Shown here piece after piece: positions 1 to 64,000 of a DNA stretch of 64,000 nucleotides. Under the pieces are notes generated by a model. It ran no database searches and was not told the DNA's origin. It saw only the letters and a program-made list of their open reading frames with translations. The stretch covers positions 124,001 through 188,000 of the forward strand of contig NZ_FQVP01000006.1 of the NCBI RefSeq assembly GCF_900129395.1, given 5' to 3'. The DNA is from Pseudosulfitobacter pseudonitzschiae. GTDB lineage: Bacteria; Pseudomonadota; Alphaproteobacteria; Rhodobacterales; Rhodobacteraceae. Each line of letters begins with the position of its first letter. Position 1 is the stretch's first letter. The position numbers and the translations under genes are program-made.

Positions 1-780
1 GAACCCAAAGGCCCGCAGAAAATCCCCGGCATCGACCGTATCCTGGCCGTCGCCTCGGGCAAGGGCGGCGTGGGCAAATCCACCGTATCCGCCAACCTGG
101 CCTGCGCCCTGGCGCAACAGGGGCGGCGTGTCGGCCTGCTGGACGCCGATGTTTACGGCCCCAGCCAGCCGCGGATGCTGGGCGTGTCGGGGCGGCCCGC
201 CTCGCCCGATGGTAAGACGATCCTGCCGATGCGCAACCACGGTGTCACGATGATGTCCATCGGCCTGATGACCAACGAGGATCAGGCCGTGGTCTGGCGC
301 GGCCCGATGCTGATGGGCGCGCTGCAACAGATGATGACCCAGGTGCAATGGGGCGCGCTGGACGTGCTGATCGTCGACCTGCCCCCCGGCACCGGCGACG
401 TGCAGATGACGCTGGCGCAAAAGGCGCAGGTGGACGGGGCGATCATCGTCTCGACCCCGCAGGACGTGGCGCTGCTGGACGCGCGCAAGGGCATTGATAT
501 GTTCAACCAGCTCAAGGTGCCGATCATCGGCATGATCGAAAACATGTCCACGCACATCTGCACCAACTGCGGCCACGAGGAACATGTGTTCGGCCACGGC
601 GGCGTGGCGGCAGAAGCGGCCAAGATGGGCGTGCCCCTGCTGGCCGAGGTGCCGCTGGACCTGCAAATCCGTCTGGCCTCGGACGGCGGCGCGCCGATCA
701 CCGTCAGCCAGCCCGACAGCGCGCAGGCGGCCAGCTTTCAGGCCATCGCCCGCCAATTGATCGACGGCGGCCACGCATGA
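1..780 (+). CDS. mrp: Mrp/ApbC-type P-loop Fe-S carrier ATPase, 5' end missing
   Basis: The frame is open from the first base, so the gene begins upstream and 259 C-terminal residues are visible. Visible residues 20-27 are the deviant Walker A GKGGVGKS of the MinD/Mrp family. LLDADVYGPSQP and VDLPPGTGD follow, as in Mrp/NBP35 proteins. The CTNC pair is the CxxC motif that in this family bridges a labile [4Fe-4S] cluster between subunits. Known family role: cytosolic ATP-dependent scaffold or carrier delivering Fe-S clusters to apo-proteins. The GTG at 70 lies inside the Walker A motif and cannot be the true start. The stop overlaps the next start (ATGA), so the two are probably translationally coupled. 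Confidence 0.93.
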   Translation, partial: EPKGPQKIPGIDRILAVASGKGGVGKSTVSANLACALAQQGRRVGLLDADVYGPSQPRMLGVSGRPASPDGKTILPMRNHGVTMMSIGLMTNEDQAVVWRGPMLMGALQQMMTQVQWGALDVLIVDLPPGTGDVQMTLAQKAQVDGAIIVSTPQDVALLDARKGIDMFNQLKVPIIGMIENMSTHICTNCGHEEHVFGHGGVAAEAAKMGVPLLAEVPLDLQIRLASDGGAPITVSQPDSAQAASFQAIARQLIDGGHA

Positions 781-1493
781 CCGACACGCTGACCTTTCCG
801 CCGCTGCTGTGGGGCGAGGCCGTGGCGGCGGATGCGTTCGAGCACGCCGCCATGCGCGCCGCCATGGGCTGTGACGCAGGGCTGGTGGTCTATGCGCTGG
901 CCGGTCACGTGGTGCAGGCGGCATTGGTTTTTGCCCCCGAGGTGCCCTTGCGCGACGCCATGGCGATGCTGCCGCTGTGTGGCATCGGCTTTCAGAACGC
1001 ATTGGGCGCGCTGGCCCCGCCCGAGATTGCCGTGCATCTGGATTGGGATGGCGGCATTCGCATCAACAACGCGGCGTGCGGGCGGTTCCGCTGCATCGCG
1101 TCCACCACCGACCCCGAGGCGGTGCCCGACTGGCTGGTCGTGGGGTTCACCCTGCCGCTGTATCCGCTCGACGATCCCGACCTTGCCGAAACCGGCCTGC
1201 GCCCGGATCAGACCGCGCTTTATGCCGAAGGTTGCGCGGAGGTGTCCCCGCCCGCACTGGTCGAGGCATGGGCGCGCCACAGCCTGCACTGGATCAACCG
1301 CTGGGACGGCGAGGGCGCAGCCCCCCTGCACAGCGAATGGCGCGGGCTGGCTTACGGCATCGGCGAAGCGACCACCCAGGACGGCAAGACCGGCACCTAT
1401 CTTGGCGTCGACGAACGCTTTGGCCTGCTCTTGCGCGACGCCGACACCACCCACCTGATCCCGCTGACCGCTATATTGGAGCCCAGCCCGTGA
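777..1493 (+). CDS. Biotin/lipoate protein ligase-like protein (DUF4444 type)
   Basis: A 238-residue protein resembling the biotin/lipoate A/B ligase-like family that follows mrp in many Rhodobacterales. The N-terminal 190 residues look like the ligase fold (GFTLPLYP, SLHWINRW). The C-terminal 45 residues (EWRGLAYGIGEATTQDGKTG, then LGVDERFGLLLRD) resemble the small beta-barrel domain that ends BirA-type ligases, annotated as DUF4444. I do not see the glycine-rich GRGR biotin-adenylate loop of true BirA, so activity on biotin or lipoate is uncertain. Start and stop overlap both neighbours by 4 nt (ATGA and GTGA), indicating one operon. Confidence 0.75.
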   Translation: MTDTLTFPPLLWGEAVAADAFEHAAMRAAMGCDAGLVVYALAGHVVQAALVFAPEVPLRDAMAMLPLCGIGFQNALGALAPPEIAVHLDWDGGIRINNAACGRFRCIASTTDPEAVPDWLVVGFTLPLYPLDDPDLAETGLRPDQTALYAEGCAEVSPPALVEAWARHSLHWINRWDGEGAAPLHSEWRGLAYGIGEATTQDGKTGTYLGVDERFGLLLRDADTTHLIPLTAILEPSP

Positions 1494-1987
1494 CCCAGCC
1501 CGACCTGCGCAAACTTGCCCGCGCGATCCATTTCGACGAAAGCGACACGAACGTGTTTTCCAGCCCTGCGCGCACCGGGGAATGGTGCGTGTCGGGCGGG
1601 TTCGAGTTTTCGGACTGGACCGACGGCGACCTGACCGGCAAGGCGCGACAGGCCTTTGCCAACGGCTGGCTGGGGCTGGAAACCTTTGGCCGCGTGACAT
1701 TCGTCGCGGTGACGCAGGTAGAGCCGTCTGAGATTGCCACGCTGACCGACATGCTGGCGCAGCATTTCGTCACCTACTACGGCGCACCTGACGTGAACGC
1801 CGCCCGCCCCGTCGCCGCCGAGGAACTGGCGCAGATGATGGACATGTGCGCCGACCACGACGCCAACACCCTGCTGACCGTGGCGCGCGAACTGACCGAC
1901 GCGGGCGTGCGCGAAAGCTTTCGCGTGATCCAGCCACAGGATGCCGGGCTGGAACAGTTCGCCATTCACGGCGACCTGCCGGAATAG
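1490..1987 (+). CDS. Conserved small protein of unknown function (DUF6505-like)
   Basis: 165 residues starting at a GTG that overlaps the previous stop as GTGA; the same frame is open further upstream, but coupling makes this start the natural one. The protein is acidic with no signal peptide or membrane helix. It starts with LARAIHFDESDTNVF and contains FANGWLGLETFGRVTFVAVTQ. I associate this with a Rhodobacterales family of unknown function found after the ligase-like gene (DUF6505, from memory). The HFDESD...VF opening and acidic middle give no catalytic motif I can name. Gene position suggests a role with Fe-S or cofactor maturation, but that is only inference. Confidence 0.6.
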   Translation: MTQPDLRKLARAIHFDESDTNVFSSPARTGEWCVSGGFEFSDWTDGDLTGKARQAFANGWLGLETFGRVTFVAVTQVEPSEIATLTDMLAQHFVTYYGAPDVNAARPVAAEELAQMMDMCADHDANTLLTVARELTDAGVRESFRVIQPQDAGLEQFAIHGDLPE

Positions 1988-1993
1988 CGCCAC

Positions 1994-2015
1994 CGCGCCC
2001 CGTCACAGGGGCGCG
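1994..2015. terminator. Bidirectional terminator hairpin
   Basis: Perfect 8-bp stem CGCGCCCC / GGGGCGCG with a GTCACA loop lies between convergent stops at 1987 and 2035. There is no strong T-run, so it may act as a weak or Rho-assisted terminator for both directions. Confidence 0.65.
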
Positions 2016-2034
2016 ATGTGTCACGGATGCGGGG

Positions 2035-2847
2035 TTATTCCGCCGCCTTGGCGTTGAACACGAACAGCGTTTCGCCGTTGATCTTGTAATCGTTGATCAA
2101 CGTCGCAGCCCGTTCCGACACCAGCCACGCCTCAAGCTTGCCCGCCAGTTCGGTTTTGACATGGGCGTGCTTTTCAGGGTTCACGGGCAGATAGGCGTAT
2201 TGGTTGAACAGCACCGGATCGCCCGCATACAGCAGTTCCAGATCGCCCTTGTTGCCAAAGTTCAGCCAGCTTGCGCGGTCCGACATGATATAGGCCGGAA
2301 TGCCCGACGCGGTGTTCAGCGCGGCCCCCATGCCGGCACCGACGGCCTTGTACCAGTCACCAAACCCCGTGGAGTCCAGACCCGCCGCTTTCCACAGCGA
2401 CAGCTCTTTCTTGTGCGTCCCGCTGTCATCGCCACGGCTGACGAAAGGCGCCTCGGCCTCGGCAATCGACGTCAGCGCGGTGGCGGCAGCATCGGCATCC
2501 TTGATGCCAGCGGGGTCGGCCTTGGGGCCGATGAACACGAAATCATTGTACATAATCTCGGTGCGATGTGTACCAAACCCGCCCTCGACGAACGCTTCTT
2601 CGGCCTTGCGCGAATGGACCAGAATGGCGTCAACGTCGCCCGCCTCGCCCAGTTTGATCGCCTGTCCGGTGCCGACGACCAGCAACTGAACCTCCAGGTC
2701 CAGATCCTTCTTGATCTCGGGCAACAGCACCTCGGCCAGTCCCGAGTTGTTGAACGACGTCGTCACCGCCATTTTCATCACGTCCGTCGCCTGTGCAGCG
2801 GTGCCGATGGCCAGCGCCGCCAGCGTCAATGCAAACCGTTTCATCAT
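2035..2847 (-). CDS. tupA: Tungstate ABC transporter substrate-binding protein
   Basis: 270 residues with a Sec signal peptide of about 20 residues (MMKRFALTLAALAIGTAAQA). The mature protein begins with VTTSFNNSGL, which matches the TTTS-type oxyanion-binding motif of TupA. RGDDSGTHKKE and ASGIPAYIMSDRASW are further family signatures. In the periplasm TupA binds tungstate with high selectivity and delivers it to TupB. It is the last gene of the operon; its ATG overlaps the tupC stop as ATGA. Molybdate or another oxyanion cannot be fully excluded from sequence, but the family assignment is strong. Confidence 0.9.
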   Translation of the reverse strand: MMKRFALTLAALAIGTAAQATDVMKMAVTTSFNNSGLAEVLLPEIKKDLDLEVQLLVVGTGQAIKLGEAGDVDAILVHSRKAEEAFVEGGFGTHRTEIMYNDFVFIGPKADPAGIKDADAAATALTSIAEAEAPFVSRGDDSGTHKKELSLWKAAGLDSTGFGDWYKAVGAGMGAALNTASGIPAYIMSDRASWLNFGNKGDLELLYAGDPVLFNQYAYLPVNPEKHAHVKTELAGKLEAWLVSERAATLINDYKINGETLFVFNAKAAE

Positions 2848-3557
2848 TCGACTATGTCTCCTCTTAGAAAGGCCCGCGCCTGTGGCGTTTCGGGCCGGTT
2901 GAAAAATGTCTCTGCCGGGCCGCTTTCATGGATGCGCCCGCCCAGCAGGAACAGCACCTGGTCCGCCAGCCGCCGTGCCTGCCCCATGTCGTGCGTGGAC
3001 AGGATCAGCCGCGTGCCGGTGGATTTCGCATGTGTCAGAATCTCTTCGATCTCGCGGGTGGCGCGGCCATCCAGCGCGGCACAGGGTTCGTCCAGAAACA
3101 GCACTTTAGGCTCTGAAATCAGCGCCCGCGCCAGCGCCAGCTTTTGCTGCTCGCCCCCCGACAGGACGGGGGCGGCACGGTCCAGCATATCCGCCAGCCC
3201 CACCCGCGCGGCCCAGTCGCGCGCACGGTCGCGGGCTTGCGCCAAGGGCACCCCGCGCAGGCGCAGCGGATAGATCAGGTTCTGCAACACCGTGCGCCGC
3301 AGCATCACGGGCCGCTGGAACACAAACCCCTGATGGTGGCGCGCCTCGTCCGTCGGACAGGCCCAGTTGATCTGTCCCGCCGACAGCCGCGCGGTGCCGT
3401 GCAGCAGCCGCAGCAATGTCGTCTTGCCGGCACCGTTCGGCCCGACCACCACACAGGCGCCGGTTCCGTCCAGCGTCAGGTCGATCGGCCCCACCAGAAC
3501 CTGCCCGCGCCTGCGGCTTTCGATGCCCTTGGCCGTCATCGGGAACAGTTGCATCAC
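2844..3557 (-). CDS. tupC: Tungstate ABC transporter ATP-binding protein
   Basis: 237 residues. Walker A GPNGAGKT, signature LSGGEQQKLALARAL and Walker B VLFLDEPCAALD are intact, followed by the H-loop STHD. The protein is short and lacks the C-terminal Mop regulatory domain of ModC-type ATPases, as expected for TupC. It is coupled on both sides: its start overlaps the tupB stop and its stop overlaps the tupA start by 4 nt. It powers tungstate import across the inner membrane. Confidence 0.88.
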   Translation of the reverse strand: MMQLFPMTAKGIESRRRGQVLVGPIDLTLDGTGACVVVGPNGAGKTTLLRLLHGTARLSAGQINWACPTDEARHHQGFVFQRPVMLRRTVLQNLIYPLRLRGVPLAQARDRARDWAARVGLADMLDRAAPVLSGGEQQKLALARALISEPKVLFLDEPCAALDGRATREIEEILTHAKSTGTRLILSTHDMGQARRLADQVLFLLGGRIHESGPAETFFNRPETPQARAFLRGDIVE

Positions 3558-4258
3558 CAGCCCCCCTCGCGTTCGGTCCGGCCCAGCCAGTGGATCGCCA
3601 GATTGACCGCCACCGCCAGCCCGATCAGCACAAAGCCCAGGGCCAGCGCCAGCGCGAATTCACCCTTGCCGGTTTCCAGCGCAATCGCCGTGGTCAGCAC
3701 CCGCGTGGCGTGGTCGATGTTGCCGCCCACGATCATGATCGCGCCCACCTCGCCAATCGCGCGGCCAAATCCGGCCAGCGCGGCGGTCAGCAAGGCGCGG
3801 CGGCAATCCCACAGAAGCGTGCGGATCTTTTGCCCCTGCGTGACGTTCATCGAGATCAGAAGATCATGATATTCCTGCCAAAGATCGCGGATCGACTGGT
3901 GCGCAATCGACGCGATCAGCGGCACGATGATGATGGTCTGGGCGATGATCATCGCCGTGGGCGTGAACAACAGCCCCATGACCCCCAACGGACCGGACCG
4001 CGACAGAAACACGTAAACGACCAGCCCCACCACCACCGGCGGCAGCCCCATCAGCGCGTTCAGGATGGCAATGACAAACCGCCGTGCACGGAACCGTTTC
4101 ACCGCGACAAAGGCGGCCAGCGGCAGGGCGATGACACAGGCCACGGCCAGCGCGCTGAGCGTCACCCGGAGGGACCGCAGCGCGATCTCGACCAGCTCGG
4201 CGTCCAGCGTCACGACCAGCCAGAACGCTTGCGCCAGACCGCTCCATAAATCGACCAT
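3554..4258 (-). CDS. tupB: Tungstate ABC transporter permease
   Basis: 234 residues with about five or six hydrophobic segments. The EAA-loop region AIGEVGAIMIVGGNIDHATR is typical of TupB/ModB-class permeases. It is the first gene of a B-C-A operon, whereas the usual order is A-B-C. The start is the ATG at 4258. The upstream region 4259-4440 carries repeated GGACA/TGTCC palindromes likely to control the operon (separate entry). Imported tungstate would serve tungsten enzymes such as W-formate dehydrogenases or aldehyde oxidoreductases, none of which is in this window. Confidence 0.88.
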   Translation of the reverse strand: MVDLWSGLAQAFWLVVTLDAELVEIALRSLRVTLSALAVACVIALPLAAFVAVKRFRARRFVIAILNALMGLPPVVVGLVVYVFLSRSGPLGVMGLLFTPTAMIIAQTIIIVPLIASIAHQSIRDLWQEYHDLLISMNVTQGQKIRTLLWDCRRALLTAALAGFGRAIGEVGAIMIVGGNIDHATRVLTTAIALETGKGEFALALALGFVLIGLAVAVNLAIHWLGRTEREGGW

Positions 4259-4321
4259 GCGAGACTGGCCCCCTCCCCCCGCAGTTGGGCGGGCCCAACC
4301 GTATTCGCGTGCAGAGTGTCA

Positions 4322-4385
4322 GGACATTTTGTCCAAGGCCAGCCCCGTGAGACACGATTGTCCCTGTCGCGGACAAGCTGTCCGC
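4322..4385. promoter_or_regulatory. Repeated GGACA-N3-TGTCC palindromes upstream of tupBCA
   Basis: Two palindromes of one design stand upstream of tupB: GGACATTTTGTCC at 4322-4334 and GCGGACAAGCTGTCCGC at 4369-4385 (7-bp perfect arms). Their centres are 49 bp apart. Between them lies another TGTCC (4359-4363), and a spread pair (GGACA 4413-4417, TGTCC 4434-4438) follows. The spacing and repetition suggest operators for a dimeric regulator. No candidate regulator gene is adjacent. Confidence 0.5.
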
Positions 4386-4440
4386 AGATTTTCATACGCC
4401 TTGCAGGTGGCTGGACAATTTGACCGCGCGGCCTGTCCGC

Positions 4441-5247
4441 TCAGCTTTCGGGACGCACCCGCGCGCCGGTCTTGTCGGCAAAAGCTTCGAGCCGCGCACG
4501 TGCTGCCGGTTGCGTGTTGACGATCCCCGCAACCACAGATTCGGCATAGGCGCCGTCCATCGCGGACATGTTGTTGATGTGGCTGATCGCCGAGCAAATG
4601 GCAAAATTGGTCAACGGCAGGTTTGCTGCCGCCTTGTCCGCAAGCGCGATGGCCTTGTCCAGGCTGGACCCGTCGACCAGATATTGCGCAAGGCCAAGAT
4701 CTACCGCCTCTTGGCCCTGATAGACGCGGCCGGTCAGAACCATGTCGATCATCCGCGCCTTGCCGATCAGGTCGCTGACGCGGATCGTGGCACCGCCGCC
4801 GGTGAAAATGCCGCGCTGGCCTTCGGGCAGGGCGAAATAGGTGGACGCGTCGGCCACCCGCACATGGGCCGCACTGGCCAGTTCCAGACCGCCACCGACA
4901 ACGGCCCCTTTCAACGCCGCAATCACCGGAACACCGCCGTATTCCATCTTGTTGAACGCCTCGTGCCAGCGCAGGCAGACGTGCATGAACTCATCGGGGC
5001 TGCGGTCGGCCTTCCAGTGTTCGATCAGGTCCAGACCGGCGCAAAAGTGGTCACCGGACCCGGCCAGCACGACGGCCCGCACGCCATTGCGATGGGCCGA
5101 GCTGAAAAACCGCACCAGCTCGTCAATGGTCGCCACGTCCAGCGCATTGCGCTTGTCTGCGCGGTCCAGTGTCACGATCACCACACCATTGTCGCGCAGC
5201 GCGATGTCCAGGTTGGTGTAATCGTCGAAATGCGAAGCGTCGAGCAT
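4441..5247 (-). CDS. Enoyl-CoA hydratase/isomerase family protein
   Basis: 268 residues, crotonase fold. The oxyanion-hole segments [12 protein letters not shown] and [17 protein letters not shown] are present. The first catalytic-type Glu is in GGGLELA and the second in [13 protein letters not shown]. These support hydration or isomerisation of an enoyl-CoA in the cytoplasm. It stands alone on the minus strand, with about 180 bp to the next gene upstream, so its pathway is not shown by neighbours. The C-terminus ([19 protein letters not shown]) is ordinary. The substrate is unknown. Confidence 0.85.
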
Positions 5248-5428
5248 GGCAAAGTCCTTTTTGGTTGAACGGGGCCGCGATCAAAGACCGGCCTATGCGT
5301 GCGCAAAGCCCCGTTTGAAGAGGTCAGGACGACAGATATGCCCAATGAAACAGTCAAACAATCTGAAAGTCCGCCTTGATCCGTGACGGCGCGTCAGTTT
5401 GGCCGACGGGTGCCTTTCGGCATTGTCA

Positions 5429-6499
5429 TCAAGAGAAATAGCCCGTGTCGCCCCCGGCCTTGGCAAGGGCTGAAATCTCGCTTTCGCTGCTCGCGAAGGA
5501 GGTCACGAAACGCACCAGAGCCTCGTGCTCCAAGTCAATTTTGTCGGGCAGGATCGCGTCGGCGTACCATTCGGCAAAACCAATGCCTGCCGCAGCCAGT
5601 TGCGCGCAGACCGCGCGAGGCAGCACCGCAAAGACCTCGTTGGCCTGTGGTGGCATGGCGATCCGGGCCCCGTTGATCGCGGCCAGGGTCATTGCCAAAA
5701 CCTGTGCCCGCGCATTCGCGTGACGTGCAAGATCCAGCCAGTGGTCATCGTGCAGCCATGCATTGAATTGCGCGCCCAGAAAGCGGCCCTTGGACAACAG
5801 ATGACCGCTGCGCTTCATGCGGTCGGGAAAGCCGCGCGCCAGTGTCTTGTCAAAGAATATAACGGCCTCGGCGGCCATCGCCCCGTTCTTGGTTGCCCCC
5901 AGGCACAGCACATCGACCCCTGCGCGCGCAGAAATGTCAGCCGGATGACAGCCCAGATGCACCACGGCGTTGGCAAAACGGGCACCATCCATGTGAACGC
6001 GCAGCCCCGCATCCTGCGCAACGCCGCATAGGGCGTGCACTTCGGCGGGCGTATAGACCTGGCCGTTCTCGCTGGATTGCGCGATCGACAGGATCTGGGG
6101 GCGGATATTGTGCGGTCTGTCGTCGGGCATGGCGCGAAGGTGGGCGGCGACAGTATCCACGTCCAGCCGCGTGGCAAAGGGGGCGACAGGCATCAGGCGC
6201 ATGCCACCTGTCAAAAGCTCGGGCGCGGTCGATTCATCGCGCAGCACATGCGCCTGATGATGGCACAGGATCGCCCCCCACGGATCGCCAAGCGCAGACA
6301 GGGCCAGGCAGTTTGCCGCCGTGCCCGAAGTGACAAAATAGGCAACAAGGTCGCAATCAAACACCTCGCGCAACTTGTCTTCTGCCTGCTTTGTGGCTTC
6401 ATCTGTGCCGTAGGATGCGCCCTTTTGGCTGAATTCGTGCAACAGGGCTTGCAGCACGGCTGGCGATGCGCCGGATTGATTGTCGCTGCCAAAACTCAT
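5429..6499 (-). CDS. ltaE: Low-specificity L-threonine aldolase family PLP enzyme
   Basis: 356 residues, fold type I PLP enzyme. The opening SFGSDNQSGASP and the YGTDEATKQAEDKLREVF block match the bacterial low-specificity threonine aldolases. K204 in LGATKNGAM is the Schiff-base lysine, H81 in CHHQAHVLRDES stacks on the cofactor in the family, and D171 in HMDGARFANA binds the pyridine nitrogen. The reaction is threonine (or another beta-hydroxy amino acid) to glycine plus an aldehyde. It is divergent from the DauR-like regulator, with a good minus-strand promoter in between. The neighbouring aldehyde dehydrogenase and dehydratase suggest a shared pathway for hydroxy-amino acids or amines. 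Confidence 0.85.
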   Translation of the reverse strand: MSFGSDNQSGASPAVLQALLHEFSQKGASYGTDEATKQAEDKLREVFDCDLVAYFVTSGTAANCLALSALGDPWGAILCHHQAHVLRDESTAPELLTGGMRLMPVAPFATRLDVDTVAAHLRAMPDDRPHNIRPQILSIAQSSENGQVYTPAEVHALCGVAQDAGLRVHMDGARFANAVVHLGCHPADISARAGVDVLCLGATKNGAMAAEAVIFFDKTLARGFPDRMKRSGHLLSKGRFLGAQFNAWLHDDHWLDLARHANARAQVLAMTLAAINGARIAMPPQANEVFAVLPRAVCAQLAAAGIGFAEWYADAILPDKIDLEHEALVRFVTSFASSESEISALAKAGGDTGYFS

Positions 6500-6537
6500 G
6501 ACGGTCTGCTGCCTCCCTGCAGGTGCGTTGCGTCGTG

Positions 6538-6573
6538 ATTATACTAAATGAGCAGTGTTGACAATTTGTATAG
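6538..6573 (-). promoter_or_regulatory. Promoter and putative operator between ltaE and the DauR-like gene
   Basis: On the minus strand TTGTCA (6559-6564) and a perfect TATAAT (6538-6543) are 15 bp apart and would drive ltaE. A TATAC half-site (6540-6544) and TTGTATAG (6566-6573) flank or overlap the promoter. The same elements, with the same 15-bp spacing, recur at 11934-11960, pointing to a common regulator. Confidence 0.6.
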
Positions 6574-6591
6574 AAAGGATAGGTTGGACCC

Positions 6592-7230
6592 ATGCGAAAA
6601 ATCTTCAGAAACTATGTTCCCATCGCCGACAGCCTTGCAGCTTTGCTGAGCCCACATGCAGAGGTGGTTCTGCATGATCTGGAAACAGACACGGTGGCCT
6701 ATATCGTCAATCCGATCTCGGGCCGCAAAGTTGGTGATCCGTCCGAAACGGCGATGGATGAAAATATCTCGCTCGATCTTGATGTGATGGGACCATATCC
6801 CAAGGTCAGCCGCGATCTGCACCGGATGAAATCGACAACCGCCGTTTTGCGGGACGAAAACGGTGCAGCGGCGGGGCTGTTTTGCGTGAACCTTGATGTC
6901 TCGCGCTTTGATGCCGCTGCCGAGATGTTGCAATCCCTGATCGGGATACCGGAACAGGCGGACCAACCGTCGGTCCTGTTCGAAACCGACTGGCGCGAGC
7001 AGATCAACACGCGCATCTATGATTTCTTGCGGGAACGGCGCACCTCGCTCGAGGCGATGACCCGCGACGAGCGCACGGAAATGATCCAGGCGCTGGATGC
7101 CAACGGCGCGTTCAGCATCCGCAATTCACCGACCTATGTTTCGCAGCTGTTGGGGATCTCGCGGGCGACCCTGTACAAGGCGATGCGCCCTGCCCGCGAC
7201 AAGTCCAACGATCTGGGAAGCGGCCTGTGA
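6592..7230 (+). CDS. YheO/DauR-family transcriptional regulator
   Basis: 212 residues. The N-terminal 120 residues form a YheO-like PAS domain (LSPHAEVVLHDLETD, AAGLFCVNLDVSRFD). The C-terminal 60 residues are the HTH_22 DNA-binding domain (SPTYVSQLLGISRATLYKAM). This family includes DauR, the repressor of D-arginine catabolism in Pseudomonas, so a basic amino acid or derived amine is a plausible ligand. It overlaps the downstream dehydratase gene (GTGA), so it is autoregulated if the operon is regulated. It probably controls both divergent promoter regions of this module; that is inference from the shared motif. Confidence 0.82.
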   Translation: MRKIFRNYVPIADSLAALLSPHAEVVLHDLETDTVAYIVNPISGRKVGDPSETAMDENISLDLDVMGPYPKVSRDLHRMKSTTAVLRDENGAAAGLFCVNLDVSRFDAAAEMLQSLIGIPEQADQPSVLFETDWREQINTRIYDFLRERRTSLEAMTRDERTEMIQALDANGAFSIRNSPTYVSQLLGISRATLYKAMRPARDKSNDLGSGL

Positions 7231-8243
7231 CACCCCGTTTGGTCTGGTCCGTTGCGCAAGACGACGCGGCACAACAGGCCGCCCGTGTCCTGCGCAATGA
7301 CCATGGCCGTGCGGCCAGCCTGCTGCCGGCGGATGTCCGGGACTCGACCACCATCACCGCCACGATCAACGGCGCAGGGCCGCTGTTGCTGAAACTGGAA
7401 AACCTGCTGCCAACCGGGTCGTTCAAGGTGCGCGGTGCGATGACGACCGTGCAGGGCATCCCCGGTGTCCTGCCGGCGGTGCAGGGCGAGGTTTTCACCG
7501 CCTCATCGGGCAATCACGGGCTGGCGGTCGCCTATGCGGCGGCGCGCAATGGCCTGTCCGCAACCGTGGTTCTGCCCGAGGATGTGTCGCTGGCCAAATA
7601 CGAAGTGGTGCGCCAGATCGCGACGCGCACCATCGTCTACGGCGCGGATTGCCTGAGTGCCGAGCGTCATGCGGCAAGCCTCGCCGCGCGCAACGGGGCC
7701 ACGTATATTTCCCCCTACAACCACCTTGGCGTGCTGCTGGGCCATGCGACGATCGCGGCAGAGATCGTCCGGGACTATCCCGATGTTACGGATGTGTTTG
7801 TCTCGGTCGGCGGCGGCGGGCTGTATTCCGCGCTGGCCGTGGTGTTGCAGCACCTGCGGCCTGATATCCGCCTGCACGCCTGCTTTCCGCAGAATTCCGC
7901 GCCGCTCTACTGGCGCAAGGTGCCTGACGCCCTGCGCGCCCATGCGCCGACCCTTGCCAGCGCCGTGGCGGGCGAGATTGACCCCGATAGCATCACGATA
8001 CCGCTGTCGCTGGACCGTCTGACCAGCGCCGTTACTTGCACCGAGGCCCAGATCGCAACCGCGATGAAACACCTGATGGCCGATTGCGGGCAGCGGGTCG
8101 AAGGGGCCGCCGCGCTGGCCGTCGCCGGATGGCAAAAGCTGTCGCAGACCCAAGTCATGCCGCGCCCGCTTGCCGTGGTGTGCGGCGGAAACATCACCGA
8201 AAGCCGCCACGCGAAAGCGCTGGGGCAGATCACCACGCCCTAG
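7227..8243 (+). CDS. Threonine dehydratase-like PLP enzyme (fold type II)
   Basis: 338 residues. K67 in TGSFKVRGA is the PLP lysine, SSGNHG binds the substrate carboxylate, and SVGGGGLYSA is the phosphate-binding glycine loop. There is no C-terminal ACT regulatory domain, so it is a catabolic-type enzyme. The family deaminates serine, threonine, hydroxyaspartate or diamino acids to oxo acids plus ammonia, and includes EutB of hydroxyectoine use. The start is a GTG overlapping the regulator's stop. Substrate specificity cannot be read from the sequence; the context favours a hydroxylated or amino-substituted amino acid. Confidence 0.8.
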   Translation: MTPRLVWSVAQDDAAQQAARVLRNDHGRAASLLPADVRDSTTITATINGAGPLLLKLENLLPTGSFKVRGAMTTVQGIPGVLPAVQGEVFTASSGNHGLAVAYAAARNGLSATVVLPEDVSLAKYEVVRQIATRTIVYGADCLSAERHAASLAARNGATYISPYNHLGVLLGHATIAAEIVRDYPDVTDVFVSVGGGGLYSALAVVLQHLRPDIRLHACFPQNSAPLYWRKVPDALRAHAPTLASAVAGEIDPDSITIPLSLDRLTSAVTCTEAQIATAMKHLMADCGQRVEGAAALAVAGWQKLSQTQVMPRPLAVVCGGNITESRHAKALGQITTP

Positions 8244-8267
8244 CGCGCAGCCCCTCAGGAGAGCCGG

Positions 8268-9692
8268 ATGGAAACCGCAAACTATATTGATGGCAGTTTT
8301 GTCCCCGGACGCGGCGACGCGATCGAGCTGATCAATCCGCGCACCGGTGCGGGCATAGTCACCGTGCACTCCGCGAGCGCGGACCAGATCAACGCGGCGG
8401 TCATGGCGGCGCGGCGCGCCTTTCCGGCATGGTCCGAAACCACGCCATCCGACCGCGCCGCTCTGCTGTTGCAAATCGCCGACCGGATCGAGGCGGACGG
8501 CGACAGGCTGGCCGGGCTGGAGGCGCTGAACTGTGGCAAGCCGTTCCATTGCGTACGCGATGATGAAATCCCCGCCACCGCCGATTGCTTTCGCTTTTTC
8601 GCAGGCGCGATCCGGTCGATGACCGGTCCGTTGGCCGGGGAATACCTGGTTGGCCACACATCCTTTGTGCGCCGCGATCCGGTGGGGGTGGTCGCCGCGA
8701 TTGCCCCCTGGAACTATCCGCTGATGATGCTGGCGTGGAAGCTGGCGCCCAGCCTTGCGGCGGGCAACACCGTGGTGCTGAAACCGGCCGAGCACACGCC
8801 GCTGACGGCGCTGCGTTTTGCCGCGCTGGTGGCTGACATCCTGCCCAAGGGCGTGCTGAGCATCCTGACCGGGGACGGCCCCGGCGTTGGGGCTACGCTG
8901 ATCGGGCATCCGCAGGTCGACATGATCTCGTTGACCGGCGACGTGGGCACCGGCAAGGCCGTGCTGAGCGCCGCCGCGACCACGATCAAACGCACCCATC
9001 TCGAGCTGGGCGGCAAGGCCCCGGTGCTGGTCTTTGACGACGCGGATGTGGATGCGGCGGTCGATGCGGTTCGCAACTTCGGCTTTTACAACGCCGGTCA
9101 GGATTGCACCGCAGCCTGTCGCGTCTATGCGCAAAGCGGGATTCACGATGTCTTTGCGCAAAAGCTGTCGGAGGCGGTCAAAACCCTGCGCTATGACAAT
9201 GCCGATGATAGCGAGAACGAGATTCCCCCGCTGATCACGGCGAAACAGCGCGACCGTGTCGACGGCTTTGTCCAGCGTGCCCGTGCGCGCGAAGGGGTGA
9301 GGGTGCTGTGCGGCGGTGCGGTGGGCGAAGGCAAGGGTCACTATTACCAGCCGACAGTGATCACCAATGTCACCCAAGACGATGAGATCGTGCGCAAAGA
9401 GGTGTTTGGCCCCGTGGTGACAGTCGTGCGCTTTGACGACGAGGCGCAGGCGATGGGCTGGGCCAATGACACCGATTATGGGCTGGCCTCGTCCGTCTGG
9501 ACCCGCGATGTGTCGCGGGCGATGCGGGTGGCGAAAGGGCTGCGGTTTGGCTGCACCTGGGTGAACACCCACTTTATGCTGGTCAACGAAATGCCCCATG
9601 GCGGGCTGAAGGCCTCGGGCTATGGGCGGGATATGTCCTTGCATGCGCTTGAGGATTACACGGCAATCCGGCACATCATGATCGCGCATTAG
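8268..9692 (+). CDS. patD: Gamma-aminobutyraldehyde dehydrogenase (PatD-like)
   Basis: 474 residues and close in sequence, as I recall it, to E. coli PatD along the whole length: [47 protein letters not shown] and [20 protein letters not shown] are near-diagnostic. E246 (LELGGKAP) and C280 (GQDCTAAC) are the catalytic base and nucleophile. The NAD loop reads TGDVGTG instead of the common TGSxxTG. The reaction is 4-aminobutanal plus NAD to 4-aminobutyrate in putrescine or agmatine catabolism. The gene has a clear RBS (CAGGAGAG) and is 24 nt downstream of the dehydratase gene. No putrescine aminotransferase is in view. Confidence 0.83.
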
Positions 9693-9693
9693 G

Positions 9694-10728
9694 ATGTCTT
9701 CGCATGACCCCTTCCTGCCGGATTGGTCGTATGGGCTGCCCCGTTGGCTGGACCCCCAGCGCGAGGAGCAACCGCAGGATATTCCCAACGCGCCCGCCGC
9801 CAGCCTGCTGGCACTGATGGCAAAGCTGGGCAGTTCGGGCCCGCAGGTTGATCCGACCACATTGCCCGCCGCCCAAGGCCGTGCCCTGGCCGCGACGCGT
9901 GCGCAGATCTGGAACACGGACCTGCCCCCGATGCAGCGCCACGAATATGTGGTGCCCCCCGCCCGCGCCGACGCCGCGCCCTGTCGTGTGGTCGTGCTGA
10001 CGCCGCCGAATGCTGCGCCGGGCGCGAACCTGATGATCCCCGGCGGCGGCTTTGCCTTTGGTGCGCCTGAAACCGACGAACACGCCGGACGGTGTCTGGC
10101 GCAGGATGCCGGGATGACCGTTGTCTTGCCCGATTATCGCAAAGCGCCCGAAGACCCGTTTCCCGCAGGGCTGCTTGATGTGGCCAGCGTCTATCTGACC
10201 CTTGCCACGCATCCTGACACCATCGGGTGCACCGCGGGTCCGGTGGTCGTGGGTGGCGATTCCGCCGGTGCCAACCTTGCCATCGCAACCCTGTTGCTGG
10301 AGCCGCAGACCCCCGCTGCAGGATTGCTGCTGTACTACGGCATGTTCGCGCCGGGGCGGCAGCGGGCCTCGCACCTGCGCTTTGCGGATTATCCCGGTTT
10401 CACTGCGGGCAAGTTGCAGCGCTACACCGAATGGTATCTGCCCGACCCGGCCCGGCGCAGCGATCCGTTGGCCGCGCCGCTTCTGGCCGGCGATGCGGCG
10501 TTGGCCGCGCTGCCGCCGGTCCACATCCTTGGCGCTGAAACGGACCCGCTTCTGTCGGACAGCCTGGCCCTGTGGCGCAGGCTTTTGGCGCTGGGGCATT
10601 CCGTGCGGCTGGACGTGGTACCGGGGATGCCCCACGGGTTTTTGCAGATGTCACAGCATCTGCAGGACGCGCGACAAGCCCTGAGCTTGTGCGGGCGTGT
10701 CGCGCGGGATTTTGCCTCAGGTCTGTGA
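9694..10728 (+). CDS. HSL-type alpha/beta hydrolase (carboxylesterase)
   Basis: 344 residues beginning one base after the preceding stop, so in the same operon. The oxyanion motif reads PGGGF (116-120; HGGG in most HSL enzymes). GGDSAG places the nucleophile at S190, ETDPLLSD carries the acid and GMPHGFLQ the catalytic His. A predicted N-terminal cap of about 80 residues precedes the core. It is probably a cytoplasmic esterase or amidase for a small ester or acyl derivative. Its pairing with an amidohydrolase suggests that the module removes acyl groups from imported conjugates (inference). Its stop overlaps the convergent amidohydrolase end by 12 nt. Confidence 0.82.
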   Translation: MSSHDPFLPDWSYGLPRWLDPQREEQPQDIPNAPAASLLALMAKLGSSGPQVDPTTLPAAQGRALAATRAQIWNTDLPPMQRHEYVVPPARADAAPCRVVVLTPPNAAPGANLMIPGGGFAFGAPETDEHAGRCLAQDAGMTVVLPDYRKAPEDPFPAGLLDVASVYLTLATHPDTIGCTAGPVVVGGDSAGANLAIATLLLEPQTPAAGLLLYYGMFAPGRQRASHLRFADYPGFTAGKLQRYTEWYLPDPARRSDPLAAPLLAGDAALAALPPVHILGAETDPLLSDSLALWRRLLALGHSVRLDVVPGMPHGFLQMSQHLQDARQALSLCGRVARDFASGL

Positions 10729-11889
10729 CAGCTGCCGCGCCAGCGCGGTCCAGTAGGCGATGCCGTGCGGGATGGCGTCGTCGTTGAAATCATAGGTCGG
10801 CGCGTGCAACGCATCGCCCCCTGCGCCCTTTTCAACGCCATTGCCGATCAACATGAACGAGCTGGGCAAGGCCTGTGTCAGATCCGAGAAATCCTCGGCT
10901 CCCGTGGTCATCGGGGCTTCGTTCAGATCGCGCCCCAGGGTTTCGACTGCCGTGCGGGCAATCTCGGTGGCCTCGGGATCGGTGACCAGCGGGCGGGCTT
11001 CCCATACCGCTTTGACCTTGGCATCACAGCCGTTGAGCAGCGCGACCCGCTCTGCGAGATCGTTCAGCGCGGTCTCAATCAGGGTGCAGTTGTCCTGGGT
11101 AAAGCACCGCATGGTTCCGGTCGCCTTGACCCGCGCGGGCATCACGTTCGAGGCGTTCTCGTTGCCACCTTGAACCGACCCCAGTGTCAGTACGATCGGG
11201 TCAAGCGGTGAGAACCCGCGCCGGATCACCGTCTGCAAACCGATGGTGAATTCGGCCAGCGCCAGTGTCAGATCGGCGGCCAAATGTGGCCTGCCGCCGC
11301 CATGTCCGCCCATCCCCGTAAACACCACCGAAAAGATGCCCGAGGCGGCCATCATCGGGCCAGAGCGCGTCGCGAAGGTACCCACAGGCAGGCCCGGCGC
11401 ATTGTGCAGACCAAAGGCCGTGCCGCAGGGAAAGCGTTTCAGCAACCCGTCGTCGATCATACGCTGCGCGCCGCAATAGCGTTCTTCGGCGGGCTGGAAC
11501 ACGAAATGGATGTCGCGGGTGACCGACGGATCGTCCGCCAACGCCCGTGCCGCGCCCAGCAGCATCGCCGTGTGACCGTCATGGCCGCAGGCATGCATCA
11601 CCCCGGCGTTGCGCGAGGTATGCGCCACGCCCGAGGTTTCTTCGATGGCAAGCGCATCCATATCGGCGCGGAACATGACCGCCGGGCGATTTCCACCGCG
11701 TCGCAAGCTGCCCACGACCCCGTGGCCGCCGATGCCACGGGTCACCTCCAGCCCGCTTTCCTCCAGGTGGCGCGCCACGATATCGGCCGTGCGCGCCTCC
11801 TCCAGCGACAATTCGGGGTGCGCGTGCAGATCGCGCCGGACCTCTGTCATAGCGCCGCAAAGCGCTTTGAAATTGGGCGAAAAAGTCAT
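10717..11889 (-). CDS. M20-family amidohydrolase (hippurate hydrolase/aminoacylase type)
   Basis: 390 residues. The metal-binding set of the M20D family is intact: HACGHDGH (C101, H103, H106), PAEE (E135-E136) and GLHNAPGLPVG (H162), with MTTGAEDFS near the C-terminus. These enzymes hydrolyse N-acyl amino acids or related amides. The gene is divergent from the polar amino acid ABC operon and shares the operator-like element at 11934-11960 with it. The likely role is to deacylate what the transporter brings in. No signal peptide, so cytoplasmic. Confidence 0.85.
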   Translation of the reverse strand: MTFSPNFKALCGAMTEVRRDLHAHPELSLEEARTADIVARHLEESGLEVTRGIGGHGVVGSLRRGGNRPAVMFRADMDALAIEETSGVAHTSRNAGVMHACGHDGHTAMLLGAARALADDPSVTRDIHFVFQPAEERYCGAQRMIDDGLLKRFPCGTAFGLHNAPGLPVGTFATRSGPMMAASGIFSVVFTGMGGHGGGRPHLAADLTLALAEFTIGLQTVIRRGFSPLDPIVLTLGSVQGGNENASNVMPARVKATGTMRCFTQDNCTLIETALNDLAERVALLNGCDAKVKAVWEARPLVTDPEATEIARTAVETLGRDLNEAPMTTGAEDFSDLTQALPSSFMLIGNGVEKGAGGDALHAPTYDFNDDAIPHGIAYWTALARQLSQT

Positions 11890-11933
11890 TTGGCGTCCTT
11901 TTTAACGTTTCGTCACGAAGTTTCTCCAGAAGA

Positions 11934-11960
11934 ATTATACACTTTGTATAGTCTTGACAA
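11934..11960 (-). promoter_or_regulatory. Second copy of the TTGTCA-N15-TATAAT promoter with TATAC-N5-GTATA palindrome
   Basis: Minus-strand TTGTCA (11955-11960) and TATAAT (11934-11939) are 15 bp apart and would drive the amidohydrolase gene. Between them sits the palindrome TATACACTTTGTATA (11936-11950), and TTGTATAG (11944-11951) also occurs at 6566-6573. A regulator bound here would block the amidohydrolase promoter and could also control the ABC operon reading the other way. Confidence 0.6.
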
Positions 11961-12041
11961 TTAATAAACATGGGTGCAGCTTTGCCCCATGCCGAAATTT
12001 GTAGATGGCACAAGCTTATCAGGTTCCGGGAAGGGGAATGG

Positions 12042-12749
12042 ATGCTCGACACTTTGGCGATGTTCGGTTTCGGACCCGAAGGCTGGGGGCCCGCCATGCT
12101 GCGCGCTGCGGCCAACACCGTGGCCGTCGCCGCGGCGGGGTTTGCGCTGGGTGGAGGTCTGGGCATTCTCGTGGCCTGGGCAAAGATCGCAGGCAACGCG
12201 CCGCTGCGCTGGTTGGCGGCGGCCTATACAACCGTTCTGCGCGGCATTCCCGACCTGCTGGTGATCTACCTGTTCTATTTCGGCTCGGGCCTGCTGCTGA
12301 CGCCGATTGCAAATATGTTCGGGGTCGAAGGCTTTGTGTCCTTTCCGGGGTTCGTGGCGGGCATGGGGGCCATCGGCGTCGTCTCCGGTGCCTATCACGC
12401 CGAGGTCATTCGCGGCGCTTTCTATTCGGTCAAGGCCGGAGAGCTTGAGGCCGCAACCGCGATGGGCATGCCACGCCTGTTGAAATTCCGCCGCATCACC
12501 CTGCCGCTGGTCACGCGTCACGCGCTGCCGGGGCTGGGCAATGTCTGGCAGATGGTGCTGAAGGAATCCGCGCTGATTTCCGTGACCGGACTGGTGGAAA
12601 TCATGCGTCAGGCGCAAATCGGGTCCAGCTTCACCCGCCAGCCCTTCACCTTTTACTTTGCCGCCGGTGTGCTGTTTCTGGCCATCACCATCCTCAGCGG
12701 GCTGATCTTCAACCGGTTGGAACACCGCTATTCCAGGGGAAGGGCCTGA
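12042..12749 (+). CDS. Polar amino acid ABC transporter permease 1 (HisQ type)
   Basis: 235 residues from the ATG at 12042, chosen because AAGGGG lies just upstream; an in-frame ATG at 11970 would add 24 non-membrane residues overlapping the promoter. It has about five membrane segments. The EAA loop is AGELEAATAMGMPRLLKFRR. It forms a heterodimer with the next permease, 3 nt downstream. It belongs to the inner-membrane family that imports basic or polar amino acids. Confidence 0.85.
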   Translation: MLDTLAMFGFGPEGWGPAMLRAAANTVAVAAAGFALGGGLGILVAWAKIAGNAPLRWLAAAYTTVLRGIPDLLVIYLFYFGSGLLLTPIANMFGVEGFVSFPGFVAGMGAIGVVSGAYHAEVIRGAFYSVKAGELEAATAMGMPRLLKFRRITLPLVTRHALPGLGNVWQMVLKESALISVTGLVEIMRQAQIGSSFTRQPFTFYFAAGVLFLAITILSGLIFNRLEHRYSRGRA

Positions 12750-12752
12750 GCC

Positions 12753-13484
12753 ATGGACTTTGAATTTCTCGGCCAGACCTTTTTGAAACTGTTGCCCGGC
12801 ATTCCCGTGACGCTTGAGCTTGCCACGGTGTCCCTGCTTTTGGGGGCCTGTCTGGCGCTGGTCTTTGCGGTCATCCGCGTGCGCCGGATCAGGCCGTTGA
12901 ACTGGCTGGTGATCGGCTATGTCTATGTGTTCCGCGGGACGCCGCTGTTGGTGCAGCTGTTCATCATCTACTACGGGCTGGCGCAATTCCCCGAGATCCG
13001 CAACAGCTTTGCCTGGACCTATCTGCGCGAACCCTATTGGTGTGCGCTGCTGGCCCTGGTGCTGAACACAGCCGCCTATGGCTCCGAGATCCTGCGCGGC
13101 GCGTTGTTGTCGGTGCCACGCGGTCAGATCATGGCGGCGCAGGCCTGTGGCATGTCAGGCCTCTTGCTGTTCCGTCGCATCAGTTTTCCAATCGCCCTGC
13201 GCCAGGCCCTGCCCGCCTATGGCAACGAATTTATCCTGATGATCAAGGCAACCTCGCTGGCTTCATTGGTCACGCTGGCCGATGTCACCGGCATTGCCGC
13301 CCGGATCATCGCGGAAACCTATCGCCCCGTAGAAGTCTTTGTCGCCGCCGGCACGATCTATCTGACCATCTGCTATGGCCTGATCCTGCTGGTGCGCCTG
13401 GCTGAAACCCGACTGAACCCCGATCAACGCGACCCTGCCCCCGTGGCGCGTGTCGGTGCGGCCCGAAAGGAAGTGACCCCGTGA
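12753..13484 (+). CDS. Polar amino acid ABC transporter permease 2 (HisM type)
   Basis: 243 residues, about five membrane helices, with the EAA loop RGQIMAAQACGMSGLLLFRR. It partners the preceding permease. The gene ends in an overlap with the ATPase gene (GTGA at 13481-13484), so translation is coupled. The C-terminal tail (LNPDQRDPAPVARVGAARKE) is cytoplasmic and variable in the family. Confidence 0.85.
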   Translation: MDFEFLGQTFLKLLPGIPVTLELATVSLLLGACLALVFAVIRVRRIRPLNWLVIGYVYVFRGTPLLVQLFIIYYGLAQFPEIRNSFAWTYLREPYWCALLALVLNTAAYGSEILRGALLSVPRGQIMAAQACGMSGLLLFRRISFPIALRQALPAYGNEFILMIKATSLASLVTLADVTGIAARIIAETYRPVEVFVAAGTIYLTICYGLILLVRLAETRLNPDQRDPAPVARVGAARKEVTP

Positions 13485-14278
13485 ACCAGATGACCCCGCC
13501 CACGCAACCCGATCCCATCCAGCCCTCTGCCGTTTCCGTGCGTGGCCTGCGCAAGCGCTATGGTGCGCTTGAAGTGCTCAAGGGCATCGACTTTGACGCG
13601 CGCCGTGGCGAAGTGGTGTCCATCCTCGGGTCGTCCGGGTCCGGCAAGTCCACCTTGTTGCGGTGCATCAACATGCTGGAAATCCCCGAAGCCGGCACCG
13701 TCACCGTCGATGGCACCGAAATTGCACTGGTGGCCCAACGCGGCGGTGGGCGGCGTCCTGCGGACGCGCGCGCCATGGACCGGATGCGCGCGCGGATCGG
13801 CATGGTTTTTCAGGACTTTAACCTGTGGTCCCACAAGACCGTGCTGGGCAACGTGATCGAGGCCCCCACCCACGTCCAGAAACGGCCCCGCGCCGATTGC
13901 ATCGCCGAAGCACGGGCGCTGCTGGACAAGGTGGGTATTGCGGACAAGGCCGACCAATACCCCGCGCGCCTGTCCGGTGGCCAGCAACAGCGTGCGGCCA
14001 TCGCGCGCGCCCTTGCCATGAACCCGACCGTCATGCTGTTCGACGAGCCGACCTCGGCGCTTGATCCCGAACTGGTCGGTGAGGTGCTGCGGGTGATCCG
14101 GGCGTTGGCCGAAGAAGGGCGGACCATGCTGATCGTCACCCATGAAATCAACTTTGCCCGCGACATCTCGGACACCGTTGTCTTCATGAACGAAGGCGTC
14201 ATCGAGGAATCCGGCCCGCCCGAAGAGGTCTTTGCGCCCGGCAACAACACCCGCCTCGCGCGGTTCATCGAGGGGTAA
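13481..14278 (+). CDS. Polar amino acid ABC transporter ATP-binding protein (HisP type)
   Basis: 265 residues from a GTG start. Walker A GSSGSGKST, signature [15 protein letters not shown], Walker [15 protein letters not shown] and the H-loop VTHE are intact. An insertion of about 15 residues (AQRGGGRRPADARAMDRM) separates the Walker A region from the Q-loop, as in HisP and ArgT-system ATPases. It energises the two permeases encoded upstream. Confidence 0.88.
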   Translation: MNQMTPPTQPDPIQPSAVSVRGLRKRYGALEVLKGIDFDARRGEVVSILGSSGSGKSTLLRCINMLEIPEAGTVTVDGTEIALVAQRGGGRRPADARAMDRMRARIGMVFQDFNLWSHKTVLGNVIEAPTHVQKRPRADCIAEARALLDKVGIADKADQYPARLSGGQQQRAAIARALAMNPTVMLFDEPTSALDPELVGEVLRVIRALAEEGRTMLIVTHEINFARDISDTVVFMNEGVIEESGPPEEVFAPGNNTRLARFIEG

Positions 14279-14336
14279 ACGCCCCCGAAAACCGGCCCCG
14301 CCACGAAGGGCCGACCCAACACTGGAGGAGACCAAC

Positions 14337-15203
14337 ATGAAACTGATGCACCTGAAGCGCGGCACCGCTGCTGTTTTAATGGCGCTCTGCGCGCACGCGT
14401 TCCTGCCTGCACAAGCGCAGGCACAGGAGAAATCCTGGGACACGATCCGCATCGCGACCGAGGGGGCCTTTCCTCCGTTCAATTTGACCAGACAGGACGG
14501 CACCCTGGACGGCTATGATGTCGATCTGTCCAACGCCCTGTGCGAACGGATGAAGGCAAAGTGCACCATCATCGCCCAGCCGTGGGACGGGATCATCCCG
14601 GCGTTGAACGCAGGCAAATACGACGCGATTGTCGCGGCCATGTCGGCCAACCCCGAACGGGCCAAGGTCGTGTCGTTCACCACGCCCTATGCCGCTGGTG
14701 GTCTGACGTTTATCACCAGCAAGGACAACAGCCTGGCCGATGTTCCTTATGTCGATACGCTGATCCGGCTGGACGACGCCAAGGATGCAGACAGCCTGAA
14801 GGACGCCCTGGCCGAGCTGAACACGGTTTTTGCAGGCAAGGTCGCGGGGCTTCAGGCCTCGACCATCGCGACCGAGTTCTTTCACGCCTATCTGCCGGAC
14901 GTGGAAATCCGCGAATACAAGGGCAACGAGGCCGAACTGGACCTGGCGGCGGGACGGGTCGACTTGATCATGGCGTCGCTGATGTATCTCAGTGATCTGG
15001 TCAAACAGGAAGGCAAGGAAAACCTTGTGCTGTTCGGACCTCGCTTTGGTGGCGGCCTGTTGGGTCAGGGGGCCGCTATCGCGGTGCGGCAAGAGGATGA
15101 TGCCCTGCGTGAAAAACTGGACGCGGCATTGGAAGAGTTGAAAGCCGATGGCACCGTGAAAGAGATTTCAATGAAATGGTTCGGTTTTGATGTGACACCC
15201 TGA
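14337..15203 (+). CDS. Family-3 amino acid ABC substrate-binding protein
   Basis: 288 residues from the ATG preceded by GGAGGAG at 14323-14329; the longer upstream frame is not needed. A signal peptide of about 30 residues ends near AQAQAQ. The mature start IRIATEGAFPPFNLTRQDG and the DGYDVDLSNALCERMKAKC block are typical of lysine/arginine/ornithine or octopine/nopaline-type binding proteins. An intercistronic stem (CGGCCC/GGGCCG, 14293-14313) precedes it, which may help raise its expression over the permeases. Ligand likely a cationic or modified amino acid; not provable from sequence. Confidence 0.85.
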   Translation: MKLMHLKRGTAAVLMALCAHAFLPAQAQAQEKSWDTIRIATEGAFPPFNLTRQDGTLDGYDVDLSNALCERMKAKCTIIAQPWDGIIPALNAGKYDAIVAAMSANPERAKVVSFTTPYAAGGLTFITSKDNSLADVPYVDTLIRLDDAKDADSLKDALAELNTVFAGKVAGLQASTIATEFFHAYLPDVEIREYKGNEAELDLAAGRVDLIMASLMYLSDLVKQEGKENLVLFGPRFGGGLLGQGAAIAVRQEDDALREKLDAALEELKADGTVKEISMKWFGFDVTP

Positions 15204-15238
15204 CCGTCTGGCGCAGGATCACTGCGCCCGCAAGACGG
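15204..15238. terminator. Strong bidirectional terminator hairpin
   Basis: The stem CCGTCT-GGCGCAG / CTGCGCC-(CGCA bulge)-AGACGG with a GATCA loop starts directly after the binding-protein stop. It separates it from the convergent LysR gene. Confidence 0.75.
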
Positions 15239-15243
15239 AACCC

Positions 15244-16104
15244 TCAGGCCGATTGCTCCCGCGCCCCTGCTGCCCGCACGGTGTCACGCAGCACGTCGAA
15301 GAACGCGCGCAGGTGGGGCTGGCGCAAGGCCTGGGGGCGCGTCACCAGGAACACATCCATCGGCGGCAACGCGACCGCGCCAAAGGGTTGCACAAGGCCC
15401 GCTGACAAGAGGTCAGGCAGCACGGCAACGCCGTAGCCGCTGGCGCAGGCCTGCAATTGCGCCGCGAAGGAAGAGACCCGAAAGCGTGAGGATACGAAGC
15501 CTGCGGCGCGGGCGCTGCGCAGATGGGCACCCTGATCAAAGGGCGGCGACAGGTCGATCATCGCGGCGTCGCCCGGCGTGGCATTCGCGGGCAGGCGACG
15601 GGCATAGTCCGCTGCGCAATAGACACCAAAGGACAGCGCGGCGACCTTGCTGTAAATCAGCGACGGCTCGCCCAGGTGCACGGTACGCACGGCAATGTCG
15701 ACCCCGCCGCGCGCGACCTTGGTCAGCGTCGAGTCGACCAGCAGATCGACGGTGCATCGCGGATGCATTTCGATATAGCGGTCGATCGCCTGTGTCAGCA
15801 CGGGGACAAATCCGTCACCCGCCGTCACGGTGACCCCGCCAGACAATGCCCCGTCCTGTGCCAGCGTCTGCCGTTGCAGATCGCGTTCGAGGTTTTCGGC
15901 GGTTGCGGCCAGCGCCGCGCCCCGGGCCGTCAGGCGCAGGCCGTCAACGCCGCGCTCGACCACCGGTTCGCCGATCTCCTTCTCCAGCCGGGTGATGCGC
16001 CGGGACAGGGTCGAGGCGGCCATGTCCAGCACCGCCCCGGCCTGAAGAAAGCTGCCCCGCCGCGAGATGGCGAGCAGCACGCGAAGATCGTCCCAATCGG
16101 TCAT
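15244..16104 (-). CDS. LysR-family transcriptional regulator
   Basis: 286 residues. The N-terminal winged helix (DLRVLLAISRRGSFLQAGAV, then STLSRRITRLEKEIGEPVVERG) is clear, followed by a LysR-substrate effector domain. It is divergent from the NTF2/epimerase/SDR genes and likely controls them. A TTTGC-N6-GCAAA site that fits T-N11-A lies 8-23 nt upstream of its start. The effector is unknown. Confidence 0.85.
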   Translation of the reverse strand: MTDWDDLRVLLAISRRGSFLQAGAVLDMAASTLSRRITRLEKEIGEPVVERGVDGLRLTARGAALAATAENLERDLQRQTLAQDGALSGGVTVTAGDGFVPVLTQAIDRYIEMHPRCTVDLLVDSTLTKVARGGVDIAVRTVHLGEPSLIYSKVAALSFGVYCAADYARRLPANATPGDAAMIDLSPPFDQGAHLRSARAAGFVSSRFRVSSFAAQLQACASGYGVAVLPDLLSAGLVQPFGAVALPPMDVFLVTRPQALRQPHLRAFFDVLRDTVRAAGAREQSA

Positions 16105-16111
16105 GCCCCAT

Positions 16112-16127
16112 TTTGCATAAACGCAAA
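16112..16127. promoter_or_regulatory. Candidate LysR-type operator
   Basis: TTTGC ATAAAC GCAAA is a perfect interrupted palindrome containing the LysR-type T-N11-A spacing. It lies in the 94-bp divergent gap, close to the lysR start, consistent with autorepression and activation of the divergent genes. Confidence 0.5.
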
Positions 16128-16198
16128 GCAGAAGTCCATTGGTGGCTGTTCTTGCAATGCGCTGCTTGGCCTATCCTGACCGTGAAAAGGAGACCAAG

Positions 16199-16615
16199 AT
16201 GCAGATACCTTTCAACTTTACCGAACGGGCCAGCGCCGCGTTCAACGATCGCGACCTTGACGCGTTGCTCGGGCTGATGTCCGAGGATTTTCACTTTGTC
16301 GATCCGATGGGCGAAACCACCGGACGCGCGGCCACCCGTGCCCGCGAAGAGGCGTTGTTCGCCGCCTTTCCTGATATCAGGGTTGAGATGTCCCCGGTGG
16401 TCTGGATCGCGCGCCATCTGGCGATGACGGCTGTGTTTACCGGTACGTTCACCGGCGACTTTGCCATCGGCGGCCACCTGATCCCGCCAAGCGGAGCGCC
16501 GTTCCAATTCCGGTTTGCAGGGTTTTTCACCTTTGACGACCACCATGCCACCCGCGAAGAGGTCTTTTACGACAGGGTCGCGCTGATGCAGGCGCTTGGT
16601 CAGGGTGCGGGGTGA
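16199..16615 (+). CDS. NTF2-like (SnoaL-type) protein
   Basis: 138 residues from the ATG preceded by AAAAGGAGACC; an upstream in-frame start at 16139 would overlap the promoter region. The sequence FTERASAAFNDRDLDALLGL, SEDFHFVDPMGETTGR and HATREEVFYDRVALMQAL fits the SnoaL-like NTF2 fold, a small alpha+beta cone used by isomerases, cyclases and epoxide hydrolases. The exact activity is unknown. It is probably cotranscribed with the epimerase gene that starts 2 nt after its stop. Confidence 0.75.
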   Translation: MQIPFNFTERASAAFNDRDLDALLGLMSEDFHFVDPMGETTGRAATRAREEALFAAFPDIRVEMSPVVWIARHLAMTAVFTGTFTGDFAIGGHLIPPSGAPFQFRFAGFFTFDDHHATREEVFYDRVALMQALGQGAG

Positions 16616-16616
16616 G

Positions 16617-17678
16617 ATGATGCGTGACACGAAAATTGCCTTTGTGACAGGTGCCACCGGGCTGTTGGGCAACAACCTGGTCCGTACGCTTCTGGCAGAA
16701 GGGGTACAGGTGCGGGGGCTGGCGCGCTCCGCTGAAAAGGCGCGGCAGCAGTTCGGCGATTTGGCGGGGCTTGAGATCGTCGAGGGCGATATGGAGGATG
16801 TGGCGGGCTTTGCCAGCGCACTGGAGGGATGCGACACGCTGTTCCATACGGCGGCCTATTTCCGCGACAGCTATTACGGTGGCCGCCACTGGGCCAAGCT
16901 GAAGGCGATCAACGTCGATGCGACCGGGCGGCTGCTGATCGCGGCGCATCAGGCCGGTATCCGGCAGATCGTGCACACCAGTTCGATTGCCGTGGTGGAC
17001 GGCAAGAAAGGGCAGGTCGTGGACGAAACCATGAAACGCCCCGCAAAGGGCGCGGACGACTACTATCGGTCCAAGATCCTGTCGGACCGGACGGTCATGG
17101 CGCATCTGTACCGGCATCCCGAAACCTTTGGCGTTTTCGTGATGCCGGGCTGGATGCACGGGCCGGGTGACCGGGGGCCGACGGCAGCGGGGCAATTCAC
17201 GCTGGATTTCATGCGGGGCAAACTGCCGGGCATCCCGCCCGCGACCTTTGCCTTTGTCGATGCGCGTGACGTGGCGCAGGCCGAGCTTCTGGCTTTGCGC
17301 CAAGGACGGCGGGGCGATCATTACCTGGCCGCCGGACGGCATGTCGCGATGGCGGATCTGATGCAACTCTACCAGGGGGTCACCGGAGTGGCCGCGCCAA
17401 AGCGCAAGATACCGGCGGCGGCGTTGTGGATCATCGCGGGGATACAAGAGGCCATCGCCCGTCTGACAGGCCGTCCCGCCCTGCTCAGCCTTGCCGCGGT
17501 GCGCAACATGCGCAACGAATTCGAACACAGCCGGTTCGATCCGACCAAGGCGCAGGCCGAGCTGGGGCTGTCGTTTCGCCCGATGGAGGAAACCATCGCC
17601 GACGAAGTTGCGTGGTATCGTGTCAACGGAATGCTGCCCGCACCGGCGACCGAGGCCCGACGCCGATCCAGGCCCTGA
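16617..17678 (+). CDS. NAD(P)-dependent epimerase/dehydratase (extended SDR)
   Basis: 353 residues from the first of two tandem ATGs; GGGGTGAG is the likely RBS. TGATGLLGNNL is the extended-SDR dinucleotide motif. The active-site Tyr-Lys pair is in DDYYRSK, and VHTSSIAVV supplies the Ser. The C-terminal half (GVAAPKRKIPAAALW, FDPTKAQAELGLSFRP) looks like the 3-beta-HSD/dihydroflavonol reductase-like group of NAD-dependent epimerases. Substrate unknown; an oxidoreductase acting on a sugar, sterol or hydroxy-acyl compound is possible. Confidence 0.8.
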   Translation: MMRDTKIAFVTGATGLLGNNLVRTLLAEGVQVRGLARSAEKARQQFGDLAGLEIVEGDMEDVAGFASALEGCDTLFHTAAYFRDSYYGGRHWAKLKAINVDATGRLLIAAHQAGIRQIVHTSSIAVVDGKKGQVVDETMKRPAKGADDYYRSKILSDRTVMAHLYRHPETFGVFVMPGWMHGPGDRGPTAAGQFTLDFMRGKLPGIPPATFAFVDARDVAQAELLALRQGRRGDHYLAAGRHVAMADLMQLYQGVTGVAAPKRKIPAAALWIIAGIQEAIARLTGRPALLSLAAVRNMRNEFEHSRFDPTKAQAELGLSFRPMEETIADEVAWYRVNGMLPAPATEARRRSRP

Positions 17679-17789
17679 ACGGATCGGGATTTGAACGCAG
17701 GAAACGGATATTCCGGCGTTGCGCAGTCATGACACTTTCCCGTCGTTACCGGCCTGAACCGGAACGGACGCAACAATGGAGAACGTGTC

Positions 17790-18548
17790 ATGGAACTGGA
17801 AAACAAGACGATCATCATCACCGGCGCAAGCAGCGGCATCGGTGCGGCGGCGGCCGAACTCTTTGCATCCGAGGGGGCCAATGTGATCCTTGGTGCGCGG
17901 CGGGAAACTGAACTTGAAACAGTTTCCGCGCGTATCAAAGCGAACGGTGGCAACGCCGTGTTCCTGGCCGGTGATGTGCGGGACGAAGGCTTTGCCGACG
18001 CCCTGGTACAGCTGGCCGTCAAGGAATTCGGAGAACTGGACGGCGCGTTCAACAACGCGGGCATCCTGGGTGAAATGGGGCCCATTCCCGATATGGACCT
18101 GAACGACTGGAACCAGGTCATGTCGGTCAACCTGACTGCGGCGTTCCAGGCTGCCAAGGCGCAGATTCCCGCGCTGCGGAAGACCGGCGGCGGTTCGATG
18201 GTCTTCACCTCGTCCTTTGTCGGTTTCAGCAATGGCGGCATGCCGGGGATGGGCGCCTATGCGGCATCCAAGGCCGGTCTGAACGGGCTGGTCCAGTCGC
18301 TTGCGTCGGACCATGCGGCCGAGGGTATCCGCGTCAACGCCCTGCTGCCCGGCGGTACGATTACCCCTGTGAACGGAGAGCAGGATTCCGACACTCTGGC
18401 GTACATCGCGGGTCTTCACCCGATGAAACGCATGGCGGATGCACGGGAGATCGCGCAGGCGGCGCTTTTCCTGCTTTCCGACAGGTCGAGCTTTGTGACC
18501 GGAACACCGCTGGCCGCTGATGGTGGCATGGCCGTCCGGCTGACCTGA
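17790..18548 (+). CDS. SDR-family oxidoreductase
   Basis: 252 residues, classical SDR. TGASSGIG binds the cofactor, NNAG is intact, FTSSFVG supplies Ser and YAASK the catalytic Tyr/Lys. The sequence ends in a normal SFVTGTPLAADGG motif. A gap of 110 bp separates it from the epimerase, so it may have its own promoter, but it is in the same LysR-flanked group. Substrate unknown. Confidence 0.82.
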   Translation: MELENKTIIITGASSGIGAAAAELFASEGANVILGARRETELETVSARIKANGGNAVFLAGDVRDEGFADALVQLAVKEFGELDGAFNNAGILGEMGPIPDMDLNDWNQVMSVNLTAAFQAAKAQIPALRKTGGGSMVFTSSFVGFSNGGMPGMGAYAASKAGLNGLVQSLASDHAAEGIRVNALLPGGTITPVNGEQDSDTLAYIAGLHPMKRMADAREIAQAALFLLSDRSSFVTGTPLAADGGMAVRLT

Positions 18549-18559
18549 TCCCGCGCAAT

Positions 18560-18589
18560 TGCCCCGGGGCGCAGGTCCGCCCTGGGGCA
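18560..18589. terminator. Hairpin between convergent genes
   Basis: TGCCCC-gg-GGCG / CGCC-ct-GGGGCA forms a stem with a 2x2 internal loop and a 6-nt CAGGTC loop. It lies between the SDR stop (18548) and the convergent cyclotransferase stop (18655). Confidence 0.6.
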
Positions 18590-18654
18590 CCCCCCCTCCT
18601 GCGCCGAGTTGGCGAAACCGTCATTCAGGGACAACAGCGCCCCATGGCACGCTG

Positions 18655-19431
18655 TCACGCCGCTTGCGGCCAGAAGGAGAGCAACAGCGCCGCCTCGACC
18701 AGCTTTCCCGTCTCTTCCAGAGCCATATCCCGGATACCATGGCCGCGCAGGGCCTCGACGGTTCTGAACAGGTAATCCGCAGCCGACCCCCAACTGCCGG
18801 CGGCGGTCGCCAACCGTTCCAGACGCGCCCGTTGCGAAAGCTTTCCGGCATAGTGCCGGTGGTTTTGGTCGATGGTAAAGGTAAGGGCCTGTCCAAAAGC
18901 CGCATCGTCGCCATCCAGGACCTCGACCCATTGCGGAACATAGCCGCCAAGCAGCATCTCACGCTGCCACAACAGTGGGAGTTCGGAAGCGAGATCGCTT
19001 TCGCTCAGGCGAAAGGCGATGCCCCGGCAGGTGCCGCCACGATCCAGCCCCAATGCCAATCCCGGGCGCGCCGCTGTCCCGCGCCCCGCCGTCATGGACA
19101 GGCAAAAGGCCCGGTGCCAGCCTGTGACCGTTGCAACCCGGCTTTCCGCGATCTTCATCGCGGGGTTCCAGATCAGCGACCCATATCCGAACACCCAGAG
19201 ATCGCCGGGCGGGCGATGCTTCAGAAAGGCATCCAGCGATGCTGCACGTGTCACTTCGGACGGAAACGACCCGTCCGGATCGTCACACCTCGCAAGAGCG
19301 ACCGCGCCACCGGTTTCGAGAAACGCGCGCGTCAGTACCGGTGCCGCGGTTTCATCGGTGTCTGGGCGGCGCGGACGCGAATCTGCACGCGCTGCGGACA
19401 AGGGTCGGGGAAGGGATGAGCGATCTGACAT
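18655..19431 (-). CDS. ChaC-like gamma-glutamylcyclotransferase
   Basis: 258 residues from the ATG at 19431; the frame stays open to 19929, but that extension covers the ada promoter and 5' end. VFGYGSLIWNP is the signature substrate-binding loop of ChaC/GGCT proteins. WQREMLLGGYVPQW carries the catalytic Glu. The family cleaves gamma-glutamyl bonds, in ChaC-type members glutathione to 5-oxoproline and Cys-Gly. About 60 N-terminal residues (RSSLPRPLSAARADSRPRRP) look disordered. It is divergent from ada; alkylating stress also affects glutathione pools, so co-location may be meaningful but is unproven. Confidence 0.82.
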   Translation of the reverse strand: MSDRSSLPRPLSAARADSRPRRPDTDETAAPVLTRAFLETGGAVALARCDDPDGSFPSEVTRAASLDAFLKHRPPGDLWVFGYGSLIWNPAMKIAESRVATVTGWHRAFCLSMTAGRGTAARPGLALGLDRGGTCRGIAFRLSESDLASELPLLWQREMLLGGYVPQWVEVLDGDDAAFGQALTFTIDQNHRHYAGKLSQRARLERLATAAGSWGSAADYLFRTVEALRGHGIRDMALEETGKLVEAALLLSFWPQAA

Positions 19432-19488
19432 CGGGCAGACTGTGTTGGTTGTCGATGTCACGGGTATGGGTGCAGAGACATCTGCGAT

Positions 19489-19575
19489 CACTCCGTTCCT
19501 TGCCCCGGAACCCGGCTTTGCCAGACCGGCCAGCGCCGCGCCGCCCCGGTTGATGAATGCGCAAGGAACGGAGTG
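19489..19575. repeat. 15-bp perfect inverted repeat in the chaC-ada divergent region
   Basis: CACTCCGTTCCTTGC at 19489-19503 and its exact reverse complement at 19561-19575 flank a 57-bp GC-rich segment. No transposase or target duplication is associated. It may form a long leader hairpin or two operator arms. Confidence 0.6.
19556..19563 (+). promoter_or_regulatory. Candidate Ada box
   Basis: AATGCGCA, differing by one base from the E. coli ada operator AAAGCGCA, lies 78 nt upstream of the ada start and overlaps the inner end of the 15-bp inverted repeat. It is short and could be chance, but the position suits autoregulation by methylated Ada. Confidence 0.4.
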
Positions 19576-19640
19576 CAGGACGCGTTCGCGCCTGTCAGGC
19601 TGTTCTCCGGGTTTCGCAACATCATCGAAAGGTCGGACGG

Positions 19641-20723
19641 ATGAATGCACATCATTTTGATACAAACGGGCACGCGGTTGCGCAGGACCCCAGATGGGCG
19701 CGCATCGTGGCGCGCGACAAGACGGCGGATGGCCAGTTGTGGTATTCGGTCCTGACGACCGGCGTTTATTGCCGTCCATCCTGCCCGTCACGGCGGGCCA
19801 ATCCGAAAAACGTCCAGCTTCACGACACGCTGGAAAGTGCCCGTGCGACAGGCTTTCGCCCCTGCAAACGGTGCAACCCCGAGGCTTCCTCCGCCGAGGC
19901 CGACCACACGGATGTGGTGACGCAGGCATGCCGTCTTATCGAAGAAAGCGAAGACATACCCTCGCTGGAGATGCTCGCGCAGGCGGCGGGTCTGAGCCCC
20001 GGGTATTTTCACCGGGTCTTCAAATCCGCGACGGGTCTGACGCCCAAGGCCTACGCCTCGGCACATCGTGCAAACAGGGTGCGCGCGGGGTTGGTGGCCG
20101 GGAATTCCGTGACCGAGGCGATTTATGACGCCGGTTTCAATTCCAGCGGGCGGTTCTACGAACAATCGACTAGGATGCTGGGGATGACGCCGTCGCAATA
20201 CCGATCCGGCGGCGCGGACGAAGAGATCAGGTTTGCGGTTGGGCACACCTCGCTTGGCGATCTTCTCGTGGCGTCCAGCAAAAAGGGGGTTGTGTCCATA
20301 CTGTTGGGAAACGATCCGGACGAACTGGTCAGGAACCTTCAGGATCGGTTCCCCAAGGCCCGGCTGGTCGGCGCGGATCGCGCCTATGAGGCGACCGTGG
20401 CGCGCGTGGTCGGCTGTATTGAAAACCCGGGCATCGGTCTGGACCTTCCGCTTGATGTGCGCGGCACCGCATTCCAGCAACGGGTCTGGCAGGCCTTGCA
20501 GGACATTCCGGTCGGGGACACCGTTTCCTATGCCGACATTGCCCGACGCATCGACGCGCCCAAGGCGGTCCGCGCCGTTGCGGGCGCCTGTGCGGCGAAC
20601 AAGCTGGCCGTCGCCATTCCCTGTCATCGGGTCGTGCGCAACGACGGTGCTTTGTCGGGCTATGCGTGGGGCGTCGAGCGCAAACGCGCGCTTCTGGACC
20701 GCGAGGCACTGCAAGACGCGTAA
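19641..20723 (+). CDS. ada: Ada: adaptive-response methyltransferase and activator
   Basis: 360 residues with three domains. The N-terminal Ada zinc domain (1-80) has C44, C48, C75 and C78 in VYCRPSC and CKRC; in the family one of these accepts methyl groups from phosphotriesters. An AraC-type HTH follows (about 90-190: IPSLEMLAQAAGLSPGYFHR, TEAIYDAGFNSSGRFYE). The C-terminal O6-methylguanine methyltransferase domain has the acceptor C328 in IPCHRV. Methylated Ada activates repair genes. The start is the ATG at 19641 (GGTCGGACGG upstream); the longer frame adds an unsupported leader. It leads a repair operon with ogt and a 2OG oxygenase. Confidence 0.95.
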   Translation: MNAHHFDTNGHAVAQDPRWARIVARDKTADGQLWYSVLTTGVYCRPSCPSRRANPKNVQLHDTLESARATGFRPCKRCNPEASSAEADHTDVVTQACRLIEESEDIPSLEMLAQAAGLSPGYFHRVFKSATGLTPKAYASAHRANRVRAGLVAGNSVTEAIYDAGFNSSGRFYEQSTRMLGMTPSQYRSGGADEEIRFAVGHTSLGDLLVASSKKGVVSILLGNDPDELVRNLQDRFPKARLVGADRAYEATVARVVGCIENPGIGLDLPLDVRGTAFQQRVWQALQDIPVGDTVSYADIARRIDAPKAVRAVAGACAANKLAVAIPCHRVVRNDGALSGYAWGVERKRALLDREALQDA

Positions 20724-20836
20724 GCCGCGCAACCGCAAGGCCGGCCACTTTGCCGATTTGACCGCAAGGACCGGAGTTCGCGGCAGGTGCGCATCAGGCA
20801 GGCTGGATGACAACGCCATCAAACGGAGCAAACCCG

Positions 20837-21379
20837 ATGACTTTCGCAACCAAGAATTTCGACACCGAACCGCACGCTGCCGATACGCTCTTGTTCGCCA
20901 CGGCACCCTGCCCGCTTGGCCGGATTCTGGTGGCACGCGGCACCAGGGGCGTCCGTGCCGTGCTGATCGGAGACAGCGCCGACGCACTTGAGGCAGACCT
21001 TGCCGCACGTTTCCCGAAGTCCCGCCTTTTGGCGGATGATCGCGCGGTCCGTGACGACATAACGAAAGTGGTGCGCTTCATTGAAGCGCCTGCGAAGGGG
21101 CTCGATCTTGTGCTGGAGCTGAACGGCACGCCGTTCCAGCACCGGGTCTGGGACGAGGTTCGCAAAATCGGCGCGGGTGAGACAGTGACTTACAAGGAAC
21201 TGGCAGCCCGGGTCGGGTCGCCTGCTTCGCCCCGCGCGGTGGCGGGTGCCTGTGCGGCCAACCCGGCGGCCCTTGCCGTGCCCTGCCACCGGGTGGTGCG
21301 CAGTGACGGGGCTCTGGCAGGCTATCGCTGGGGCCTTGACCGCAAGCGCCAGCTGCTGCGGAACGAGGTGCAGATATGA
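20837..21379 (+). CDS. ogt: Methylated-DNA--protein-cysteine methyltransferase
   Basis: 180 residues from the ATG at 20837, chosen for GGAG 8 nt upstream; an in-frame ATG at 20807 is the alternative. Acceptor C150 lies in VPCHRVVRSDG, after GTPFQHRVWDEV and the RAVAGACAAN DNA-binding loop. It closely resembles the C-terminal domain of the Ada encoded upstream, so it probably arose by duplication. It removes methyl groups from O6-methylguanine in a suicidal reaction. Its end overlaps the next gene (ATGA). Confidence 0.93.
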   Translation: MTFATKNFDTEPHAADTLLFATAPCPLGRILVARGTRGVRAVLIGDSADALEADLAARFPKSRLLADDRAVRDDITKVVRFIEAPAKGLDLVLELNGTPFQHRVWDEVRKIGAGETVTYKELAARVGSPASPRAVAGACAANPAALAVPCHRVVRSDGALAGYRWGLDRKRQLLRNEVQI

Positions 21380-22092
21380 CAACGGACATCGCCGTGGACC
21401 GCATCGCCGCCTATGATTGGTCCGCCATCGGGGAAGAGCTGAACAGCTTTGGCAGCGCCGTTCTGCCCCGGCTTTTGACCGCCGGGGAATGCCGCGCGCT
21501 GGCCGCGCTTTATCCGGACGAAAGCCATTTCCGAAGCCATGTGATCATGGCGCGGCACGGGTTCGGTCGGGGCGCGTACCGATATTTCAGCTATCCGCTG
21601 CCCGACCTCGTGGCGGGATTGCGCACGGCGCTTTATCCGCGCTTTGCCGATCTTGCCAATGACTGGAACCGGACGATGAACCTGGACCAGCGCTATCCCG
21701 CGACACACGCTGAATACCTGGAGCAATGTCACAGCGCGGGTCAGCTTCGGCCAACGCCGCTTTTGCTGCAATACGTCGCGGGTGACTTTAATTGCCTGCA
21801 TCAGGATCTCTATGGCGACCTTGTCTTTCCGATCCAGGTCGCGATCCTTCTGTCCGAACCGGGCGAGGATTTCACCGGCGGCGAATTCTGCATGACCGAG
21901 CAACGCCCACGTATGCAGAGCCGCGTCGAAGTCGTACCGCTGCGCCGGGGCGATGCCGTGGCCTTTGCTGTTCACAACCGTCCTGTGCAGGGAACAAGAG
22001 GCAGCTACCGGGTCAACCTCCGGCATGGCGTCAGCCGCCTGCGCAGCGGTACGCGGCACACGATTGGGATCATCTTTCACGACGCGAAATAA
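21376..22092 (+). CDS. 2OG-Fe(II) oxygenase of the Oxygenase-NA type (DNA alkylation repair)
   Basis: 238 residues. The iron facial triad is H142 and D144 in CLHQDLYGD plus H217 in LRHGVSRLRSG; R221 or R223 may contact 2-oxoglutarate. The overall pattern (ARHGFGRGAYRYF, GGEFCMTEQRPRMQSR, IIFHDAK) matches the family annotated as an oxygenase acting on damaged DNA (PF09859, from memory). It is distinct from classical AlkB. Overlap with ogt and its place behind ada make a role in oxidative removal of alkyl lesions likely. I know of no biochemical proof for this family. Confidence 0.85.
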   Translation: MTTDIAVDRIAAYDWSAIGEELNSFGSAVLPRLLTAGECRALAALYPDESHFRSHVIMARHGFGRGAYRYFSYPLPDLVAGLRTALYPRFADLANDWNRTMNLDQRYPATHAEYLEQCHSAGQLRPTPLLLQYVAGDFNCLHQDLYGDLVFPIQVAILLSEPGEDFTGGEFCMTEQRPRMQSRVEVVPLRRGDAVAFAVHNRPVQGTRGSYRVNLRHGVSRLRSGTRHTIGIIFHDAK

Positions 22093-22131
22093 GCGTCATC
22101 GCTTTGACAGGGACCGCTGGACTCCTGCGGC

Positions 22132-23790
22132 CTACCTGCGGGGCTCTTGTCGCGCACACACGCCCTTGGCCCAGCGGTCCGCGGATTTTCCGAAACAGTC
22201 ATGCAGGGAATCGACCGCGATCACACTGCCCAGGGCAAGCCGTCCCAGCAGGCACAAACGGGGCACCACGTGACCTTGTTCATCCAGAACCTGCCCGTCG
22301 GCTGCAGTGCGCGCCGCCAGCCCCTGGGAAAGCGGTGACAGGACGCCGTTTTCCACCAAGGTGCAGACGGGTGCCGCCACGATGCTCGACAGGTCGGGCG
22401 AAGGCAGGACCGCGTCGATCATGACCGAAGCGCGGGCGGTGTTGCCACCTGTTTCCAAGGTCCAACCGCTGTCTGTCAGGGTGAAATCAGGATCAACTGC
22501 AAGGTCCAGATCCACAATACCCGCATCGATCAGCGCCAAGAGTTCGCGCGACGCGGACAAGGGCGGGCCATAGCTGTAGCGCTTTAGCCCTTCGTCGAAA
22601 GCAACAAGCGCCTCCGCGGTTTCCACGGGTGTCTCGACGGGATTGTACCCTGCACGCAGGGCGTCCTGCGCCTTGCGCCAGACCTGGCCCACCGCATAGC
22701 CGGTGGTGGGCGCACAGGCGCCCTCGGCCAGCGCGATGCCGCTGCGCAACATATCCATCGGGGACAGGTCTTTTTCTTGCGTTCCCGCGTCGGTCCATTC
22801 GGCGTCCAGCCAATCGGCCACGGCCCCCTTGGGCACCGTCGCGCCACAGTCCGTCAGAATGCGTGTGACGACGGGTTCCAGTGCCGCGCTGATCGCCGCG
22901 CGGGCGGTGTCGGGGTCTGCCACGGCTGCCTGTGACATCGCCTGCGAAAACCTGTCCACCTCTGACGGGTGCAGATCAAACCGCGCATCCAGCGCCTGCG
23001 TCGCGGGCTTGGGAAACGGCGGATGACCGTTCAGCGAAAACGGATAGATGGCCGCAGGTTCGCGCCCCGAAGGGTGATAGCCCTGTGCATCAAACCGCCC
23101 GCCCTGCCCGCACGTCAGCACCCGCAACACGTCAAAGGTCGACAGCCCCAAACCACGGATGGCCACGGTGCGGCCTGCCCAATCTTGCGCGCGTTCCGCC
23201 AATCGCGCCGCCGGATAGGCCTGCGCCAGTTGCCCCTGCGTGTCGCGGGCATGGTCCTGCCATTCGGCCAGCTGGTCGTCGGGCGCGGTCTCGGGCTGGC
23301 CGGGGGTCAGCAGCACCTCGTCGTAGGGCGCGCGCGGCGGGTCACCGGCATGCACCCGCCAGCCCGCGTCACTGCGTTCGATCCGCGCGACCTTATTGGG
23401 AACGATGGTGATTGTCCCGTTGGAGATATCCAGCAGGTCCTGCAGCCGTGCCTGTAAATACCGGCCCAGATCGGCCCGCGGCGGGAAACTGTCGGGATCG
23501 GCCTGGTTGCCCGTGTGTCTGGCGTACCACCTGGCAAAGCTGCCAGCGCGCGAAAATGCGGGCGGGCGGATGGCGATGTCGCGAAAGGGAATGTTCAACA
23601 GGCACAGCGGGCTTTCGTCGGGGTGAAAGTTCGGCCCCGCTCCGGGTGCGTCAGAAGGTTCGAACACGTCGACCACAACACGGCACCCGCTGTCTGCCAG
23701 ATGCGCCACCAACGCTTCGAGCGCACCCAAACTTCGTGGGCCCAGACCGACAATCGCAATCCGTGCCGCAGCCGTGCCTGACTTCATCAT
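22132..23790 (-). CDS. FAD/NAD(P)-binding protein (NAD_binding_9 type)
   Basis: 552 residues. IAIVGLGPRSLGALEAL at the N-terminus is a Rossmann GxGxxx motif; AGPNFHPDESPLCLLNIPF and GRTVAIRGLGLSTFDVLRVL (a second nucleotide-binding motif) follow. This fits the large uncharacterised FAD-NAD(P)-binding family often linked to hydroxylase-like or amino-acid-modifying roles. No signal peptide is seen. It stands alone, tail to tail with the ada operon and 104 bp from the next gene upstream. I do not recognise a specific function. Confidence 0.75.
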   Translation of the reverse strand: MMKSGTAAARIAIVGLGPRSLGALEALVAHLADSGCRVVVDVFEPSDAPGAGPNFHPDESPLCLLNIPFRDIAIRPPAFSRAGSFARWYARHTGNQADPDSFPPRADLGRYLQARLQDLLDISNGTITIVPNKVARIERSDAGWRVHAGDPPRAPYDEVLLTPGQPETAPDDQLAEWQDHARDTQGQLAQAYPAARLAERAQDWAGRTVAIRGLGLSTFDVLRVLTCGQGGRFDAQGYHPSGREPAAIYPFSLNGHPPFPKPATQALDARFDLHPSEVDRFSQAMSQAAVADPDTARAAISAALEPVVTRILTDCGATVPKGAVADWLDAEWTDAGTQEKDLSPMDMLRSGIALAEGACAPTTGYAVGQVWRKAQDALRAGYNPVETPVETAEALVAFDEGLKRYSYGPPLSASRELLALIDAGIVDLDLAVDPDFTLTDSGWTLETGGNTARASVMIDAVLPSPDLSSIVAAPVCTLVENGVLSPLSQGLAARTAADGQVLDEQGHVVPRLCLLGRLALGSVIAVDSLHDCFGKSADRWAKGVCARQEPRR

Positions 23791-23894
23791 GGCGCCTTTC
23801 CGTGGCGGGCGTCCGCGCGCCGGCCGGTATTATTGAACCAATGTCTTCCAACATGTAGCACGGCGAAAAGGTTCCCCTGATAACCTTCCGGCCA

Positions 23895-25745
23895 CTACCC
23901 GACTTGCCGCAATGCGCCTTTCAAGGCCAGTGCCTCAAGCCGGTTGCGCACGCCGCGCGGGGCCCTCAGCGCCATGCGGTCCAGACAGGCGCGGTCGGCA
24001 TCCCCGGCCCGCACACCTTTCAGAACCAGCCGTGCCATACCGATGTGATCGCCCTGGGTTTGCGACAGCAGGTCCAGCGCGGGCAGCAGCCGCTGTTCCA
24101 CGTCGTCAAAATCGGTGCCGAAGGGAAATGCAGGCAGTTCCACAGGCCCAAGCCAGCCGTTCAGATGCCGCGGTGTGTTGCAGCGCCAGCCGTCTGGAAC
24201 CGTAAAATCCGCCGCCAGTTTGCCCGCCGCCTTGGCTTGTGCCACCAGGTCATCCTGAAACCGGCTGTCGGCAATACGCACCATGCGGGCCACGGCAACC
24301 TCGTCGCGCACGCCGCGCAGATCGGCGATGCCGTATTCCGTCACCACGATATCACGATAAGCGCGCGGCACGCTTTCATGCGGATGCGACCAGACGATAT
24401 TCGACGTGGTCCGCCCCGCCTTGGTCCGTGTTGCAGGCAGCGTGATGATCGACCGCGCCCCGTCGAGCGCAAAGGCCTGTTCGATGAAATTGAACTGACC
24501 CCCGATCCCGCTGACCACCTGACCATTGCTGGCAATGTCACTGGTCACACCGCCCAGCAGCGTCACCTTCATCGCGGCATTCACAAACCGCGCATCGGTG
24601 CGGGCGGCGCGTTTGGCGTCTTCGTCGCCGTACAACTGGTTGGTGAAGGACACCGGCATCATGCGGATGCGGGCGTGCTCGGCCTCTGTCAATCCGCGCA
24701 GTGCCGTGTAAAAGGCGCGGCAGTCCACGAAGAAGCCCGCGTGTATCGCGACGCCATCAACCTCGCGGCGGACGATCCCGGCCTTGAACAGTTGCAGCAA
24801 GCCGTCGACCAGCATTTCGGTCACCATATACAGCCCCGCGTCAAAGGTTCCGCTTTCGTCAAAGCCATCTTGCGCAAAGGGGCTGTTGCGCTGAATGTCC
24901 AACGCCTTGCCCGTATGGCGCAACATCAGCGCATGGGCCACCGCATCGCCAATCGCGCCGATGCCGATCTGCAACGTACCGCCATCCCGGATCAGCCGCG
25001 ACACATGCAGCCCGATGGCATGTTCCTCGGCACCGACAGGCCGCTTGACCACGGAAAACAGTTCGAACTGCGGACCGTCGTCCATCAGAATCTGCACCGC
25101 GTCGCGGTCCACCAACGCCTGGGGGCCGGTCATCGCGGGCAGCGTGTCGTTGACCTCGGCCGCCAAGACAAAGTCCTGACGCCCTGCCCGTCGGTCGTCC
25201 AGCAGATCGGCGGAAATATCGGTGTTGCACGACAGGCTGAAATGATCGTCATCGACCGGGGCCAGCAGTTGCATCATCACATTCGGCCGCCAGCGCCGCA
25301 GCACGTCCAGCGCATGGGTGTAGTTCGCCGCGATATAGCGCCGTTGCGCCACAGGCTGCGACAACCAGCGCCCCGCCTGCATGAAAAACTCGGACACTTC
25401 GATGTTGTCGGGCAAGGTGCCGTCGCGCATCATCCGCGCGTATTCAATCTGTGGGTACTGCCCGAACAGACGATCCGCCGCCGGTTCCAGCAGGCGCCGC
25501 GCCATGCCCTGCCCCATATCGGGCCGCTCCAGCGTCAGCGCGGTCAGGATCGACAGGCGCACATCGGGTCGCGCGGCCACCGCGCGTGTCAGCGCGTTCA
25601 GCAGGGTGACCGGCTTGCCCAGACCCAGCGGCAAGGCCAGACGGATGTCGCCGCCTGTGCGTTCGATGATTTCGGCTGCAATCCGGTCTGCGGTCGTCTC
25701 AGCCAAAGGAGGCCCACCCCGGATCGGGCGTGAACCGTGCGCCAT
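23895..25745 (-). CDS. Acetyl-CoA hydrolase/transferase family protein
   Basis: 616 residues if the ATG at 25745 is used, which overlaps fadJ by 47 nt; a TTG at 25706 (LAETTADR) is a shorter alternative. SGIGGQFNFIEQAFA and VVTEYGIADLRG are the conserved glycine loop and catalytic-Glu region of class I CoA transferases/hydrolases. It may move CoA between acyl-CoA and acetate, or release free acid. It is the last gene of the fadE-fadI-fadJ operon, so it could balance CoA during beta-oxidation. The C-terminus includes NGWLGPVELPAFPFG and a basic tail. Confidence 0.82.
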   Translation of the reverse strand: MAHGSRPIRGGPPLAETTADRIAAEIIERTGGDIRLALPLGLGKPVTLLNALTRAVAARPDVRLSILTALTLERPDMGQGMARRLLEPAADRLFGQYPQIEYARMMRDGTLPDNIEVSEFFMQAGRWLSQPVAQRRYIAANYTHALDVLRRWRPNVMMQLLAPVDDDHFSLSCNTDISADLLDDRRAGRQDFVLAAEVNDTLPAMTGPQALVDRDAVQILMDDGPQFELFSVVKRPVGAEEHAIGLHVSRLIRDGGTLQIGIGAIGDAVAHALMLRHTGKALDIQRNSPFAQDGFDESGTFDAGLYMVTEMLVDGLLQLFKAGIVRREVDGVAIHAGFFVDCRAFYTALRGLTEAEHARIRMMPVSFTNQLYGDEDAKRAARTDARFVNAAMKVTLLGGVTSDIASNGQVVSGIGGQFNFIEQAFALDGARSIITLPATRTKAGRTTSNIVWSHPHESVPRAYRDIVVTEYGIADLRGVRDEVAVARMVRIADSRFQDDLVAQAKAAGKLAADFTVPDGWRCNTPRHLNGWLGPVELPAFPFGTDFDDVEQRLLPALDLLSQTQGDHIGMARLVLKGVRAGDADRACLDRMALRAPRGVRNRLEALALKGALRQVG

Positions 25746-27759
25746 GCTCTGCCGCCAGCGCCTCAAGTCTGCGGGGCACATCGCGGCGCACCTTGGCATA
25801 ATGCATCGGTCCACCACGGAACGGCGCCCACCCGGTGCCAAAGATCACGGCGGCATCCACGCTGTCGGCATCCTGCGCCACGCCCTTGCGCAGGCACTCT
25901 ACACCGGCGTCGCACATCGGCAGGATCAGACGGTCGATGATACTGTCGGGTGGATCGTCGGCGGGTGTGTCGGGCGGCGTTTCGCCCTTGTCATAGTCAT
26001 ACAGCCCTCGCCCGGATTTGCGGCCCATATGCCCCTTATCGACCATCTCGGACAGCCAGCCGGGCGTTTCTGCCATCGGACGATCCAGATTTTCGCGCAG
26101 CGACTGCGCCACCTCAAGGCATATGTCCAGCCCAACCTGATCGGCCAGCGTCACAGGCCCCATCGGCATCCCGAATGCCAGTGCCGCGCGGTCGATCTCT
26201 TCCTTGGTTTTGCCTTCTTCCAGCATCACCATCGCCTCCATCAGATAGGGGCCAAGAATGCGGTTCACCAGAAAACCCGGATAGTCGGTCACGCGCACGG
26301 GCAGCCGGTCGATCCCTTCGGCAAAGGCGGCCAGACGGTCCAGCGTTCTGGCCTCGGCCCCCTCGTGGGACACGACCTCGACCAGCGGCATCTGTGACAC
26401 GGGGTTAAAGAAATGCAGCCCTGCGAAACGGCCCGCGTCGGGTGTGGCCCCGACCAGATCGGCCAGTTTCAGGCTGGAGGTGTTGCTGGCCAGGATCGCG
26501 TTCGGCTTCATCACGCCGCCAAGCGAGGTATAGATCTTTTCCTTGATCTCCAGCTTTTCGGGTGCTGCCTCGATCACCAGGTCGGCACGGGCACGGCCCA
26601 GCCCATCGGGGTCGGGCATCATCCGGTCCAGCGCGTCGCGGGCGTCGATCCCGCTCAGGTGTTTCCTGTCATAAACCCCAACGGCCCGTTTCACCGCCTT
26701 GCCCAATGGGTCCAGCGCCACGTCTTCCAGCGTGACACGCTTGCCCTGCATCGCCGACCATGCGGCAATCTCGGCACCCATCGCACCGGCGCCGATCACA
26801 TGCACATGGTCGATGCCGTCCGTGCCCTTGCCTTCGGATTTCAACTTGCGGCGCAGGAAAAACACGCGGATCAGGTTCTGCGCCGTGGCGCTGTCCAGCA
26901 GTTCGACAAAGGATGCGATTTCCGCCTTTTGCATCTCGGTCCTGTCGCCGCCGTGGTCTTCCCACAGGTTGATCAACGCATAGGGCGCGGGATAGTGCTG
27001 GTTGGGGGCTTTCTTTTCCGCCTCCGCGCGCATCCGCGTGGCCGCCAGCGCCCGCGCGGCGCGCGTGCGCATCGCCGTGGCGCGCAGACCGCCCGTGTCG
27101 TGATCCAGTTTGCCCGCCGCTGCCGCGCAAATCGCGGCCTCTACATGGCGTTCGGGCACCAGCGCATCCAGAATACCCAGCTTGCGCGCCTTGCGGTCGT
27201 GGGCAGAGCTGCCGGTCAGCATCATCTGCATCGCCGCCACTGGATCAATCAGCCGGGTCAGCCGAACGGTGCCGCCCAGACCGGGATGCAGGCCCAGCTG
27301 TACCTCGGGAAAGCCGACCTTGACCCCCTCGACCCCGATGCGCTGATCGCAAGCCAGCGCCAGTTCCAGCCCGCCGCCCAGCGTGTTGCCATGGACGACG
27401 GCAATGGTGGTGAACGGCAGGGCGGCCAGCTTGTCCAGCACGGCGTGTCCCTGTTCCAGCATCTGCACGGCATCGTCACCACGCAGGTCGGCAAAGCCGT
27501 CGATGTCGGCGCCTGCTGCGAAACCGCCCGGCTTGGCCGACCGGATCACCAGCGCGCGGGGATTGTCCACCTTGGTTTGGTCCAGCAGGCTGTCCAGTTC
27601 GCGCAGCACTCCCTCGGAGATGACATTGGTGCCCGTGTCGGCACAGTCCAGCCACAGCTGTGCGATATCGCCCTTGGCATAACGCCAATGGGCCACACCC
27701 TGCGGTCTGGGAATGTCCTGCGGGGCTGGCCGCACCGGAAGAAAATCCATGACACCCAT
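25699..27759 (-). CDS. fadJ: Beta-oxidation multifunctional enzyme (enoyl-CoA hydratase/3-hydroxyacyl-CoA dehydrogenase)
   Basis: 686 residues from the ATG at 27759, which overlaps the thiolase stop (TGATG). Residues 1 to about 190 form a crotonase domain (GNTLGGGLELALACDQRI, GFPEVQLGLHPGLGG) with both Glu residues. After a linker, VIGAGAMGAEIAAW starts the NAD domain, and HFFNPVSQMPLVEVV has the dehydrogenase His. Two C-terminal 3HCDH domains follow (TDYPGFLVNRILGPYL). It hydrates trans-2-enoyl-CoA and oxidises L-3-hydroxyacyl-CoA. It works with the thiolase encoded just upstream. Confidence 0.9.
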   Translation of the reverse strand: MGVMDFLPVRPAPQDIPRPQGVAHWRYAKGDIAQLWLDCADTGTNVISEGVLRELDSLLDQTKVDNPRALVIRSAKPGGFAAGADIDGFADLRGDDAVQMLEQGHAVLDKLAALPFTTIAVVHGNTLGGGLELALACDQRIGVEGVKVGFPEVQLGLHPGLGGTVRLTRLIDPVAAMQMMLTGSSAHDRKARKLGILDALVPERHVEAAICAAAAGKLDHDTGGLRATAMRTRAARALAATRMRAEAEKKAPNQHYPAPYALINLWEDHGGDRTEMQKAEIASFVELLDSATAQNLIRVFFLRRKLKSEGKGTDGIDHVHVIGAGAMGAEIAAWSAMQGKRVTLEDVALDPLGKAVKRAVGVYDRKHLSGIDARDALDRMMPDPDGLGRARADLVIEAAPEKLEIKEKIYTSLGGVMKPNAILASNTSSLKLADLVGATPDAGRFAGLHFFNPVSQMPLVEVVSHEGAEARTLDRLAAFAEGIDRLPVRVTDYPGFLVNRILGPYLMEAMVMLEEGKTKEEIDRAALAFGMPMGPVTLADQVGLDICLEVAQSLRENLDRPMAETPGWLSEMVDKGHMGRKSGRGLYDYDKGETPPDTPADDPPDSIIDRLILPMCDAGVECLRKGVAQDADSVDAAVIFGTGWAPFRGGPMHYAKVRRDVPRRLEALAAEHGARFTPDPGWASFG

Positions 27760-29042
27760 CACGCGGCCTCCAGCAACATGGCACCGCCCAGTCCGCCGCC
27801 GATGCATTCGGTGGCAATACCCCGGCGGGCGCCTTTTTGTTTCATGGCATTGGCAAGGTGCAGCACGATCCTGTTGCCGCTGGCCCCCACCGGATGGCCC
27901 AGGCTGATCGCCCCGCCATCCACGTTCAGCCGCCCACGGTCTATCCGGCCAAAGGCGGCGTCATAGCCCAGAACCTCGCGGCAAAAGTCGTCATCCTGCC
28001 ACGCGGCCAGACAGGACAGAACCTGTGCGGCAAAGGCCTCGTTGATTTCCCAAAGGTCGATGTCATCCACCGAAAGTCCGTGCCGCTGTGCCAGCGGGGT
28101 TGATGACAGAACCGGACCCAGCCCCATGACCGACGGGTCCAGCGCTGCCCATTCGCTGTCGACCAGCCGCGCAATCGGGTTCAGCCCGTGCGCCTCGACA
28201 GCGGTTTCCGACGCGAGGATCACCCAGGATGCGCCATCGGTGATCTGGCTGGAATTGCCCGCCGTGACCTTGCCATAGGGTTTTTCAAATGCGGGACCAA
28301 GCTTGGCCAGTTGCTCCATCGAGTTGTCGGGACGCACGCCGTCGTCCTTTGCATGCGCCATCCCGTCGCGGTCAAAGGCTGGCAGAACCTCGCCATCCAG
28401 CCGCCCGTCCGCCTGCGCCGCGGCAAGGCGTTTGTGACTGTCCACGGCATAGGCGTCCGCGGTTTCGCGGTCGATGCCGAAACGATGTGCCAGCACTTCA
28501 GCGGTCTGGCCCATGTTCAGCGCGGTGATCGGATCGGTCAGCCCGCGTTCCAACCCGATAACCGGGCTGAAGAAGTCGGGCCGCAGCTCGGTCAGCTTGG
28601 CCGCCTTGTCCATCGCCCCCTTGGCCCGCGCCATGCCACCGAACCATTCGGTCGCCTCGCGGTTGTAGACCAGCGGCGCGTGGCTCAGCGCCTCGGTTCC
28701 GCCCGCAAGGATCATCTCGTGGCTGCCATCGCGGATATAGCGAAAGGCGGTGTCGATGCTTTGCATCCCAGAGCCACAGTTGATCTGCACGGTAAACGCC
28801 ACCTGTTCATCACCCATCCCCAACCGCAACGCGGCCACGCGCGCGGGGTTCATTTCGTCCTGAATGACGTTCACACAGCCCAGGATAACCAGATCAAAGG
28901 CATCACGCGGCATCGGCTGACGCATCAGCAAGGGCCTGCCGCATTGCACGGCCAGATCAACAGGCGTGAATGGCCCCGGTGCGCCGCGCGCCTTTAGGAA
29001 CGGGGTGCGGGCACCATCGACAAGGTAGACGGGTCGGGTCAT
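27759..29042 (-). CDS. fadI: Acetyl-CoA C-acyltransferase (3-ketoacyl-CoA thiolase)
   Basis: 427 residues from the ATG at 29042, overlapping the fadE stop by 4 nt. Nucleophile C89 is in INCGSGMQSID (NCASG in many thiolases). WEINEAFAAQ, GGAISLGHPVGASG (His) and TECIGGGLGGAML (second Cys) complete the active site. It cleaves 3-ketoacyl-CoA to acetyl-CoA and a shortened acyl-CoA. Length and order fit FadI, the partner of FadJ; FadA is the alternative name. Confidence 0.9.
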   Translation of the reverse strand: MTRPVYLVDGARTPFLKARGAPGPFTPVDLAVQCGRPLLMRQPMPRDAFDLVILGCVNVIQDEMNPARVAALRLGMGDEQVAFTVQINCGSGMQSIDTAFRYIRDGSHEMILAGGTEALSHAPLVYNREATEWFGGMARAKGAMDKAAKLTELRPDFFSPVIGLERGLTDPITALNMGQTAEVLAHRFGIDRETADAYAVDSHKRLAAAQADGRLDGEVLPAFDRDGMAHAKDDGVRPDNSMEQLAKLGPAFEKPYGKVTAGNSSQITDGASWVILASETAVEAHGLNPIARLVDSEWAALDPSVMGLGPVLSSTPLAQRHGLSVDDIDLWEINEAFAAQVLSCLAAWQDDDFCREVLGYDAAFGRIDRGRLNVDGGAISLGHPVGASGNRIVLHLANAMKQKGARRGIATECIGGGLGGAMLLEAA

Positions 29043-31288
29043 TCTGCGGCCTCTCTGGGGGTAAAGCTGTCCGGGTGTTGTGGCGCGTCGGGGAACATCG
29101 CCGCGATCTCTTCGGGGCTGTATTCGTCCACCGCCACAACCTTTTGCACCGCTGCGTCCACGCGCTGAAGCTGCGCGAATTCGGCATCGGTCAGCGCGCC
29201 GGCCTTCAGTGCGTCGGCAGGCGATTGTTTGAGCTTGCGCAGACGTTTGGTCAGCGGTTCCGCATCGATCACCATGCGGTAAGCGGTGTCCAGCAGACCC
29301 TGCCCGCTGTCCGGTTCGCCCGGATGCAACGGCCCCACCAGACGGTCGCGGGTTTGCGACGGGTGGTACAGGATCATCGCGCACTGCTCGGCCAGCTTGT
29401 CCGACGGCCCGCGCGACCGCGAACGCGGCAGCAGCGTCGGACGCAGCAGCCAGCCGACCCAGCGCGCGGGAAAATTGGCAATGGTCTCGTCCAGCGCCCG
29501 CCCGATGCGGTTGAACGACACTTCGGCGGCGTATTGCACCAATGGCAGGTCCGCCTCGTGCCGCCCGTCGTCCTCCCAGCGTTTCAGCGCCGCCGACACA
29601 AGGAACATCTCGGACAGGGCATCGCCCAAACGCGCCGAGATCATTTCCTTGCGCTTCAGCTCTCCGCCCAACGTCAGGAACGCCATATCCGCTGTCACCG
29701 CAAAGGCCGCCGACCAACGTGACAGCCGTGCGTAAAGCGGTGCGATGTCGCCTGCATTGTCCGGCACGTCGCCGCGCCCGGTCCACGCAGACCACCACCC
29801 GCGAAAGAACGTGCGGGTCGAATGACCGACATGCGCCCAGAAGTGTTTGTCGAAATCGGTCAGCGATTTCTCCGGGTCCGGTTCCTGCAATGCCTGCATC
29901 TCATCCAGCAGATGCGGATGGGCACGGATCGCACCCTGGCCAAAGATGATCAGGTTGCGGGTGACGATGTTGGCCCCCTCGACCGTGATGCCGATAGGAA
30001 TGGCACGGTAATGCGGTTGCAGGTAGTTCAGCGGCCCGTCGATCACCGCCTTGCCCGAATGCACGTCCATCGCGTCGTTGATGCTTTCGCGCATCCGCGT
30101 TGTGGCGTGGTATTTCATGATGGCTGAGATCACCGCCAGCTTGTGGCCTTCGTCCAGTGCCGCCGTGGTCAGACGGCGACCGGCGTCGATGGTATAGGCA
30201 TTGGCCGCGATCCGCGCCATCGGCTCTTGCACGCCGCCGAACAGGCCGATGGGCATGTTGAACTGCTTGCGCACGCGGGCATAAGCCCCCGTGGTATGTG
30301 CCGCCAGCGCCGTGCCCGCCGCCGACAGCGACGGCAGCGAAATCCCGCGCCCTGCGGCCAGCGCGCTCATCAGCATCATCCAGCCTTTGCCCGCGTAATC
30401 CGGCCCGCCGATGATGTTTTCCAGCGGGATGAACACGTCCTTGCCGGTGGTCGGCCCATTCATGAACATCGTCCCGGATGGCAAATGGCGGCGGCCCGTT
30501 TCCACACCGTCCAGATCGGTGGGCACAAGGGCACAGGTGATGCCGATATCGGGCGTGTCACCCAGCAATCCATCCGGATCACGCAGCTGGAACGCCAGCC
30601 CCAGCACGGTACACACAGGGGACAACGTGATGTAACGCTTGGCCCAGTTCAGGCGGATGCCCAGAACCTCCTCGCCCTGCCACTCTTGCTTGCAGATCAC
30701 GCCCTCGTCCACCATGGCCGAGGCGTCAGAGCCTGCGTCCTCGCTGGTCAGGCCGAATGCAGGCAATTCCTTGCCCGAGGCCAGACGGGGCAGCCAGTCA
30801 TCGCGCTGTTCCTGCGTGCCGAATTGCAGGATCAATTCGCCGGGGCCAAGCGAATTGGGGACCATCACCGTCACCGCACCCGCCACCGACCGGCTGGAGA
30901 TATAGCGCACCACTTCGGAATGGGCGTAGGCGGAAAAACCCTTGCCGCCGTATTCCTTGGGAATGATCATGCCAAAGAAACCGTTTTCGCGCAGATAATC
31001 CCATGCCTCTTTCGGCAGGTCACCGTCCACGCGGTCAATCTGCCAGTTGTCCAGCATATCGCAAAACGCCCGGCACGGCCCGTCGACAAAGGCCTGTTCC
31101 TCTGCCGTCAGCGTCGGCGCCTTCATCTTGCGCAGCATTGTCCAGTCGGGTTTGCCGGAAAACAGCTCTGCCTCGAAATGCACGTCGCCCGAAGAAATCG
31201 CTTCGGCTTCTGTCTCGGACAGGGCGGGCAATGCGGTCTTGGCCCATTTGAAAATAGGCTTGGTGATGTAATCGCGACGAAATGACAT
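29039..31288 (-). CDS. fadE: Acyl-CoA dehydrogenase, FadE type with C-terminal DUF1974-like extension
   Basis: 749 residues. A leader of about 75 residues is followed by the dehydrogenase core (IPKEYGGKGFSAYAHSEVVR, FGLTSEDAGSDASAM, LNWAKRYITLSPV, SGKAVIDGPLNYLQPHYRAI). A C-terminal extension of some 200 residues (DFDKHFWAHVGHSTRTFFRG, LARGLG-free) is typical of FadE. It performs the first FAD-dependent step of fatty acid beta-oxidation. It is the promoter-proximal gene of fadE-fadI-fadJ-CoA transferase. The upstream 217 bp shared with the divergent exporter gene contain an interrupted palindrome GCAGGTG-N17-CACCTGC (31400-31430) of unknown use. Confidence 0.9.
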   Translation of the reverse strand: MSFRRDYITKPIFKWAKTALPALSETEAEAISSGDVHFEAELFSGKPDWTMLRKMKAPTLTAEEQAFVDGPCRAFCDMLDNWQIDRVDGDLPKEAWDYLRENGFFGMIIPKEYGGKGFSAYAHSEVVRYISSRSVAGAVTVMVPNSLGPGELILQFGTQEQRDDWLPRLASGKELPAFGLTSEDAGSDASAMVDEGVICKQEWQGEEVLGIRLNWAKRYITLSPVCTVLGLAFQLRDPDGLLGDTPDIGITCALVPTDLDGVETGRRHLPSGTMFMNGPTTGKDVFIPLENIIGGPDYAGKGWMMLMSALAAGRGISLPSLSAAGTALAAHTTGAYARVRKQFNMPIGLFGGVQEPMARIAANAYTIDAGRRLTTAALDEGHKLAVISAIMKYHATTRMRESINDAMDVHSGKAVIDGPLNYLQPHYRAIPIGITVEGANIVTRNLIIFGQGAIRAHPHLLDEMQALQEPDPEKSLTDFDKHFWAHVGHSTRTFFRGWWSAWTGRGDVPDNAGDIAPLYARLSRWSAAFAVTADMAFLTLGGELKRKEMISARLGDALSEMFLVSAALKRWEDDGRHEADLPLVQYAAEVSFNRIGRALDETIANFPARWVGWLLRPTLLPRSRSRGPSDKLAEQCAMILYHPSQTRDRLVGPLHPGEPDSGQGLLDTAYRMVIDAEPLTKRLRKLKQSPADALKAGALTDAEFAQLQRVDAAVQKVVAVDEYSPEEIAAMFPDAPQHPDSFTPREAAE

Positions 31289-31505
31289 GATATGGTCCCT
31301 CCATCGCGAAAACGCACAGACCGGGCACGCAGTTCCCCCCAGAGATGCAGGCGGCGTTGTCAGTGGCCCGGGCCTTGGGCCTTAAAGCGGTCAGATTGAG
31401 CAGGTGCGACCCCATTCAATCAACACCTGCGCCGCGCAACCGCTTGTGTCTGGGAAAGCGTCGTTCATTCGTTTAACCAACCGTCAGACCTCCCACAGCA
31501 GAAAG

Positions 31506-33218
31506 ATGCGCTTCATGCTCCGGCAATTCTTTGAATACTACCGCCCATGGAAAGCCCTGTTCTGGCTGGATTTTGGCTGTGCGGTGGCCTCGGGGTTGCT
31601 AGAGCTTGCCTTTCCGCTGGCGATCAAGGCGTTCATCGATGTGCTGTTGCCCGCCGGCGATCTGGGGCTGACGCTGCTGGCTGCTTTCGGCTTGCTGGTG
31701 ATCTACATTCTGAACTCGGGCCTGATGACCATCGTGATCTACTGGGGTCACATGCTGGGCATCAACATCGAAACCGAAATGCGCCGCCGCGCCTTTGCGC
31801 ATTTCCAGCGGCTTTCGTTTTCCTTCTTTGACAAGATGCGCACCGGCAAACTGGTCGCGCGCGTCACCCGCGACCTTGAAGAGATCGGCGAGGTTGCCCA
31901 CCACGGGCCAGAGGATTTGTTCATTGCGATCATGACATTCGTGGGGGCCTTTGCCCTGATGATGACGATCAACGTCAAACTGGCGCTGATCACGGCGGTG
32001 ATCGTTCCGGCCTGCGTCGCCATCGTGGTGGTGTTCGGCGGGCGCATGACCCGCACATGGCGGTCGATCTATGCACGGGTGGCCGATTTCAACGTACGGC
32101 TTGAGGAAAACATTGGCGGCATTCGCGTGGTTCAGGCCTTTGCCAACGAAGACCACGAAGCGGCCCTGTTCGCCAAGGACAACAACCGCTACCGCGAAAC
32201 CAAGCTGTCGGCCTACAAGCTGATGGCGGGATCATCGGCGCTGAACTACATGGGGATGCGTCTGATACAGGTGGTTGTGATGGTGGCCGGTGCCGGTTTT
32301 GTGCTGGAAGGATCGCTCAGCACCGGCGGCTTTGTGGCGTTTTTGTTGCTGGTGACGGTGTTCTTTCGCCCCCTCGACAAGATTGCCGCCGTGATCGAAA
32401 CCTACCCGCGCGGGATCGCGGGCTTTCGCCGTTATCTTGAGCTGTTGGAGACCGAACCGGACGTGGCCGACGCAAGGGATGCGGTAGAGGCACCAGCGTT
32501 CAAAGGGGCGGTGCGCTTTGAAGATATCGGATTTGACTACGGACAGGGGCGACCTGTGCTCAAGGGCATCACACTGGATGTGCGACCGGGCGAGAAGATG
32601 GCCTTTGTCGGTCAGTCGGGCGCAGGCAAGACCACCCTGCTGGCGCTGGTGCCGCGGTTCTACGATCCGCAGGCGGGCCGGATCACGATTGACGGTCTTG
32701 ACGTGGCCAGTGTCACACTGAATTCCCTGCGCAGTCAGATCGGCATTGTCAGTCAGGATGTGTTTCTGTTCGGCGGGACGCTGCGCGAGAACATCGCCTA
32801 TGGACGTCTCGACGCAAGCGAAGCGGACATTCTGGACGCGGCCGCCAAGGCACAGCTTGGCGACATGATCGCGCAGATGCCGGAGGGGCTTGATACCATC
32901 GTGGGCGAACGCGGTGTCAGCCTGTCGGGCGGACAAAAGCAACGGGTCGCGATTGCGCGGATATTCCTGAAAAACCCGCCGATCCTGATCCTGGACGAGG
33001 CGACCTCGGCGCTGGACACCCAGACCGAGCGCCAGATTCAGGACGCGCTGGATGCGCTGTCGGAAAACCGCACGACCCTGGTCATCGCACACCGTCTGGA
33101 CACGATCCGCAACGCGGACCGCATTGCCGTGATGCAGGACGGCCAGATCGTAGAGATCGGCACGCATTCCGAACTCAGCCAGTCTTTTGGCCACTACACA
33201 CGGCTTGCGAACTCCTGA
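31506..33218 (+). CDS. ABC exporter, fused membrane and ATPase domains (MsbA-like)
   Basis: 570 residues from the ATG at 31506; a second ATG lies at 31515. The N-terminal ~310 residues carry six predicted helices of the ABC type 1 exporter fold. The ATPase half has Walker A GQSGAGKTT, signature LSGGQKQRVAIARIF, Walker B ILILDEATSALD and the H-loop IAHR. As a half-transporter it works as a homodimer exporting lipids, peptides or drugs. Divergent from fadE. The substrate is not apparent. Confidence 0.88.
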   Translation: MRFMLRQFFEYYRPWKALFWLDFGCAVASGLLELAFPLAIKAFIDVLLPAGDLGLTLLAAFGLLVIYILNSGLMTIVIYWGHMLGINIETEMRRRAFAHFQRLSFSFFDKMRTGKLVARVTRDLEEIGEVAHHGPEDLFIAIMTFVGAFALMMTINVKLALITAVIVPACVAIVVVFGGRMTRTWRSIYARVADFNVRLEENIGGIRVVQAFANEDHEAALFAKDNNRYRETKLSAYKLMAGSSALNYMGMRLIQVVVMVAGAGFVLEGSLSTGGFVAFLLLVTVFFRPLDKIAAVIETYPRGIAGFRRYLELLETEPDVADARDAVEAPAFKGAVRFEDIGFDYGQGRPVLKGITLDVRPGEKMAFVGQSGAGKTTLLALVPRFYDPQAGRITIDGLDVASVTLNSLRSQIGIVSQDVFLFGGTLRENIAYGRLDASEADILDAAAKAQLGDMIAQMPEGLDTIVGERGVSLSGGQKQRVAIARIFLKNPPILILDEATSALDTQTERQIQDALDALSENRTTLVIAHRLDTIRNADRIAVMQDGQIVEIGTHSELSQSFGHYTRLANS

Positions 33219-33249
33219 CGCCACGCGGGCGGTCGCGGCCCCCTGAACC

Positions 33250-34446
33250 CTAAACCAGCGCCGCCTGTATCGCCTGATCCAGATCGGCAATGATATCGTC
33301 CACATGCTCGATGCCCACGGACACACGGACCAGGCCCGGCTCGATCCCCATGGCGATCCGCTCTTGCAAAGGGATGTCCAGAAACGCCATCGTCCCGGGC
33401 ATCTGGGTGGTGGTGCGGACCCCGCCAAGGCTGGCGGCAAAAGCGCAGAGTTTCAGGTTTTTCAGGATACGCACGCCCATTTCCTCGGTGGCGACCTTGA
33501 ACGACATCATGCAGCCAAAATCACGCAACTGGATCTTTGCGGCCTCATGGTTGGGATGCGATTCCAATCCCGGATAGAACACGCGTTCGACCTGGGGATG
33601 GGTGTCCAGCCATGCGGCGATCTTGGCGGCGCTCTGGCATTGACGCTCGGCGCGCAGGGCCAGGGTCTGCGCCCCACGCAACAGCAGCCAGGCATTGAAC
33701 GGCGAGATTGGCGCGCCCAGTTTGTTCAGCGTGTTCCAGCGGACGTCTTCCAGCCAGTCGGCGGGCAGGATGTCGGATTTCTGCGTGATGACACCACCGA
33801 CCGCATCGTTGTGGCCGCCGATAAATTTCGTCGCACTTTCCACGACCACGTCGACGCCAAAGTCATGCGGACGGCAGATTGCGGGCGAGGCAAAAGTGTT
33901 GTCGCAGATCACCACGATGCCATGTTCATGCGCCAGTGCCACCAGTTCGGCCATCGGCGCGACCTTCATCGTCGGGTTGGCAATCGCCTCGAAATACAGA
34001 ACCTTGGTTTCGGGGCGGATCGCGGCGCGGACGCGGGCCACATCGGTGCAGTCCACCAGCGTCACGTCCAGACCGAAATCGCAGGCGCGGTGGTCAAAGA
34101 ATTCATGCGTGCTGGAATAGGTCGTCAGGTCCGCAATCACGTGATCGCCCGCTTTCATCACCCCGAACAGCGCATGCGAGATCGCGGCCATCCCTGACGC
34201 CGTCGCCAGACAGGCAGTGCCGCCCGCCAGCCGGGCGACATGTTCCTCGAACTGGTACTCTGTCGGATTGCCACAGCGCGAATAGATGTTCACGTCCTTG
34301 CGCGCGCCTTCGGTGATGCGGTCATAGGTATCGCCGCCGTATTCAAAATTCGCGGACATATACAGCGGGTAGTTGATGGATTGCGAATGCTCTTCCGGTT
34401 CGTAAAAGACTGCGAGGCTGGCAAAGTCGAGTTCGGGTTTGTCCAT
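33250..34446 (-). CDS. Cys/Met metabolism PLP-dependent enzyme (gamma-synthase/gamma-lyase type)
   Basis: 398 residues, fold type I. K207 in ESATKFIGGH holds PLP, D182 in CDNTFASP binds its nitrogen, Y110 in DLTTYSSTHEFF is the stacking/catalytic Tyr region, and YSRCGNPT and YFEAIANPT are family motifs. Enzymes of this group make or break C-S and C-O bonds at the gamma or beta position of cysteine, homocysteine, methionine and homoserine derivatives. As the last gene of an amino-acid ABC operon it probably degrades the imported compound. Methionine gamma-lyase, cystathionine gamma-lyase or O-acylhomoserine sulfhydrylase cannot be separated here. Confidence 0.85.
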   Translation of the reverse strand: MDKPELDFASLAVFYEPEEHSQSINYPLYMSANFEYGGDTYDRITEGARKDVNIYSRCGNPTEYQFEEHVARLAGGTACLATASGMAAISHALFGVMKAGDHVIADLTTYSSTHEFFDHRACDFGLDVTLVDCTDVARVRAAIRPETKVLYFEAIANPTMKVAPMAELVALAHEHGIVVICDNTFASPAICRPHDFGVDVVVESATKFIGGHNDAVGGVITQKSDILPADWLEDVRWNTLNKLGAPISPFNAWLLLRGAQTLALRAERQCQSAAKIAAWLDTHPQVERVFYPGLESHPNHEAAKIQLRDFGCMMSFKVATEEMGVRILKNLKLCAFAASLGGVRTTTQMPGTMAFLDIPLQERIAMGIEPGLVRVSVGIEHVDDIIADLDQAIQAALV

Positions 34447-34513
34447 CTTGGATACCTTTGTTTGCTGACGCAGGGGCCAGCGGAAATTGTGGGAATGTCA
34501 GGCCGTCGCCGCG

Positions 34514-35320
34514 TTACAGGACGCGCGACAGAAATTCGCGGGTGCGCGGGGATTGCGGGTTTTCGATCATCTCTTTGGGATCGCCCTTTTCGACGACCAC
34601 GCCGTCATCCATGAAAATAAGCTGATCCCCGATTTCGCGGGCAAAGGCGATTTCGTGCGTCACGATAACCATGGTCATGCCGCTTTTCGCCAGATCGCGC
34701 ATGACGTTCAGCACCTCGCCAACCAGCTCGGGGTCCAGTGCCGATGTCGGCTCGTCAAACAACAGCGCCTTGGGCTTCATCGCCAGCGCGCGCGCAATCG
34801 CCACACGTTGTTGCTGCCCGCCGGACAGCTCGCGCGGATAGCTGGCCGCCTTGTCGCTCAGCCCGACGCGCGCCAAAAGCGTCAGGGCATCGGCTTCGGC
34901 TTCGGCTTTTGGCATCCTGCGCACACGCACCGGCGCTTCGATCAGGTTCTCCATGACCGTCATATGTGAAAACAGGTTGAACGATTGGAACAGCATCCCG
35001 ATTTCGGCGCGCCGCTGGCAGACCAGCTTGTCTTTCAACTCGATCAGGCGGTCGCCCACCAGATCGTAGCCCACAAAATTACCGTCGATCAGGATGACGC
35101 CGCCGCTGAGCTTTTCCAGATGGTTCATGCAGCGCAGGAACGTGCTTTTGCCTGATCCCGACGGCCCGATGATGCAGGTCACGGACCCTTCGGCCACGTC
35201 CACGTCGACACCTTTCAGGACTTCGACCGCGCCAAAACTTTTGCGCACGCCACGTGCAAAGATCATCGAGGTTTCGGGCACGTCAAACCGTGCCCTGTTC
35301 AGATTTTGTGCCTCAGACAT
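34514..35320 (-). CDS. Polar amino acid ABC transporter ATP-binding protein
   Basis: 268 residues from the ATG at 35320, preferred because GGAG lies 8 nt upstream; an ATG at 35326 is possible. Walker [39 protein letters not shown] and VTHE are intact. It overlaps the permease gene end by 8 nt. It powers the importer formed with the next two genes. Confidence 0.88.
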
Positions 35321-36263
35321 CGGCATTGCTCCGGTTTTTGCGGCCAACGATCGCGCGGAGCCACGTGTCGAACAGCGTCTCGTTGCGCTTGTCGCTGCGT
35401 CCGAAATGCCGCTCGAGGAAGTACTGGCCAACCGACATGATGCTGACCACGGCCAGATACCAGGTCGACACGACGATCAGCAGCGGGATCGTCTCGAACG
35501 TGCGGGCATAGATGCTTTGGGCCGAGTAAAACAGATCATCCACGGCGATGAAGGTCACCAGCGACGTCATTTTCAACAGGTTGATCGCCTCGTTTCCGGT
35601 GGGTGGCACGACAAAGCGCATGGCTTGCGGCAGCGTGACGCGTTTCAGGATCATCCGGTACGGCATCCCAAGGGCTGTCGCCGCTTCGGCCTGACCGGAC
35701 GGCACAGATTTGATGCCTGCGCGGATGATTTCGGCCATGTAACCCGCTTCGCACAGCGCCAGCGCCACAACCGCCGAAAAGAACGGGGTCATGAAATCGT
35801 TGGTGCGCACGGAAAACACCTCGCCCACGAAGGGCAGGCTGATCGAGATATTGCTGACCAGCAGGGACAGGTTGAACCAGAATATCAATTGAATCAAAGC
35901 GGGCACGCCGCGAAAGAACCAGACATAGACGCCCGCGAAACCGTTCAGGATTTCGCTGCGCGACACCCGCATGATTGCGATAATCGTGCCCAGGATCGTG
36001 GCCACGACCATGATGATCACAGTCAGCAGCAGCGTGTTGTAAAGACCGCGCATGATCGAAGGATGGAACATATAGCTGCGCGCCACGTCCCATTCAAAAG
36101 CAGGATTGACGGCAAAGGCGCGGATGATGAAATACATCAACACCAGCACCAGCGCCGTTCCGATCCACAGCCCGTACTGCTTTTGCGGCACAACCTTCAG
36201 GGACGCCACTGTCTCAGAGGCCGACTGCACCTGTGCGTTGTTATTTGCGTCATGAGCGCTCAT
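35313..36263 (-). CDS. Polar amino acid ABC transporter permease
   Basis: 316 residues from the ATG at 36263 (AAAGGA upstream). A cytoplasmic N-terminus of about 30 residues precedes the first helix (YGLWIGTALVLVLMYFIIRA), followed by the BPD domain with the EAA loop SGQAEAATALGMPYRMILKR. It is the only permease in the operon, so it probably works as a homodimer. It imports an amino acid or close derivative. Confidence 0.86.
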   Translation of the reverse strand: MSAHDANNNAQVQSASETVASLKVVPQKQYGLWIGTALVLVLMYFIIRAFAVNPAFEWDVARSYMFHPSIMRGLYNTLLLTVIIMVVATILGTIIAIMRVSRSEILNGFAGVYVWFFRGVPALIQLIFWFNLSLLVSNISISLPFVGEVFSVRTNDFMTPFFSAVVALALCEAGYMAEIIRAGIKSVPSGQAEAATALGMPYRMILKRVTLPQAMRFVVPPTGNEAINLLKMTSLVTFIAVDDLFYSAQSIYARTFETIPLLIVVSTWYLAVVSIMSVGQYFLERHFGRSDKRNETLFDTWLRAIVGRKNRSNADV

Positions 36264-36289
36264 CGGCAAACGTCCTTTGGTGTGTGCAG

Positions 36290-36312
36290 GGCGCCCGGAA
36301 CAACCGGACGCC
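36290..36312 (-). terminator. Hairpin between binding-protein and permease genes
   Basis: On the minus strand GGCGTCCGG / CCGGGCGCC makes a 9-bp stem with a G-U pair and a TTGTT loop, 8 nt after the binding-protein stop. Such hairpins usually stabilise the upstream mRNA or reduce read-through, giving more binding protein than permease. Confidence 0.55.
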
Positions 36313-36320
36313 TGTTGTCA

Positions 36321-37178
36321 TCAGTCCTGACGCAGATCGTCCATCGCGCTGACAAGATAAGGTTCGTTGATCGCATAGGCGCCCATGCCAAATTTATCCA
36401 GAACGGCCTTGTAAGTGCCGTTTTCAAATACGGCTGCCAGTGCCTCTTGCATCATGTTGGCCGTGTCAGGGTCGTCCTTGGCGATGGCCATGCCCAGTGG
36501 CGACACCTCGTAGAGGGTCGGCAAAACGACCAGCTTGCCCTTGCTCTCGATCTCGAAAAAGCTCGAGGCGGTGGCATCGTCCAGGCGGGCATCAATGCGA
36601 CCGGACAGAACGGCCTGCACAATGTCGCTCGATGTGTTGAACACCGACTTTTCGACCACGTCCAAGCTGTTTGCGGTGCATTCCGCATTCAGTTTTTCAA
36701 CCAGGAAATCAGCCAGACTGCCTGCCGACACGCCAACGGATTTGCCGCAGAGCGGATAGTCGCCGGAAAATTCCTCGACCTTGGCGGGCAGCGTTGATGC
36801 GGCGACACCTGCCTTGAGGAACATCACGAAATCAACCTGTTCCAGACGTTCTGGCGTGGCGGAAAATGTCTCCCATGCGACGCTGAAGCGGCCGGCGGCC
36901 AGGCCGGGGATCATCGACGGGAACGGCGTGCGCTGGATTTCCAGTTCGACGTTCATCGCATCCGCGACAGCGTTGGCCAGCTCGACGATGATACCGGCCT
37001 GTGCGCCCTTTTCGTCCAGATATTCGAAGGGCGCGTAATCCAGCGTGTTTGCAATCGTCAGCACACCGCTTTCGGCCACATCCGGCGACACCGTGATGTC
37101 TGCTGCAGACACGCTGCCTGTGCTCAGCGCAAGCAAGGCGCCCGCAACGGGTGCGATCAGTTTATTGGTTTTTTTCAT
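36321..37178 (-). CDS. Family-3 amino acid ABC substrate-binding protein
   Basis: 285 residues with a signal peptide of about 25 residues ending at SVSAA. The mature part has LTIANTLDYAPFEYLDEKGA and SVAWETFSATPERLEQVDFV, which are typical of SBP_bac_3 proteins. There is no lipobox. Together with the permease and ATPase encoded downstream it forms a complete importer. The ligand is unknown; the neighbouring PLP enzyme suggests a sulfur- or oxygen-substituted amino acid. Confidence 0.85.
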   Translation of the reverse strand: MKKTNKLIAPVAGALLALSTGSVSAADITVSPDVAESGVLTIANTLDYAPFEYLDEKGAQAGIIVELANAVADAMNVELEIQRTPFPSMIPGLAAGRFSVAWETFSATPERLEQVDFVMFLKAGVAASTLPAKVEEFSGDYPLCGKSVGVSAGSLADFLVEKLNAECTANSLDVVEKSVFNTSSDIVQAVLSGRIDARLDDATASSFFEIESKGKLVVLPTLYEVSPLGMAIAKDDPDTANMMQEALAAVFENGTYKAVLDKFGMGAYAINEPYLVSAMDDLRQD

Positions 37179-37219
37179 GATATCCCTCCAAGTTGGTATT
37201 GGTTGTTAAGCCAATAAGT

Positions 37220-37240
37220 GACACAGCCGCCGGCTATGTC
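37220..37240 (-). terminator. Hairpin at the end of the IPNS-like gene
   Basis: GACACAGCC/GGCTATGTC (one wobble, 3-nt loop) spans the stop codon region of the oxygenase gene. A TATTGG-N8-CCAATA pair follows at 37197-37216, just upstream of the binding-protein gene. It may attenuate or process the operon transcript. Confidence 0.4.
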
Positions 37241-38241
37241 GCCTGTTCGGCTGCTTTCTTGCGGTAATGATAATTCTTGTCGATCCGTTCCATCAGGTAG
37301 TCGCGGTAGAGGATCGGCTCGTATTTTTCTTGTCCGTCCGGCCCGATGCAGGGGTCCAGAACCTTGATCGTCTCATCCATTGACGGATCGAAGAAGAACG
37401 GTTGCGAATACCGTTCGCGGCCCGAACTGTTGATGACCCGGTGCGGTGTGGACACGAACAGATCATTCGACCAGCGCGCCAGGATATCGCCCACGTTCAT
37501 CACAAAGGCCCCGGGAACCGGCGGGGCGGCGACCCAGTCGCCGTTTTTGTTCAGCACTTCCAGCCCGCCCACGTCATCCTGTGCCAGCAAGGTGATAAAC
37601 CCGTAATCGGTGTGCGGAGCCGAGCCGAACAAACCGTCTTCGGGCGGTTGCGGTGGGTAGTGCAGCAGCCGCAGAAATGTTGTCGGATCTTCAAAATAAC
37701 GGTTCAGACTGTCGGCGGGCAGCCCCAGCGAGATTGCAATCGCGCTGGCCATCTTGCGGCCCAGCACGGTCATCGCCTCGACATAAGCTTCGATCGTTTC
37801 ACGAAAACCCGGCAGCACTTCTGCGTCCGGCCATTGGTTCGGTCCCTGCAACGGCAGGCCTGCGATGGCACGCGGATCGTCTTCGGCAACCTCGTGCATG
37901 AAGAATATGGATTCGCTTTGATTGGGCTTGCTCACTTGCTCGACTGATGACGTCACGATGGTAGAGCCCGCAAACTTCAGGTAGCCGCGAAAATTCTTGT
38001 CGATCTGGACCTTGGCTTTTTCGTCCTCGGACAGCGCAAAAAAGCGTTTGCCCATCGCACGCACCGCTTCGATCTGGCCCGTGCTGATGGGATGGCCGAC
38101 GACATAAAGGAACCCGGTCGTTTCAAGGTGGCCGCGCATCTCGGCGGCGGTGGCGGCAATCGCGCCTTCGTCCGTGCCATACAGCGCCGATACATCCAGC
38201 TTCGGGATTTCGGAAAAATCACCCCGTGCAGTGCCGTCCAT
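37234..38241 (-). CDS. Isopenicillin N synthase-like 2OG/Fe(II) oxygenase
   Basis: 335 residues. The N-terminal DIOX domain (GFLYVVGHPIS, NFRGYLKF) precedes the iron site H210-x-D212 (APHTDYGFITLLAQDD) and H267 (VSTPHRVIN). R277 and S279 (RYSQPFFFDP) bind the 2OG carboxylate in the family. It is a soluble oxygenase, probably hydroxylating or desaturating a small molecule. It is first in the operon with the amino-acid ABC transporter and PLP enzyme, so it may act on the imported compound. It is divergent from the nucleoside hydrolase gene. Confidence 0.85.
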   Translation of the reverse strand: MDGTARGDFSEIPKLDVSALYGTDEGAIAATAAEMRGHLETTGFLYVVGHPISTGQIEAVRAMGKRFFALSEDEKAKVQIDKNFRGYLKFAGSTIVTSSVEQVSKPNQSESIFFMHEVAEDDPRAIAGLPLQGPNQWPDAEVLPGFRETIEAYVEAMTVLGRKMASAIAISLGLPADSLNRYFEDPTTFLRLLHYPPQPPEDGLFGSAPHTDYGFITLLAQDDVGGLEVLNKNGDWVAAPPVPGAFVMNVGDILARWSNDLFVSTPHRVINSSGRERYSQPFFFDPSMDETIKVLDPCIGPDGQEKYEPILYRDYLMERIDKNYHYRKKAAEQAT

Positions 38242-38276
38242 TGCAGTCTCCCAGTCTTGTCGATCTTGCCATCTAC

Positions 38277-38290
38277 ATACAGTACTGTAT
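38277..38290. promoter_or_regulatory. Perfect 14-bp palindrome in the oxygenase/nucleoside hydrolase divergent gap
   Basis: ATACAGTACTGTAT is an exact palindrome 36 nt upstream of the oxygenase start and 59 nt upstream of the hydrolase start. It is a natural operator for the TetR-type regulator encoded two genes away, though that is inference. Confidence 0.55.
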
Positions 38291-38349
38291 TGTATTCACG
38301 AAGCGCAAAAAACAGCAATAGTTTTTTGTCACAAAGGAAGGTCACGCGG

Positions 38350-39294
38350 ATGAGTGCGCGCAAAATCATTATAGATACCGATCCAGGGCATGATGATGCC
38401 TTTGCCATCCTGTTCGCTCTGGGGTCGCCCGAAGAACTGGAGGTTGTGGGCATCACCACCGTTGCGGGCAACGTCCCGCTGCCTTTGACCTCTCTGAACG
38501 CGCTGAAGGTTGTCGAGCTGGCAAAGCGCACCGATGTGCCGGTCTTTGCAGGTTGTGCCGCGCCAATGGTGCGAAAGCTGCTGACCGCCGAACATATCCA
38601 CGGTGAAACCGGCATCGACGGGGCCGATCTGCCGCACCCTGTCACCCCCTTGCAGAAGGAACATGCGGTCAATTTCATTGTGCGCACACTGATGGAAGCG
38701 CCCGAGGGCGAGATCACGATCTGCACCCTTGGGCCGATGACCAACGTCGCAATGGCAATGACGATGGAGCCGCGTATCATCCCGCGCATCCGCGAGGTGG
38801 TCTTGATGGGCGGCGGTTTCTTCGAGGGGGGCAACACCACGCCTGCCGCCGAATTCAACATCTTCGTCGACCCCCATGCCGCGCACAAAGTGTTCGCATC
38901 CGGCGTTCCGGTCACGATGGCGGGCATTGATTGCACCTATACCGCACAGATGACGCCGGAATGGCTGCAAAAGCTGCGCAACACCGGCAGCCACGCCGCC
39001 GTTCAAGCCGCCAATCTGGCCGATTTCTTCCGCCAGTACGGGTCGCACAAATTCCCGACCGAAGCGCGCCCGATCCACGATGCCTGTGTCACCGGATATC
39101 TTCTTGCGCCCGAGATCTACGAACAACGCATGTGTCACGTCACAGTTGATATATCCTCGCCCGTGACCATTGGCATGACCGTTGTCGACTGGTGGGGTGT
39201 CACCGGCAACGACAAGAACTGCAATGTTCTGCGGCGGGTCGATGCGGATGCATTCTTTGCCCTGATGTTGGAACGTATCGGGTCGCTGCCGTGA
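38350..39294 (+). CDS. Inosine-uridine-preferring nucleoside hydrolase
   Basis: 314 residues from the ATG at 38350. DTDPGHDDA (D9, D11, D15, D16) is the calcium-binding signature of nucleoside hydrolases. LMGGGFFEGGNTTPAAEFN and RPIHDACV supply the remaining ribose- and base-contacting residues. It splits the N-glycosidic bond of ribonucleosides. The gene faces an amino-acid uptake and PLP operon and probably shares its regulator. The pairing with a Cys/Met PLP enzyme suggests a nucleoside-linked sulfur amino acid, which is speculative. Confidence 0.88.
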   Translation: MSARKIIIDTDPGHDDAFAILFALGSPEELEVVGITTVAGNVPLPLTSLNALKVVELAKRTDVPVFAGCAAPMVRKLLTAEHIHGETGIDGADLPHPVTPLQKEHAVNFIVRTLMEAPEGEITICTLGPMTNVAMAMTMEPRIIPRIREVVLMGGGFFEGGNTTPAAEFNIFVDPHAAHKVFASGVPVTMAGIDCTYTAQMTPEWLQKLRNTGSHAAVQAANLADFFRQYGSHKFPTEARPIHDACVTGYLLAPEIYEQRMCHVTVDISSPVTIGMTVVDWWGVTGNDKNCNVLRRVDADAFFALMLERIGSLP

Positions 39295-39316
39295 CCGGTC
39301 TATGGACATAGACCGG
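39295..39316. terminator. Perfect hairpin directly after the nucleoside hydrolase stop
   Basis: CCGGTCTAT-GGAC-ATAGACCGG (9-bp arms, 4-nt loop) begins at the base after the stop. It could be a terminator or an operator for the TetR gene starting 46 nt further on; no T-run follows. Confidence 0.55.
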
Positions 39317-39361
39317 CAAACATGACAGCTTTTGCCGCGACCTTCGGGCGTGGAAATCACT

Positions 39362-40006
39362 ATGAAAGCAAGGCCCTGTTGGCACGTGAGTGAACCTGTA
39401 AAAACAGACAAGCCCACCAGGGTTCCCCGCAAGAACCTGTCACGCGATGCCTGGGTTGCGGCGGCGCGAAAGGTGCTGGAGAAACGCGGCATTGCCGAGG
39501 TCAAGATCGACGGGCTTGCCCGGAAACTGAAGGTCACCCGTGGCAGTTTCTATTTTCACTTCAAAAGCTTGAAGGATTTGCACGAAGAGCTTTTGAACGA
39601 ATGGCGCCGCGCCAACTGTGCCCCGTTCCATGCCCTGAGTGATGCGAACTATGACGATGGCCTGCAACTGTTCACCGACATCGTGCATGTCTGGGTGGAC
39701 GAAGCCCCGTTCAGCCCCGCGCTTGATCTGGCCACCCGCGACTGGTCGCGCACCTCGAAAGCACTGGCAACCGAGGTCGAGGAGAACGACAACCTGCGCA
39801 TGGACCTTCTGACGCAAGCGTTTCAGAAAATGGGCTATGATCAGGATGAAAGCATTGTGCGCGCGCGCATCACCTATTTTCACCAGATCGGCCAATACGC
39901 CTTGTCTTTCAAGGAACCCCGCGACATTCGCGAGCAATACCAGCCCCTGTTCGGCTCTGTTCTGTTGGGTCCGCGGGTGCGCGATCCGAACCTGAAAAAA
40001 CGCTAG
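39362..40006 (+). CDS. TetR-family transcriptional regulator
   Basis: 214 residues from the ATG at 39362; a GTG at 39386 would also work. The HTH is SRDAWVAAARKVLEKRGIAE...IDGLARKLKVTRGSFYFHFKS. The C-terminal ligand domain is unremarkable. Downstream of the nucleoside hydrolase, it likely controls the divergent promoters with the 14-bp palindrome. Effector unknown. Confidence 0.82.
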   Translation: MKARPCWHVSEPVKTDKPTRVPRKNLSRDAWVAAARKVLEKRGIAEVKIDGLARKLKVTRGSFYFHFKSLKDLHEELLNEWRRANCAPFHALSDANYDDGLQLFTDIVHVWVDEAPFSPALDLATRDWSRTSKALATEVEENDNLRMDLLTQAFQKMGYDQDESIVRARITYFHQIGQYALSFKEPRDIREQYQPLFGSVLLGPRVRDPNLKKR

Positions 40007-40039
40007 GTTTTCGGCGCTGACGCCCGGATGCAAATCCTG

Positions 40040-41551
40040 TCAGACCTTCTGGCTGCGACCTGTCAAAGATTGTCGTGTCCCCTGATAGATGAACCAGCCG
40101 ATGATCATGAAGGTGATGACCATGATCACACCCGAGATGGGCCGCGTGATGAAGGTCGAAACCTCACCGTTTGCCACCACAAGAGCCCGGCGGAAGTTTT
40201 CTTCCATCATCGGCCCAAGAACAAACCCAAGCAACAAGGGCGCGACTTCGAAATTCAACGCTTTCATACCCCACCCGAGAAAGCCGAAACCCAGCAGGAC
40301 AAACAGGTCCATCACCTGATAGTTCACGCTGTAAATGCCGATGCAGACAAAGGCGACGATCACCGGGAAAAGCAGGTTGTAGGGGATCGACAAAATTCGC
40401 ACCCAAAGCCCGATCAAAGGCAGATTGAGGATCAAGAGGAATATGTTGCCGATGATAAAGCTGACGATCAGCCCCCAGAAGAGATCGGGAGAGTCCGTGA
40501 TAACGCTTGGCCCGGGCAGAATGCCATGCACCATCATCACACCCAACATGATCGCCATTACCGGATCACCGGGAATCCCGAGGCTGAGCGTCGGGATAAA
40601 GGCCGCCTGCACAGCGGCATTGTTGGCAGCCTCTGGCGCTGCGACCCCTTCGATTGCACCTTTGCCGAATTCCTCCGGCTGACGGCTTAACTTTTTCTCA
40701 GCGGCATAAGAGATGAACGTGGCCACGACGCCGCCGGTGCCGGGCAACGCGCCAAAGAACGCACCAATGCTGGACCCGCGCAACATCGGCATACCGGACC
40801 TGCGCCACTGGTGGCGCGACGGCAGCATGGACCTGAACGAAATATCCTTGGAATTGACGCTGCTTTTTACCGTGCGCCCTGCATTTGCGATGATCTCCGG
40901 CAAGCCGAACAGCCCAATGGCCACGGCAACCAAAGGCAGCCCGTCGTAAAATTCGGTAACGCCAAAGGTAAACCGTGCGGCGCCGCTGTTCAGATCCAGG
41001 CCAACCAACCCAAGTGCAAGCCCCAGGGTCACGGCGGCAAGCGAACGGACCGATTTGCCGGACCCGACCAAAGAGGCGGCGATCAGGCCCAGGAACATCA
41101 GCGAGAAATATTCTTGCGGACCGAATTGCAACGCCACGCGCGCAAGCGGGGCAGAGAACAGCGACAAGAGGACAACGCCGAACAACGACCCGACACAGGA
41201 TGCGATGGCTGTGATGAACAACGCAACGCCGGCCTGTCCCTTTTGGGCCATCGGATAGCCGTCCAGGCCAGTCACCGCGCTTGTCGCAGTGCCGGGCAGG
41301 TTCAGCAAGATTGACGCCGTCGAGCCGCCGTAGGCCGCGCCATAGTAGATACCCGCCAGCATGATCAGCGCAAAATTGGGCTCGACATGAAAGGTGATCG
41401 GCAAAAGCATGGCAAGCGTCGCCATGGTTCCGATCCCTGGCAGCACGCCAACCAGCGTCCCCAGTGTGACACCCAAAAGACAATAGCCGAGCCCGCCAAG
41501 CGACGCCGCGACCCCAAAGCCCAGCGAGAGGTTGCTGAAAAGATCACCCAT
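40040..41551 (-). CDS. tctA: Tripartite tricarboxylate transporter, large membrane subunit
   Basis: 503 residues with 10-12 membrane segments. The GxxxGxxPGxG-type segment GTLVGVLPGIGTMA near the N-terminus and GALPGTGGVVATFISYAAEK near the middle are the two repeated signatures of TctA. It forms the secondary transporter channel and works with TctB and the periplasmic TctC. Its start overlaps the tctB stop (TAATG). The tctC gene lies 7.9 kb away on the opposite strand, and the dehydrogenase operon separates them. Substrate is a carboxylate. Confidence 0.9.
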   Translation of the reverse strand: MGDLFSNLSLGFGVAASLGGLGYCLLGVTLGTLVGVLPGIGTMATLAMLLPITFHVEPNFALIMLAGIYYGAAYGGSTASILLNLPGTATSAVTGLDGYPMAQKGQAGVALFITAIASCVGSLFGVVLLSLFSAPLARVALQFGPQEYFSLMFLGLIAASLVGSGKSVRSLAAVTLGLALGLVGLDLNSGAARFTFGVTEFYDGLPLVAVAIGLFGLPEIIANAGRTVKSSVNSKDISFRSMLPSRHQWRRSGMPMLRGSSIGAFFGALPGTGGVVATFISYAAEKKLSRQPEEFGKGAIEGVAAPEAANNAAVQAAFIPTLSLGIPGDPVMAIMLGVMMVHGILPGPSVITDSPDLFWGLIVSFIIGNIFLLILNLPLIGLWVRILSIPYNLLFPVIVAFVCIGIYSVNYQVMDLFVLLGFGFLGWGMKALNFEVAPLLLGFVLGPMMEENFRRALVVANGEVSTFITRPISGVIMVITFMIIGWFIYQGTRQSLTGRSQKV

Positions 41552-42012
41552 TATCCGAATGCCTTGATCTGAAGCCCGAGGGCAAAACTAAAGATAAACC
41601 AGCACACCGCCGCCGTTCCAAAGGCAAGGATCACGGCGACGCCCAGCTTTGTGTTGCGATTGGCAAGTGCGGACAGAAAAACCGCGACCGTCACCGATGG
41701 CACAAGGCCGACCCGCTCAATCATCAGGGCAAAGGCAAGAAACGCCGCGGTGACCAGAAAGACCCCGCGCCGGTCGGCAATGGCCGGCGGAAGACCGTCG
41801 TCTTTCCGGGGATCGGGTTTCGACAAAAGGATCAAGCCCGCACCCAGCAGGCACATCAAGACAGCCAGCAGCATTGGGAAATATCCCGGCCCCATGCTGC
41901 GCAATGTCCCAACCCGATAGCCCACCGCCTCCACGAGGATGAACACCCCAAGACCTGCCGTGACAAGTCCCGCAATCAAGTCTTCTCTTCTGTCTATGAG
42001 CGACTTCAACAT
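41551..42012 (-). CDS. tctB: Tripartite tricarboxylate transporter, small membrane subunit
   Basis: 153 residues from the ATG at 42012 (GGGGAGGGC upstream); the longer frame is not needed. Four predicted helices (LIAGLVTAGLGVFILVEAVG, FPMLLAVLMCLLGAGLILL and two more) fit the TctB family. It follows the double-domain SDR gene by 84 bp on the same strand, so it probably belongs to the long operon or has a promoter in that gap. Confidence 0.85.
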   Translation of the reverse strand: MLKSLIDRREDLIAGLVTAGLGVFILVEAVGYRVGTLRSMGPGYFPMLLAVLMCLLGAGLILLSKPDPRKDDGLPPAIADRRGVFLVTAAFLAFALMIERVGLVPSVTVAVFLSALANRNTKLGVAVILAFGTAAVCWFIFSFALGLQIKAFG

Positions 42013-42096
42013 ATGCCCTCCCCGACCCAAAGGTCGCTTGTTTGTACCTGCACTGCACCAGCTCTCCCCGCACGGCAGCATGAACCCGGTGTTGTC

Positions 42097-43368
42097 CTAG
42101 TCTGGATGCGGTGACCTTGCCGAGATGACCTGGCCCGTCACATATCCGGCCTGTTCACTTGAGGTCCATCCCGCCAGGGGACCCAATCCGTCGAGGTTCT
42201 CGCCCGACCAAACCACCGTGTTCACCCGGTGCCCGCGCGGCGCCCATTCAAGCGCCATGACCTGAGACAACATGCCCACCGCTGCAGCCGTCGGCGCACC
42301 CCTGTCGGCGGTCACAAGCAAAAGCGAAAACGCCTGACCCAGCTCCAGGCTTTCTATCTTCCGCGCAAGCGCGTGCAGATGAGACATTGCGCCCGGCACA
42401 TCACCACACGACAGCGGTGTCATATCAATGATCGCGGATGGCGCTGGTCCGTCCGCAAGTCCATCGTGGGTTGCGATCCGTCTGACCGCATGATGCGGCG
42501 CAAGTGTCTGGGATACGGCCATTGCGGATGGGCCGTCGCCGATGATGACGATGGGGCCATCACCAGCCTGTTCAGGCTGGCGCACATCTGATGCCAAGGG
42601 TCGCCCGCCAGAGGTGATCGTCCCACCATCTACAGAGAGACATTCACCCGCCAGCGGGCCGCCTTCCGGGGACGCCAGAAAGGCCACTGCGCGCGCTATG
42701 TCATCGGGATCACCCAAACGCCCCAACGGAACTGTCGCGGCCGCAGCCTCTGCATCCAGTCGGCCATTGGCAATCAGGCTTTCGACCAACTCTGTGCGCA
42801 CGTAGCCCGGGGCCACAGCGCAAACACGCTGCCCCAGTTTCTCAGCCAAGGTGTTGTAGGTCTTGGTCAAGGCCAGGATTGCCGCTTTGGTTGCGCTATA
42901 TGCGCCGCGCAGGGCCAGCGGACGATATGCGGCTCCGGAGGCCAGGTTGACGACCACACCGCCCGCTTGCAGCACCTCTTGCGACGCTTGGCAAATAACA
43001 TCGACGCTCGAAAGGTTCACAGCCACCAGTCGTTCGAAATCACCAATCGGTATCTCTCCGACACGGCGTCCCGAGGTGTCGGTGATGCCCGCATTGTTCA
43101 CAACGATATCCAGCCCGCCCATGACCTGTGCGGCCCGCGCGACAAGCCCGGCAGCCTGTACCAGGTCGGACAGGTCAACCCCGATTGCAACATGGCCGGG
43201 ACCAAGGGTCCGGGCGCGCTCCTGTGCGGCTTTCTCGTTTATGTCTGCAATGACACACAGTATGCCACTGGCAGCAAACCGCTGGCAGATAGCCCATCCA
43301 ATGCCCGTGGCCCCTCCGGTCACAAGTGCCTTGCGGGGGATGGTATTGGCTTTGCTGTTCTGTGACAT
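42097..43368 (-). CDS. Double-domain SDR protein with degenerate C-terminal SDR half
   Basis: 423 residues; ordinary SDRs have about 250. Residues 1-255 form a complete classical SDR: TGGATGIG (17-24), NNAG (91-94), S144, Y157 and K161 in YSATK, and the closing GECLSVDGG. Residues 271-423 look like a second, shortened SDR: GPIVIIGDGPSAMAV replaces the cofactor loop, AVGMLSQVMALEWAPRGHRV resembles the helix after the active site, and GYVTGQVI the end motif, but no YxxxK remains. The C-terminal half could serve dimerisation or substrate capture. It probably oxidises or reduces a hydroxyacyl-CoA-type intermediate. Confidence 0.8.
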   Translation of the reverse strand: MSQNSKANTIPRKALVTGGATGIGWAICQRFAASGILCVIADINEKAAQERARTLGPGHVAIGVDLSDLVQAAGLVARAAQVMGGLDIVVNNAGITDTSGRRVGEIPIGDFERLVAVNLSSVDVICQASQEVLQAGGVVVNLASGAAYRPLALRGAYSATKAAILALTKTYNTLAEKLGQRVCAVAPGYVRTELVESLIANGRLDAEAAAATVPLGRLGDPDDIARAVAFLASPEGGPLAGECLSVDGGTITSGGRPLASDVRQPEQAGDGPIVIIGDGPSAMAVSQTLAPHHAVRRIATHDGLADGPAPSAIIDMTPLSCGDVPGAMSHLHALARKIESLELGQAFSLLLVTADRGAPTAAAVGMLSQVMALEWAPRGHRVNTVVWSGENLDGLGPLAGWTSSEQAGYVTGQVISARSPHPD

Positions 43369-43377
43369 ACTGTGCCC

Positions 43378-44130
43378 TTAAAGGTTCGAGGTGCCGATGC
43401 CGCCGTCGACCAGCAGCACCTGACCGGTGACAAAGTCGCTTTCTGCAGCAGAAAGATACATGATCGCGCGGGCGATATCGTCGACCGTGCCCAACCGGCC
43501 AAGCGGTGTATGGGCAATGCGTTTGGCATCCAGGTCGGCGTTGCGGTGCTTTTGCGTGCCCTCGGTCGGGACGGCGGACGGGGCCACGGCATTTACCCGA
43601 ATGTTGCTGGCCCCAAGCTCGGCCGCCGCAGCGCGGGTCATGCCCATGACGCCTGCTTTCAGACCGCTGTACACCAGCGAGCGCGGCGCAGAGCGGAAAC
43701 CGGCGGCAGAGGCGACGTTCACGATGGCCCCGCCACGGGTTTTGTCCATCACTTCGACCGCAGCCTGAATGCCCCAGATGATGCTGTTAAACCCAATCTG
43801 CACCATGCGGTCGACCGTTTCCGGCGCAATGTCGGGAATGGCCTGATAGCGCACCCACGCCGCGTTGTTCACCAGAACATCAAGTTGCCCGGCGGCCTCC
43901 ATGACCTGATCCACGGCAGCGCGGACACCTTCGCGGCTGCCGACGTTTTGCACGACGGGTATCGCCATGCCACCTTCGGCGGTGATTTCTGCAACGGCCT
44001 CTTCGACGAATTCAGCTTTCAGGTCATTGATCGCGACGGTCCAGCCGCGCGCAGCCATGAGTTTGGCTGTTGCCTTGCCGATGCCATGCCCGGCCCCGGT
44101 GATCAGTGCGACGGTTTTATCAGCTTGCAC
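43378..44130 (-). CDS. SDR-family oxidoreductase (NNAAW variant)
   Basis: 250 residues from a GTG at 44130, supported by AAGGAG 8 nt upstream; the longer reading frame overlaps the acyl-CoA dehydrogenase gene. TGAGHGIG binds the cofactor; the usual NNAG reads NNAA followed by W; YSGLK has Tyr and Lys. It is notably similar to the SDR at 62168-62926 (shared NNA-x-W-x-RY, RM...GF, IWG-x-QA). It likely acts on a hydroxyacyl-CoA or cyclic alcohol in the same pathway type. Confidence 0.82.
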   Translation of the reverse strand: MQADKTVALITGAGHGIGKATAKLMAARGWTVAINDLKAEFVEEAVAEITAEGGMAIPVVQNVGSREGVRAAVDQVMEAAGQLDVLVNNAAWVRYQAIPDIAPETVDRMVQIGFNSIIWGIQAAVEVMDKTRGGAIVNVASAAGFRSAPRSLVYSGLKAGVMGMTRAAAAELGASNIRVNAVAPSAVPTEGTQKHRNADLDAKRIAHTPLGRLGTVDDIARAIMYLSAAESDFVTGQVLLVDGGIGTSNL

Positions 44131-45124
44131 GTTGCAGCTCCTTTTTGATGTTGTCTCCCGACAAAAGTTGCTGCGCAACAGAGTCCAGAAGCTCGGCCGC
44201 CTTGCCCTGTGCGGCAAGCGTGCGCACGAACCGCAGATGACGGTGCAGCGGCACGTCCCATGTGTATCCCATGCCGCCGAATATCTGGATCGCAGTCTCG
44301 GCTGTCTTGGCGCCAAGACCTGTGGCCCCGATGAATGTTGCGCGTGCGGCGTCAACGGGCATTTCGCAGTGGGGAGAAAGACTGCGGGCGATCGAGTTGC
44401 GGATCGTCTCGACGGCCAGGCACTGTCGGGCAAGATGGTGCTGGATCGCCTGATATGACACCAGCGTTTTGCCAAACTGCCGCCGGTCCTGCGCGTATTC
44501 ACAGGCACGCTCAAGGCTGTCTTCCGCCGCGCCCAGGATCAACGCGGATCGCAGAATTTGCGCAATGCGCTGCAATTCCGTCACCGTTTCCGCGCTCAAT
44601 TCAGGGCCTTCGGCGGCGGTGATGACAACACGCGCCTCGGGCCGCTCCAGGTCAAGGGTATCTTCCGCCATCACCTCGGCGCCCGCGCCCAAGGTGACCA
44701 GAATTGCCGAGCCATCGCGTCGAAAGACCAGAACCGCATCACAGTCCTCGGCCAGCGGAGCGCGGTCTACTGTCCCTGCCGCACCGTCCAGTTCACCGTT
44801 CCATGCGATCGTGACCTTCGTGTGCCCTATCGCGATGGCCGTGGCCAGATCGTCCTGGGTGCCGCTGAAGGCCCGCGCCAAAAGCATTGTCTCAAGCAAG
44901 GGTGCGGCCAGCATTCCGGCCCCAGCGGCATGAAGAACAGGCACGGCAAAGTCGACGGGCAGCCCCATACCACCACAGCTGTCGCCGGCCAGGATACCGG
45001 TCAGCCCCGCATCTGCCAAAAGCGCGATCCTGTCGGCGGTGGTGCCCGCCTCGGCACAGGCGTTCACCACGGCCTTGGCTGTATCGGCAAAATCCTCGGG
45101 GGAAAGATCATATTCGGTGGTCAT
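44120..45124 (-). CDS. Acyl-CoA dehydrogenase, short subunit
   Basis: 334 residues, shorter than the usual 380-400. CEYAQDRRQFGKTLVSYQAI is the conserved Arg/FAD segment and IFGGMGYTWDVPLHRHLR the C-terminal signature. The N-terminal domain is diverged. It is 3 nt from a full-length dehydrogenase gene, the arrangement of heteromeric acyl-CoA dehydrogenases (alpha2beta2, as in sterol and bile-acid side-chain catabolism). It probably supplies one half of the active site; see the neighbour. Confidence 0.82.
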   Translation of the reverse strand: MTTEYDLSPEDFADTAKAVVNACAEAGTTADRIALLADAGLTGILAGDSCGGMGLPVDFAVPVLHAAGAGMLAAPLLETMLLARAFSGTQDDLATAIAIGHTKVTIAWNGELDGAAGTVDRAPLAEDCDAVLVFRRDGSAILVTLGAGAEVMAEDTLDLERPEARVVITAAEGPELSAETVTELQRIAQILRSALILGAAEDSLERACEYAQDRRQFGKTLVSYQAIQHHLARQCLAVETIRNSIARSLSPHCEMPVDAARATFIGATGLGAKTAETAIQIFGGMGYTWDVPLHRHLRFVRTLAAQGKAAELLDSVAQQLLSGDNIKKELQRAS

Positions 45125-45127
45125 GGA

Positions 45128-46321
45128 TTATCTCTCCCAGTTCAGTTTCAGGATCCGCTTTGCAATGATGCCCAGCTGGATTTCGGTCGTGCCCGCATAG
45201 ATCGTTTCGGCGCGCGCCTTGATATAAATGTCTTCCATCCGCCGCTTCACAGCCCGCAAGGGGTCGGACAAATCGGGCGGAAAACGCGAAACGATGTCCA
45301 GGGCAAGCTTGGAAAAATCCTGATGCGCCTCGCTCCAGAACATCTTGGGCAGCGATCCACGGGGCCCGATTTCATTACCGTCGATCAGGGACCCGACCAA
45401 TGTTTCAACGTGCCCTTTAAGCAATTCGATGTTCACCGCCACTTCGGCAAGCGGGCGGGCATAGTCATGTTCGACCAGCCTGCGTGTCGCCGGGTTTTCG
45501 GCACAGGCCGACACCAGGTGCTGTAACTGGTTTTCAAACCGCCAGGCGCGGTGCATCCGGTTGGTGGCACGTTCAATCGACAACACCCGCGTCGCTGCAG
45601 CCCAACCCTGATCGGGCGAGCCGAGCATATCCGCCTCGGGCACGACAACATCATTAAAGAACACTTCACAGAAATGCCGCGCACCGTCGATTGACTTGAT
45701 CTCGCGGATGTCCACGCCCGGCAGGCTGGTGTCCACGGCGAACAGAACAAGCCCGCGGTGACGATCTTCAACCGACCCGGTACGCGCCAGCAACAGGCAG
45801 TGGCTGGATTTGGACGCGCCCGAGGTCCAGATTTTCTGACCGTTGATCACCCAGCCATCATCGGTTTTTTCGGCCTTGGTGCGCAGACCCGCAAGGTCGG
45901 ACCCGGCGTTGGGTTCGGAGAACCCCTGACACCAGATGTTGCGCATCTCGAGGATGGCAGGCAGGTACTCTGCCTTTTGCCGCTCGTTGCCAACGGCCAG
46001 AATGATCGGCCCCGCCAGCTCCTTGCCAATCGAATTGACACTTTCGGGCATTGGCGTGCGGCCAATTTCCCGGCTGATATCCAGATGAGCCCTCAGTCCC
46101 AGATCACCACCGCCGTATTGCGTGGGCCAAGTGGCGCCGATGATACCCGCCTTGTGCAGCTTTGATTCCCATTCGGACAACTCGGCGAAAGTGGGCTCGC
46201 GTTCTTGCAGGATATCCTCGCGCAGGCCCTGCGGAAGGTTCGCGTCCAGCCAGGCGCGGGCCGTGTCACCGGCAGTTTCAAGGGAGGGCCGTTCGCTGGC
46301 CACGGCGGCGGTCTGTGTCAT
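45128..46321 (-). CDS. Acyl-CoA dehydrogenase, full-length subunit
   Basis: 397 residues. ATWPTQYGGGDLGLRAHLDI, CQGFSEPNAGSDLAGLRT and VINGQKIWTSGA are typical. The C-terminal signature reads YAGTTEIQ; the position of the usual catalytic Glu (YEGTxEIQ) is A376, so the base may come from elsewhere or from the partner subunit. It starts in an ATGA overlap with the acyl-CoA ligase gene and forms a pair with the short dehydrogenase encoded downstream. It should desaturate a branched or cyclic acyl-CoA. Confidence 0.87.
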   Translation of the reverse strand: MTQTAAVASERPSLETAGDTARAWLDANLPQGLREDILQEREPTFAELSEWESKLHKAGIIGATWPTQYGGGDLGLRAHLDISREIGRTPMPESVNSIGKELAGPIILAVGNERQKAEYLPAILEMRNIWCQGFSEPNAGSDLAGLRTKAEKTDDGWVINGQKIWTSGASKSSHCLLLARTGSVEDRHRGLVLFAVDTSLPGVDIREIKSIDGARHFCEVFFNDVVVPEADMLGSPDQGWAAATRVLSIERATNRMHRAWRFENQLQHLVSACAENPATRRLVEHDYARPLAEVAVNIELLKGHVETLVGSLIDGNEIGPRGSLPKMFWSEAHQDFSKLALDIVSRFPPDLSDPLRAVKRRMEDIYIKARAETIYAGTTEIQLGIIAKRILKLNWER

Positions 46322-48459
46322 TCAGCGGCCTCTGATGTTTGGGTCTGGTGCGGGATGATCAGCGCGTCAAGCGCGATTGCGCCCAGCCCCTGATCCCGCA
46401 CGAGAAGTGGATTGATATCGATTTCTGCGACGTCATCAGCATGACGCGCGGCAAATTCGGACAGGGCGACAATGGCCTGCGCTGCGGCGTCCACGTCGGC
46501 ACGGGGCCGTCCCCGCGCACCATCAAGCAGCGCAAAACACTTAAGCGATCGCAGCATTTCCTGCGCATCCTCCAGCGAGACAGGTGCCGGTTGCAGGGCG
46601 GTGTCCCGGAACACTTCGGCAAAGATGCCGCCGAGTCCGACCATGACCACCGGTCCAAAGATCGGGTCGGTGGTCGTGCCAACGATCAATTCGGTGCCCC
46701 CTGTGATCATTGGCGCAACCAACACGCCGTCGATCCGGGCATCAGGCGCATGTGTGGCCGCGGCGGTCATGATCCGGGCATAGGCCGCGGCCGCATCGTC
46801 CGCGCCGACAATGCCAAGCTCTACGCCGCCTATGTCGGATTTGTGCTGGATGTCCGCCGACAGTATTTTCATCGCCACGGGCAACGCCAGCCGATCTGCG
46901 GCCTGTCCCGCTGCATCCGCCGATGTCACGACGACCTCCTCGGGAAAGCCTATTCCGGCTGCCGAGAGGACACGTTTGGCATCTGCTTCTGTGGCAACGG
47001 ACCCGCGATCCAGAGGGGCGGTTGCTATGTCCCGCGCGCCACCCGCGTCTTTGCCCTTTTCCGCCGTCAGACGCCCCAGGTGCGACACCCCTTCCATCAT
47101 CGCGTCAATGGTCGGAAAGGTCAGAATGCCCTTGGCGTTCAGGATCTGAAGCGCATCGTCCGGCCCTGCGACACAGGCCACAAAGACCTGATCGGGGTGG
47201 GCCGCACGCGCCGCATCCAAGGCCGCCAGATAGGTGTCGCGCAGGCGAGGCACCTCGAGTCCCAGCGCCATCATGATGCAAACGACTTCATTCGCATTAT
47301 CGCCGGCGACTGCCGACAACAACGCGCCGAAGGTTTCGGGGTTGGCCGACATCTGTGCCGTGGCGTCCACAGGATTCACAGCCGAAGCCAGCGGCAGCAC
47401 TGCCTTGATCTGTTCGATCGCGGCGTCGCCGGTCCGGTTCAGGGTCAGGCCATGTTCTTCCGCCGCGTCCGCCATCATGATGCCAAAGCCGCCGGATGCC
47501 GCGATGACCGACACCGATGGGTTCGCGCTGACCGTCCGGTCTCCTAGGGCGGCGGCGGCGCTGCCCATCTGGACCAACATCTCAAGCGACTTGACGCGCA
47601 CTGCCCCATGTCTGGCAAAGACCGCGTCAAACACCTGGTCCGCACCGGCCAGCCCACCGGTATGCGACATGGCTGCAGCCTTGCCGACGTCCGAGGCGCC
47701 CATCTTCAGCACGAACACGGGTTTGCCAGCAGCCCGCGCGATATCCAGCGCAAGCGTCAGACGAGCGGCATCCCGACAGGTTTCCATACAGACCAGAATG
47801 ACACGGGTCGCAGCGTCGCCCGCCATCCACGCGATGGCATCGGCAATATCCACGTCGCATTCATTGCCAGATGCGATAAAGCGGCTGATCCCCGCCCCAC
47901 CGCGCCCCAGCATTTTCATGGCAAGGCTGCCCACGTTGCCGCTTTGCGATACAATCGCAACCGGACCTTGCGCGGGCATTTCATTTTCCAGTGCGACCGA
48001 GAATGTCCCAATCGCCTTTTCCGGGACACTGACCGTGCCAAGGCAGTTTGGCCCCAGTACCCGCATCCCGCTGTTGTCAGCAATCGCCCGCAATTCGAGT
48101 TGCCGCGCGGCGCCCTCGCTGCCTTGCTCGGCAAATCCGGCGGACAGCACGATCGCGGCGGGCACACCACGTTCGGCACAGGCGCGTGCCGCTTCCAGCG
48201 CACCGGCGCCCGGTACCGCGATCAGCGCCAGGTCCGGGACCTGCGGCAGGTCCGCAACGCTGGCATAGGCGGTCAGACCCTGAACCTCGTCCGCCTTGGG
48301 ATTGACCGGCAGGATTGCCCCGGCATAGCCGTGTTTCTTCAGCAGATGGACAGGTCGCCCGCCCGTTTTGGACGGGTCTGTCGATGCCCCGATAACAGCA
48401 ATCGACCGGGGCTGGAAAATCTGGTCCAACCCCCGACCAAGGTTGATGTCACGCGCCAT
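46318..48459 (-). CDS. ADP-forming acyl-CoA ligase family protein (CoA-binding plus ATP-grasp)
   Basis: 713 residues from the ATG at 48459. The order is CoA-binding domain (IAVIGASTDPSKTGGRPVH), succinyl-CoA-ligase-like domain with H266 in AMSHTGGLAGAD as the phospho-His, and a C-terminal ATP-grasp domain (DIGGVELGIVGADDAAAA, VVMVGLGGIFAEVFRD, INPLLVRD). It activates a carboxylic acid to its CoA thioester with ATP. It would activate the acid taken up by TctABC. A close paralogue (57831-59948) serves the next cluster. Confidence 0.88.
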   Translation of the reverse strand: MARDINLGRGLDQIFQPRSIAVIGASTDPSKTGGRPVHLLKKHGYAGAILPVNPKADEVQGLTAYASVADLPQVPDLALIAVPGAGALEAARACAERGVPAAIVLSAGFAEQGSEGAARQLELRAIADNSGMRVLGPNCLGTVSVPEKAIGTFSVALENEMPAQGPVAIVSQSGNVGSLAMKMLGRGGAGISRFIASGNECDVDIADAIAWMAGDAATRVILVCMETCRDAARLTLALDIARAAGKPVFVLKMGASDVGKAAAMSHTGGLAGADQVFDAVFARHGAVRVKSLEMLVQMGSAAAALGDRTVSANPSVSVIAASGGFGIMMADAAEEHGLTLNRTGDAAIEQIKAVLPLASAVNPVDATAQMSANPETFGALLSAVAGDNANEVVCIMMALGLEVPRLRDTYLAALDAARAAHPDQVFVACVAGPDDALQILNAKGILTFPTIDAMMEGVSHLGRLTAEKGKDAGGARDIATAPLDRGSVATEADAKRVLSAAGIGFPEEVVVTSADAAGQAADRLALPVAMKILSADIQHKSDIGGVELGIVGADDAAAAYARIMTAAATHAPDARIDGVLVAPMITGGTELIVGTTTDPIFGPVVMVGLGGIFAEVFRDTALQPAPVSLEDAQEMLRSLKCFALLDGARGRPRADVDAAAQAIVALSEFAARHADDVAEIDINPLLVRDQGLGAIALDALIIPHQTQTSEAAE

Positions 48460-48460
48460 T

Positions 48461-49231
48461 TCAGCGCCCCGTGAACTTCGGTTCGCGTTTTTCCAGAAAT
48501 GCCATGCGGGCCTCTTTCGCGTCTTCGGTCTGGGCCAGCGCCATCGTATAGTTCTGTTCCATCCGGTAGGCATCGCGCTGCGGCATGTGCTCGACGATGG
48601 TCATCGCCTGTTTGGCATAGCGAATGGCCAGCGGGCTTTTCGACGCGATCTCGCGGGCGACGGCCATGGCGGTCGGCACAAGGTCTTCCTGGGACGTGAC
48701 GGCCTCGATGACATTGCGCTCAAGCAACTCGGCAGCCGTCAGGCGCACACCGGTGTAGAACATGCGGCGCATCGTGGAGCGGCCAAACAACGTGTTCAAC
48801 ATGGATGCACCGCCCGCCAGACCGACATTGATCTCTGGCATGCCAAAGGTCGCGTTTTCAGAGGCATAGAAGACGTCACAGGACGCCATCAGCCCCAGCC
48901 CCGCACCCAGGGCCGCGCCGTTCACTGCGGCGATGACGGGTTTGGAACATTCGCGGATCGCATTGCCTGTCTCGCGGGTGATCCGGTTGTGCTCGAGAAA
49001 ATCTCCGGGAACTTCGGCGTCGGGGCGATCCTTCAGGTCCGCTCCGGCGCAAAACGTTTTTCCCGCACCGGTCAGAACGGCACAGCGAATATCTTCGCGG
49101 GCAGAAATCTCGTCGAACACCGCGATGATTTCGGCACGCGCCTTGCGGTTGAGGGCATTCACGGGCGGGCGATTCAAGGTGACCAATGCAACGTGGTCAA
49201 CGATTTCAAATCGCAGGGTTTCATAAGTCAT
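48461..49231 (-). CDS. Enoyl-CoA hydratase family protein
   Basis: 256 residues. AVLTGAGKTFCAGADLKD and AAVNGAALGAGLGLMASCDV form the oxyanion hole; MPEINVGLAGGASML is the second catalytic segment. In GAGLGLMA the position that is Glu in hydratases (GGGxELA) is Gly, as in isomerases and other crotonases, while E of MPE is kept. So it may be an isomerase, or a hydratase using one Glu. First gene of the operon; its promoter lies in the TetR-box gap. Confidence 0.83.
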   Translation of the reverse strand: MTYETLRFEIVDHVALVTLNRPPVNALNRKARAEIIAVFDEISAREDIRCAVLTGAGKTFCAGADLKDRPDAEVPGDFLEHNRITRETGNAIRECSKPVIAAVNGAALGAGLGLMASCDVFYASENATFGMPEINVGLAGGASMLNTLFGRSTMRRMFYTGVRLTAAELLERNVIEAVTSQEDLVPTAMAVAREIASKSPLAIRYAKQAMTIVEHMPQRDAYRMEQNYTMALAQTEDAKEARMAFLEKREPKFTGR

Positions 49232-49261
49232 GTGTACTCCTCCTGAGGCTCTCCCAGCCCC

Positions 49262-49280
49262 TGACTGACCAGACGGTCAG
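49262..49280. promoter_or_regulatory. TetR-type operator copy 1
   Basis: TGACTGACCAGACGGTCAG; the core is CTGACC-AGAC-GGTCAG with perfect 6-bp arms and a 4-nt spacer. It lies 31 nt upstream of the crotonase start. Confidence 0.7.
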
Positions 49281-49329
49281 CCCGTAACTAGCACCGGCCC
49301 CCGGTACTGACAACAGGAAAATTGCGGAT

Positions 49330-49348
49330 TGACTGACTGGACGGTCAG
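49330..49348. promoter_or_regulatory. TetR-type operator copy 2
   Basis: TGACTGACTGGACGGTCAG, identical to copy 1 at 17 of 19 positions and with the same 4-nt spacing. Its position between the divergent operons, 80 nt from the tctC start, suits control of the TctC side. Confidence 0.7.
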
Positions 49349-49427
49349 TACTAGCGTCGGGCCAATTGGCACCGTTCAGACGGCGCAAATCACGGGACCA
49401 AAGCCCGTACCCAGGAGGAGAAAAAAA

Positions 49428-50402
49428 ATGAAATTCATCAATCGCCGCGCAGTCATTGCCGCAGCAGGAGCAGCCCTTGCGCTCGCCACACCGCAATTTG
49501 CATCAGCGCAGTCTGATGAGCCGATAACCTTTGTTGTTCCATACGGTGGCGGTGGTTTGGTCGATGGGATGACCCGCCAGATTGCCGACCTGGTCTCTGC
49601 CGAACTGGGTGTGCCGGTGCTGGTGGAAAACAAGCCAGGTGCAAACGGAATCATCGGCTCTCAATACGTGGCATCGGCAAAACCGGACGGGCAGACATTT
49701 CTGATTGGCGCGACCGGCCCGATCTCCCTGAACGTACTGCTGCGCCCAAGCCTGCCCTATGGCCTGGAGGATTTTGATCCTGTCGCGACGATGTTCAGTG
49801 GTCCACTGACCGTGACCGTGCCGGCGTCCTTGGGCGTTGATACAATCGACGGGCTGGCCGAATACGCCAAGGAAACGGGGCGTCCACTGCGCTATGCAAC
49901 GCTTGGGCCGGGCAGCGTGACCCATCTGTTTGGCTTGATCATGCAAGGCGAGCTGGGCGTCGACATGGTTGATGTCGCCTATCGCAACAATCCGTCGGCT
50001 CTGGTCGACCTGATGGGAGGGCAGGCAGAACTGAATTTCTCGACGCCTATTTCCCTTCTGGATCACGAGAAATCCGGGGATATCAAAATGCTGGCCATCA
50101 CCACGCCCGAACGGATGGATCAATTCCCGGACCTGCCCACCACGACTGAACTGGGCTATCCCAACCTGGAATCGTCGTTCTGGTTCGGCTTGCTCGCCCC
50201 CGCGGGCACACCTTCCGACATCACCGAAAAGGTCGGTGCCGCTGTTCAAAACGCCATCAACGACGCAGATTTCCAGCAAAAGATGGTCAATGTCGGCATG
50301 ATCCCGCAGCCGGGTCTGGCCGATGCAATGCAGGCCCAGCTGGACACGGACATGAAAGTCTGGGGTAAGGTTGTCAAAGACAATAACATCACCCTCGAGT
50401 AA
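49428..50402 (+). CDS. tctC: Tripartite tricarboxylate transporter substrate-binding protein
   Basis: 324 residues from the ATG after AGGAGGAG. A signal peptide of about 28 residues (RRAVIAAAGAALALATPQFA) precedes ITFVVPYGGGGLVDGMTRQ, the typical Bug/TctC start. IIGSQYVASAKPDGQTFLIG and the conserved loops that bind carboxylate follow. It captures a carboxylate for TctAB. The gene is divergent from the catabolic operon and followed by a hairpin and an SDR gene. The ligand cannot be read from sequence. Confidence 0.9.
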   Translation: MKFINRRAVIAAAGAALALATPQFASAQSDEPITFVVPYGGGGLVDGMTRQIADLVSAELGVPVLVENKPGANGIIGSQYVASAKPDGQTFLIGATGPISLNVLLRPSLPYGLEDFDPVATMFSGPLTVTVPASLGVDTIDGLAEYAKETGRPLRYATLGPGSVTHLFGLIMQGELGVDMVDVAYRNNPSALVDLMGGQAELNFSTPISLLDHEKSGDIKMLAITTPERMDQFPDLPTTTELGYPNLESSFWFGLLAPAGTPSDITEKVGAAVQNAINDADFQQKMVNVGMIPQPGLADAMQAQLDTDMKVWGKVVKDNNITLE

Positions 50403-50412
50403 GTGTCAGACA

Positions 50413-50439
50413 GGCGCGTCGGGTCTGTCCCGGCGCGCC
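50413..50439 (+). terminator. Hairpin after tctC
   Basis: GGCGCG-T-CGGG / CCCG-G-CGCGCC is an 11-bp stem (one G-U pair) with a TCTGT loop 10 nt after the tctC stop. No U-run follows, so partial termination or protection of the tctC mRNA is most likely, with the SDR gene downstream expressed less. Confidence 0.6.
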
Positions 50440-50460
50440 AATGCTAGGGAAGTTGCGTCA

Positions 50461-51243
50461 ATGGACTGGCTCAATCTTAAGGATCGTACCGTTTTCATCA
50501 CCGGTGCCGCAGGAGGGATCGGACGCGCCGTTGCACAAGGCTTTGCCGATCAGGGCGCCCGGCTTGCACTGTTCGACCGTGATGCCGAAGGTCTGAAAGC
50601 GGTGGCGGACCAACTCGAAACCGCGCCGCTGGCGATGCCGCTGGATTTGTCCGATCTTGCCGCAGTCGAAAGCACCCTGAACACAGCCGCGGACCTGGTC
50701 GGTGCGCCCGGCATCCTGGTCAACGTCGCCGCCATGTCGACCCCTGCCCTGCTGGCAGAGGTCAGCGAGGCAGCCTTTCATTTGCAGATGACAGTGAACA
50801 CCACCGCCGCGCTTGTCGCAGCCCAGGTCTTTCGCCGCAGACGCGACACGGACCGACCCGCCGCGATCGTCAACATTTCATCAATCGCGGCCCAGAACCC
50901 CGTTCCGAACGGTGCCGCCTATTCTGCCAGCAAAGCTGCTTTAACGTCCCTAACCCGACAGCTGGCGATCGAATGGGGTCCCGAAGGCATCAGGTGCAAT
51001 CTGGTCAGCCCGGGCCTGATCCTGACGCCCCTGAGCGAGAATTTCTACAGTGACCCAAAAGACCGCAAGGCGCGTGAGGATGTCGTGCCAGTGCGTCGCA
51101 TCGGATTGCCGCAAGATATCGCAGACGCTGTGCTTTACCTCGCCAGCGACCGGGCGTCTTATGTAAGTGGCGCGGATGTGGTCGTAGATGGCGCGTTCAC
51201 ACAAACGCTGATGACCCACATCCCACGCAAACGCATGACCTAA
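50461..51243 (+). CDS. SDR-family oxidoreductase
   Basis: 260 residues from the ATG at 50461. TGAAGGIG (14-21) and the YSASK catalytic pair are intact; the usual NNAG is replaced by NVAA. INSS-like NISSIAAQNPVPNGAAYSASK matches classical SDRs. It is in the same direction as tctC, and its stop overlaps the convergent tetR end by 4 nt. It likely works on an intermediate of the same pathway, perhaps a 3-hydroxyacyl compound. Confidence 0.82.
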   Translation: MDWLNLKDRTVFITGAAGGIGRAVAQGFADQGARLALFDRDAEGLKAVADQLETAPLAMPLDLSDLAAVESTLNTAADLVGAPGILVNVAAMSTPALLAEVSEAAFHLQMTVNTTAALVAAQVFRRRRDTDRPAAIVNISSIAAQNPVPNGAAYSASKAALTSLTRQLAIEWGPEGIRCNLVSPGLILTPLSENFYSDPKDRKAREDVVPVRRIGLPQDIADAVLYLASDRASYVSGADVVVDGAFTQTLMTHIPRKRMT

Positions 51244-51860
51244 CGCTTTGACAGCCCGCCAAGCAGAATTCCGAAATACTGATCGACAATTTCAGGCGGG
51301 CGCAATTCTTTCGAAGGCACGTACCACCGGTGCATCCAGTTGATTGCCGACAGGATAAGGCGCCCTGTCATGGCGGGATCGACCTCATTGAACTCTCCGC
51401 TTTCGACACCTTTCGCAATCAGGGTCCGCAGTTTCAGCTCAAATTCCGTCCGACGTTTCAGGCGTTCCGCCTGACGATGCCTGTCTGGATCGTTCCAAAA
51501 CGATGAACTCGCCGCGATCCACGCCCAGCGATATTCCTCAAAGAACTCTGCTGTCGCGATCATAAAGGCACGCACCTGTTCCGCGGCGCTGGCATCCTCG
51601 GGGATCTGCCCGAACACATACTCATTCAGGCGAAGCGCCGAGCGCATCGCGATCTGGGAATAGAATTTCTCTTTGCTTGTAAAGTGATGATACAAAAGCG
51701 CTTTTGACACCCCCGACGCTTCTGACACGTCACGCATGGTTGCCGCGTCGTATCCTTTCTCGGCAAAGACACGCGCGCCCGTCTCCAAAAGCTCCAGAAC
51801 CCGCGGGCTGAGAACCGAATCTGCTTCTGCATCCGAGGTGGCTTTGGACCCTGTGCTCAT
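51240..51860 (-). CDS. TetR-family transcriptional regulator
   Basis: 206 residues. SPRVLELLETGARVFAEKGY, TMRDVSEASGVSKALLYHHF is a clear TetR HTH, and the C-terminal domain (WMHRWYVPSKELRPPEIVDQ) resembles the TetR_C type seen in acyl-CoA-responsive regulators. It most likely represses cluster A through the CTGACY-N4-GGTCA boxes, including one upstream of itself at 51906-51920, with an acyl-CoA as inducer. The inducer is inference. Confidence 0.82.
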   Translation of the reverse strand: MSTGSKATSDAEADSVLSPRVLELLETGARVFAEKGYDAATMRDVSEASGVSKALLYHHFTSKEKFYSQIAMRSALRLNEYVFGQIPEDASAAEQVRAFMIATAEFFEEYRWAWIAASSSFWNDPDRHRQAERLKRRTEFELKLRTLIAKGVESGEFNEVDPAMTGRLILSAINWMHRWYVPSKELRPPEIVDQYFGILLGGLSKR

Positions 51861-51905
51861 GCTCTATCACCCTTAAATTCTTCTCGGATAAGTTATACGC
51901 AGCGG

Positions 51906-51920
51906 CTGACCGGCGGGTCA
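51906..51920. promoter_or_regulatory. TetR-type operator copy 3 (upstream of tetR)
   Basis: CTGACC-GGCG-GGTCA repeats the arms and the 4-nt spacer of the two boxes at 49.3 kb. It lies 46 nt upstream of tetR, where it would allow autoregulation. Confidence 0.55.
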
Positions 51921-52850
51921 ATGCGGTGCGGTCGCGGAAATGCCGGGCCCCGAAATACCCTGCCAATAGCGGGCCACGAAATCGAGGTAGACGCGCAGCT
52001 TTGTCGGGACCTGAACCGTCTCAAGGAAGGCCGCATAAATGCCCTCCTCAAATGTGGTATTTGTCACCGCGTAGTCCTCCAAGACACGCACCAACCTGCC
52101 CTCTTGGATATCCTGGGCCACGTTGTATTCGTCCAACAAGGCAATGCCGTGCCCTTGTCGCGCGCATTCAAGCAAAACCTGCCCGTTGTTCGACCCGAAT
52201 GCCGTCGGCACCGGCAGGTCTTCAGCCTGGTCTTCTTTCACAAAACGCCAGTACACGACATCATGCCCCAGCAAATAGGGCAGACACGCATGCTGCAGCA
52301 GGTCCGACGGGACCAGGGGCTGTGACCTACGCGCCAGGTAATCCGGCGCGGCGATCAACACCCGTTCGCTTGCGAACAGACGCCGCCGCATCAGCCCGGC
52401 CTCTTGTGGCGGTGCAATACAGAAATCCAGGTCAAAGCCGTCTTCGCGCAACCGGACAGGACGCTCTGAAAGGTGCAGTTCCACGATCACTTCGGGGTAG
52501 GATCTGGCGAACTCCGTCTGCAGCTTTGCCAGAACGGCCACCCCGAACATGGTCCGCGAATGCACCCGCAGAACGCCCTGTGGCGTGTCCTGAAGCGATG
52601 CGGCATCAGCCTCGGCCGAACGTATCCCCGCAATGATGGATTCAGCCCGCGCAACGTAGGTTTTTCCTGCCTCAGACAAGGTCAGGTTGCGGGTCGAGCG
52701 GTGCACAAGGGTCACCCCGATGTGCGCCTCCAACTCGGTGATATGCCGCGACACGCTGGCAGGCGACAGGTTGAAACGTCGGCCCGCCGCCGAAAAGCTG
52801 CCGTGGCTTGCGGCAGCGACCAACAGTTCCATCGCCCTGAGCTTGTCCAT
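51918..52850 (-). CDS. LysR-family transcriptional regulator
   Basis: 310 residues from the ATG at 52850; the frame continues upstream across the divergent gene and must not be used. HTH: MDKLRAMELLVAAASHGSFS...RRFNLSPASVSRHITELEAH. The effector domain fits the CrgA-like subgroup (LRVHSRTMFGVAVLAKLQTE, GHGIALLDEYNVAQDI). It is divergent from the luciferase-like monooxygenase gene and likely controls it. Confidence 0.83.
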   Translation of the reverse strand: MDKLRAMELLVAAASHGSFSAAGRRFNLSPASVSRHITELEAHIGVTLVHRSTRNLTLSEAGKTYVARAESIIAGIRSAEADAASLQDTPQGVLRVHSRTMFGVAVLAKLQTEFARSYPEVIVELHLSERPVRLREDGFDLDFCIAPPQEAGLMRRRLFASERVLIAAPDYLARRSQPLVPSDLLQHACLPYLLGHDVVYWRFVKEDQAEDLPVPTAFGSNNGQVLLECARQGHGIALLDEYNVAQDIQEGRLVRVLEDYAVTNTTFEEGIYAAFLETVQVPTKLRVYLDFVARYWQGISGPGISATAPH

Positions 52851-52877
52851 ATCCGCCTTTGCAGAATGTGAAAAGGT

Positions 52878-52902
52878 ATTGCTTACGATTAGCCAATTAT
52901 AC
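52878..52902. promoter_or_regulatory. Candidate LysR site and -10 box
   Basis: ATTG (52878-52881) and CAAT (52894-52897) form an interrupted palindrome, and the minus strand has TATAAT at 52896-52901 with TTAACA 15 bp upstream, pointing to lysR. Evidence is modest. Confidence 0.35.
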
Positions 52903-52958
52903 CCGAAATTGAAAGGTGTTAACTTTGACGAAATCAGTGGTTCAAGGGAGGAACGATC

Positions 52959-54038
52959 ATGGAATTCGGCGTTTTCACACTCGCGCAACAGCGCAGCTAC
53001 AATCAAAGTTCGCAAGAAGTCATCGCAAATACGGTTGAACAAACCGTTCTGGCCGAACAGGCGGGATTTGATGCGGCCTGGTCGGCCGAGCACCATTTCA
53101 ACAACTATTCCCTGTCGCCCTCTCCGTTGATGACCGTCGCCCATTGCGCGGGCAAGACTTCGAAAATCCGTCTTGGCACGGCTGTGTGTATCCTGCCCCT
53201 GTACCACCCGGCACGTTTTCTGGCCGAGGTTGGCTATGTCGATACGGTATCGAACGGCCGCCTGGAACTGGGCATCGGCTCGGGCTACCAGCAATTCGAA
53301 TTTGAACGCTTCGGCACCTCGCTGGCCGACGCAGGCCCGATGTTTCAGGAATATCTGGACGTGATCCCGATGGCCCTGACACAGCAAAGCTTTGAGTATC
53401 ATGGCAAATACCTCGACATTCCGCCCAGCTCGATCAGCGTGCGCTGCGTGCAGGACCCGATGCCGCCGATCTGGGTGACGACGGGCAATCCCAAGGTGCG
53501 CGAACGTGCGATGAAAGAAGGTCACAACCTGTTTGTGACCGTCCTGCACGGCGACCTCGATGCAATTCAAGGGCTGCGCACAAAGCTTGAGGAATCGGCA
53601 AGCGAAGCAGGCACCGACATCGCCGACACCAAGCTTGGCTTCCTGCGCTGCGGCTTTGCCAGCGACAACAAGGCCGAGATCGAAAGCTATCTCGACAGTG
53701 CGCGATTTGCCCGCAGATTGTCGGAAAGCCTGAAAGACCGCCGCCAGCAGACCGACGACGGCTATCTGATGCAAGAGGTGCCGCTGAACAGGGAAATGTC
53801 GCTTGATGAAATGGCGGCCAACCTGCCGGTGGGCAGCGTCAACCAGGTCATCGACCGTATGCTGGCCGAAATCGAAATTCTGAAACCGCACCATATCGCG
53901 TTGCAAACACAGCTTGGGGATTTTGACCAGAAAACCATGCTCAAACAGATCGAGCTGTGGGGCGACAAGATCATTCCCGCGATCAACAAGGCGCTTGGCC
54001 AGGACACAGTGGCTCCGGCCAAAGTCGTGAACGGCTGA
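52959..54038 (+). CDS. LLM-class (luciferase-like) flavin-dependent monooxygenase
   Basis: 359 residues. MEFGVFTLAQ, FDAAWSAEHHFNNYSLSPSP, IRLGTAVCILPLYHPARFLA and RLELGIGSGYQQFEFERFG are the bacterial luciferase-like TIM-barrel features. Start: AAGGGAGGAACG upstream. Such enzymes use reduced FMN from a separate reductase, and the group includes type II Baeyer-Villiger monooxygenases and other ketone or sulfonate oxygenases. A reductase-domain gene follows 4 nt later, so the two form a two-component system. Substrate unknown. Confidence 0.87.
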   Translation: MEFGVFTLAQQRSYNQSSQEVIANTVEQTVLAEQAGFDAAWSAEHHFNNYSLSPSPLMTVAHCAGKTSKIRLGTAVCILPLYHPARFLAEVGYVDTVSNGRLELGIGSGYQQFEFERFGTSLADAGPMFQEYLDVIPMALTQQSFEYHGKYLDIPPSSISVRCVQDPMPPIWVTTGNPKVRERAMKEGHNLFVTVLHGDLDAIQGLRTKLEESASEAGTDIADTKLGFLRCGFASDNKAEIESYLDSARFARRLSESLKDRRQQTDDGYLMQEVPLNREMSLDEMAANLPVGSVNQVIDRMLAEIEILKPHHIALQTQLGDFDQKTMLKQIELWGDKIIPAINKALGQDTVAPAKVVNG

Positions 54039-54042
54039 CGCC

Positions 54043-54861
54043 ATGCGGATCGTGGTCAAACAGAACACGCCCCCGCGTCTGGAGGCACCCGAGGATTTCA
54101 CGCGGTTTTCCATCGCATTGGATGAACGGCTGCAAGGGACCGAAGCCCTGGCCCTCGCGCCGGTCGCGGATTTCAAATCAGAGGAGGGCACCCATGCATG
54201 GGTGCGCCCCGACGCCATCAGGGCCCTGTCCGCGATGGCAGGCGATCCCGAATGGGACGCAGGCTTTGCCGCGATGTGCGCCTTTGCCAGGGAACATGGC
54301 TGGATCGGACCAAACGGCGGTATCCGCGCCCATATCGACTATCTTCCCGAAACGTGCCCCGTAAGCGCGGATGAGTTTCGCCGCGCCATGCGCAAATTTG
54401 CAAGCGGCGTCTGCATCGTGGCCAGCGGCAAAGGCGCAGACCGGCGCGGCATGACGGTTTCCGCCTTCTCGTCGGTGTCCGCCGAACCGCCGATGGTTCT
54501 TGTCTGCCTCAACCGGACCTCGTCGACCCATGACGCGATCATTTCCGCCGATGCCTTCAGCGTGAATATCCTTGGCGGATCACAAGAGGACGTGGCCATG
54601 CGCTTTGCCGGCCAAGGCGGGTTGCGCGGTGCCGACCGGTTTACCGATGACGCATGGCAAGACGCCGAAGGCGGCGCGCCGGTTCTGGCCACGTCGCACC
54701 AGTCGCTGGTTTGTACGCCTGTGTCGTCGCATCAGGCCGGGACGCACACCGTGTTGATCGGTCAGGTCATTGCGACCGGCGACACCCAGGACAGTTCCGC
54801 GCTGGTCAATTACGACGGCGTGATCAAGGCCACGACGGCGCAGCCAAGCGCCATCCAATAG
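54043..54861 (+). CDS. Flavin reductase with unusual N-terminal extension
   Basis: 272 residues. From about residue 113 it is a typical flavin_reduct domain (EFRRAMRKFASGVCIVAS, GMTVSAFSSVSAEPPMVLVC, DAFSVNILGGSQEDVAMRFA, HTVLIGQVIATG). The first ~110 residues (DFTRFSIALDERLQGTEALA, GTHAWVRPDAIRALSAMAGD, AMCAFAREHGWIGPNGGIRA) are not part of the usual 160-residue reductase and I do not recognise them. They may dock the partner oxygenase. It supplies reduced flavin to the monooxygenase encoded upstream. Confidence 0.83.
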   Translation: MRIVVKQNTPPRLEAPEDFTRFSIALDERLQGTEALALAPVADFKSEEGTHAWVRPDAIRALSAMAGDPEWDAGFAAMCAFAREHGWIGPNGGIRAHIDYLPETCPVSADEFRRAMRKFASGVCIVASGKGADRRGMTVSAFSSVSAEPPMVLVCLNRTSSTHDAIISADAFSVNILGGSQEDVAMRFAGQGGLRGADRFTDDAWQDAEGGAPVLATSHQSLVCTPVSSHQAGTHTVLIGQVIATGDTQDSSALVNYDGVIKATTAQPSAIQ

Positions 54862-54897
54862 GATCTCTCGCCTGGCCTCCCTCAGGCGCGAGTCATG

Positions 54898-54918
54898 AAG
54901 CCCGTCTTGCGGCGGGTT
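54898..54918 (+). terminator. Stem followed by T-run after the flavin reductase gene
   Basis: AAGCCCG / CGGGTTT with one wobble forms a stem around TCTTGCGG, ending in TTT. A further stem CGCCTG/CAGGCG (54869-54888) stands before it. It ends transcription of the LLM operon. Confidence 0.55.
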
Positions 54919-54924
54919 TCAAAG

Positions 54925-54965
54925 TAAACAGCTCCGCAACGGCATTGCCATTGCGGAGCTGTTTA
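54925..54965. terminator. Long perfect inverted repeat between convergent genes
   Basis: TAAACAGCTCCGCAA and TTGCGGAGCTGTTTA (15-bp perfect arms) enclose CGGCATTGCCA, which can pair a further three G-C pairs. It lies 20 nt before the convergent monooxygenase stop and terminates in both directions (A-run on one side, T-run on the other). Confidence 0.75.
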
Positions 54966-54985
54966 TCTTCATAGGCCACAGCAGA

Positions 54986-56620
54986 TCACTCTGCGGTCGC
55001 CACCGCGCGCTGCTGAAACGAAAAATCGGCATAATCGTTCTGTTTCGCCGCCTCGCAATACTCGCGGTATTTGTTGAACCCGCCGACAAACATGGTCAAT
55101 CCGGTCGGCTTGCCCTTCACGTTGGTCCCCACCCACCACGTGTTCGCCTTGCGCACCAGCGACTTTTCGGCAAGCTCCGCGACAATCTTCATCCAGCGAT
55201 CTTCGGCGGCCAGCGTGGGTTCGATCGACGCAAGGCCCGTGCTGGCCATATGGGTTGTCACATCGGCAATCCAATCCACGTCGTTTTCACTGATCGAGAT
55301 AATGTTGGCCAGGGCCGCGGGGCCGTTCGGTCCACAGGTGGAAAACAGGTTCGGAAACCCTTCCATCATCAGTCCCAGATAGGACCGCGGCCCGCCTTGC
55401 CATTTTTCCTTCAGCGTACGCCCGTCGCGCCCCACCACGTCAAAGGCCAGCAGCGCACCGGTCAGCGCGTCATAACCGGTCGCGAAAATCAGAACGTCCA
55501 GCTCCGTCTCGCCGTCCTCGGTGCGGATGCCGTTTTCCGTGATTTCCACGATGGGATCGGTCAGGCAGTCTTTCAGGTGGACGTTTGGCAGATTGTAAGT
55601 CTCGTAGTATTCCGTATCCAGACATGGGCGGCGCGCAAAAATCGGATAGCCGCGTGGCTTCAACGCCTCGGCGGTCTTGGGATCGTCCACGATCTCACCA
55701 ATCTTTTCACGCACGAAATCCGCAACCTGGTCATTGGCTTCCTGGTTTGACAACAGGTCCGAGAACGCGGCCAGAAAGGTGTGCCCACCATCCTGCCAGG
55801 CATGTTCCATCACATCGCGCCGTTGCGATGGCGGCAGGCTGAAAAACGGTCGCGTGGTGACCGGACGTGTGCCGCCGGTGGGGTTCATCTTCATTGCCGC
55901 ACGCATCGCGGGGTAATGGCGCTTCATCTCTTTGACATAGGCGTCGTCAAGATCGTGGTTGCGCATCGGCAGCGTCCAGCTGGGCGTGCGCTGATAGACG
56001 AACAGTTCTCCGGCCTGCCGCCCGACCTCCTGCACGATCTGGATGCCAGACGACCCGGTGCCGATCAAACCGACGCGCTTGCCGGCAAAGTCGATTTTCT
56101 CGTGCGGCCATTTCTGCGCCCGCAGAATACGCCCCTTGAACCGGTCGATGCCGTCAATCTCCGGGTCCTTGGGAACGGAAAGCGGACCAGTGGACATGAT
56201 GCAGAACGGTGCTTCCAGCACATCGCCCTTGTTGGTTGTGACGCGCCAGATTTTTTCGGCCTCGTCCCAGATGGCGCTGGTGACCCGTGTTTCGAACCGG
56301 AAACTCTTGCGCAGGTCCAGCCGGTCCGCGACGAAATTCGCATAGGCCAGGATTTCCGGCTGGGCTGCAAACTGTTCGGACCAGGTCCATTCCTGCTGGA
56401 TTTCATCGGAAAACCCGTAAGAGTAATCGACACTCATCAAATCACAGCGCGCACCCGGATAGCGGTTCCAGTACCACACACCCCCGACGTCACCGCCCGC
56501 CTCGATCCCGACCACATCATGGCCCATTTCGCGGAACTTGTGGACGGCATACATGCCGCCAAATCCTGCGCCGACAACGATCATGCCCACGCGTTCGGCT
56601 GGTTTGGAAGATTTCATCAT
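54986..56620 (-). CDS. Flavin-containing monooxygenase, Baeyer-Villiger type, with altered fingerprint
   Basis: 544 residues from the ATG at 56620 (a GTG at 56626 is also possible). GAGFGGMYAVHKF binds FAD; VGGVWYWNRYPGARCD is typical of cyclohexanone/phenylacetone monooxygenases; GLIGTGSSGIQ binds NADPH. The type I BVMO fingerprint FxGxxxHxxxWP reads FKGRILRAQKWP: the His is Arg (residue 167). Ketone to ester/lactone oxygenation is likely but the altered His makes an unusual substrate or mechanism possible. Last gene of the seven-gene operon; C-terminal region FVGGFNKYREYCEAA is usual. Confidence 0.85.
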   Translation of the reverse strand: MMKSSKPAERVGMIVVGAGFGGMYAVHKFREMGHDVVGIEAGGDVGGVWYWNRYPGARCDLMSVDYSYGFSDEIQQEWTWSEQFAAQPEILAYANFVADRLDLRKSFRFETRVTSAIWDEAEKIWRVTTNKGDVLEAPFCIMSTGPLSVPKDPEIDGIDRFKGRILRAQKWPHEKIDFAGKRVGLIGTGSSGIQIVQEVGRQAGELFVYQRTPSWTLPMRNHDLDDAYVKEMKRHYPAMRAAMKMNPTGGTRPVTTRPFFSLPPSQRRDVMEHAWQDGGHTFLAAFSDLLSNQEANDQVADFVREKIGEIVDDPKTAEALKPRGYPIFARRPCLDTEYYETYNLPNVHLKDCLTDPIVEITENGIRTEDGETELDVLIFATGYDALTGALLAFDVVGRDGRTLKEKWQGGPRSYLGLMMEGFPNLFSTCGPNGPAALANIISISENDVDWIADVTTHMASTGLASIEPTLAAEDRWMKIVAELAEKSLVRKANTWWVGTNVKGKPTGLTMFVGGFNKYREYCEAAKQNDYADFSFQQRAVATAE

Positions 56621-56753
56621 CAACACCTCGATCCTAAATTTTTCTGATGCTCAAACCGCGCGGACGCAGGTTTGAACGGTGACAGGAAAGCAACCGGGGG
56701 GCTGGCTCTCCTCAAGATTGGGGTTTCGGGGACACATCGCGGCACCCCCTCAG

Positions 56754-57275
56754 CTATTCGGGCGCCACGCGGCGGAAAAATCCGTCGCGGTACAGCAATG
56801 CACTGTCTTCTGTACAGGCAACCGCAACGACGCGACCGAACAGGACCTCGTGTGCGCCGCAGGTCATGGATTTTTCCAGCACACAGTCAAAGCTGCTCAG
56901 GGCGTCCGGCAGCACCGGTGCGCCGGTGACAAATTTTGTCCATGTACCGGCACCCATCCGTGTTTCGCCGGTCAACCCCCGCGTGGAGAACGCCCGCGCC
57001 AGGCTTGAGTGCGCGTCGCTCAGGAAATTGACCGCGAATATCCCCGAACTCTGGATCAGGTGCAGCGCGCTTGCCTTGCGGTTCACACAGACCAGGATCG
57101 TCGGGGGCATGGTCGTGGCGGAACAGATCGCGGTCGCCGTCAGCCCGTCGCGCTCGGTCTGTGTTTGCGTGGTCACCACGGCGACCGAGGACACCACGCG
57201 CCGCATGGCATGTTTGTATTCCGCAGGCGACACGGTGTCCGTGTCCGGCGGATTCGACATAGGTTCTGGCGTCAT
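56754..57275 (-). CDS. Flavin reductase family protein
   Basis: 173 residues from the ATG at 57275 (AAGGGCAGG upstream; 57260 is possible). MRRVVSSVAVVTTQTQTERDGLTATAICS, PPTILVCVNRKASALH, GIFAVNFLSD and SFDCVLEKSMTCGAHEVLFG form a complete flavin_reduct domain. It would supply reduced FMN to an oxygenase. The type I BVMO reduces its own flavin, so this one may serve the LLM monooxygenase of the adjacent operon or another enzyme. Confidence 0.85.
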   Translation of the reverse strand: MTPEPMSNPPDTDTVSPAEYKHAMRRVVSSVAVVTTQTQTERDGLTATAICSATTMPPTILVCVNRKASALHLIQSSGIFAVNFLSDAHSSLARAFSTRGLTGETRMGAGTWTKFVTGAPVLPDALSSFDCVLEKSMTCGAHEVLFGRVVAVACTEDSALLYRDGFFRRVAPE

Positions 57276-57303
57276 GACCTGCCCTTCGTACGTTTCGGCA
57301 ACA

Positions 57304-57834
57304 TCAATTCCCCGCGTCCGCAGCGATGTGATAGACGGGATCGTCCGGGTATGACCCGCCAATCGGGGTCCGTGGGCCAAACCGGTCCTGCTCGCTTTGC
57401 GCGGGCGGCTCCTGGGGTGCGACCCAGTCGTAGACAACCGTGCGCCGCAGCACGCGCCATTCCTGGCCGCGCTTTTCGAACAGGTCGCAGTACCGGCCGC
57501 ACAACTGGACCTGTCGCTCTACGCCATCTGGTCCGGTGCCACGCTGGAACGCAATGAAATAGGTTTCCACGTCCGCACGCGTATCCGAGGTAAATTCGAC
57601 CATGATATTGCCGACATTGTGGATATTGCGCGGCCCGGTTGCCCAGACCTTGCGCACCTGTTCGATGAAACCCGATACCGGCCCCGAATAGGCGCCATGA
57701 CTGTCATGCGCGTCGGGCCAGTATGAGGACACAAGCGCCGCTTCGTCAGCGCGGTCAATCCCGCGACAATAGCGATGGATGCAGTCGCGTATCGCATCCT
57801 TGTCCAGCAGCGCACGTAGGGCAGCATCTGTCAT
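57304..57834 (-). CDS. NTF2-like (SnoaL_4-type) protein
   Basis: 176 residues. DKDAIRDCIHRYCRGIDRAD, HNVGNIMVEFTSDTRADVET and YFIAFQRGT fit the SnoaL-like family often found in aromatic and terpenoid degradation clusters, with the cone-shaped pocket. Its stop lies 28 nt before the flavin reductase start, and its start overlaps the ligase gene end by 4 nt. Possible role: hydrolase, dehydratase or isomerase on a hydrophobic substrate. Activity unproven. Confidence 0.78.
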   Translation of the reverse strand: MTDAALRALLDKDAIRDCIHRYCRGIDRADEAALVSSYWPDAHDSHGAYSGPVSGFIEQVRKVWATGPRNIHNVGNIMVEFTSDTRADVETYFIAFQRGTGPDGVERQVQLCGRYCDLFEKRGQEWRVLRRTVVYDWVAPQEPPAQSEQDRFGPRTPIGGSYPDDPVYHIAADAGN

Positions 57835-59948
57835 GAGGGTTCCCCTTCCTTGAGTTCAATCAGCGCATCCAATGCGATCACACCCTGCCCCCGTGGCATC
57901 ACCCGAACGGGGTTCAGGTCAATTCCGGCGATACGGCTCCGGTTGGCGGCGGCAAACATCGACACCTGGGACAGCAACTGTGCCAGCGCATCGACATCGG
58001 CAGGCGGCGCGCCCCGCACCCCTTCAAGCAGCGCATGGCCCTTGATCTCGCGGATCATGCGGTGGGCCTCTGAGATCCCGAAAGGCGCCACGCGAAAGGT
58101 CACATCCTTCAGAACTTCGACGAATACCCCGCCAAGCCCGAACATGACCACCGGACCAAAGGACGGGTCATCATGGACGCCGACAATGGTTTCGACGCCG
58201 CCCGACAGCATGGCCGAAACCAGGACACCTTCGATCTCGGCATCTGGGGCGGCCTTGCGCACCCTGTCCAACATCTCGTCCGTGGCCTGCCGGACCGCGG
58301 CCGCATCCGTCAGGTTCAGGACGACACCCCCGATCTCTGTCTTATGCGCGATGTCTGGCGAGCAGATTTTCAGCACAACCGGGAACCCGATCCGGGTCGC
58401 TTCCTGCGCCGCCTCGGACCCGGTCCGCACCAGCGCCTCGTCCGCGAACCGCACACCTGCGGTGCGCAACACGGTTTTGGCGGTGGCTTCGCTCATACGG
58501 CCCTGGGGCAGGTCCATAGGCGTTCCGGGTGTGGGCTGCGGGTCATTGCGGGCGAATGCGTCGGCAAATGCGGCCAGCGCACCAAAGGATTTGGCCAGCG
58601 CCCCGCCGTCCTCGTAGACCAGAAAACCATCGGCCTCATAGTCAGCCACCACGGTGCGCGGTGCGGACATGGTCAGGCCGCGAATAGACCTGTCATGCCC
58701 CGCGAACCCCGCCATCAACGCCTCGCGCAGAGGTTTTGAGAAACTCTCCGACGCAGGCCCGGTTCCAAGGATGGCGCTGAACATATCATAGCCCCCCTTG
58801 TCCATCATCGACTGAACAAAGGCTGTCAGGATGCTCATGTCGCTGACGGCCTGTGCCGTGGCATCAACGGGATTGACCGGCGACGCATAGGGCAACAGGG
58901 CCTTCAACTCGGCCTGTGCGGCATCGGGCATCGGGGCCACATCCAGACCCGCCGCGGTGAAGTCATCCGCAAGCTGGATGCCAAATCCACCGGACATCGT
59001 GAAAATTCCGGCCTTGTTCCCCACGGGGAACACCCCGCCCGCAGCGGCATAGGCAATGTCGATCTGCTCTGCGGTCGTCATCGCACGATAGGCACCATAT
59101 TGGCGCAGAACCGCATCAAACACGTCGTCCGACCCGGCAAGCGACGCCGTGTGCGACGCAGCCGCGCGCGCGCCGACTTCGGTCCGGCCCGTTTTCATGA
59201 AGACAACAGCCTTGTTTGCCGCGCGCGCCCGCTCAAGCGCGGCGCGGAAACGGTCGCCATTTCCGATCCCTTCGGCATAGGCCATGACCACGCGCGTTTC
59301 AGGCTGGGCCACAACATGGTCCAACGCTTCGGCCAGCGAGATGTCCATCTCGTTGCCCGTGGTGATCCATTGGCTGATGCCCAGGCCCCGCGCCCGCACA
59401 AGGTGCGCGATATGCGAGCCATAGGCCCCGCTTTGCGACACGATGCCCACCGGACCGGGGGCCAGAAATTCTCCGTCCAGCACCACGGAAAACGTACCGT
59501 AATACCCCAACGCGGGGTTCATGACCCCAAGGCAGTTCGGACCCAGCAACCGCATCCCACCCGCGCGTGCCACAGCGGCGATTTCGGCCTGAAGGGCTTC
59601 GCCCTCTGCGCCCGCTTCGGAAAACCCTGCTGAAAAGACGATGGCCGAGGGGATGCCCTTTTCCACACATTCGGTCACCGCCGCCAGCGTCACCGCCGCA
59701 GGCACGGCCAGGATGGCGGTATCGGGCACTTCGGGCAGATCAAGCACGCTGGCATAGGCTTTCAGACCCTGAACCGTCTCGCGCTTTGGATTGACCGGAT
59801 AGATCTTCCCGGCGAACCCCGCCTCGCGCATATAGCGCAATGGACGCCCGCCAATGCGTTTCACGTCATCAGAGGCACCAATGACGGCCACACTGCGTGG
59901 CGAAATCAGCGATTGCAGGCTCTGGCGCTCCATACTCACCTTATCCAT
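57831..59948 (-). CDS. ADP-forming acyl-CoA ligase family protein
   Basis: 705 residues from the ATG at 59948 (MERQS at 59933 with AAGGTGAG is an alternative). CoA-binding domain (VAVIGASDDVKRIGGRP), succinyl-CoA-ligase-like domain with H266 in AASHTASLAGSD, and ATP-grasp domain (VVMFGLGGVFVEVLKDV, INP-like DLNPVRVMPRG). Paralogue of the ligase at 46318-48459, with conserved blocks such as VPDxAxxAVP and GMRxLGPNCLG. It activates the carboxylic acid released by the lactonase or an imported one. Confidence 0.87.
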   Translation of the reverse strand: MDKVSMERQSLQSLISPRSVAVIGASDDVKRIGGRPLRYMREAGFAGKIYPVNPKRETVQGLKAYASVLDLPEVPDTAILAVPAAVTLAAVTECVEKGIPSAIVFSAGFSEAGAEGEALQAEIAAVARAGGMRLLGPNCLGVMNPALGYYGTFSVVLDGEFLAPGPVGIVSQSGAYGSHIAHLVRARGLGISQWITTGNEMDISLAEALDHVVAQPETRVVMAYAEGIGNGDRFRAALERARAANKAVVFMKTGRTEVGARAAASHTASLAGSDDVFDAVLRQYGAYRAMTTAEQIDIAYAAAGGVFPVGNKAGIFTMSGGFGIQLADDFTAAGLDVAPMPDAAQAELKALLPYASPVNPVDATAQAVSDMSILTAFVQSMMDKGGYDMFSAILGTGPASESFSKPLREALMAGFAGHDRSIRGLTMSAPRTVVADYEADGFLVYEDGGALAKSFGALAAFADAFARNDPQPTPGTPMDLPQGRMSEATAKTVLRTAGVRFADEALVRTGSEAAQEATRIGFPVVLKICSPDIAHKTEIGGVVLNLTDAAAVRQATDEMLDRVRKAAPDAEIEGVLVSAMLSGGVETIVGVHDDPSFGPVVMFGLGGVFVEVLKDVTFRVAPFGISEAHRMIREIKGHALLEGVRGAPPADVDALAQLLSQVSMFAAANRSRIAGIDLNPVRVMPRGQGVIALDALIELKEGEPS

Positions 59949-60831
59949 TTTGACCAAACCTCGGCTCTGTGCGTCCGGTGACGCCCAGCCCTTCGAGGGC
60001 AAAAAGATATCCACCGTGGGGATGGCGTGACACGGCACGTCCGGTCCCGGAATCCTTGATGGATGTCATGAACAGGGTCGACATGTCCGGCCCGCCAAAG
60101 GTGATGCAGCTGGGCATATCGACGGGGGCGTCGATCAGGCGGTCCAGCGTGCCGTCCGGCGCAAATCGCCCGATTTTTCCCGCCTGGACCAAAGCGACCC
60201 AGATGAAACCTTCGGAATCGACCGTCGCGCCGTCGGGGCCGGAATTGTAATCCTTGGTGTTCACCAGAATGCGCGGTTCGGTCAGCGGTTCGGGTTCGGC
60301 CGCGTAGTGATAGGCGCGGATCTGTCGGTCCAGGCTGTCGGCAAAATACAAGGTGCCGCCGTCCGGACTGAAACAGACCGAATTCGAGATGCGGATACCA
60401 TTGGCAAGGCACTCTTTCGTCTTGTCCGCCGAGATGCGCACAAGCTCGGCAACCGGTTCGGCAAAAACGCCCATGGTCCCACAGACAAAGCGGCCCTGAT
60501 GGTCCACCTTGCCGTCATTGAAACGCACCCGCGCATCAACGGGATCGGGCCGGTACAAGGGCTCAAGAGCAGCGGTTTCCAGTGTGACAATATAAATCCC
60601 GTCAGCCAAGCCGACGACCAGCTTTCCCTGGTCCATGGTCAATGCGATCGACCCGATCATCGAGGGCATTTCCACCGACCCGAACTGGTCCTCTGCATAG
60701 TCAAGGAACCGGATCAAACGCTTGACCCCATCGACCCAGTAAAGACGTCCGATCCGGTCATCCCAGATCGGGCTTTCCCCGAGTTGGTCGGGTGAAGGCG
60801 CAATGCGCGTGGCTGTAACAGTAAGAATCAT
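59941..60831 (-). CDS. SMP-30/gluconolactonase-type lactonase
   Basis: 296 residues from the ATG at 60831. GESPIWDDRIGRLYWVDGV starts the beta-propeller; the metal ligands are the Glu of GESP and polar residues of VRFNDGKVDHQGRF, RISNSVCFSPDG and NSGPDGATVDSEG. It hydrolyses lactones to hydroxy acids. Between a BVMO and a CoA ligase it would open the lactone product. It lies downstream of a strong terminator that separates it from the binding-protein gene. Confidence 0.85.
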   Translation of the reverse strand: MILTVTATRIAPSPDQLGESPIWDDRIGRLYWVDGVKRLIRFLDYAEDQFGSVEMPSMIGSIALTMDQGKLVVGLADGIYIVTLETAALEPLYRPDPVDARVRFNDGKVDHQGRFVCGTMGVFAEPVAELVRISADKTKECLANGIRISNSVCFSPDGGTLYFADSLDRQIRAYHYAAEPEPLTEPRILVNTKDYNSGPDGATVDSEGFIWVALVQAGKIGRFAPDGTLDRLIDAPVDMPSCITFGGPDMSTLFMTSIKDSGTGRAVSRHPHGGYLFALEGLGVTGRTEPRFGQNG

Positions 60832-60853
60832 GTCATGTCCGCTTAGGAAAAAT

Positions 60854-60879
60854 GTGCGGCCCGATCGTCCGGGCCGCAC
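60854..60879 (-). terminator. Intrinsic terminator after the binding-protein gene
   Basis: A perfect 10-bp stem GTGCGGCCCG/CGGGCCGCAC with a 6-nt loop begins 7 nt after the stop and is followed on the minus strand by ATTTTTCC. Read-through would be needed for the five genes downstream. Confidence 0.85.
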
Positions 60880-60885
60880 GTTGGA

Positions 60886-62106
60886 TCAGTTCTTGACCAA
60901 CGGGCATTCGCTTTCAGAAAGCGGGCGCCAGATATCTGCGGCAGGCAAGTTGCCGATGACCTTGTAATAGTCCCAAGGATATTCGGACTCGGCTGGTGTC
61001 TTGACCTGAACCTGCAACATGTCGCGCAGGACAACACCGTCTTCGCGAATGGTTGCTTGGGTGAACACATCGTCGACCGGCATTTCGCGCATGCTGGCCA
61101 TCACGTCAGGCCCCGCATCCGACCCCGTTGCTTCGACCGCCTTGAGGTAATGGTTCACCGCGGAATAGGTCACAGTCTGGGATTCATTCGGCTTGCGGTC
61201 GCCCATCTGTGCGCTCCACCGCTCGGAAAAGGCGCGCGCCTCGTCGCTTTGGTCCCAATAGGCCGGTGCCGAGGCAACCAGCCCCTGCATCGTTTCCAGA
61301 CCGATGCCATGCACGTTGTTCACCTGCATACCCAAAGGCGCCAGAACCTGACCCGCATCGGCGATCCCGAACTCGCGTGCCTGTTTCAGCACGTTGGCAA
61401 GGTCAGCGCCGGCATTTGCAATGCCGATCACCTTGGCGCCACTGGCCTGTGCCTGCAGCAACTGCGAAGAAAAGTCGTTGGTCCCAAGCGGGTGCAGGAT
61501 CGAGCCGACCACCTTGCCGCCGTTTTCCTCGATAAACTTGGTCGCGTCTTCCTGCCACTGTTTGCCAAAGGTGTAATCGACGGTGATGAAATACCATTCG
61601 TCCAGACCCTGTGCGAGCTGTGCCATCACCGAACCCTTGGCCAGCGTATAGGTGTCATAGGCCCAGTTGGTGCCATAGGGCGTGCATTTGGCGTTGGTCG
61701 TGTCCGACGTCGCGGTGCCTGCGATCAGGTAGGGTTTTTCGTGGGTGTTCATCACATCCTGAACCGCCAGGGCGATGGACGAGGCCGAACATCCGACGAT
61801 CACGTCGACGCCTTCCTGTTCGATCCATTTCAGGGCCTGCGCGACACCGATGTCGGGCTTGTTCTGGTCATCGGCAACGACGATTTCGACGGGCATGCCG
61901 TTGATGGCACCCCCGTGATCGTCAACGGCCATCTTGACCGAAGCAGTCGATCCCGCGCCGCAGTTGTCGGCATAGGGGCCGGACTGGTCATTCATCACGC
62001 CGATCTTGATGACGCCGTTCGAGATGTCCGCCTGAGCCTGCGACGCAACAAGTGTCATCGCCGCAATCACTGCGGCCATATGGCTGCACTTTACCTTGGT
62101 TTTCAT
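60886..62106 (-). CDS. Leu/Ile/Val-type ABC substrate-binding protein
   Basis: 406 residues from the ATG at 62106. Signal peptide of about 25 residues ends near SQAQA. IKIGVMNDQSGPYADNCGAG, WIEQEGVDVIVGCSASSIAL and TSDTTNAKCTPYGTNWAYDT fit periplasmic binding protein type 1 (Peripla_BP_6). No permease or ATPase genes are near, so it must share another LIV system or act as a receptor. It is flanked by the SDR and lactonase genes and followed by a terminator, so it is likely the best-expressed gene of the operon. Ligand probably the pathway substrate. Confidence 0.87.
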   Translation of the reverse strand: MKTKVKCSHMAAVIAAMTLVASQAQADISNGVIKIGVMNDQSGPYADNCGAGSTASVKMAVDDHGGAINGMPVEIVVADDQNKPDIGVAQALKWIEQEGVDVIVGCSASSIALAVQDVMNTHEKPYLIAGTATSDTTNAKCTPYGTNWAYDTYTLAKGSVMAQLAQGLDEWYFITVDYTFGKQWQEDATKFIEENGGKVVGSILHPLGTNDFSSQLLQAQASGAKVIGIANAGADLANVLKQAREFGIADAGQVLAPLGMQVNNVHGIGLETMQGLVASAPAYWDQSDEARAFSERWSAQMGDRKPNESQTVTYSAVNHYLKAVEATGSDAGPDVMASMREMPVDDVFTQATIREDGVVLRDMLQVQVKTPAESEYPWDYYKVIGNLPAADIWRPLSESECPLVKN

Positions 62107-62167
62107 TACTTTTCCTCCCGGGTTTATGAACACAGACCTCCTCAGCCTGTGCGATATTCCCCACGCC

Positions 62168-62926
62168 TCAGGAAAAGGCGTAGGTTATTCCTCCATCCAC
62201 AAAAATCATGTCGCCAGTGATGAAAGACGCCTCTTCGGACGCCAGAAACACCGCTGCATTCGCCATATCGGCAGGTTGCCCCAGACGTCGGATCGGAATG
62301 CGCTCGCGCCGCCGTTCCCAACCCTCGTCCGTCACCACGCGCATCGCGCCGTCGGTCTGGGTTGGTCCGGGTGCGATGGCCGTGACCCGGACGTTATCGG
62401 GACCGAATTCCGCGGCACCCGAGCGGGTGGCCGCAGCAACGGCTGCCTTGATCGCGCTGTACATGATGCCGTGTTTCATCGCGAGGACGGCAGAGGGTGA
62501 GGCGATGTTGACGATCGCGCCGCCTCCGGCTTCGCGCATCTGCGGCAGCACCGCCTGATAGCCCCAGATGACCCCCTTGAAGCCGACGTCGATCATCCGG
62601 CCGATCATCGTTTCGTCCTGATCTTCCAGTGGCCCGTACCGGTTCCACATCGCATTGTTGACCAGCAGCGTGACGGGCCCGAATGCCTGCTTCAGCTTTT
62701 CCGCGGCGTCGAACACATCGGCACGCAGCGCCGCATTGCCAACCAGGGCAACGGCCTGTCCGCCGGCCTCTTGAATGGCGGCGACGGTGGCTTCGGCCAA
62801 TTCGGGTTTCAGGTCGAAAACGCCGACGGCGGCACCTTCGCGGGCATAGGCCTCGCAGATGGCCCGCCCGATGCCCAGACCGCCACCGGTCACCAACGCA
62901 ACCTTACCCTCAAGCCGCTTGCTCAT
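62168..62926 (-). CDS. SDR-family oxidoreductase (NNAMW variant)
   Basis: 252 residues from the ATG at 62926 (GGGAGAACTT upstream). TGGGLGIG and YSAIK are intact, but NNAG reads NNAM followed by W. It resembles the SDR at 43378-44130 more than the others (shared NNA-x-W-x-RY, RM...GF, IWG-x-QA, RMVTD-like tail). First gene of the operon, likely oxidising an alcohol to the ketone on which the monooxygenase acts. Confidence 0.83.
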   Translation of the reverse strand: MSKRLEGKVALVTGGGLGIGRAICEAYAREGAAVGVFDLKPELAEATVAAIQEAGGQAVALVGNAALRADVFDAAEKLKQAFGPVTLLVNNAMWNRYGPLEDQDETMIGRMIDVGFKGVIWGYQAVLPQMREAGGGAIVNIASPSAVLAMKHGIMYSAIKAAVAAATRSGAAEFGPDNVRVTAIAPGPTQTDGAMRVVTDEGWERRRERIPIRRLGQPADMANAAVFLASEEASFITGDMIFVDGGITYAFS

Positions 62927-63185
62927 AAGTTCTCCCTTCAGGACCTCTGCCCCGGCACAGGTGGCCCTGCTGCCGGTGATCCAGACATTGTTTGATCTGA
63001 TGTCGCGCAGCGCCCCCTGCGGGGCTGCGCACGACGCATTCTCCTTCGGCGGTGCGCGCATTTTGCGGATATGCAGCCGGCCGATTTCCCGCCCCCAGTC
63101 TCACATGCCGCGTTGAACAGGGCCACGAATATTGATATATGGAGTTTAAATTCACATTCTTGAAAAACGGCCAAGGAGAGACACC
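62927..63185. promoter_or_regulatory. Divergent regulatory gap SDR/IclR
   Basis: The longest intergenic region of the window. It contains a GC-rich hairpin GCGCAG-CG-CCCC / GGGG-CTGCGC (63005-63030) and an AT-rich patch (63128-63165) with TTGATA and TATATGG-like promoter elements. An IclR operator is likely in the AT-rich patch, but no clear palindrome could be fixed. The hairpin lies in the SDR leader. Confidence 0.45.
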
Positions 63186-63965
63186 GTGAGCGAGACCAAG
63201 GTAAAATCGGCGGCGCGGGCGTTCGAGGTGCTTGAATACTTCCGCATCGGACGGCAGCCGCGTTCGATGTCCGAGATTGCCACCGGTCTGGACTATCCCC
63301 TGTCCAGCACGACAGTCCTGCTCAAGACATTGGTTAAGCTGGGTTATCTGAACTATGACCGGCGCGCGCGCGTGTATTTCCCGACGACCAAGGTCACCGG
63401 ACTGGGGGAGTGGATCCCCAAGACGCTGTTCGGGTCGGGGCAGATCATCGACGCGCTGAACGATCTGCACGCCGAAACCGGCGAGGGCATTTTCATCGGT
63501 GCCAAGAACGATATCTATCTTCAGTATATCCAGACTCGCGCGTCCATTCAGGCGCTGCGGTTCCACATCGAAGAGGGCACGATCCGGCCGATCACCAAAT
63601 CGGTTGCCGGTCTGGTTCTGCTGGCGACCCTGCCCATGGACAAGCTGGAAAACACCGTGCGGCGTGCCAACATCGCAACGCCCAAGGTCGCGGACCGAGT
63701 GAAGCTTAAAGACATCTCCGAGCAGATCGAACAGATCCGGCAGCAGGGCTATGGCTATGTCGAGGATATGCCCTTTGAAGGGGGCGCCACCCTGGCGATG
63801 CTGCTGCCGGTGCTGGTTCAGGGACAACCGATCACCCTGGCGCTTGGCGGTGTGGCCGAGCGGTTCAGACGCAACCGCGACCAGTATCTCAGCGCATTGC
63901 GAAAGGCCGTCCGATCTGTTCGCACAGACCCGGATTTCAACAACCCGGTTCAGATCGAACTGTGA
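63186..63965 (+). CDS. IclR-family transcriptional regulator
   Basis: 259 residues from a GTG with AAGGAGAG 6 nt upstream. The N-terminal HTH (SAARAFEVLEYFRIGRQPRS...LSSTTVLLKTLVKLGYLNYD) and the C-terminal effector domain (TGEGIFIGAKNDIYLQYIQT, SVAGLVLLATLPMDK, EQIRQQGYGYVEDMPFEGGA) are typical. It likely regulates the divergent seven-gene operon in response to an aromatic or carboxylic intermediate. Confidence 0.88.
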   Translation: MSETKVKSAARAFEVLEYFRIGRQPRSMSEIATGLDYPLSSTTVLLKTLVKLGYLNYDRRARVYFPTTKVTGLGEWIPKTLFGSGQIIDALNDLHAETGEGIFIGAKNDIYLQYIQTRASIQALRFHIEEGTIRPITKSVAGLVLLATLPMDKLENTVRRANIATPKVADRVKLKDISEQIEQIRQQGYGYVEDMPFEGGATLAMLLPVLVQGQPITLALGGVAERFRRNRDQYLSALRKAVRSVRTDPDFNNPVQIEL

Positions 63966-64000
63966 CGGACGGCGTTCCACAGCCGGTCTAGCCCTTGTTC

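What the first reader, a model, noticed from the sequence alone, without database searches (positions are those of the whole stretch)
40040..63965. Candidate new catabolic island: paralogous acid-activation clusters with BVMO, lactonase and LLM monooxygenase
Clusters A and B share paralogous SDRs (NNA-x-W variants) and ADP-forming acyl-CoA ligases. Cluster B has alcohol dehydrogenase, BVMO, lactonase and ligase in one operon; A has dehydrogenases and crotonase with a carboxylate importer. Together they resemble the logic of camphor/cyclic ketone catabolism (type II and type I BVMO plus CoA ligase) but with no P450, so a new route is possible.
Basis: inference. Interest (0 to 1): 0.8.

Follow-up and report, generated by a model that had tools for sequence, protein, structure and literature searches.

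The report
Twin ring-opening catabolic modules on plasmid
A marine bacterium's plasmid carries two parallel gene sets that probably open ring-shaped ketones and burn the pieces, and two of their proteins have close relatives in an unexplained operon that sits beside the nitrogen-fixation genes of several rhizobia.

Summary
The window lies on a ~250 kb Pseudosulfitobacter plasmid with two paralogous catabolic modules. Module B (FAD BVMO homologue, flavin reductase, NTF2-fold protein, ADP-forming acyl-CoA ligase, SMP-30 protein, binding protein, SDR) runs past the window into a Liv-type importer, two acyl-CoA dehydrogenases, a hydratase and an AMP-forming ligase. Its genes recur around this BVMO clade: 43 of 46 full-flank loci keep at least one of eight partners, 0 of 5 outgroup loci. 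In seven BVMO loci the same NTF2-SDR order ends in the BVMO instead, so LLM and BVMO seem to fill one slot. Most likely mechanism: cyclic ketone to lactone to hydroxy acid to CoA ester to beta-oxidation. Substrate and activity are untested; the BVMO lacks the textbook fingerprint histidine.

The parts
40040..41551 (-). Module A: TctA, tripartite tricarboxylate transporter
   Evidence: PF01970 E 2.8e-156; RefSeq
41551..42081 (-). Module A: TctB
   Evidence: PF07331
42097..43368 (-). Module A: SDR with extra C-terminal part (423 aa); distant relative of the two-domain SDR of rhizobial and BVMO loci
   Evidence: PF13561; 34-38% to rhizobial SDRs over the first domain
43378..44130 (-). Module A: SDR, NNAAW motif, paralogue of module B SDR
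44120..45124 (-). Module A: small acyl-CoA dehydrogenase-like protein (only the C-terminal domain scores)
   Evidence: PF00441, PF08028
45128..46321 (-). Module A: large acyl-CoA dehydrogenase, best NCBIfam hit PimC, below its cut-off
46318..48459 (-). Module A: ADP-forming acyl-CoA ligase (CoA_binding_2, Succ_CoA_lig, ATP-grasp_5)
   Evidence: start from RefSeq
48461..49231 (-). Module A: enoyl-CoA hydratase/isomerase, PRK06495 subfamily
   Evidence: NF005073 392.8 bits, cut-off 296
49329..50402 (+). Module A: TctC substrate-binding protein
   Evidence: PF03401
50461..51243 (+). Module A: SDR
   Evidence: PF13561; start from RefSeq
51240..51737 (-). TetR regulator
   Evidence: RefSeq start
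51918..52850 (-). LysR regulator, divergent from the LLM
   Evidence: neighbour of the LLM in L010, L012, L014, L015, L021, L022, L126, L127, L132, L139, L140
52959..54038 (+). Module A oxygenase: luciferase-like (LLM) flavin-dependent monooxygenase
   Evidence: PF00296; relatives on 111 plasmids, 88 at 60% identity or more, 23 below
54043..54861 (+). Module A: flavin reductase partner of the LLM
   Evidence: PF01613
54986..56617 (-). Module B oxygenase: type I BVMO homologue, fingerprint His replaced by Arg169
   Evidence: PAMO E 4.2e-173
56754..57275 (-). Module B: flavin reductase
   Evidence: PF01613; RefSeq start
57304..57834 (-). Module B: NTF2/SnoaL_4 protein with the LinA-type Asp27-His72 pair
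57831..59948 (-). Module B: ADP-forming acyl-CoA ligase
   Evidence: RefSeq start
59941..60831 (-). Module B: SMP-30/gluconolactonase, four metal ligands kept
   Evidence: PF08450
60886..62106 (-). Module B: periplasmic binding protein of the Liv-type ABC importer
   Evidence: PF13458
62168..62926 (-). Module B: SDR, NNAMW motif
63186..63965 (+). IclR regulator
   Evidence: PF09339, PF01614
63988..64000 (-). Start of the rest of the module B gene run beyond the window: LivM, LivH, LivF, LivG, ACAD, ECH, ACAD, AMP-forming ligase (L007)

Best explanation
Two plasmid-borne catabolic modules run the same chemistry with different first enzymes. An imported cyclic ketone or alcohol, probably already bearing a carboxylate (module A importer TctABC, module B importer Liv-type ABC), is oxidised to the ketone by an SDR; a flavin monooxygenase inserts oxygen next to the carbonyl (A: FMN-type LLM with its flavin reductase; B: FAD-type BVMO homologue); the SMP-30 protein opens the lactone; the NTF2-fold protein does an acid-base step such as dehydration or isomerisation; ADP- or AMP-forming ligases make the CoA thioester; and paired acyl-CoA dehydrogenases, crotonases and SDRs take it into beta-oxidation. 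NTF2, two-domain SDR and oxygenase form a portable cassette whose oxygenase slot holds a BVMO in catabolic loci and the LLM in a rhizobial operon often found among nif genes. Shown: gene content, conservation, gene order, residue conservation. Inferred: every reaction, the order of steps, and that SMP-30 and BVMO act in sequence. Substrate unknown; a terpenoid-like alicyclic ketone acid is my guess.
Against: No activity or substrate data. The BVMO lacks the canonical fingerprint His (Arg169; in the clade R 39, L 11, H 7, Y 2 of 59). LLM fold and sequence do not single out type II BVMOs, and its model is of moderate confidence (best pLDDT 75.6, the other four models 50-56). Three of 46 full-flank BVMO loci keep none of the eight core partners, 28 lack LivH, and A genes are the exception beside the BVMO (LLM 5, tctA 5, acdA1 6 of 46). 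SMP-30 proteins have other roles (recalled). The window genome has no full two-domain SDR (none of 7 matches spans both domains), so the cassette order is broken in the window itself. Many clade loci come from related genera (Bradyrhizobium, Variovorax), so counts are not independent.
Confidence: 0.6

Rival explanations
1. A and B are two separate catabolic routes for unrelated substrates that sit next to each other by plasmid gene gathering; shared paralogues only reflect generic beta-oxidation toolkits.
For: A alone and B alone both exist; in G121 A and B lie on different contigs of a draft; different importers and regulators; A genes in a minority of BVMO loci.
Against: Co-occurrence in 3 of 394 genomes against 5 with A and 4 with B (hypergeometric 4e-6, or 2e-4 without the window genome; not corrected for relatedness, limits set after seeing the hits); the NTF2 proteins of A-only loci (G182, W027) nest among those of B loci; two or more A genes beside the clade BVMO in 9 of 46 loci in different orders.
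Confidence: 0.25
2. The oxygenases are not Baeyer-Villiger enzymes: the LLM epoxidises or hydroxylates, the NTF2 protein acts on the product (like limonene monooxygenase and epoxide hydrolase, recalled), and the BVMO homologue with Arg169 does other chemistry.
Against: NTF2 keeps the Asp-His pair of LinA-type lyases; whether it has the Asp-Arg-Asp set of limonene epoxide hydrolase (recalled) was not tested. BVMO keeps the GGxWxxxxYPGxxxD motif and the Arg aligned with PAMO's catalytic Arg (roles recalled); a lactonase-type gene recurs beside it (33 of 46).
Confidence: 0.25
3. Detoxification rather than growth: the modules remove an algal or plant defence compound.
For: The matching plasmid's strain came from sea water with bloom algae; rhizobial relatives sit in symbiosis regions.
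Against: Two importers, three CoA ligases and full beta-oxidation sets on the same plasmid point to carbon use.
Confidence: 0.1

Closest known systems
Camphor degradation of Pseudomonas putida (P450cam, ferredoxin, SDR, LLM-type diketocamphane monooxygenase, type I BVMO OTEMO; recalled)
   Same: SDR, LLM oxygenase, flavin reductase, type I BVMO homologue (OTEMO is a PDB hit, E 2.9e-133), CoA ligase, beta-oxidation; six of ten rhizobial loci read add a P450, and the one searched is nearest P450cam/CYP101 in the PDB
   Different: No P450 match on this contig; LLM not closest to diketocamphane monooxygenase; BVMO closer to phenylacetone and steroid monooxygenase; dedicated SMP-30, NTF2 and importers
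Carveol/limonene degradation of Rhodococcus erythropolis DCL14 (SDR, BVMO, lactone hydrolase, CoA ligase; recalled)
   Same: Same logic of alcohol to ketone to lactone to hydroxy acid to CoA ester; an old-yellow-enzyme-type gene in seven related loci fits an enone-to-ketone step
   Different: Lactonase-type gene is SMP-30; ADP-forming ligases; no sequence comparison with those enzymes was made here
Rhizobial operon P450-(ferredoxin)-NTF2-two-domain SDR-LLM (S. fredii NGR234 and CCBAU 45436, R. etli Mim1, S. mexicanum, Mesorhizobium; without P450 in R. tropici CIAT 899)
   Same: LLM 59-62% and NTF2 57-62% identical to the window proteins; SDR 51-60% identical to the two-domain SDR of 13 BVMO loci, 35-44% in seven others
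   Different: No beta-oxidation genes, lactonase or flavin reductase annotated in the stretches read; nif neighbourhood in 6 of 10; the window genome lacks a close P450 and a full two-domain SDR
Phenylacetone monooxygenase (1w4x)
   Same: Query residues 7-535 of 546 aligned, E 4.2e-173
   Different: Fingerprint His is Arg in the window protein
LinA / bile-acid 7-alpha dehydratase / scytalone dehydratase
   Same: Fold and, for LinA, the aligned Asp-His pair
   Different: 13-20% identity in the fold alignments; reaction unknown

Membership tests
Type I Baeyer-Villiger monooxygenase | Full-length homology to characterised BVMOs | tested here: met
   PAMO E 4.2e-173, steroid monooxygenase 4.4e-164, OTEMO 2.9e-133
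Type I Baeyer-Villiger monooxygenase | Fingerprint FxGxxxHxxxW[P/D] (motif recalled) | tested here: not met
   FKGRILRAQKWP: His position is Arg169; clade R 39, L 11, H 7, Y 2 of 59 aligned; 8 outgroup homologues H 4, N 2, S 1, Y 1. So it is called a BVMO homologue, not a proven BVMO
Type I Baeyer-Villiger monooxygenase | Second motif [A/G]GxWxxxx[F/Y]P[G/M]xxxD and active-site Arg (recalled) | tested here: met
   GGVWYWNRYPGARCD; Arg aligned with PAMO TKR
Type I Baeyer-Villiger monooxygenase | Ketone to ester or lactone activity | not testable with these tools
   needs assay
Type II BVMO (diketocamphane type) | LLM fold | tested here: met
Type II BVMO (diketocamphane type) | Partner flavin reductase | tested here: met
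   PF01613 gene 54043-54861 directly downstream
Type II BVMO (diketocamphane type) | Closest to diketocamphane monooxygenase among LLM enzymes | tested here: inconclusive
SMP-30/regucalcin lactonase | PF08450 domain and four metal ligands (ligand roles recalled) | tested here: met
   E 1.8e-74; E, N, N, D in 50 of 50 rows, some rows duplicate records
SMP-30/regucalcin lactonase | Lactonase activity | not testable with these tools
   needs assay
LinA/scytalone dehydratase-like NTF2 lyases | Fold plus catalytic Asp-His pair (roles recalled) | tested here: met
ADP-forming acyl-CoA ligase | CoA_binding_2, Succ_CoA_lig and ATP-grasp_5 in one chain | tested here: met
   both ligases
Camphor-type pathway | P450 with the cluster | tested here: not met
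   0 of 8 P450 matches of the genome on this contig
Rhizobial P450-NTF2-SDR-LLM operon | NTF2, two-domain SDR and LLM in a row with a P450 | tested here: not met
   LLM and NTF2 relatives present but 3.3 kb apart on opposite strands (parts); no full two-domain SDR; best P450 match in the genome 32%

The most novel reading that the evidence does not exclude
NTF2, two-domain SDR and a flavin monooxygenase form a portable ring-oxidation cassette in which a luciferase-type and a BVMO-type oxygenase replace one another without homology. In rhizobia a P450-fed version sits beside nif genes and makes or destroys a terpenoid-like ketone or lactone inside nodules; in marine and soil bacteria the cassette feeds a full catabolic route. 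The catabolic loci would then reveal the substrate class of a symbiosis operon of unknown purpose.
Probability: 0.35. Interest if true: 0.8.

Novelty: new variant of a known kind. Interest (0 to 1): 0.55.

Why it matters
It turns a loose list of oxidoreductases into two defined, recurring modules with a testable reaction order, and ties them to an operon that lies just upstream of nifH in two S. fredii strains and, with one small hypothetical gene between, in R. etli Mim1; a likely counterpart in Mesorhizobium loti is NifA-dependent (PMC3538637, passages). Five paper searches on that operon showed me no assigned function, in listings and passages only. A growth substrate for the marine strain would give a first chemical lead for the symbiosis operon. 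It also exposes a BVMO clade that mostly lacks the textbook fingerprint histidine.

Tried and rejected
Considered and rejected: sugar oxidation (SDR plus gluconolactonase), because CoA ligases, ACADs and crotonases accompany the genes and no sugar-acid dehydratase or aldolase was among the annotated or Pfam-scanned genes of the two modules; aromatic ketone route, because no ring-cleavage dioxygenase was recognised among gene groups recurring in 4 or more BVMO loci (groups were named by homology to window genes and by eye, not all Pfam-scanned); identifying the substrate, not possible from sequence. A sigma-54 promoter scan of the window gave 9 hits against 8.4 expected, so nothing. In rhizobial loci a loose -24/-12-like site with a TGT-N10-ACA site 92-105 bp further upstream was found within 2.5 kb in 3 of 9 (L144, L145, L148), no such -24/-12 site in the other 6.

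Weak points kept in view: one search's first neighbourhood count mixed short and duplicate loci and is superseded, which dropped 2 fragments (L079, L080) and, for the flank test, 18 loci with under 8 kb on a side. The 71 loci come from a scan seeded by six short peptides of the query, which favours close relatives. The fingerprint count covers 59 of 61 clade loci. One search's alignment used a wrong frame for one row and was not used. The class-wide LLM search at E 1e-100 found only the window genome in 385, so the LLM is rare. VIA-align 2 ranks luciferase and F420 enzymes above diketocamphane monooxygenase for the LLM model. NZ_CP140967.1 is the one of 28 records where the listed NTF2 and LLM places lie 63.6 kb apart. 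Microvirga lotononidis shows the NTF2 gene but neither LLM nor two-domain SDR in 16 kb. Five paper searches on the BVMO/lactonase cluster and on Sulfitobacter or rhizobia with Baeyer-Villiger terms and five on the rhizobial operon showed no paper assigning a function; I saw 15 of 41 and 12 of 77 papers listed; subscription journals are mostly not held, and Luyten 2001 (MPMI, symbiosis-specific P450 homologue) was seen only as a reference-list entry.


Full report
What is there. The window is G000:C19:124001-188000. Contig C19 has 250,548 bases; the BVMO is 100% identical to one on plasmid unnamed7 of Pseudosulfitobacter pseudonitzschiae H46 (NZ_CP054606.1, 250,456 bp, circular), whose annotation runs gene by gene like this part of the window and beyond. 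Every gene named in the finding exists. Gene starts given under parts follow RefSeq, mapped by the constant sum of window and plasmid coordinates.

Module B is longer than the window. Past base 64000 the same strand goes on with two Liv-type permeases, two ABC ATPases, an acyl-CoA dehydrogenase, an enoyl-CoA hydratase, a second acyl-CoA dehydrogenase and an AMP-forming ligase (the last two also in the RefSeq listing). The binding protein at 60886-62106 is its natural partner. So B has an importer, two kinds of CoA ligase and its own beta-oxidation genes. A further FadE, thiolase, FadB and acetyl-CoA hydrolase-type set lies at 23895-31288 of the window.

Conservation. One scan of 84,980 species genomes, seeded by six short peptides, gave 71 loci. 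Sixty-one belong to the window's BVMO clade (53% identity or more), 8 are outgroup BVMOs, 2 are fragments. Of the 46 clade loci with at least 8 kb on both sides, SGL is present in 33, NTF2 in 27, binding protein in 27, IclR in 21, LivM in 20, echA-type hydratase in 19, LivH in 18, ligB in 17, acs in 16; module A genes are rarer (acdA2 9, acdA1 6, tctA 5, LLM 5). Forty-three of 46 keep at least one of eight core genes; 3 keep none. Of 5 outgroup loci with such flanks, none keeps any of the 18 genes tested (identity limits chosen). Hosts run from Roseobacters, Bradyrhizobium and sphingomonads to Variovorax, Acidovorax and Hydrogenophaga. On a Comamonas antarctica plasmid the B genes sit together with an ADP-forming ligase, two ACADs, an SDR and a TctC protein. 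In 7 loci an old-yellow-enzyme-type gene, which could reduce an enone to the ketone, lies in the same stretch (placed in five of them; Pfam-checked in L018 and L021); none of the window genome's six such genes is on this contig.

Where the LLM belongs. In G182 and G166 and on plasmids of Sulfitobacter W074 and W027 the LLM and flavin reductase sit with the ACAD pair, ligase, hydratase, SDRs and TctAB, without the clade BVMO near by; G182 and G166 do have distant BVMO homologues (47%) on other contigs. G251 has B and no A. So the LLM is module A's oxygenase and the BVMO is module B's. An SMP-30 gene lies next to tctA in L126, L128, L132 and W027, which gives module A its own lactonase there; in the window that place is taken by a TetR gene. 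W074 and W027 have a gene annotated pcaF near module A, fitting a dicarboxylyl-CoA end product. Among 394 genomes of the family, A (echA at 73% or more) is in 5, the clade BVMO (69% or more) in 4, both in 3 (hypergeometric 4e-6, or 2e-4 leaving out the window genome, without correction for relatedness).

The rhizobial connection. At E up to 1e-40 the LLM finds 111 plasmids: Rhizobium 48, Sinorhizobium 47, Mesorhizobium 8, Variovorax 3, Sulfitobacter 2, one each of three more; 88 at 60% identity or above, 23 below. In the 60 rows listed, identity falls from 49.6% to 34.0% with nothing between. The NTF2 protein finds 129 plasmids with nearly the same genera. In 27 of the 28 records listed in both tables the two genes lie within 3.3 kb. 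I read ten rhizobial LLM loci. Six have a P450 in front: S. mexicanum, R. etli Mim1, S. fredii CCBAU 45436 and NGR234, Mesorhizobium AR02 and M. huakuii (some NTF2 and SDR genes there unannotated but found by homology); a ferredoxin gene is annotated in S. mexicanum, R. etli and AR02. R. tropici and R. ruizarguesonis have NTF2-SDR-LLM without a P450 in the stretch read; two S. meliloti plasmids have NTF2-LLM only. So NTF2-SDR-LLM holds in 8 of 10. Six of ten lie among or next to nif genes: just upstream of nifH in the two S. fredii strains and, with one small hypothetical gene between, in R. etli; within about 10 kb of nif genes in R. tropici, AR02 and M. huakuii. S. mexicanum (next to nodD2), R. 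ruizarguesonis and S. meliloti show none in the stretch read. The S. mexicanum P450, the only one searched, has P450cam and CYP101 enzymes as best PDB matches (up to 217.7 bits; CYP143 189.8), a lead rather than a family assignment, since CYP101 is heavily sampled in the PDB.

Oxygenase swap. The rhizobial two-domain SDR is 51-60% identical to the two-domain SDR of 13 BVMO loci and 35-44% in seven more (L129, a duplicate of L011, left out). In L011, L012, L024, L034, L049, L058 and L076 the order is NTF2-(flavin reductase)-SDR-BVMO on one strand; in 8 of 10 rhizobial loci it is NTF2-SDR-LLM. In the others of the 13, L025, L078 and L134 have NTF2 and SDR together with the BVMO divergent some kilobases away, L039 and L041 have SDR-BVMO with no NTF2 found, and L023 has neither arrangement. 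The LLM tree puts the rhizobial proteins in one clade (100/100) joined with betaproteobacterial ones (84/95), and the NTF2 proteins of LLM-linked, BVMO-free loci (W027, G182) nest among BVMO-linked ones. Two non-homologous oxygenases in one slot with the same neighbours is the best evidence here that they do equivalent reactions.

Literature. PMC3538637 (passages): M. loti R7A msi332-331, a P450 and possible ferredoxin behind a nifQ fragment, has a NifA-type promoter, and msi332::lacZ activity fell from 446.6 to 14.6 units, which I read as the nifA2-mutant column; the paper says the need for such genes remains unknown. That msi332 is the same operon is my inference from the nifQ/prxS-rpoN2 neighbourhood. 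PMC8436566 (passages): in its RNA-seq table for nodule bacteroids, P450 RS32340, NTF2 RS32345, SDR RS32350 and flavin-dependent oxidoreductase RS32355 on pMHb of M. huakuii carry values between -8.6 and -10.2; that these are the L150 genes is inferred from plasmid and order. PMC8197338 (passages): CYP127A3 listed as hydroxylating testosterone; that the rhizobial P450 is CYP127 is recalled. PMC3164228 (passages) cites Luyten 2001 on a symbiosis-specific P450 homologue, which I did not read. PMC8305402, PMC6421345, PMC7273348 and PMC10671737 were searched for terms only and gave nothing decisive. Camphor, limonene and BVMO-motif facts are recalled.

Verdict. Real, recurring and more interesting than a single BVMO operon: two parallel ketone-to-lactone-to-CoA modules, one with an FMN-type and one with an FAD-type oxygenase, whose cassette also appears in a rhizobial operon often placed among nif genes. 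Substrate, reaction order and both oxygenase activities remain inference.

Noticed in passing
plasmid NZ_CP054606.1 200501-250456 (L112) and 34000-83900 (L113): The same plasmid carries a cobalamin biosynthesis block, a cytochrome oxidase and PQQ-dehydrogenase block, hydantoinase/oxoprolinase genes, formate dehydrogenase and a dmdD gene.
   Followed up: no
window 23895-31288: FadE, thiolase, FadB and an acetyl-CoA hydrolase-type gene in a row: a general beta-oxidation set some 9 kb from module A.
   Followed up: partly
L095 10034-12364 (Variovorax PBL-E5 plasmid 3): Beside the BVMO cluster there is one acyl-CoA dehydrogenase gene of about 776 codons where other loci have two genes; it may be a fusion of the pair.
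   Followed up: no
L018-L023, L078: Old-yellow-enzyme-type gene in seven BVMO loci; none of the window genome's six is on its contig.
   Followed up: partly
L014 4119-5315: A thiolase gene lies between the NTF2 gene and the flavin reductase-LLM pair in a deep-water alphaproteobacterial contig.
   Followed up: no
L149 (Rhizobium NXC24 pRspNXC24a): A distant LLM (34%) sits beside a flavin reductase, an SMP-30 gene and an SDR, a further possible oxygenase-lactonase pairing.
   Followed up: no
G000:C18:13600-15159: A second BVMO homologue (43%) in the window's genome, outside the clade.
   Followed up: no
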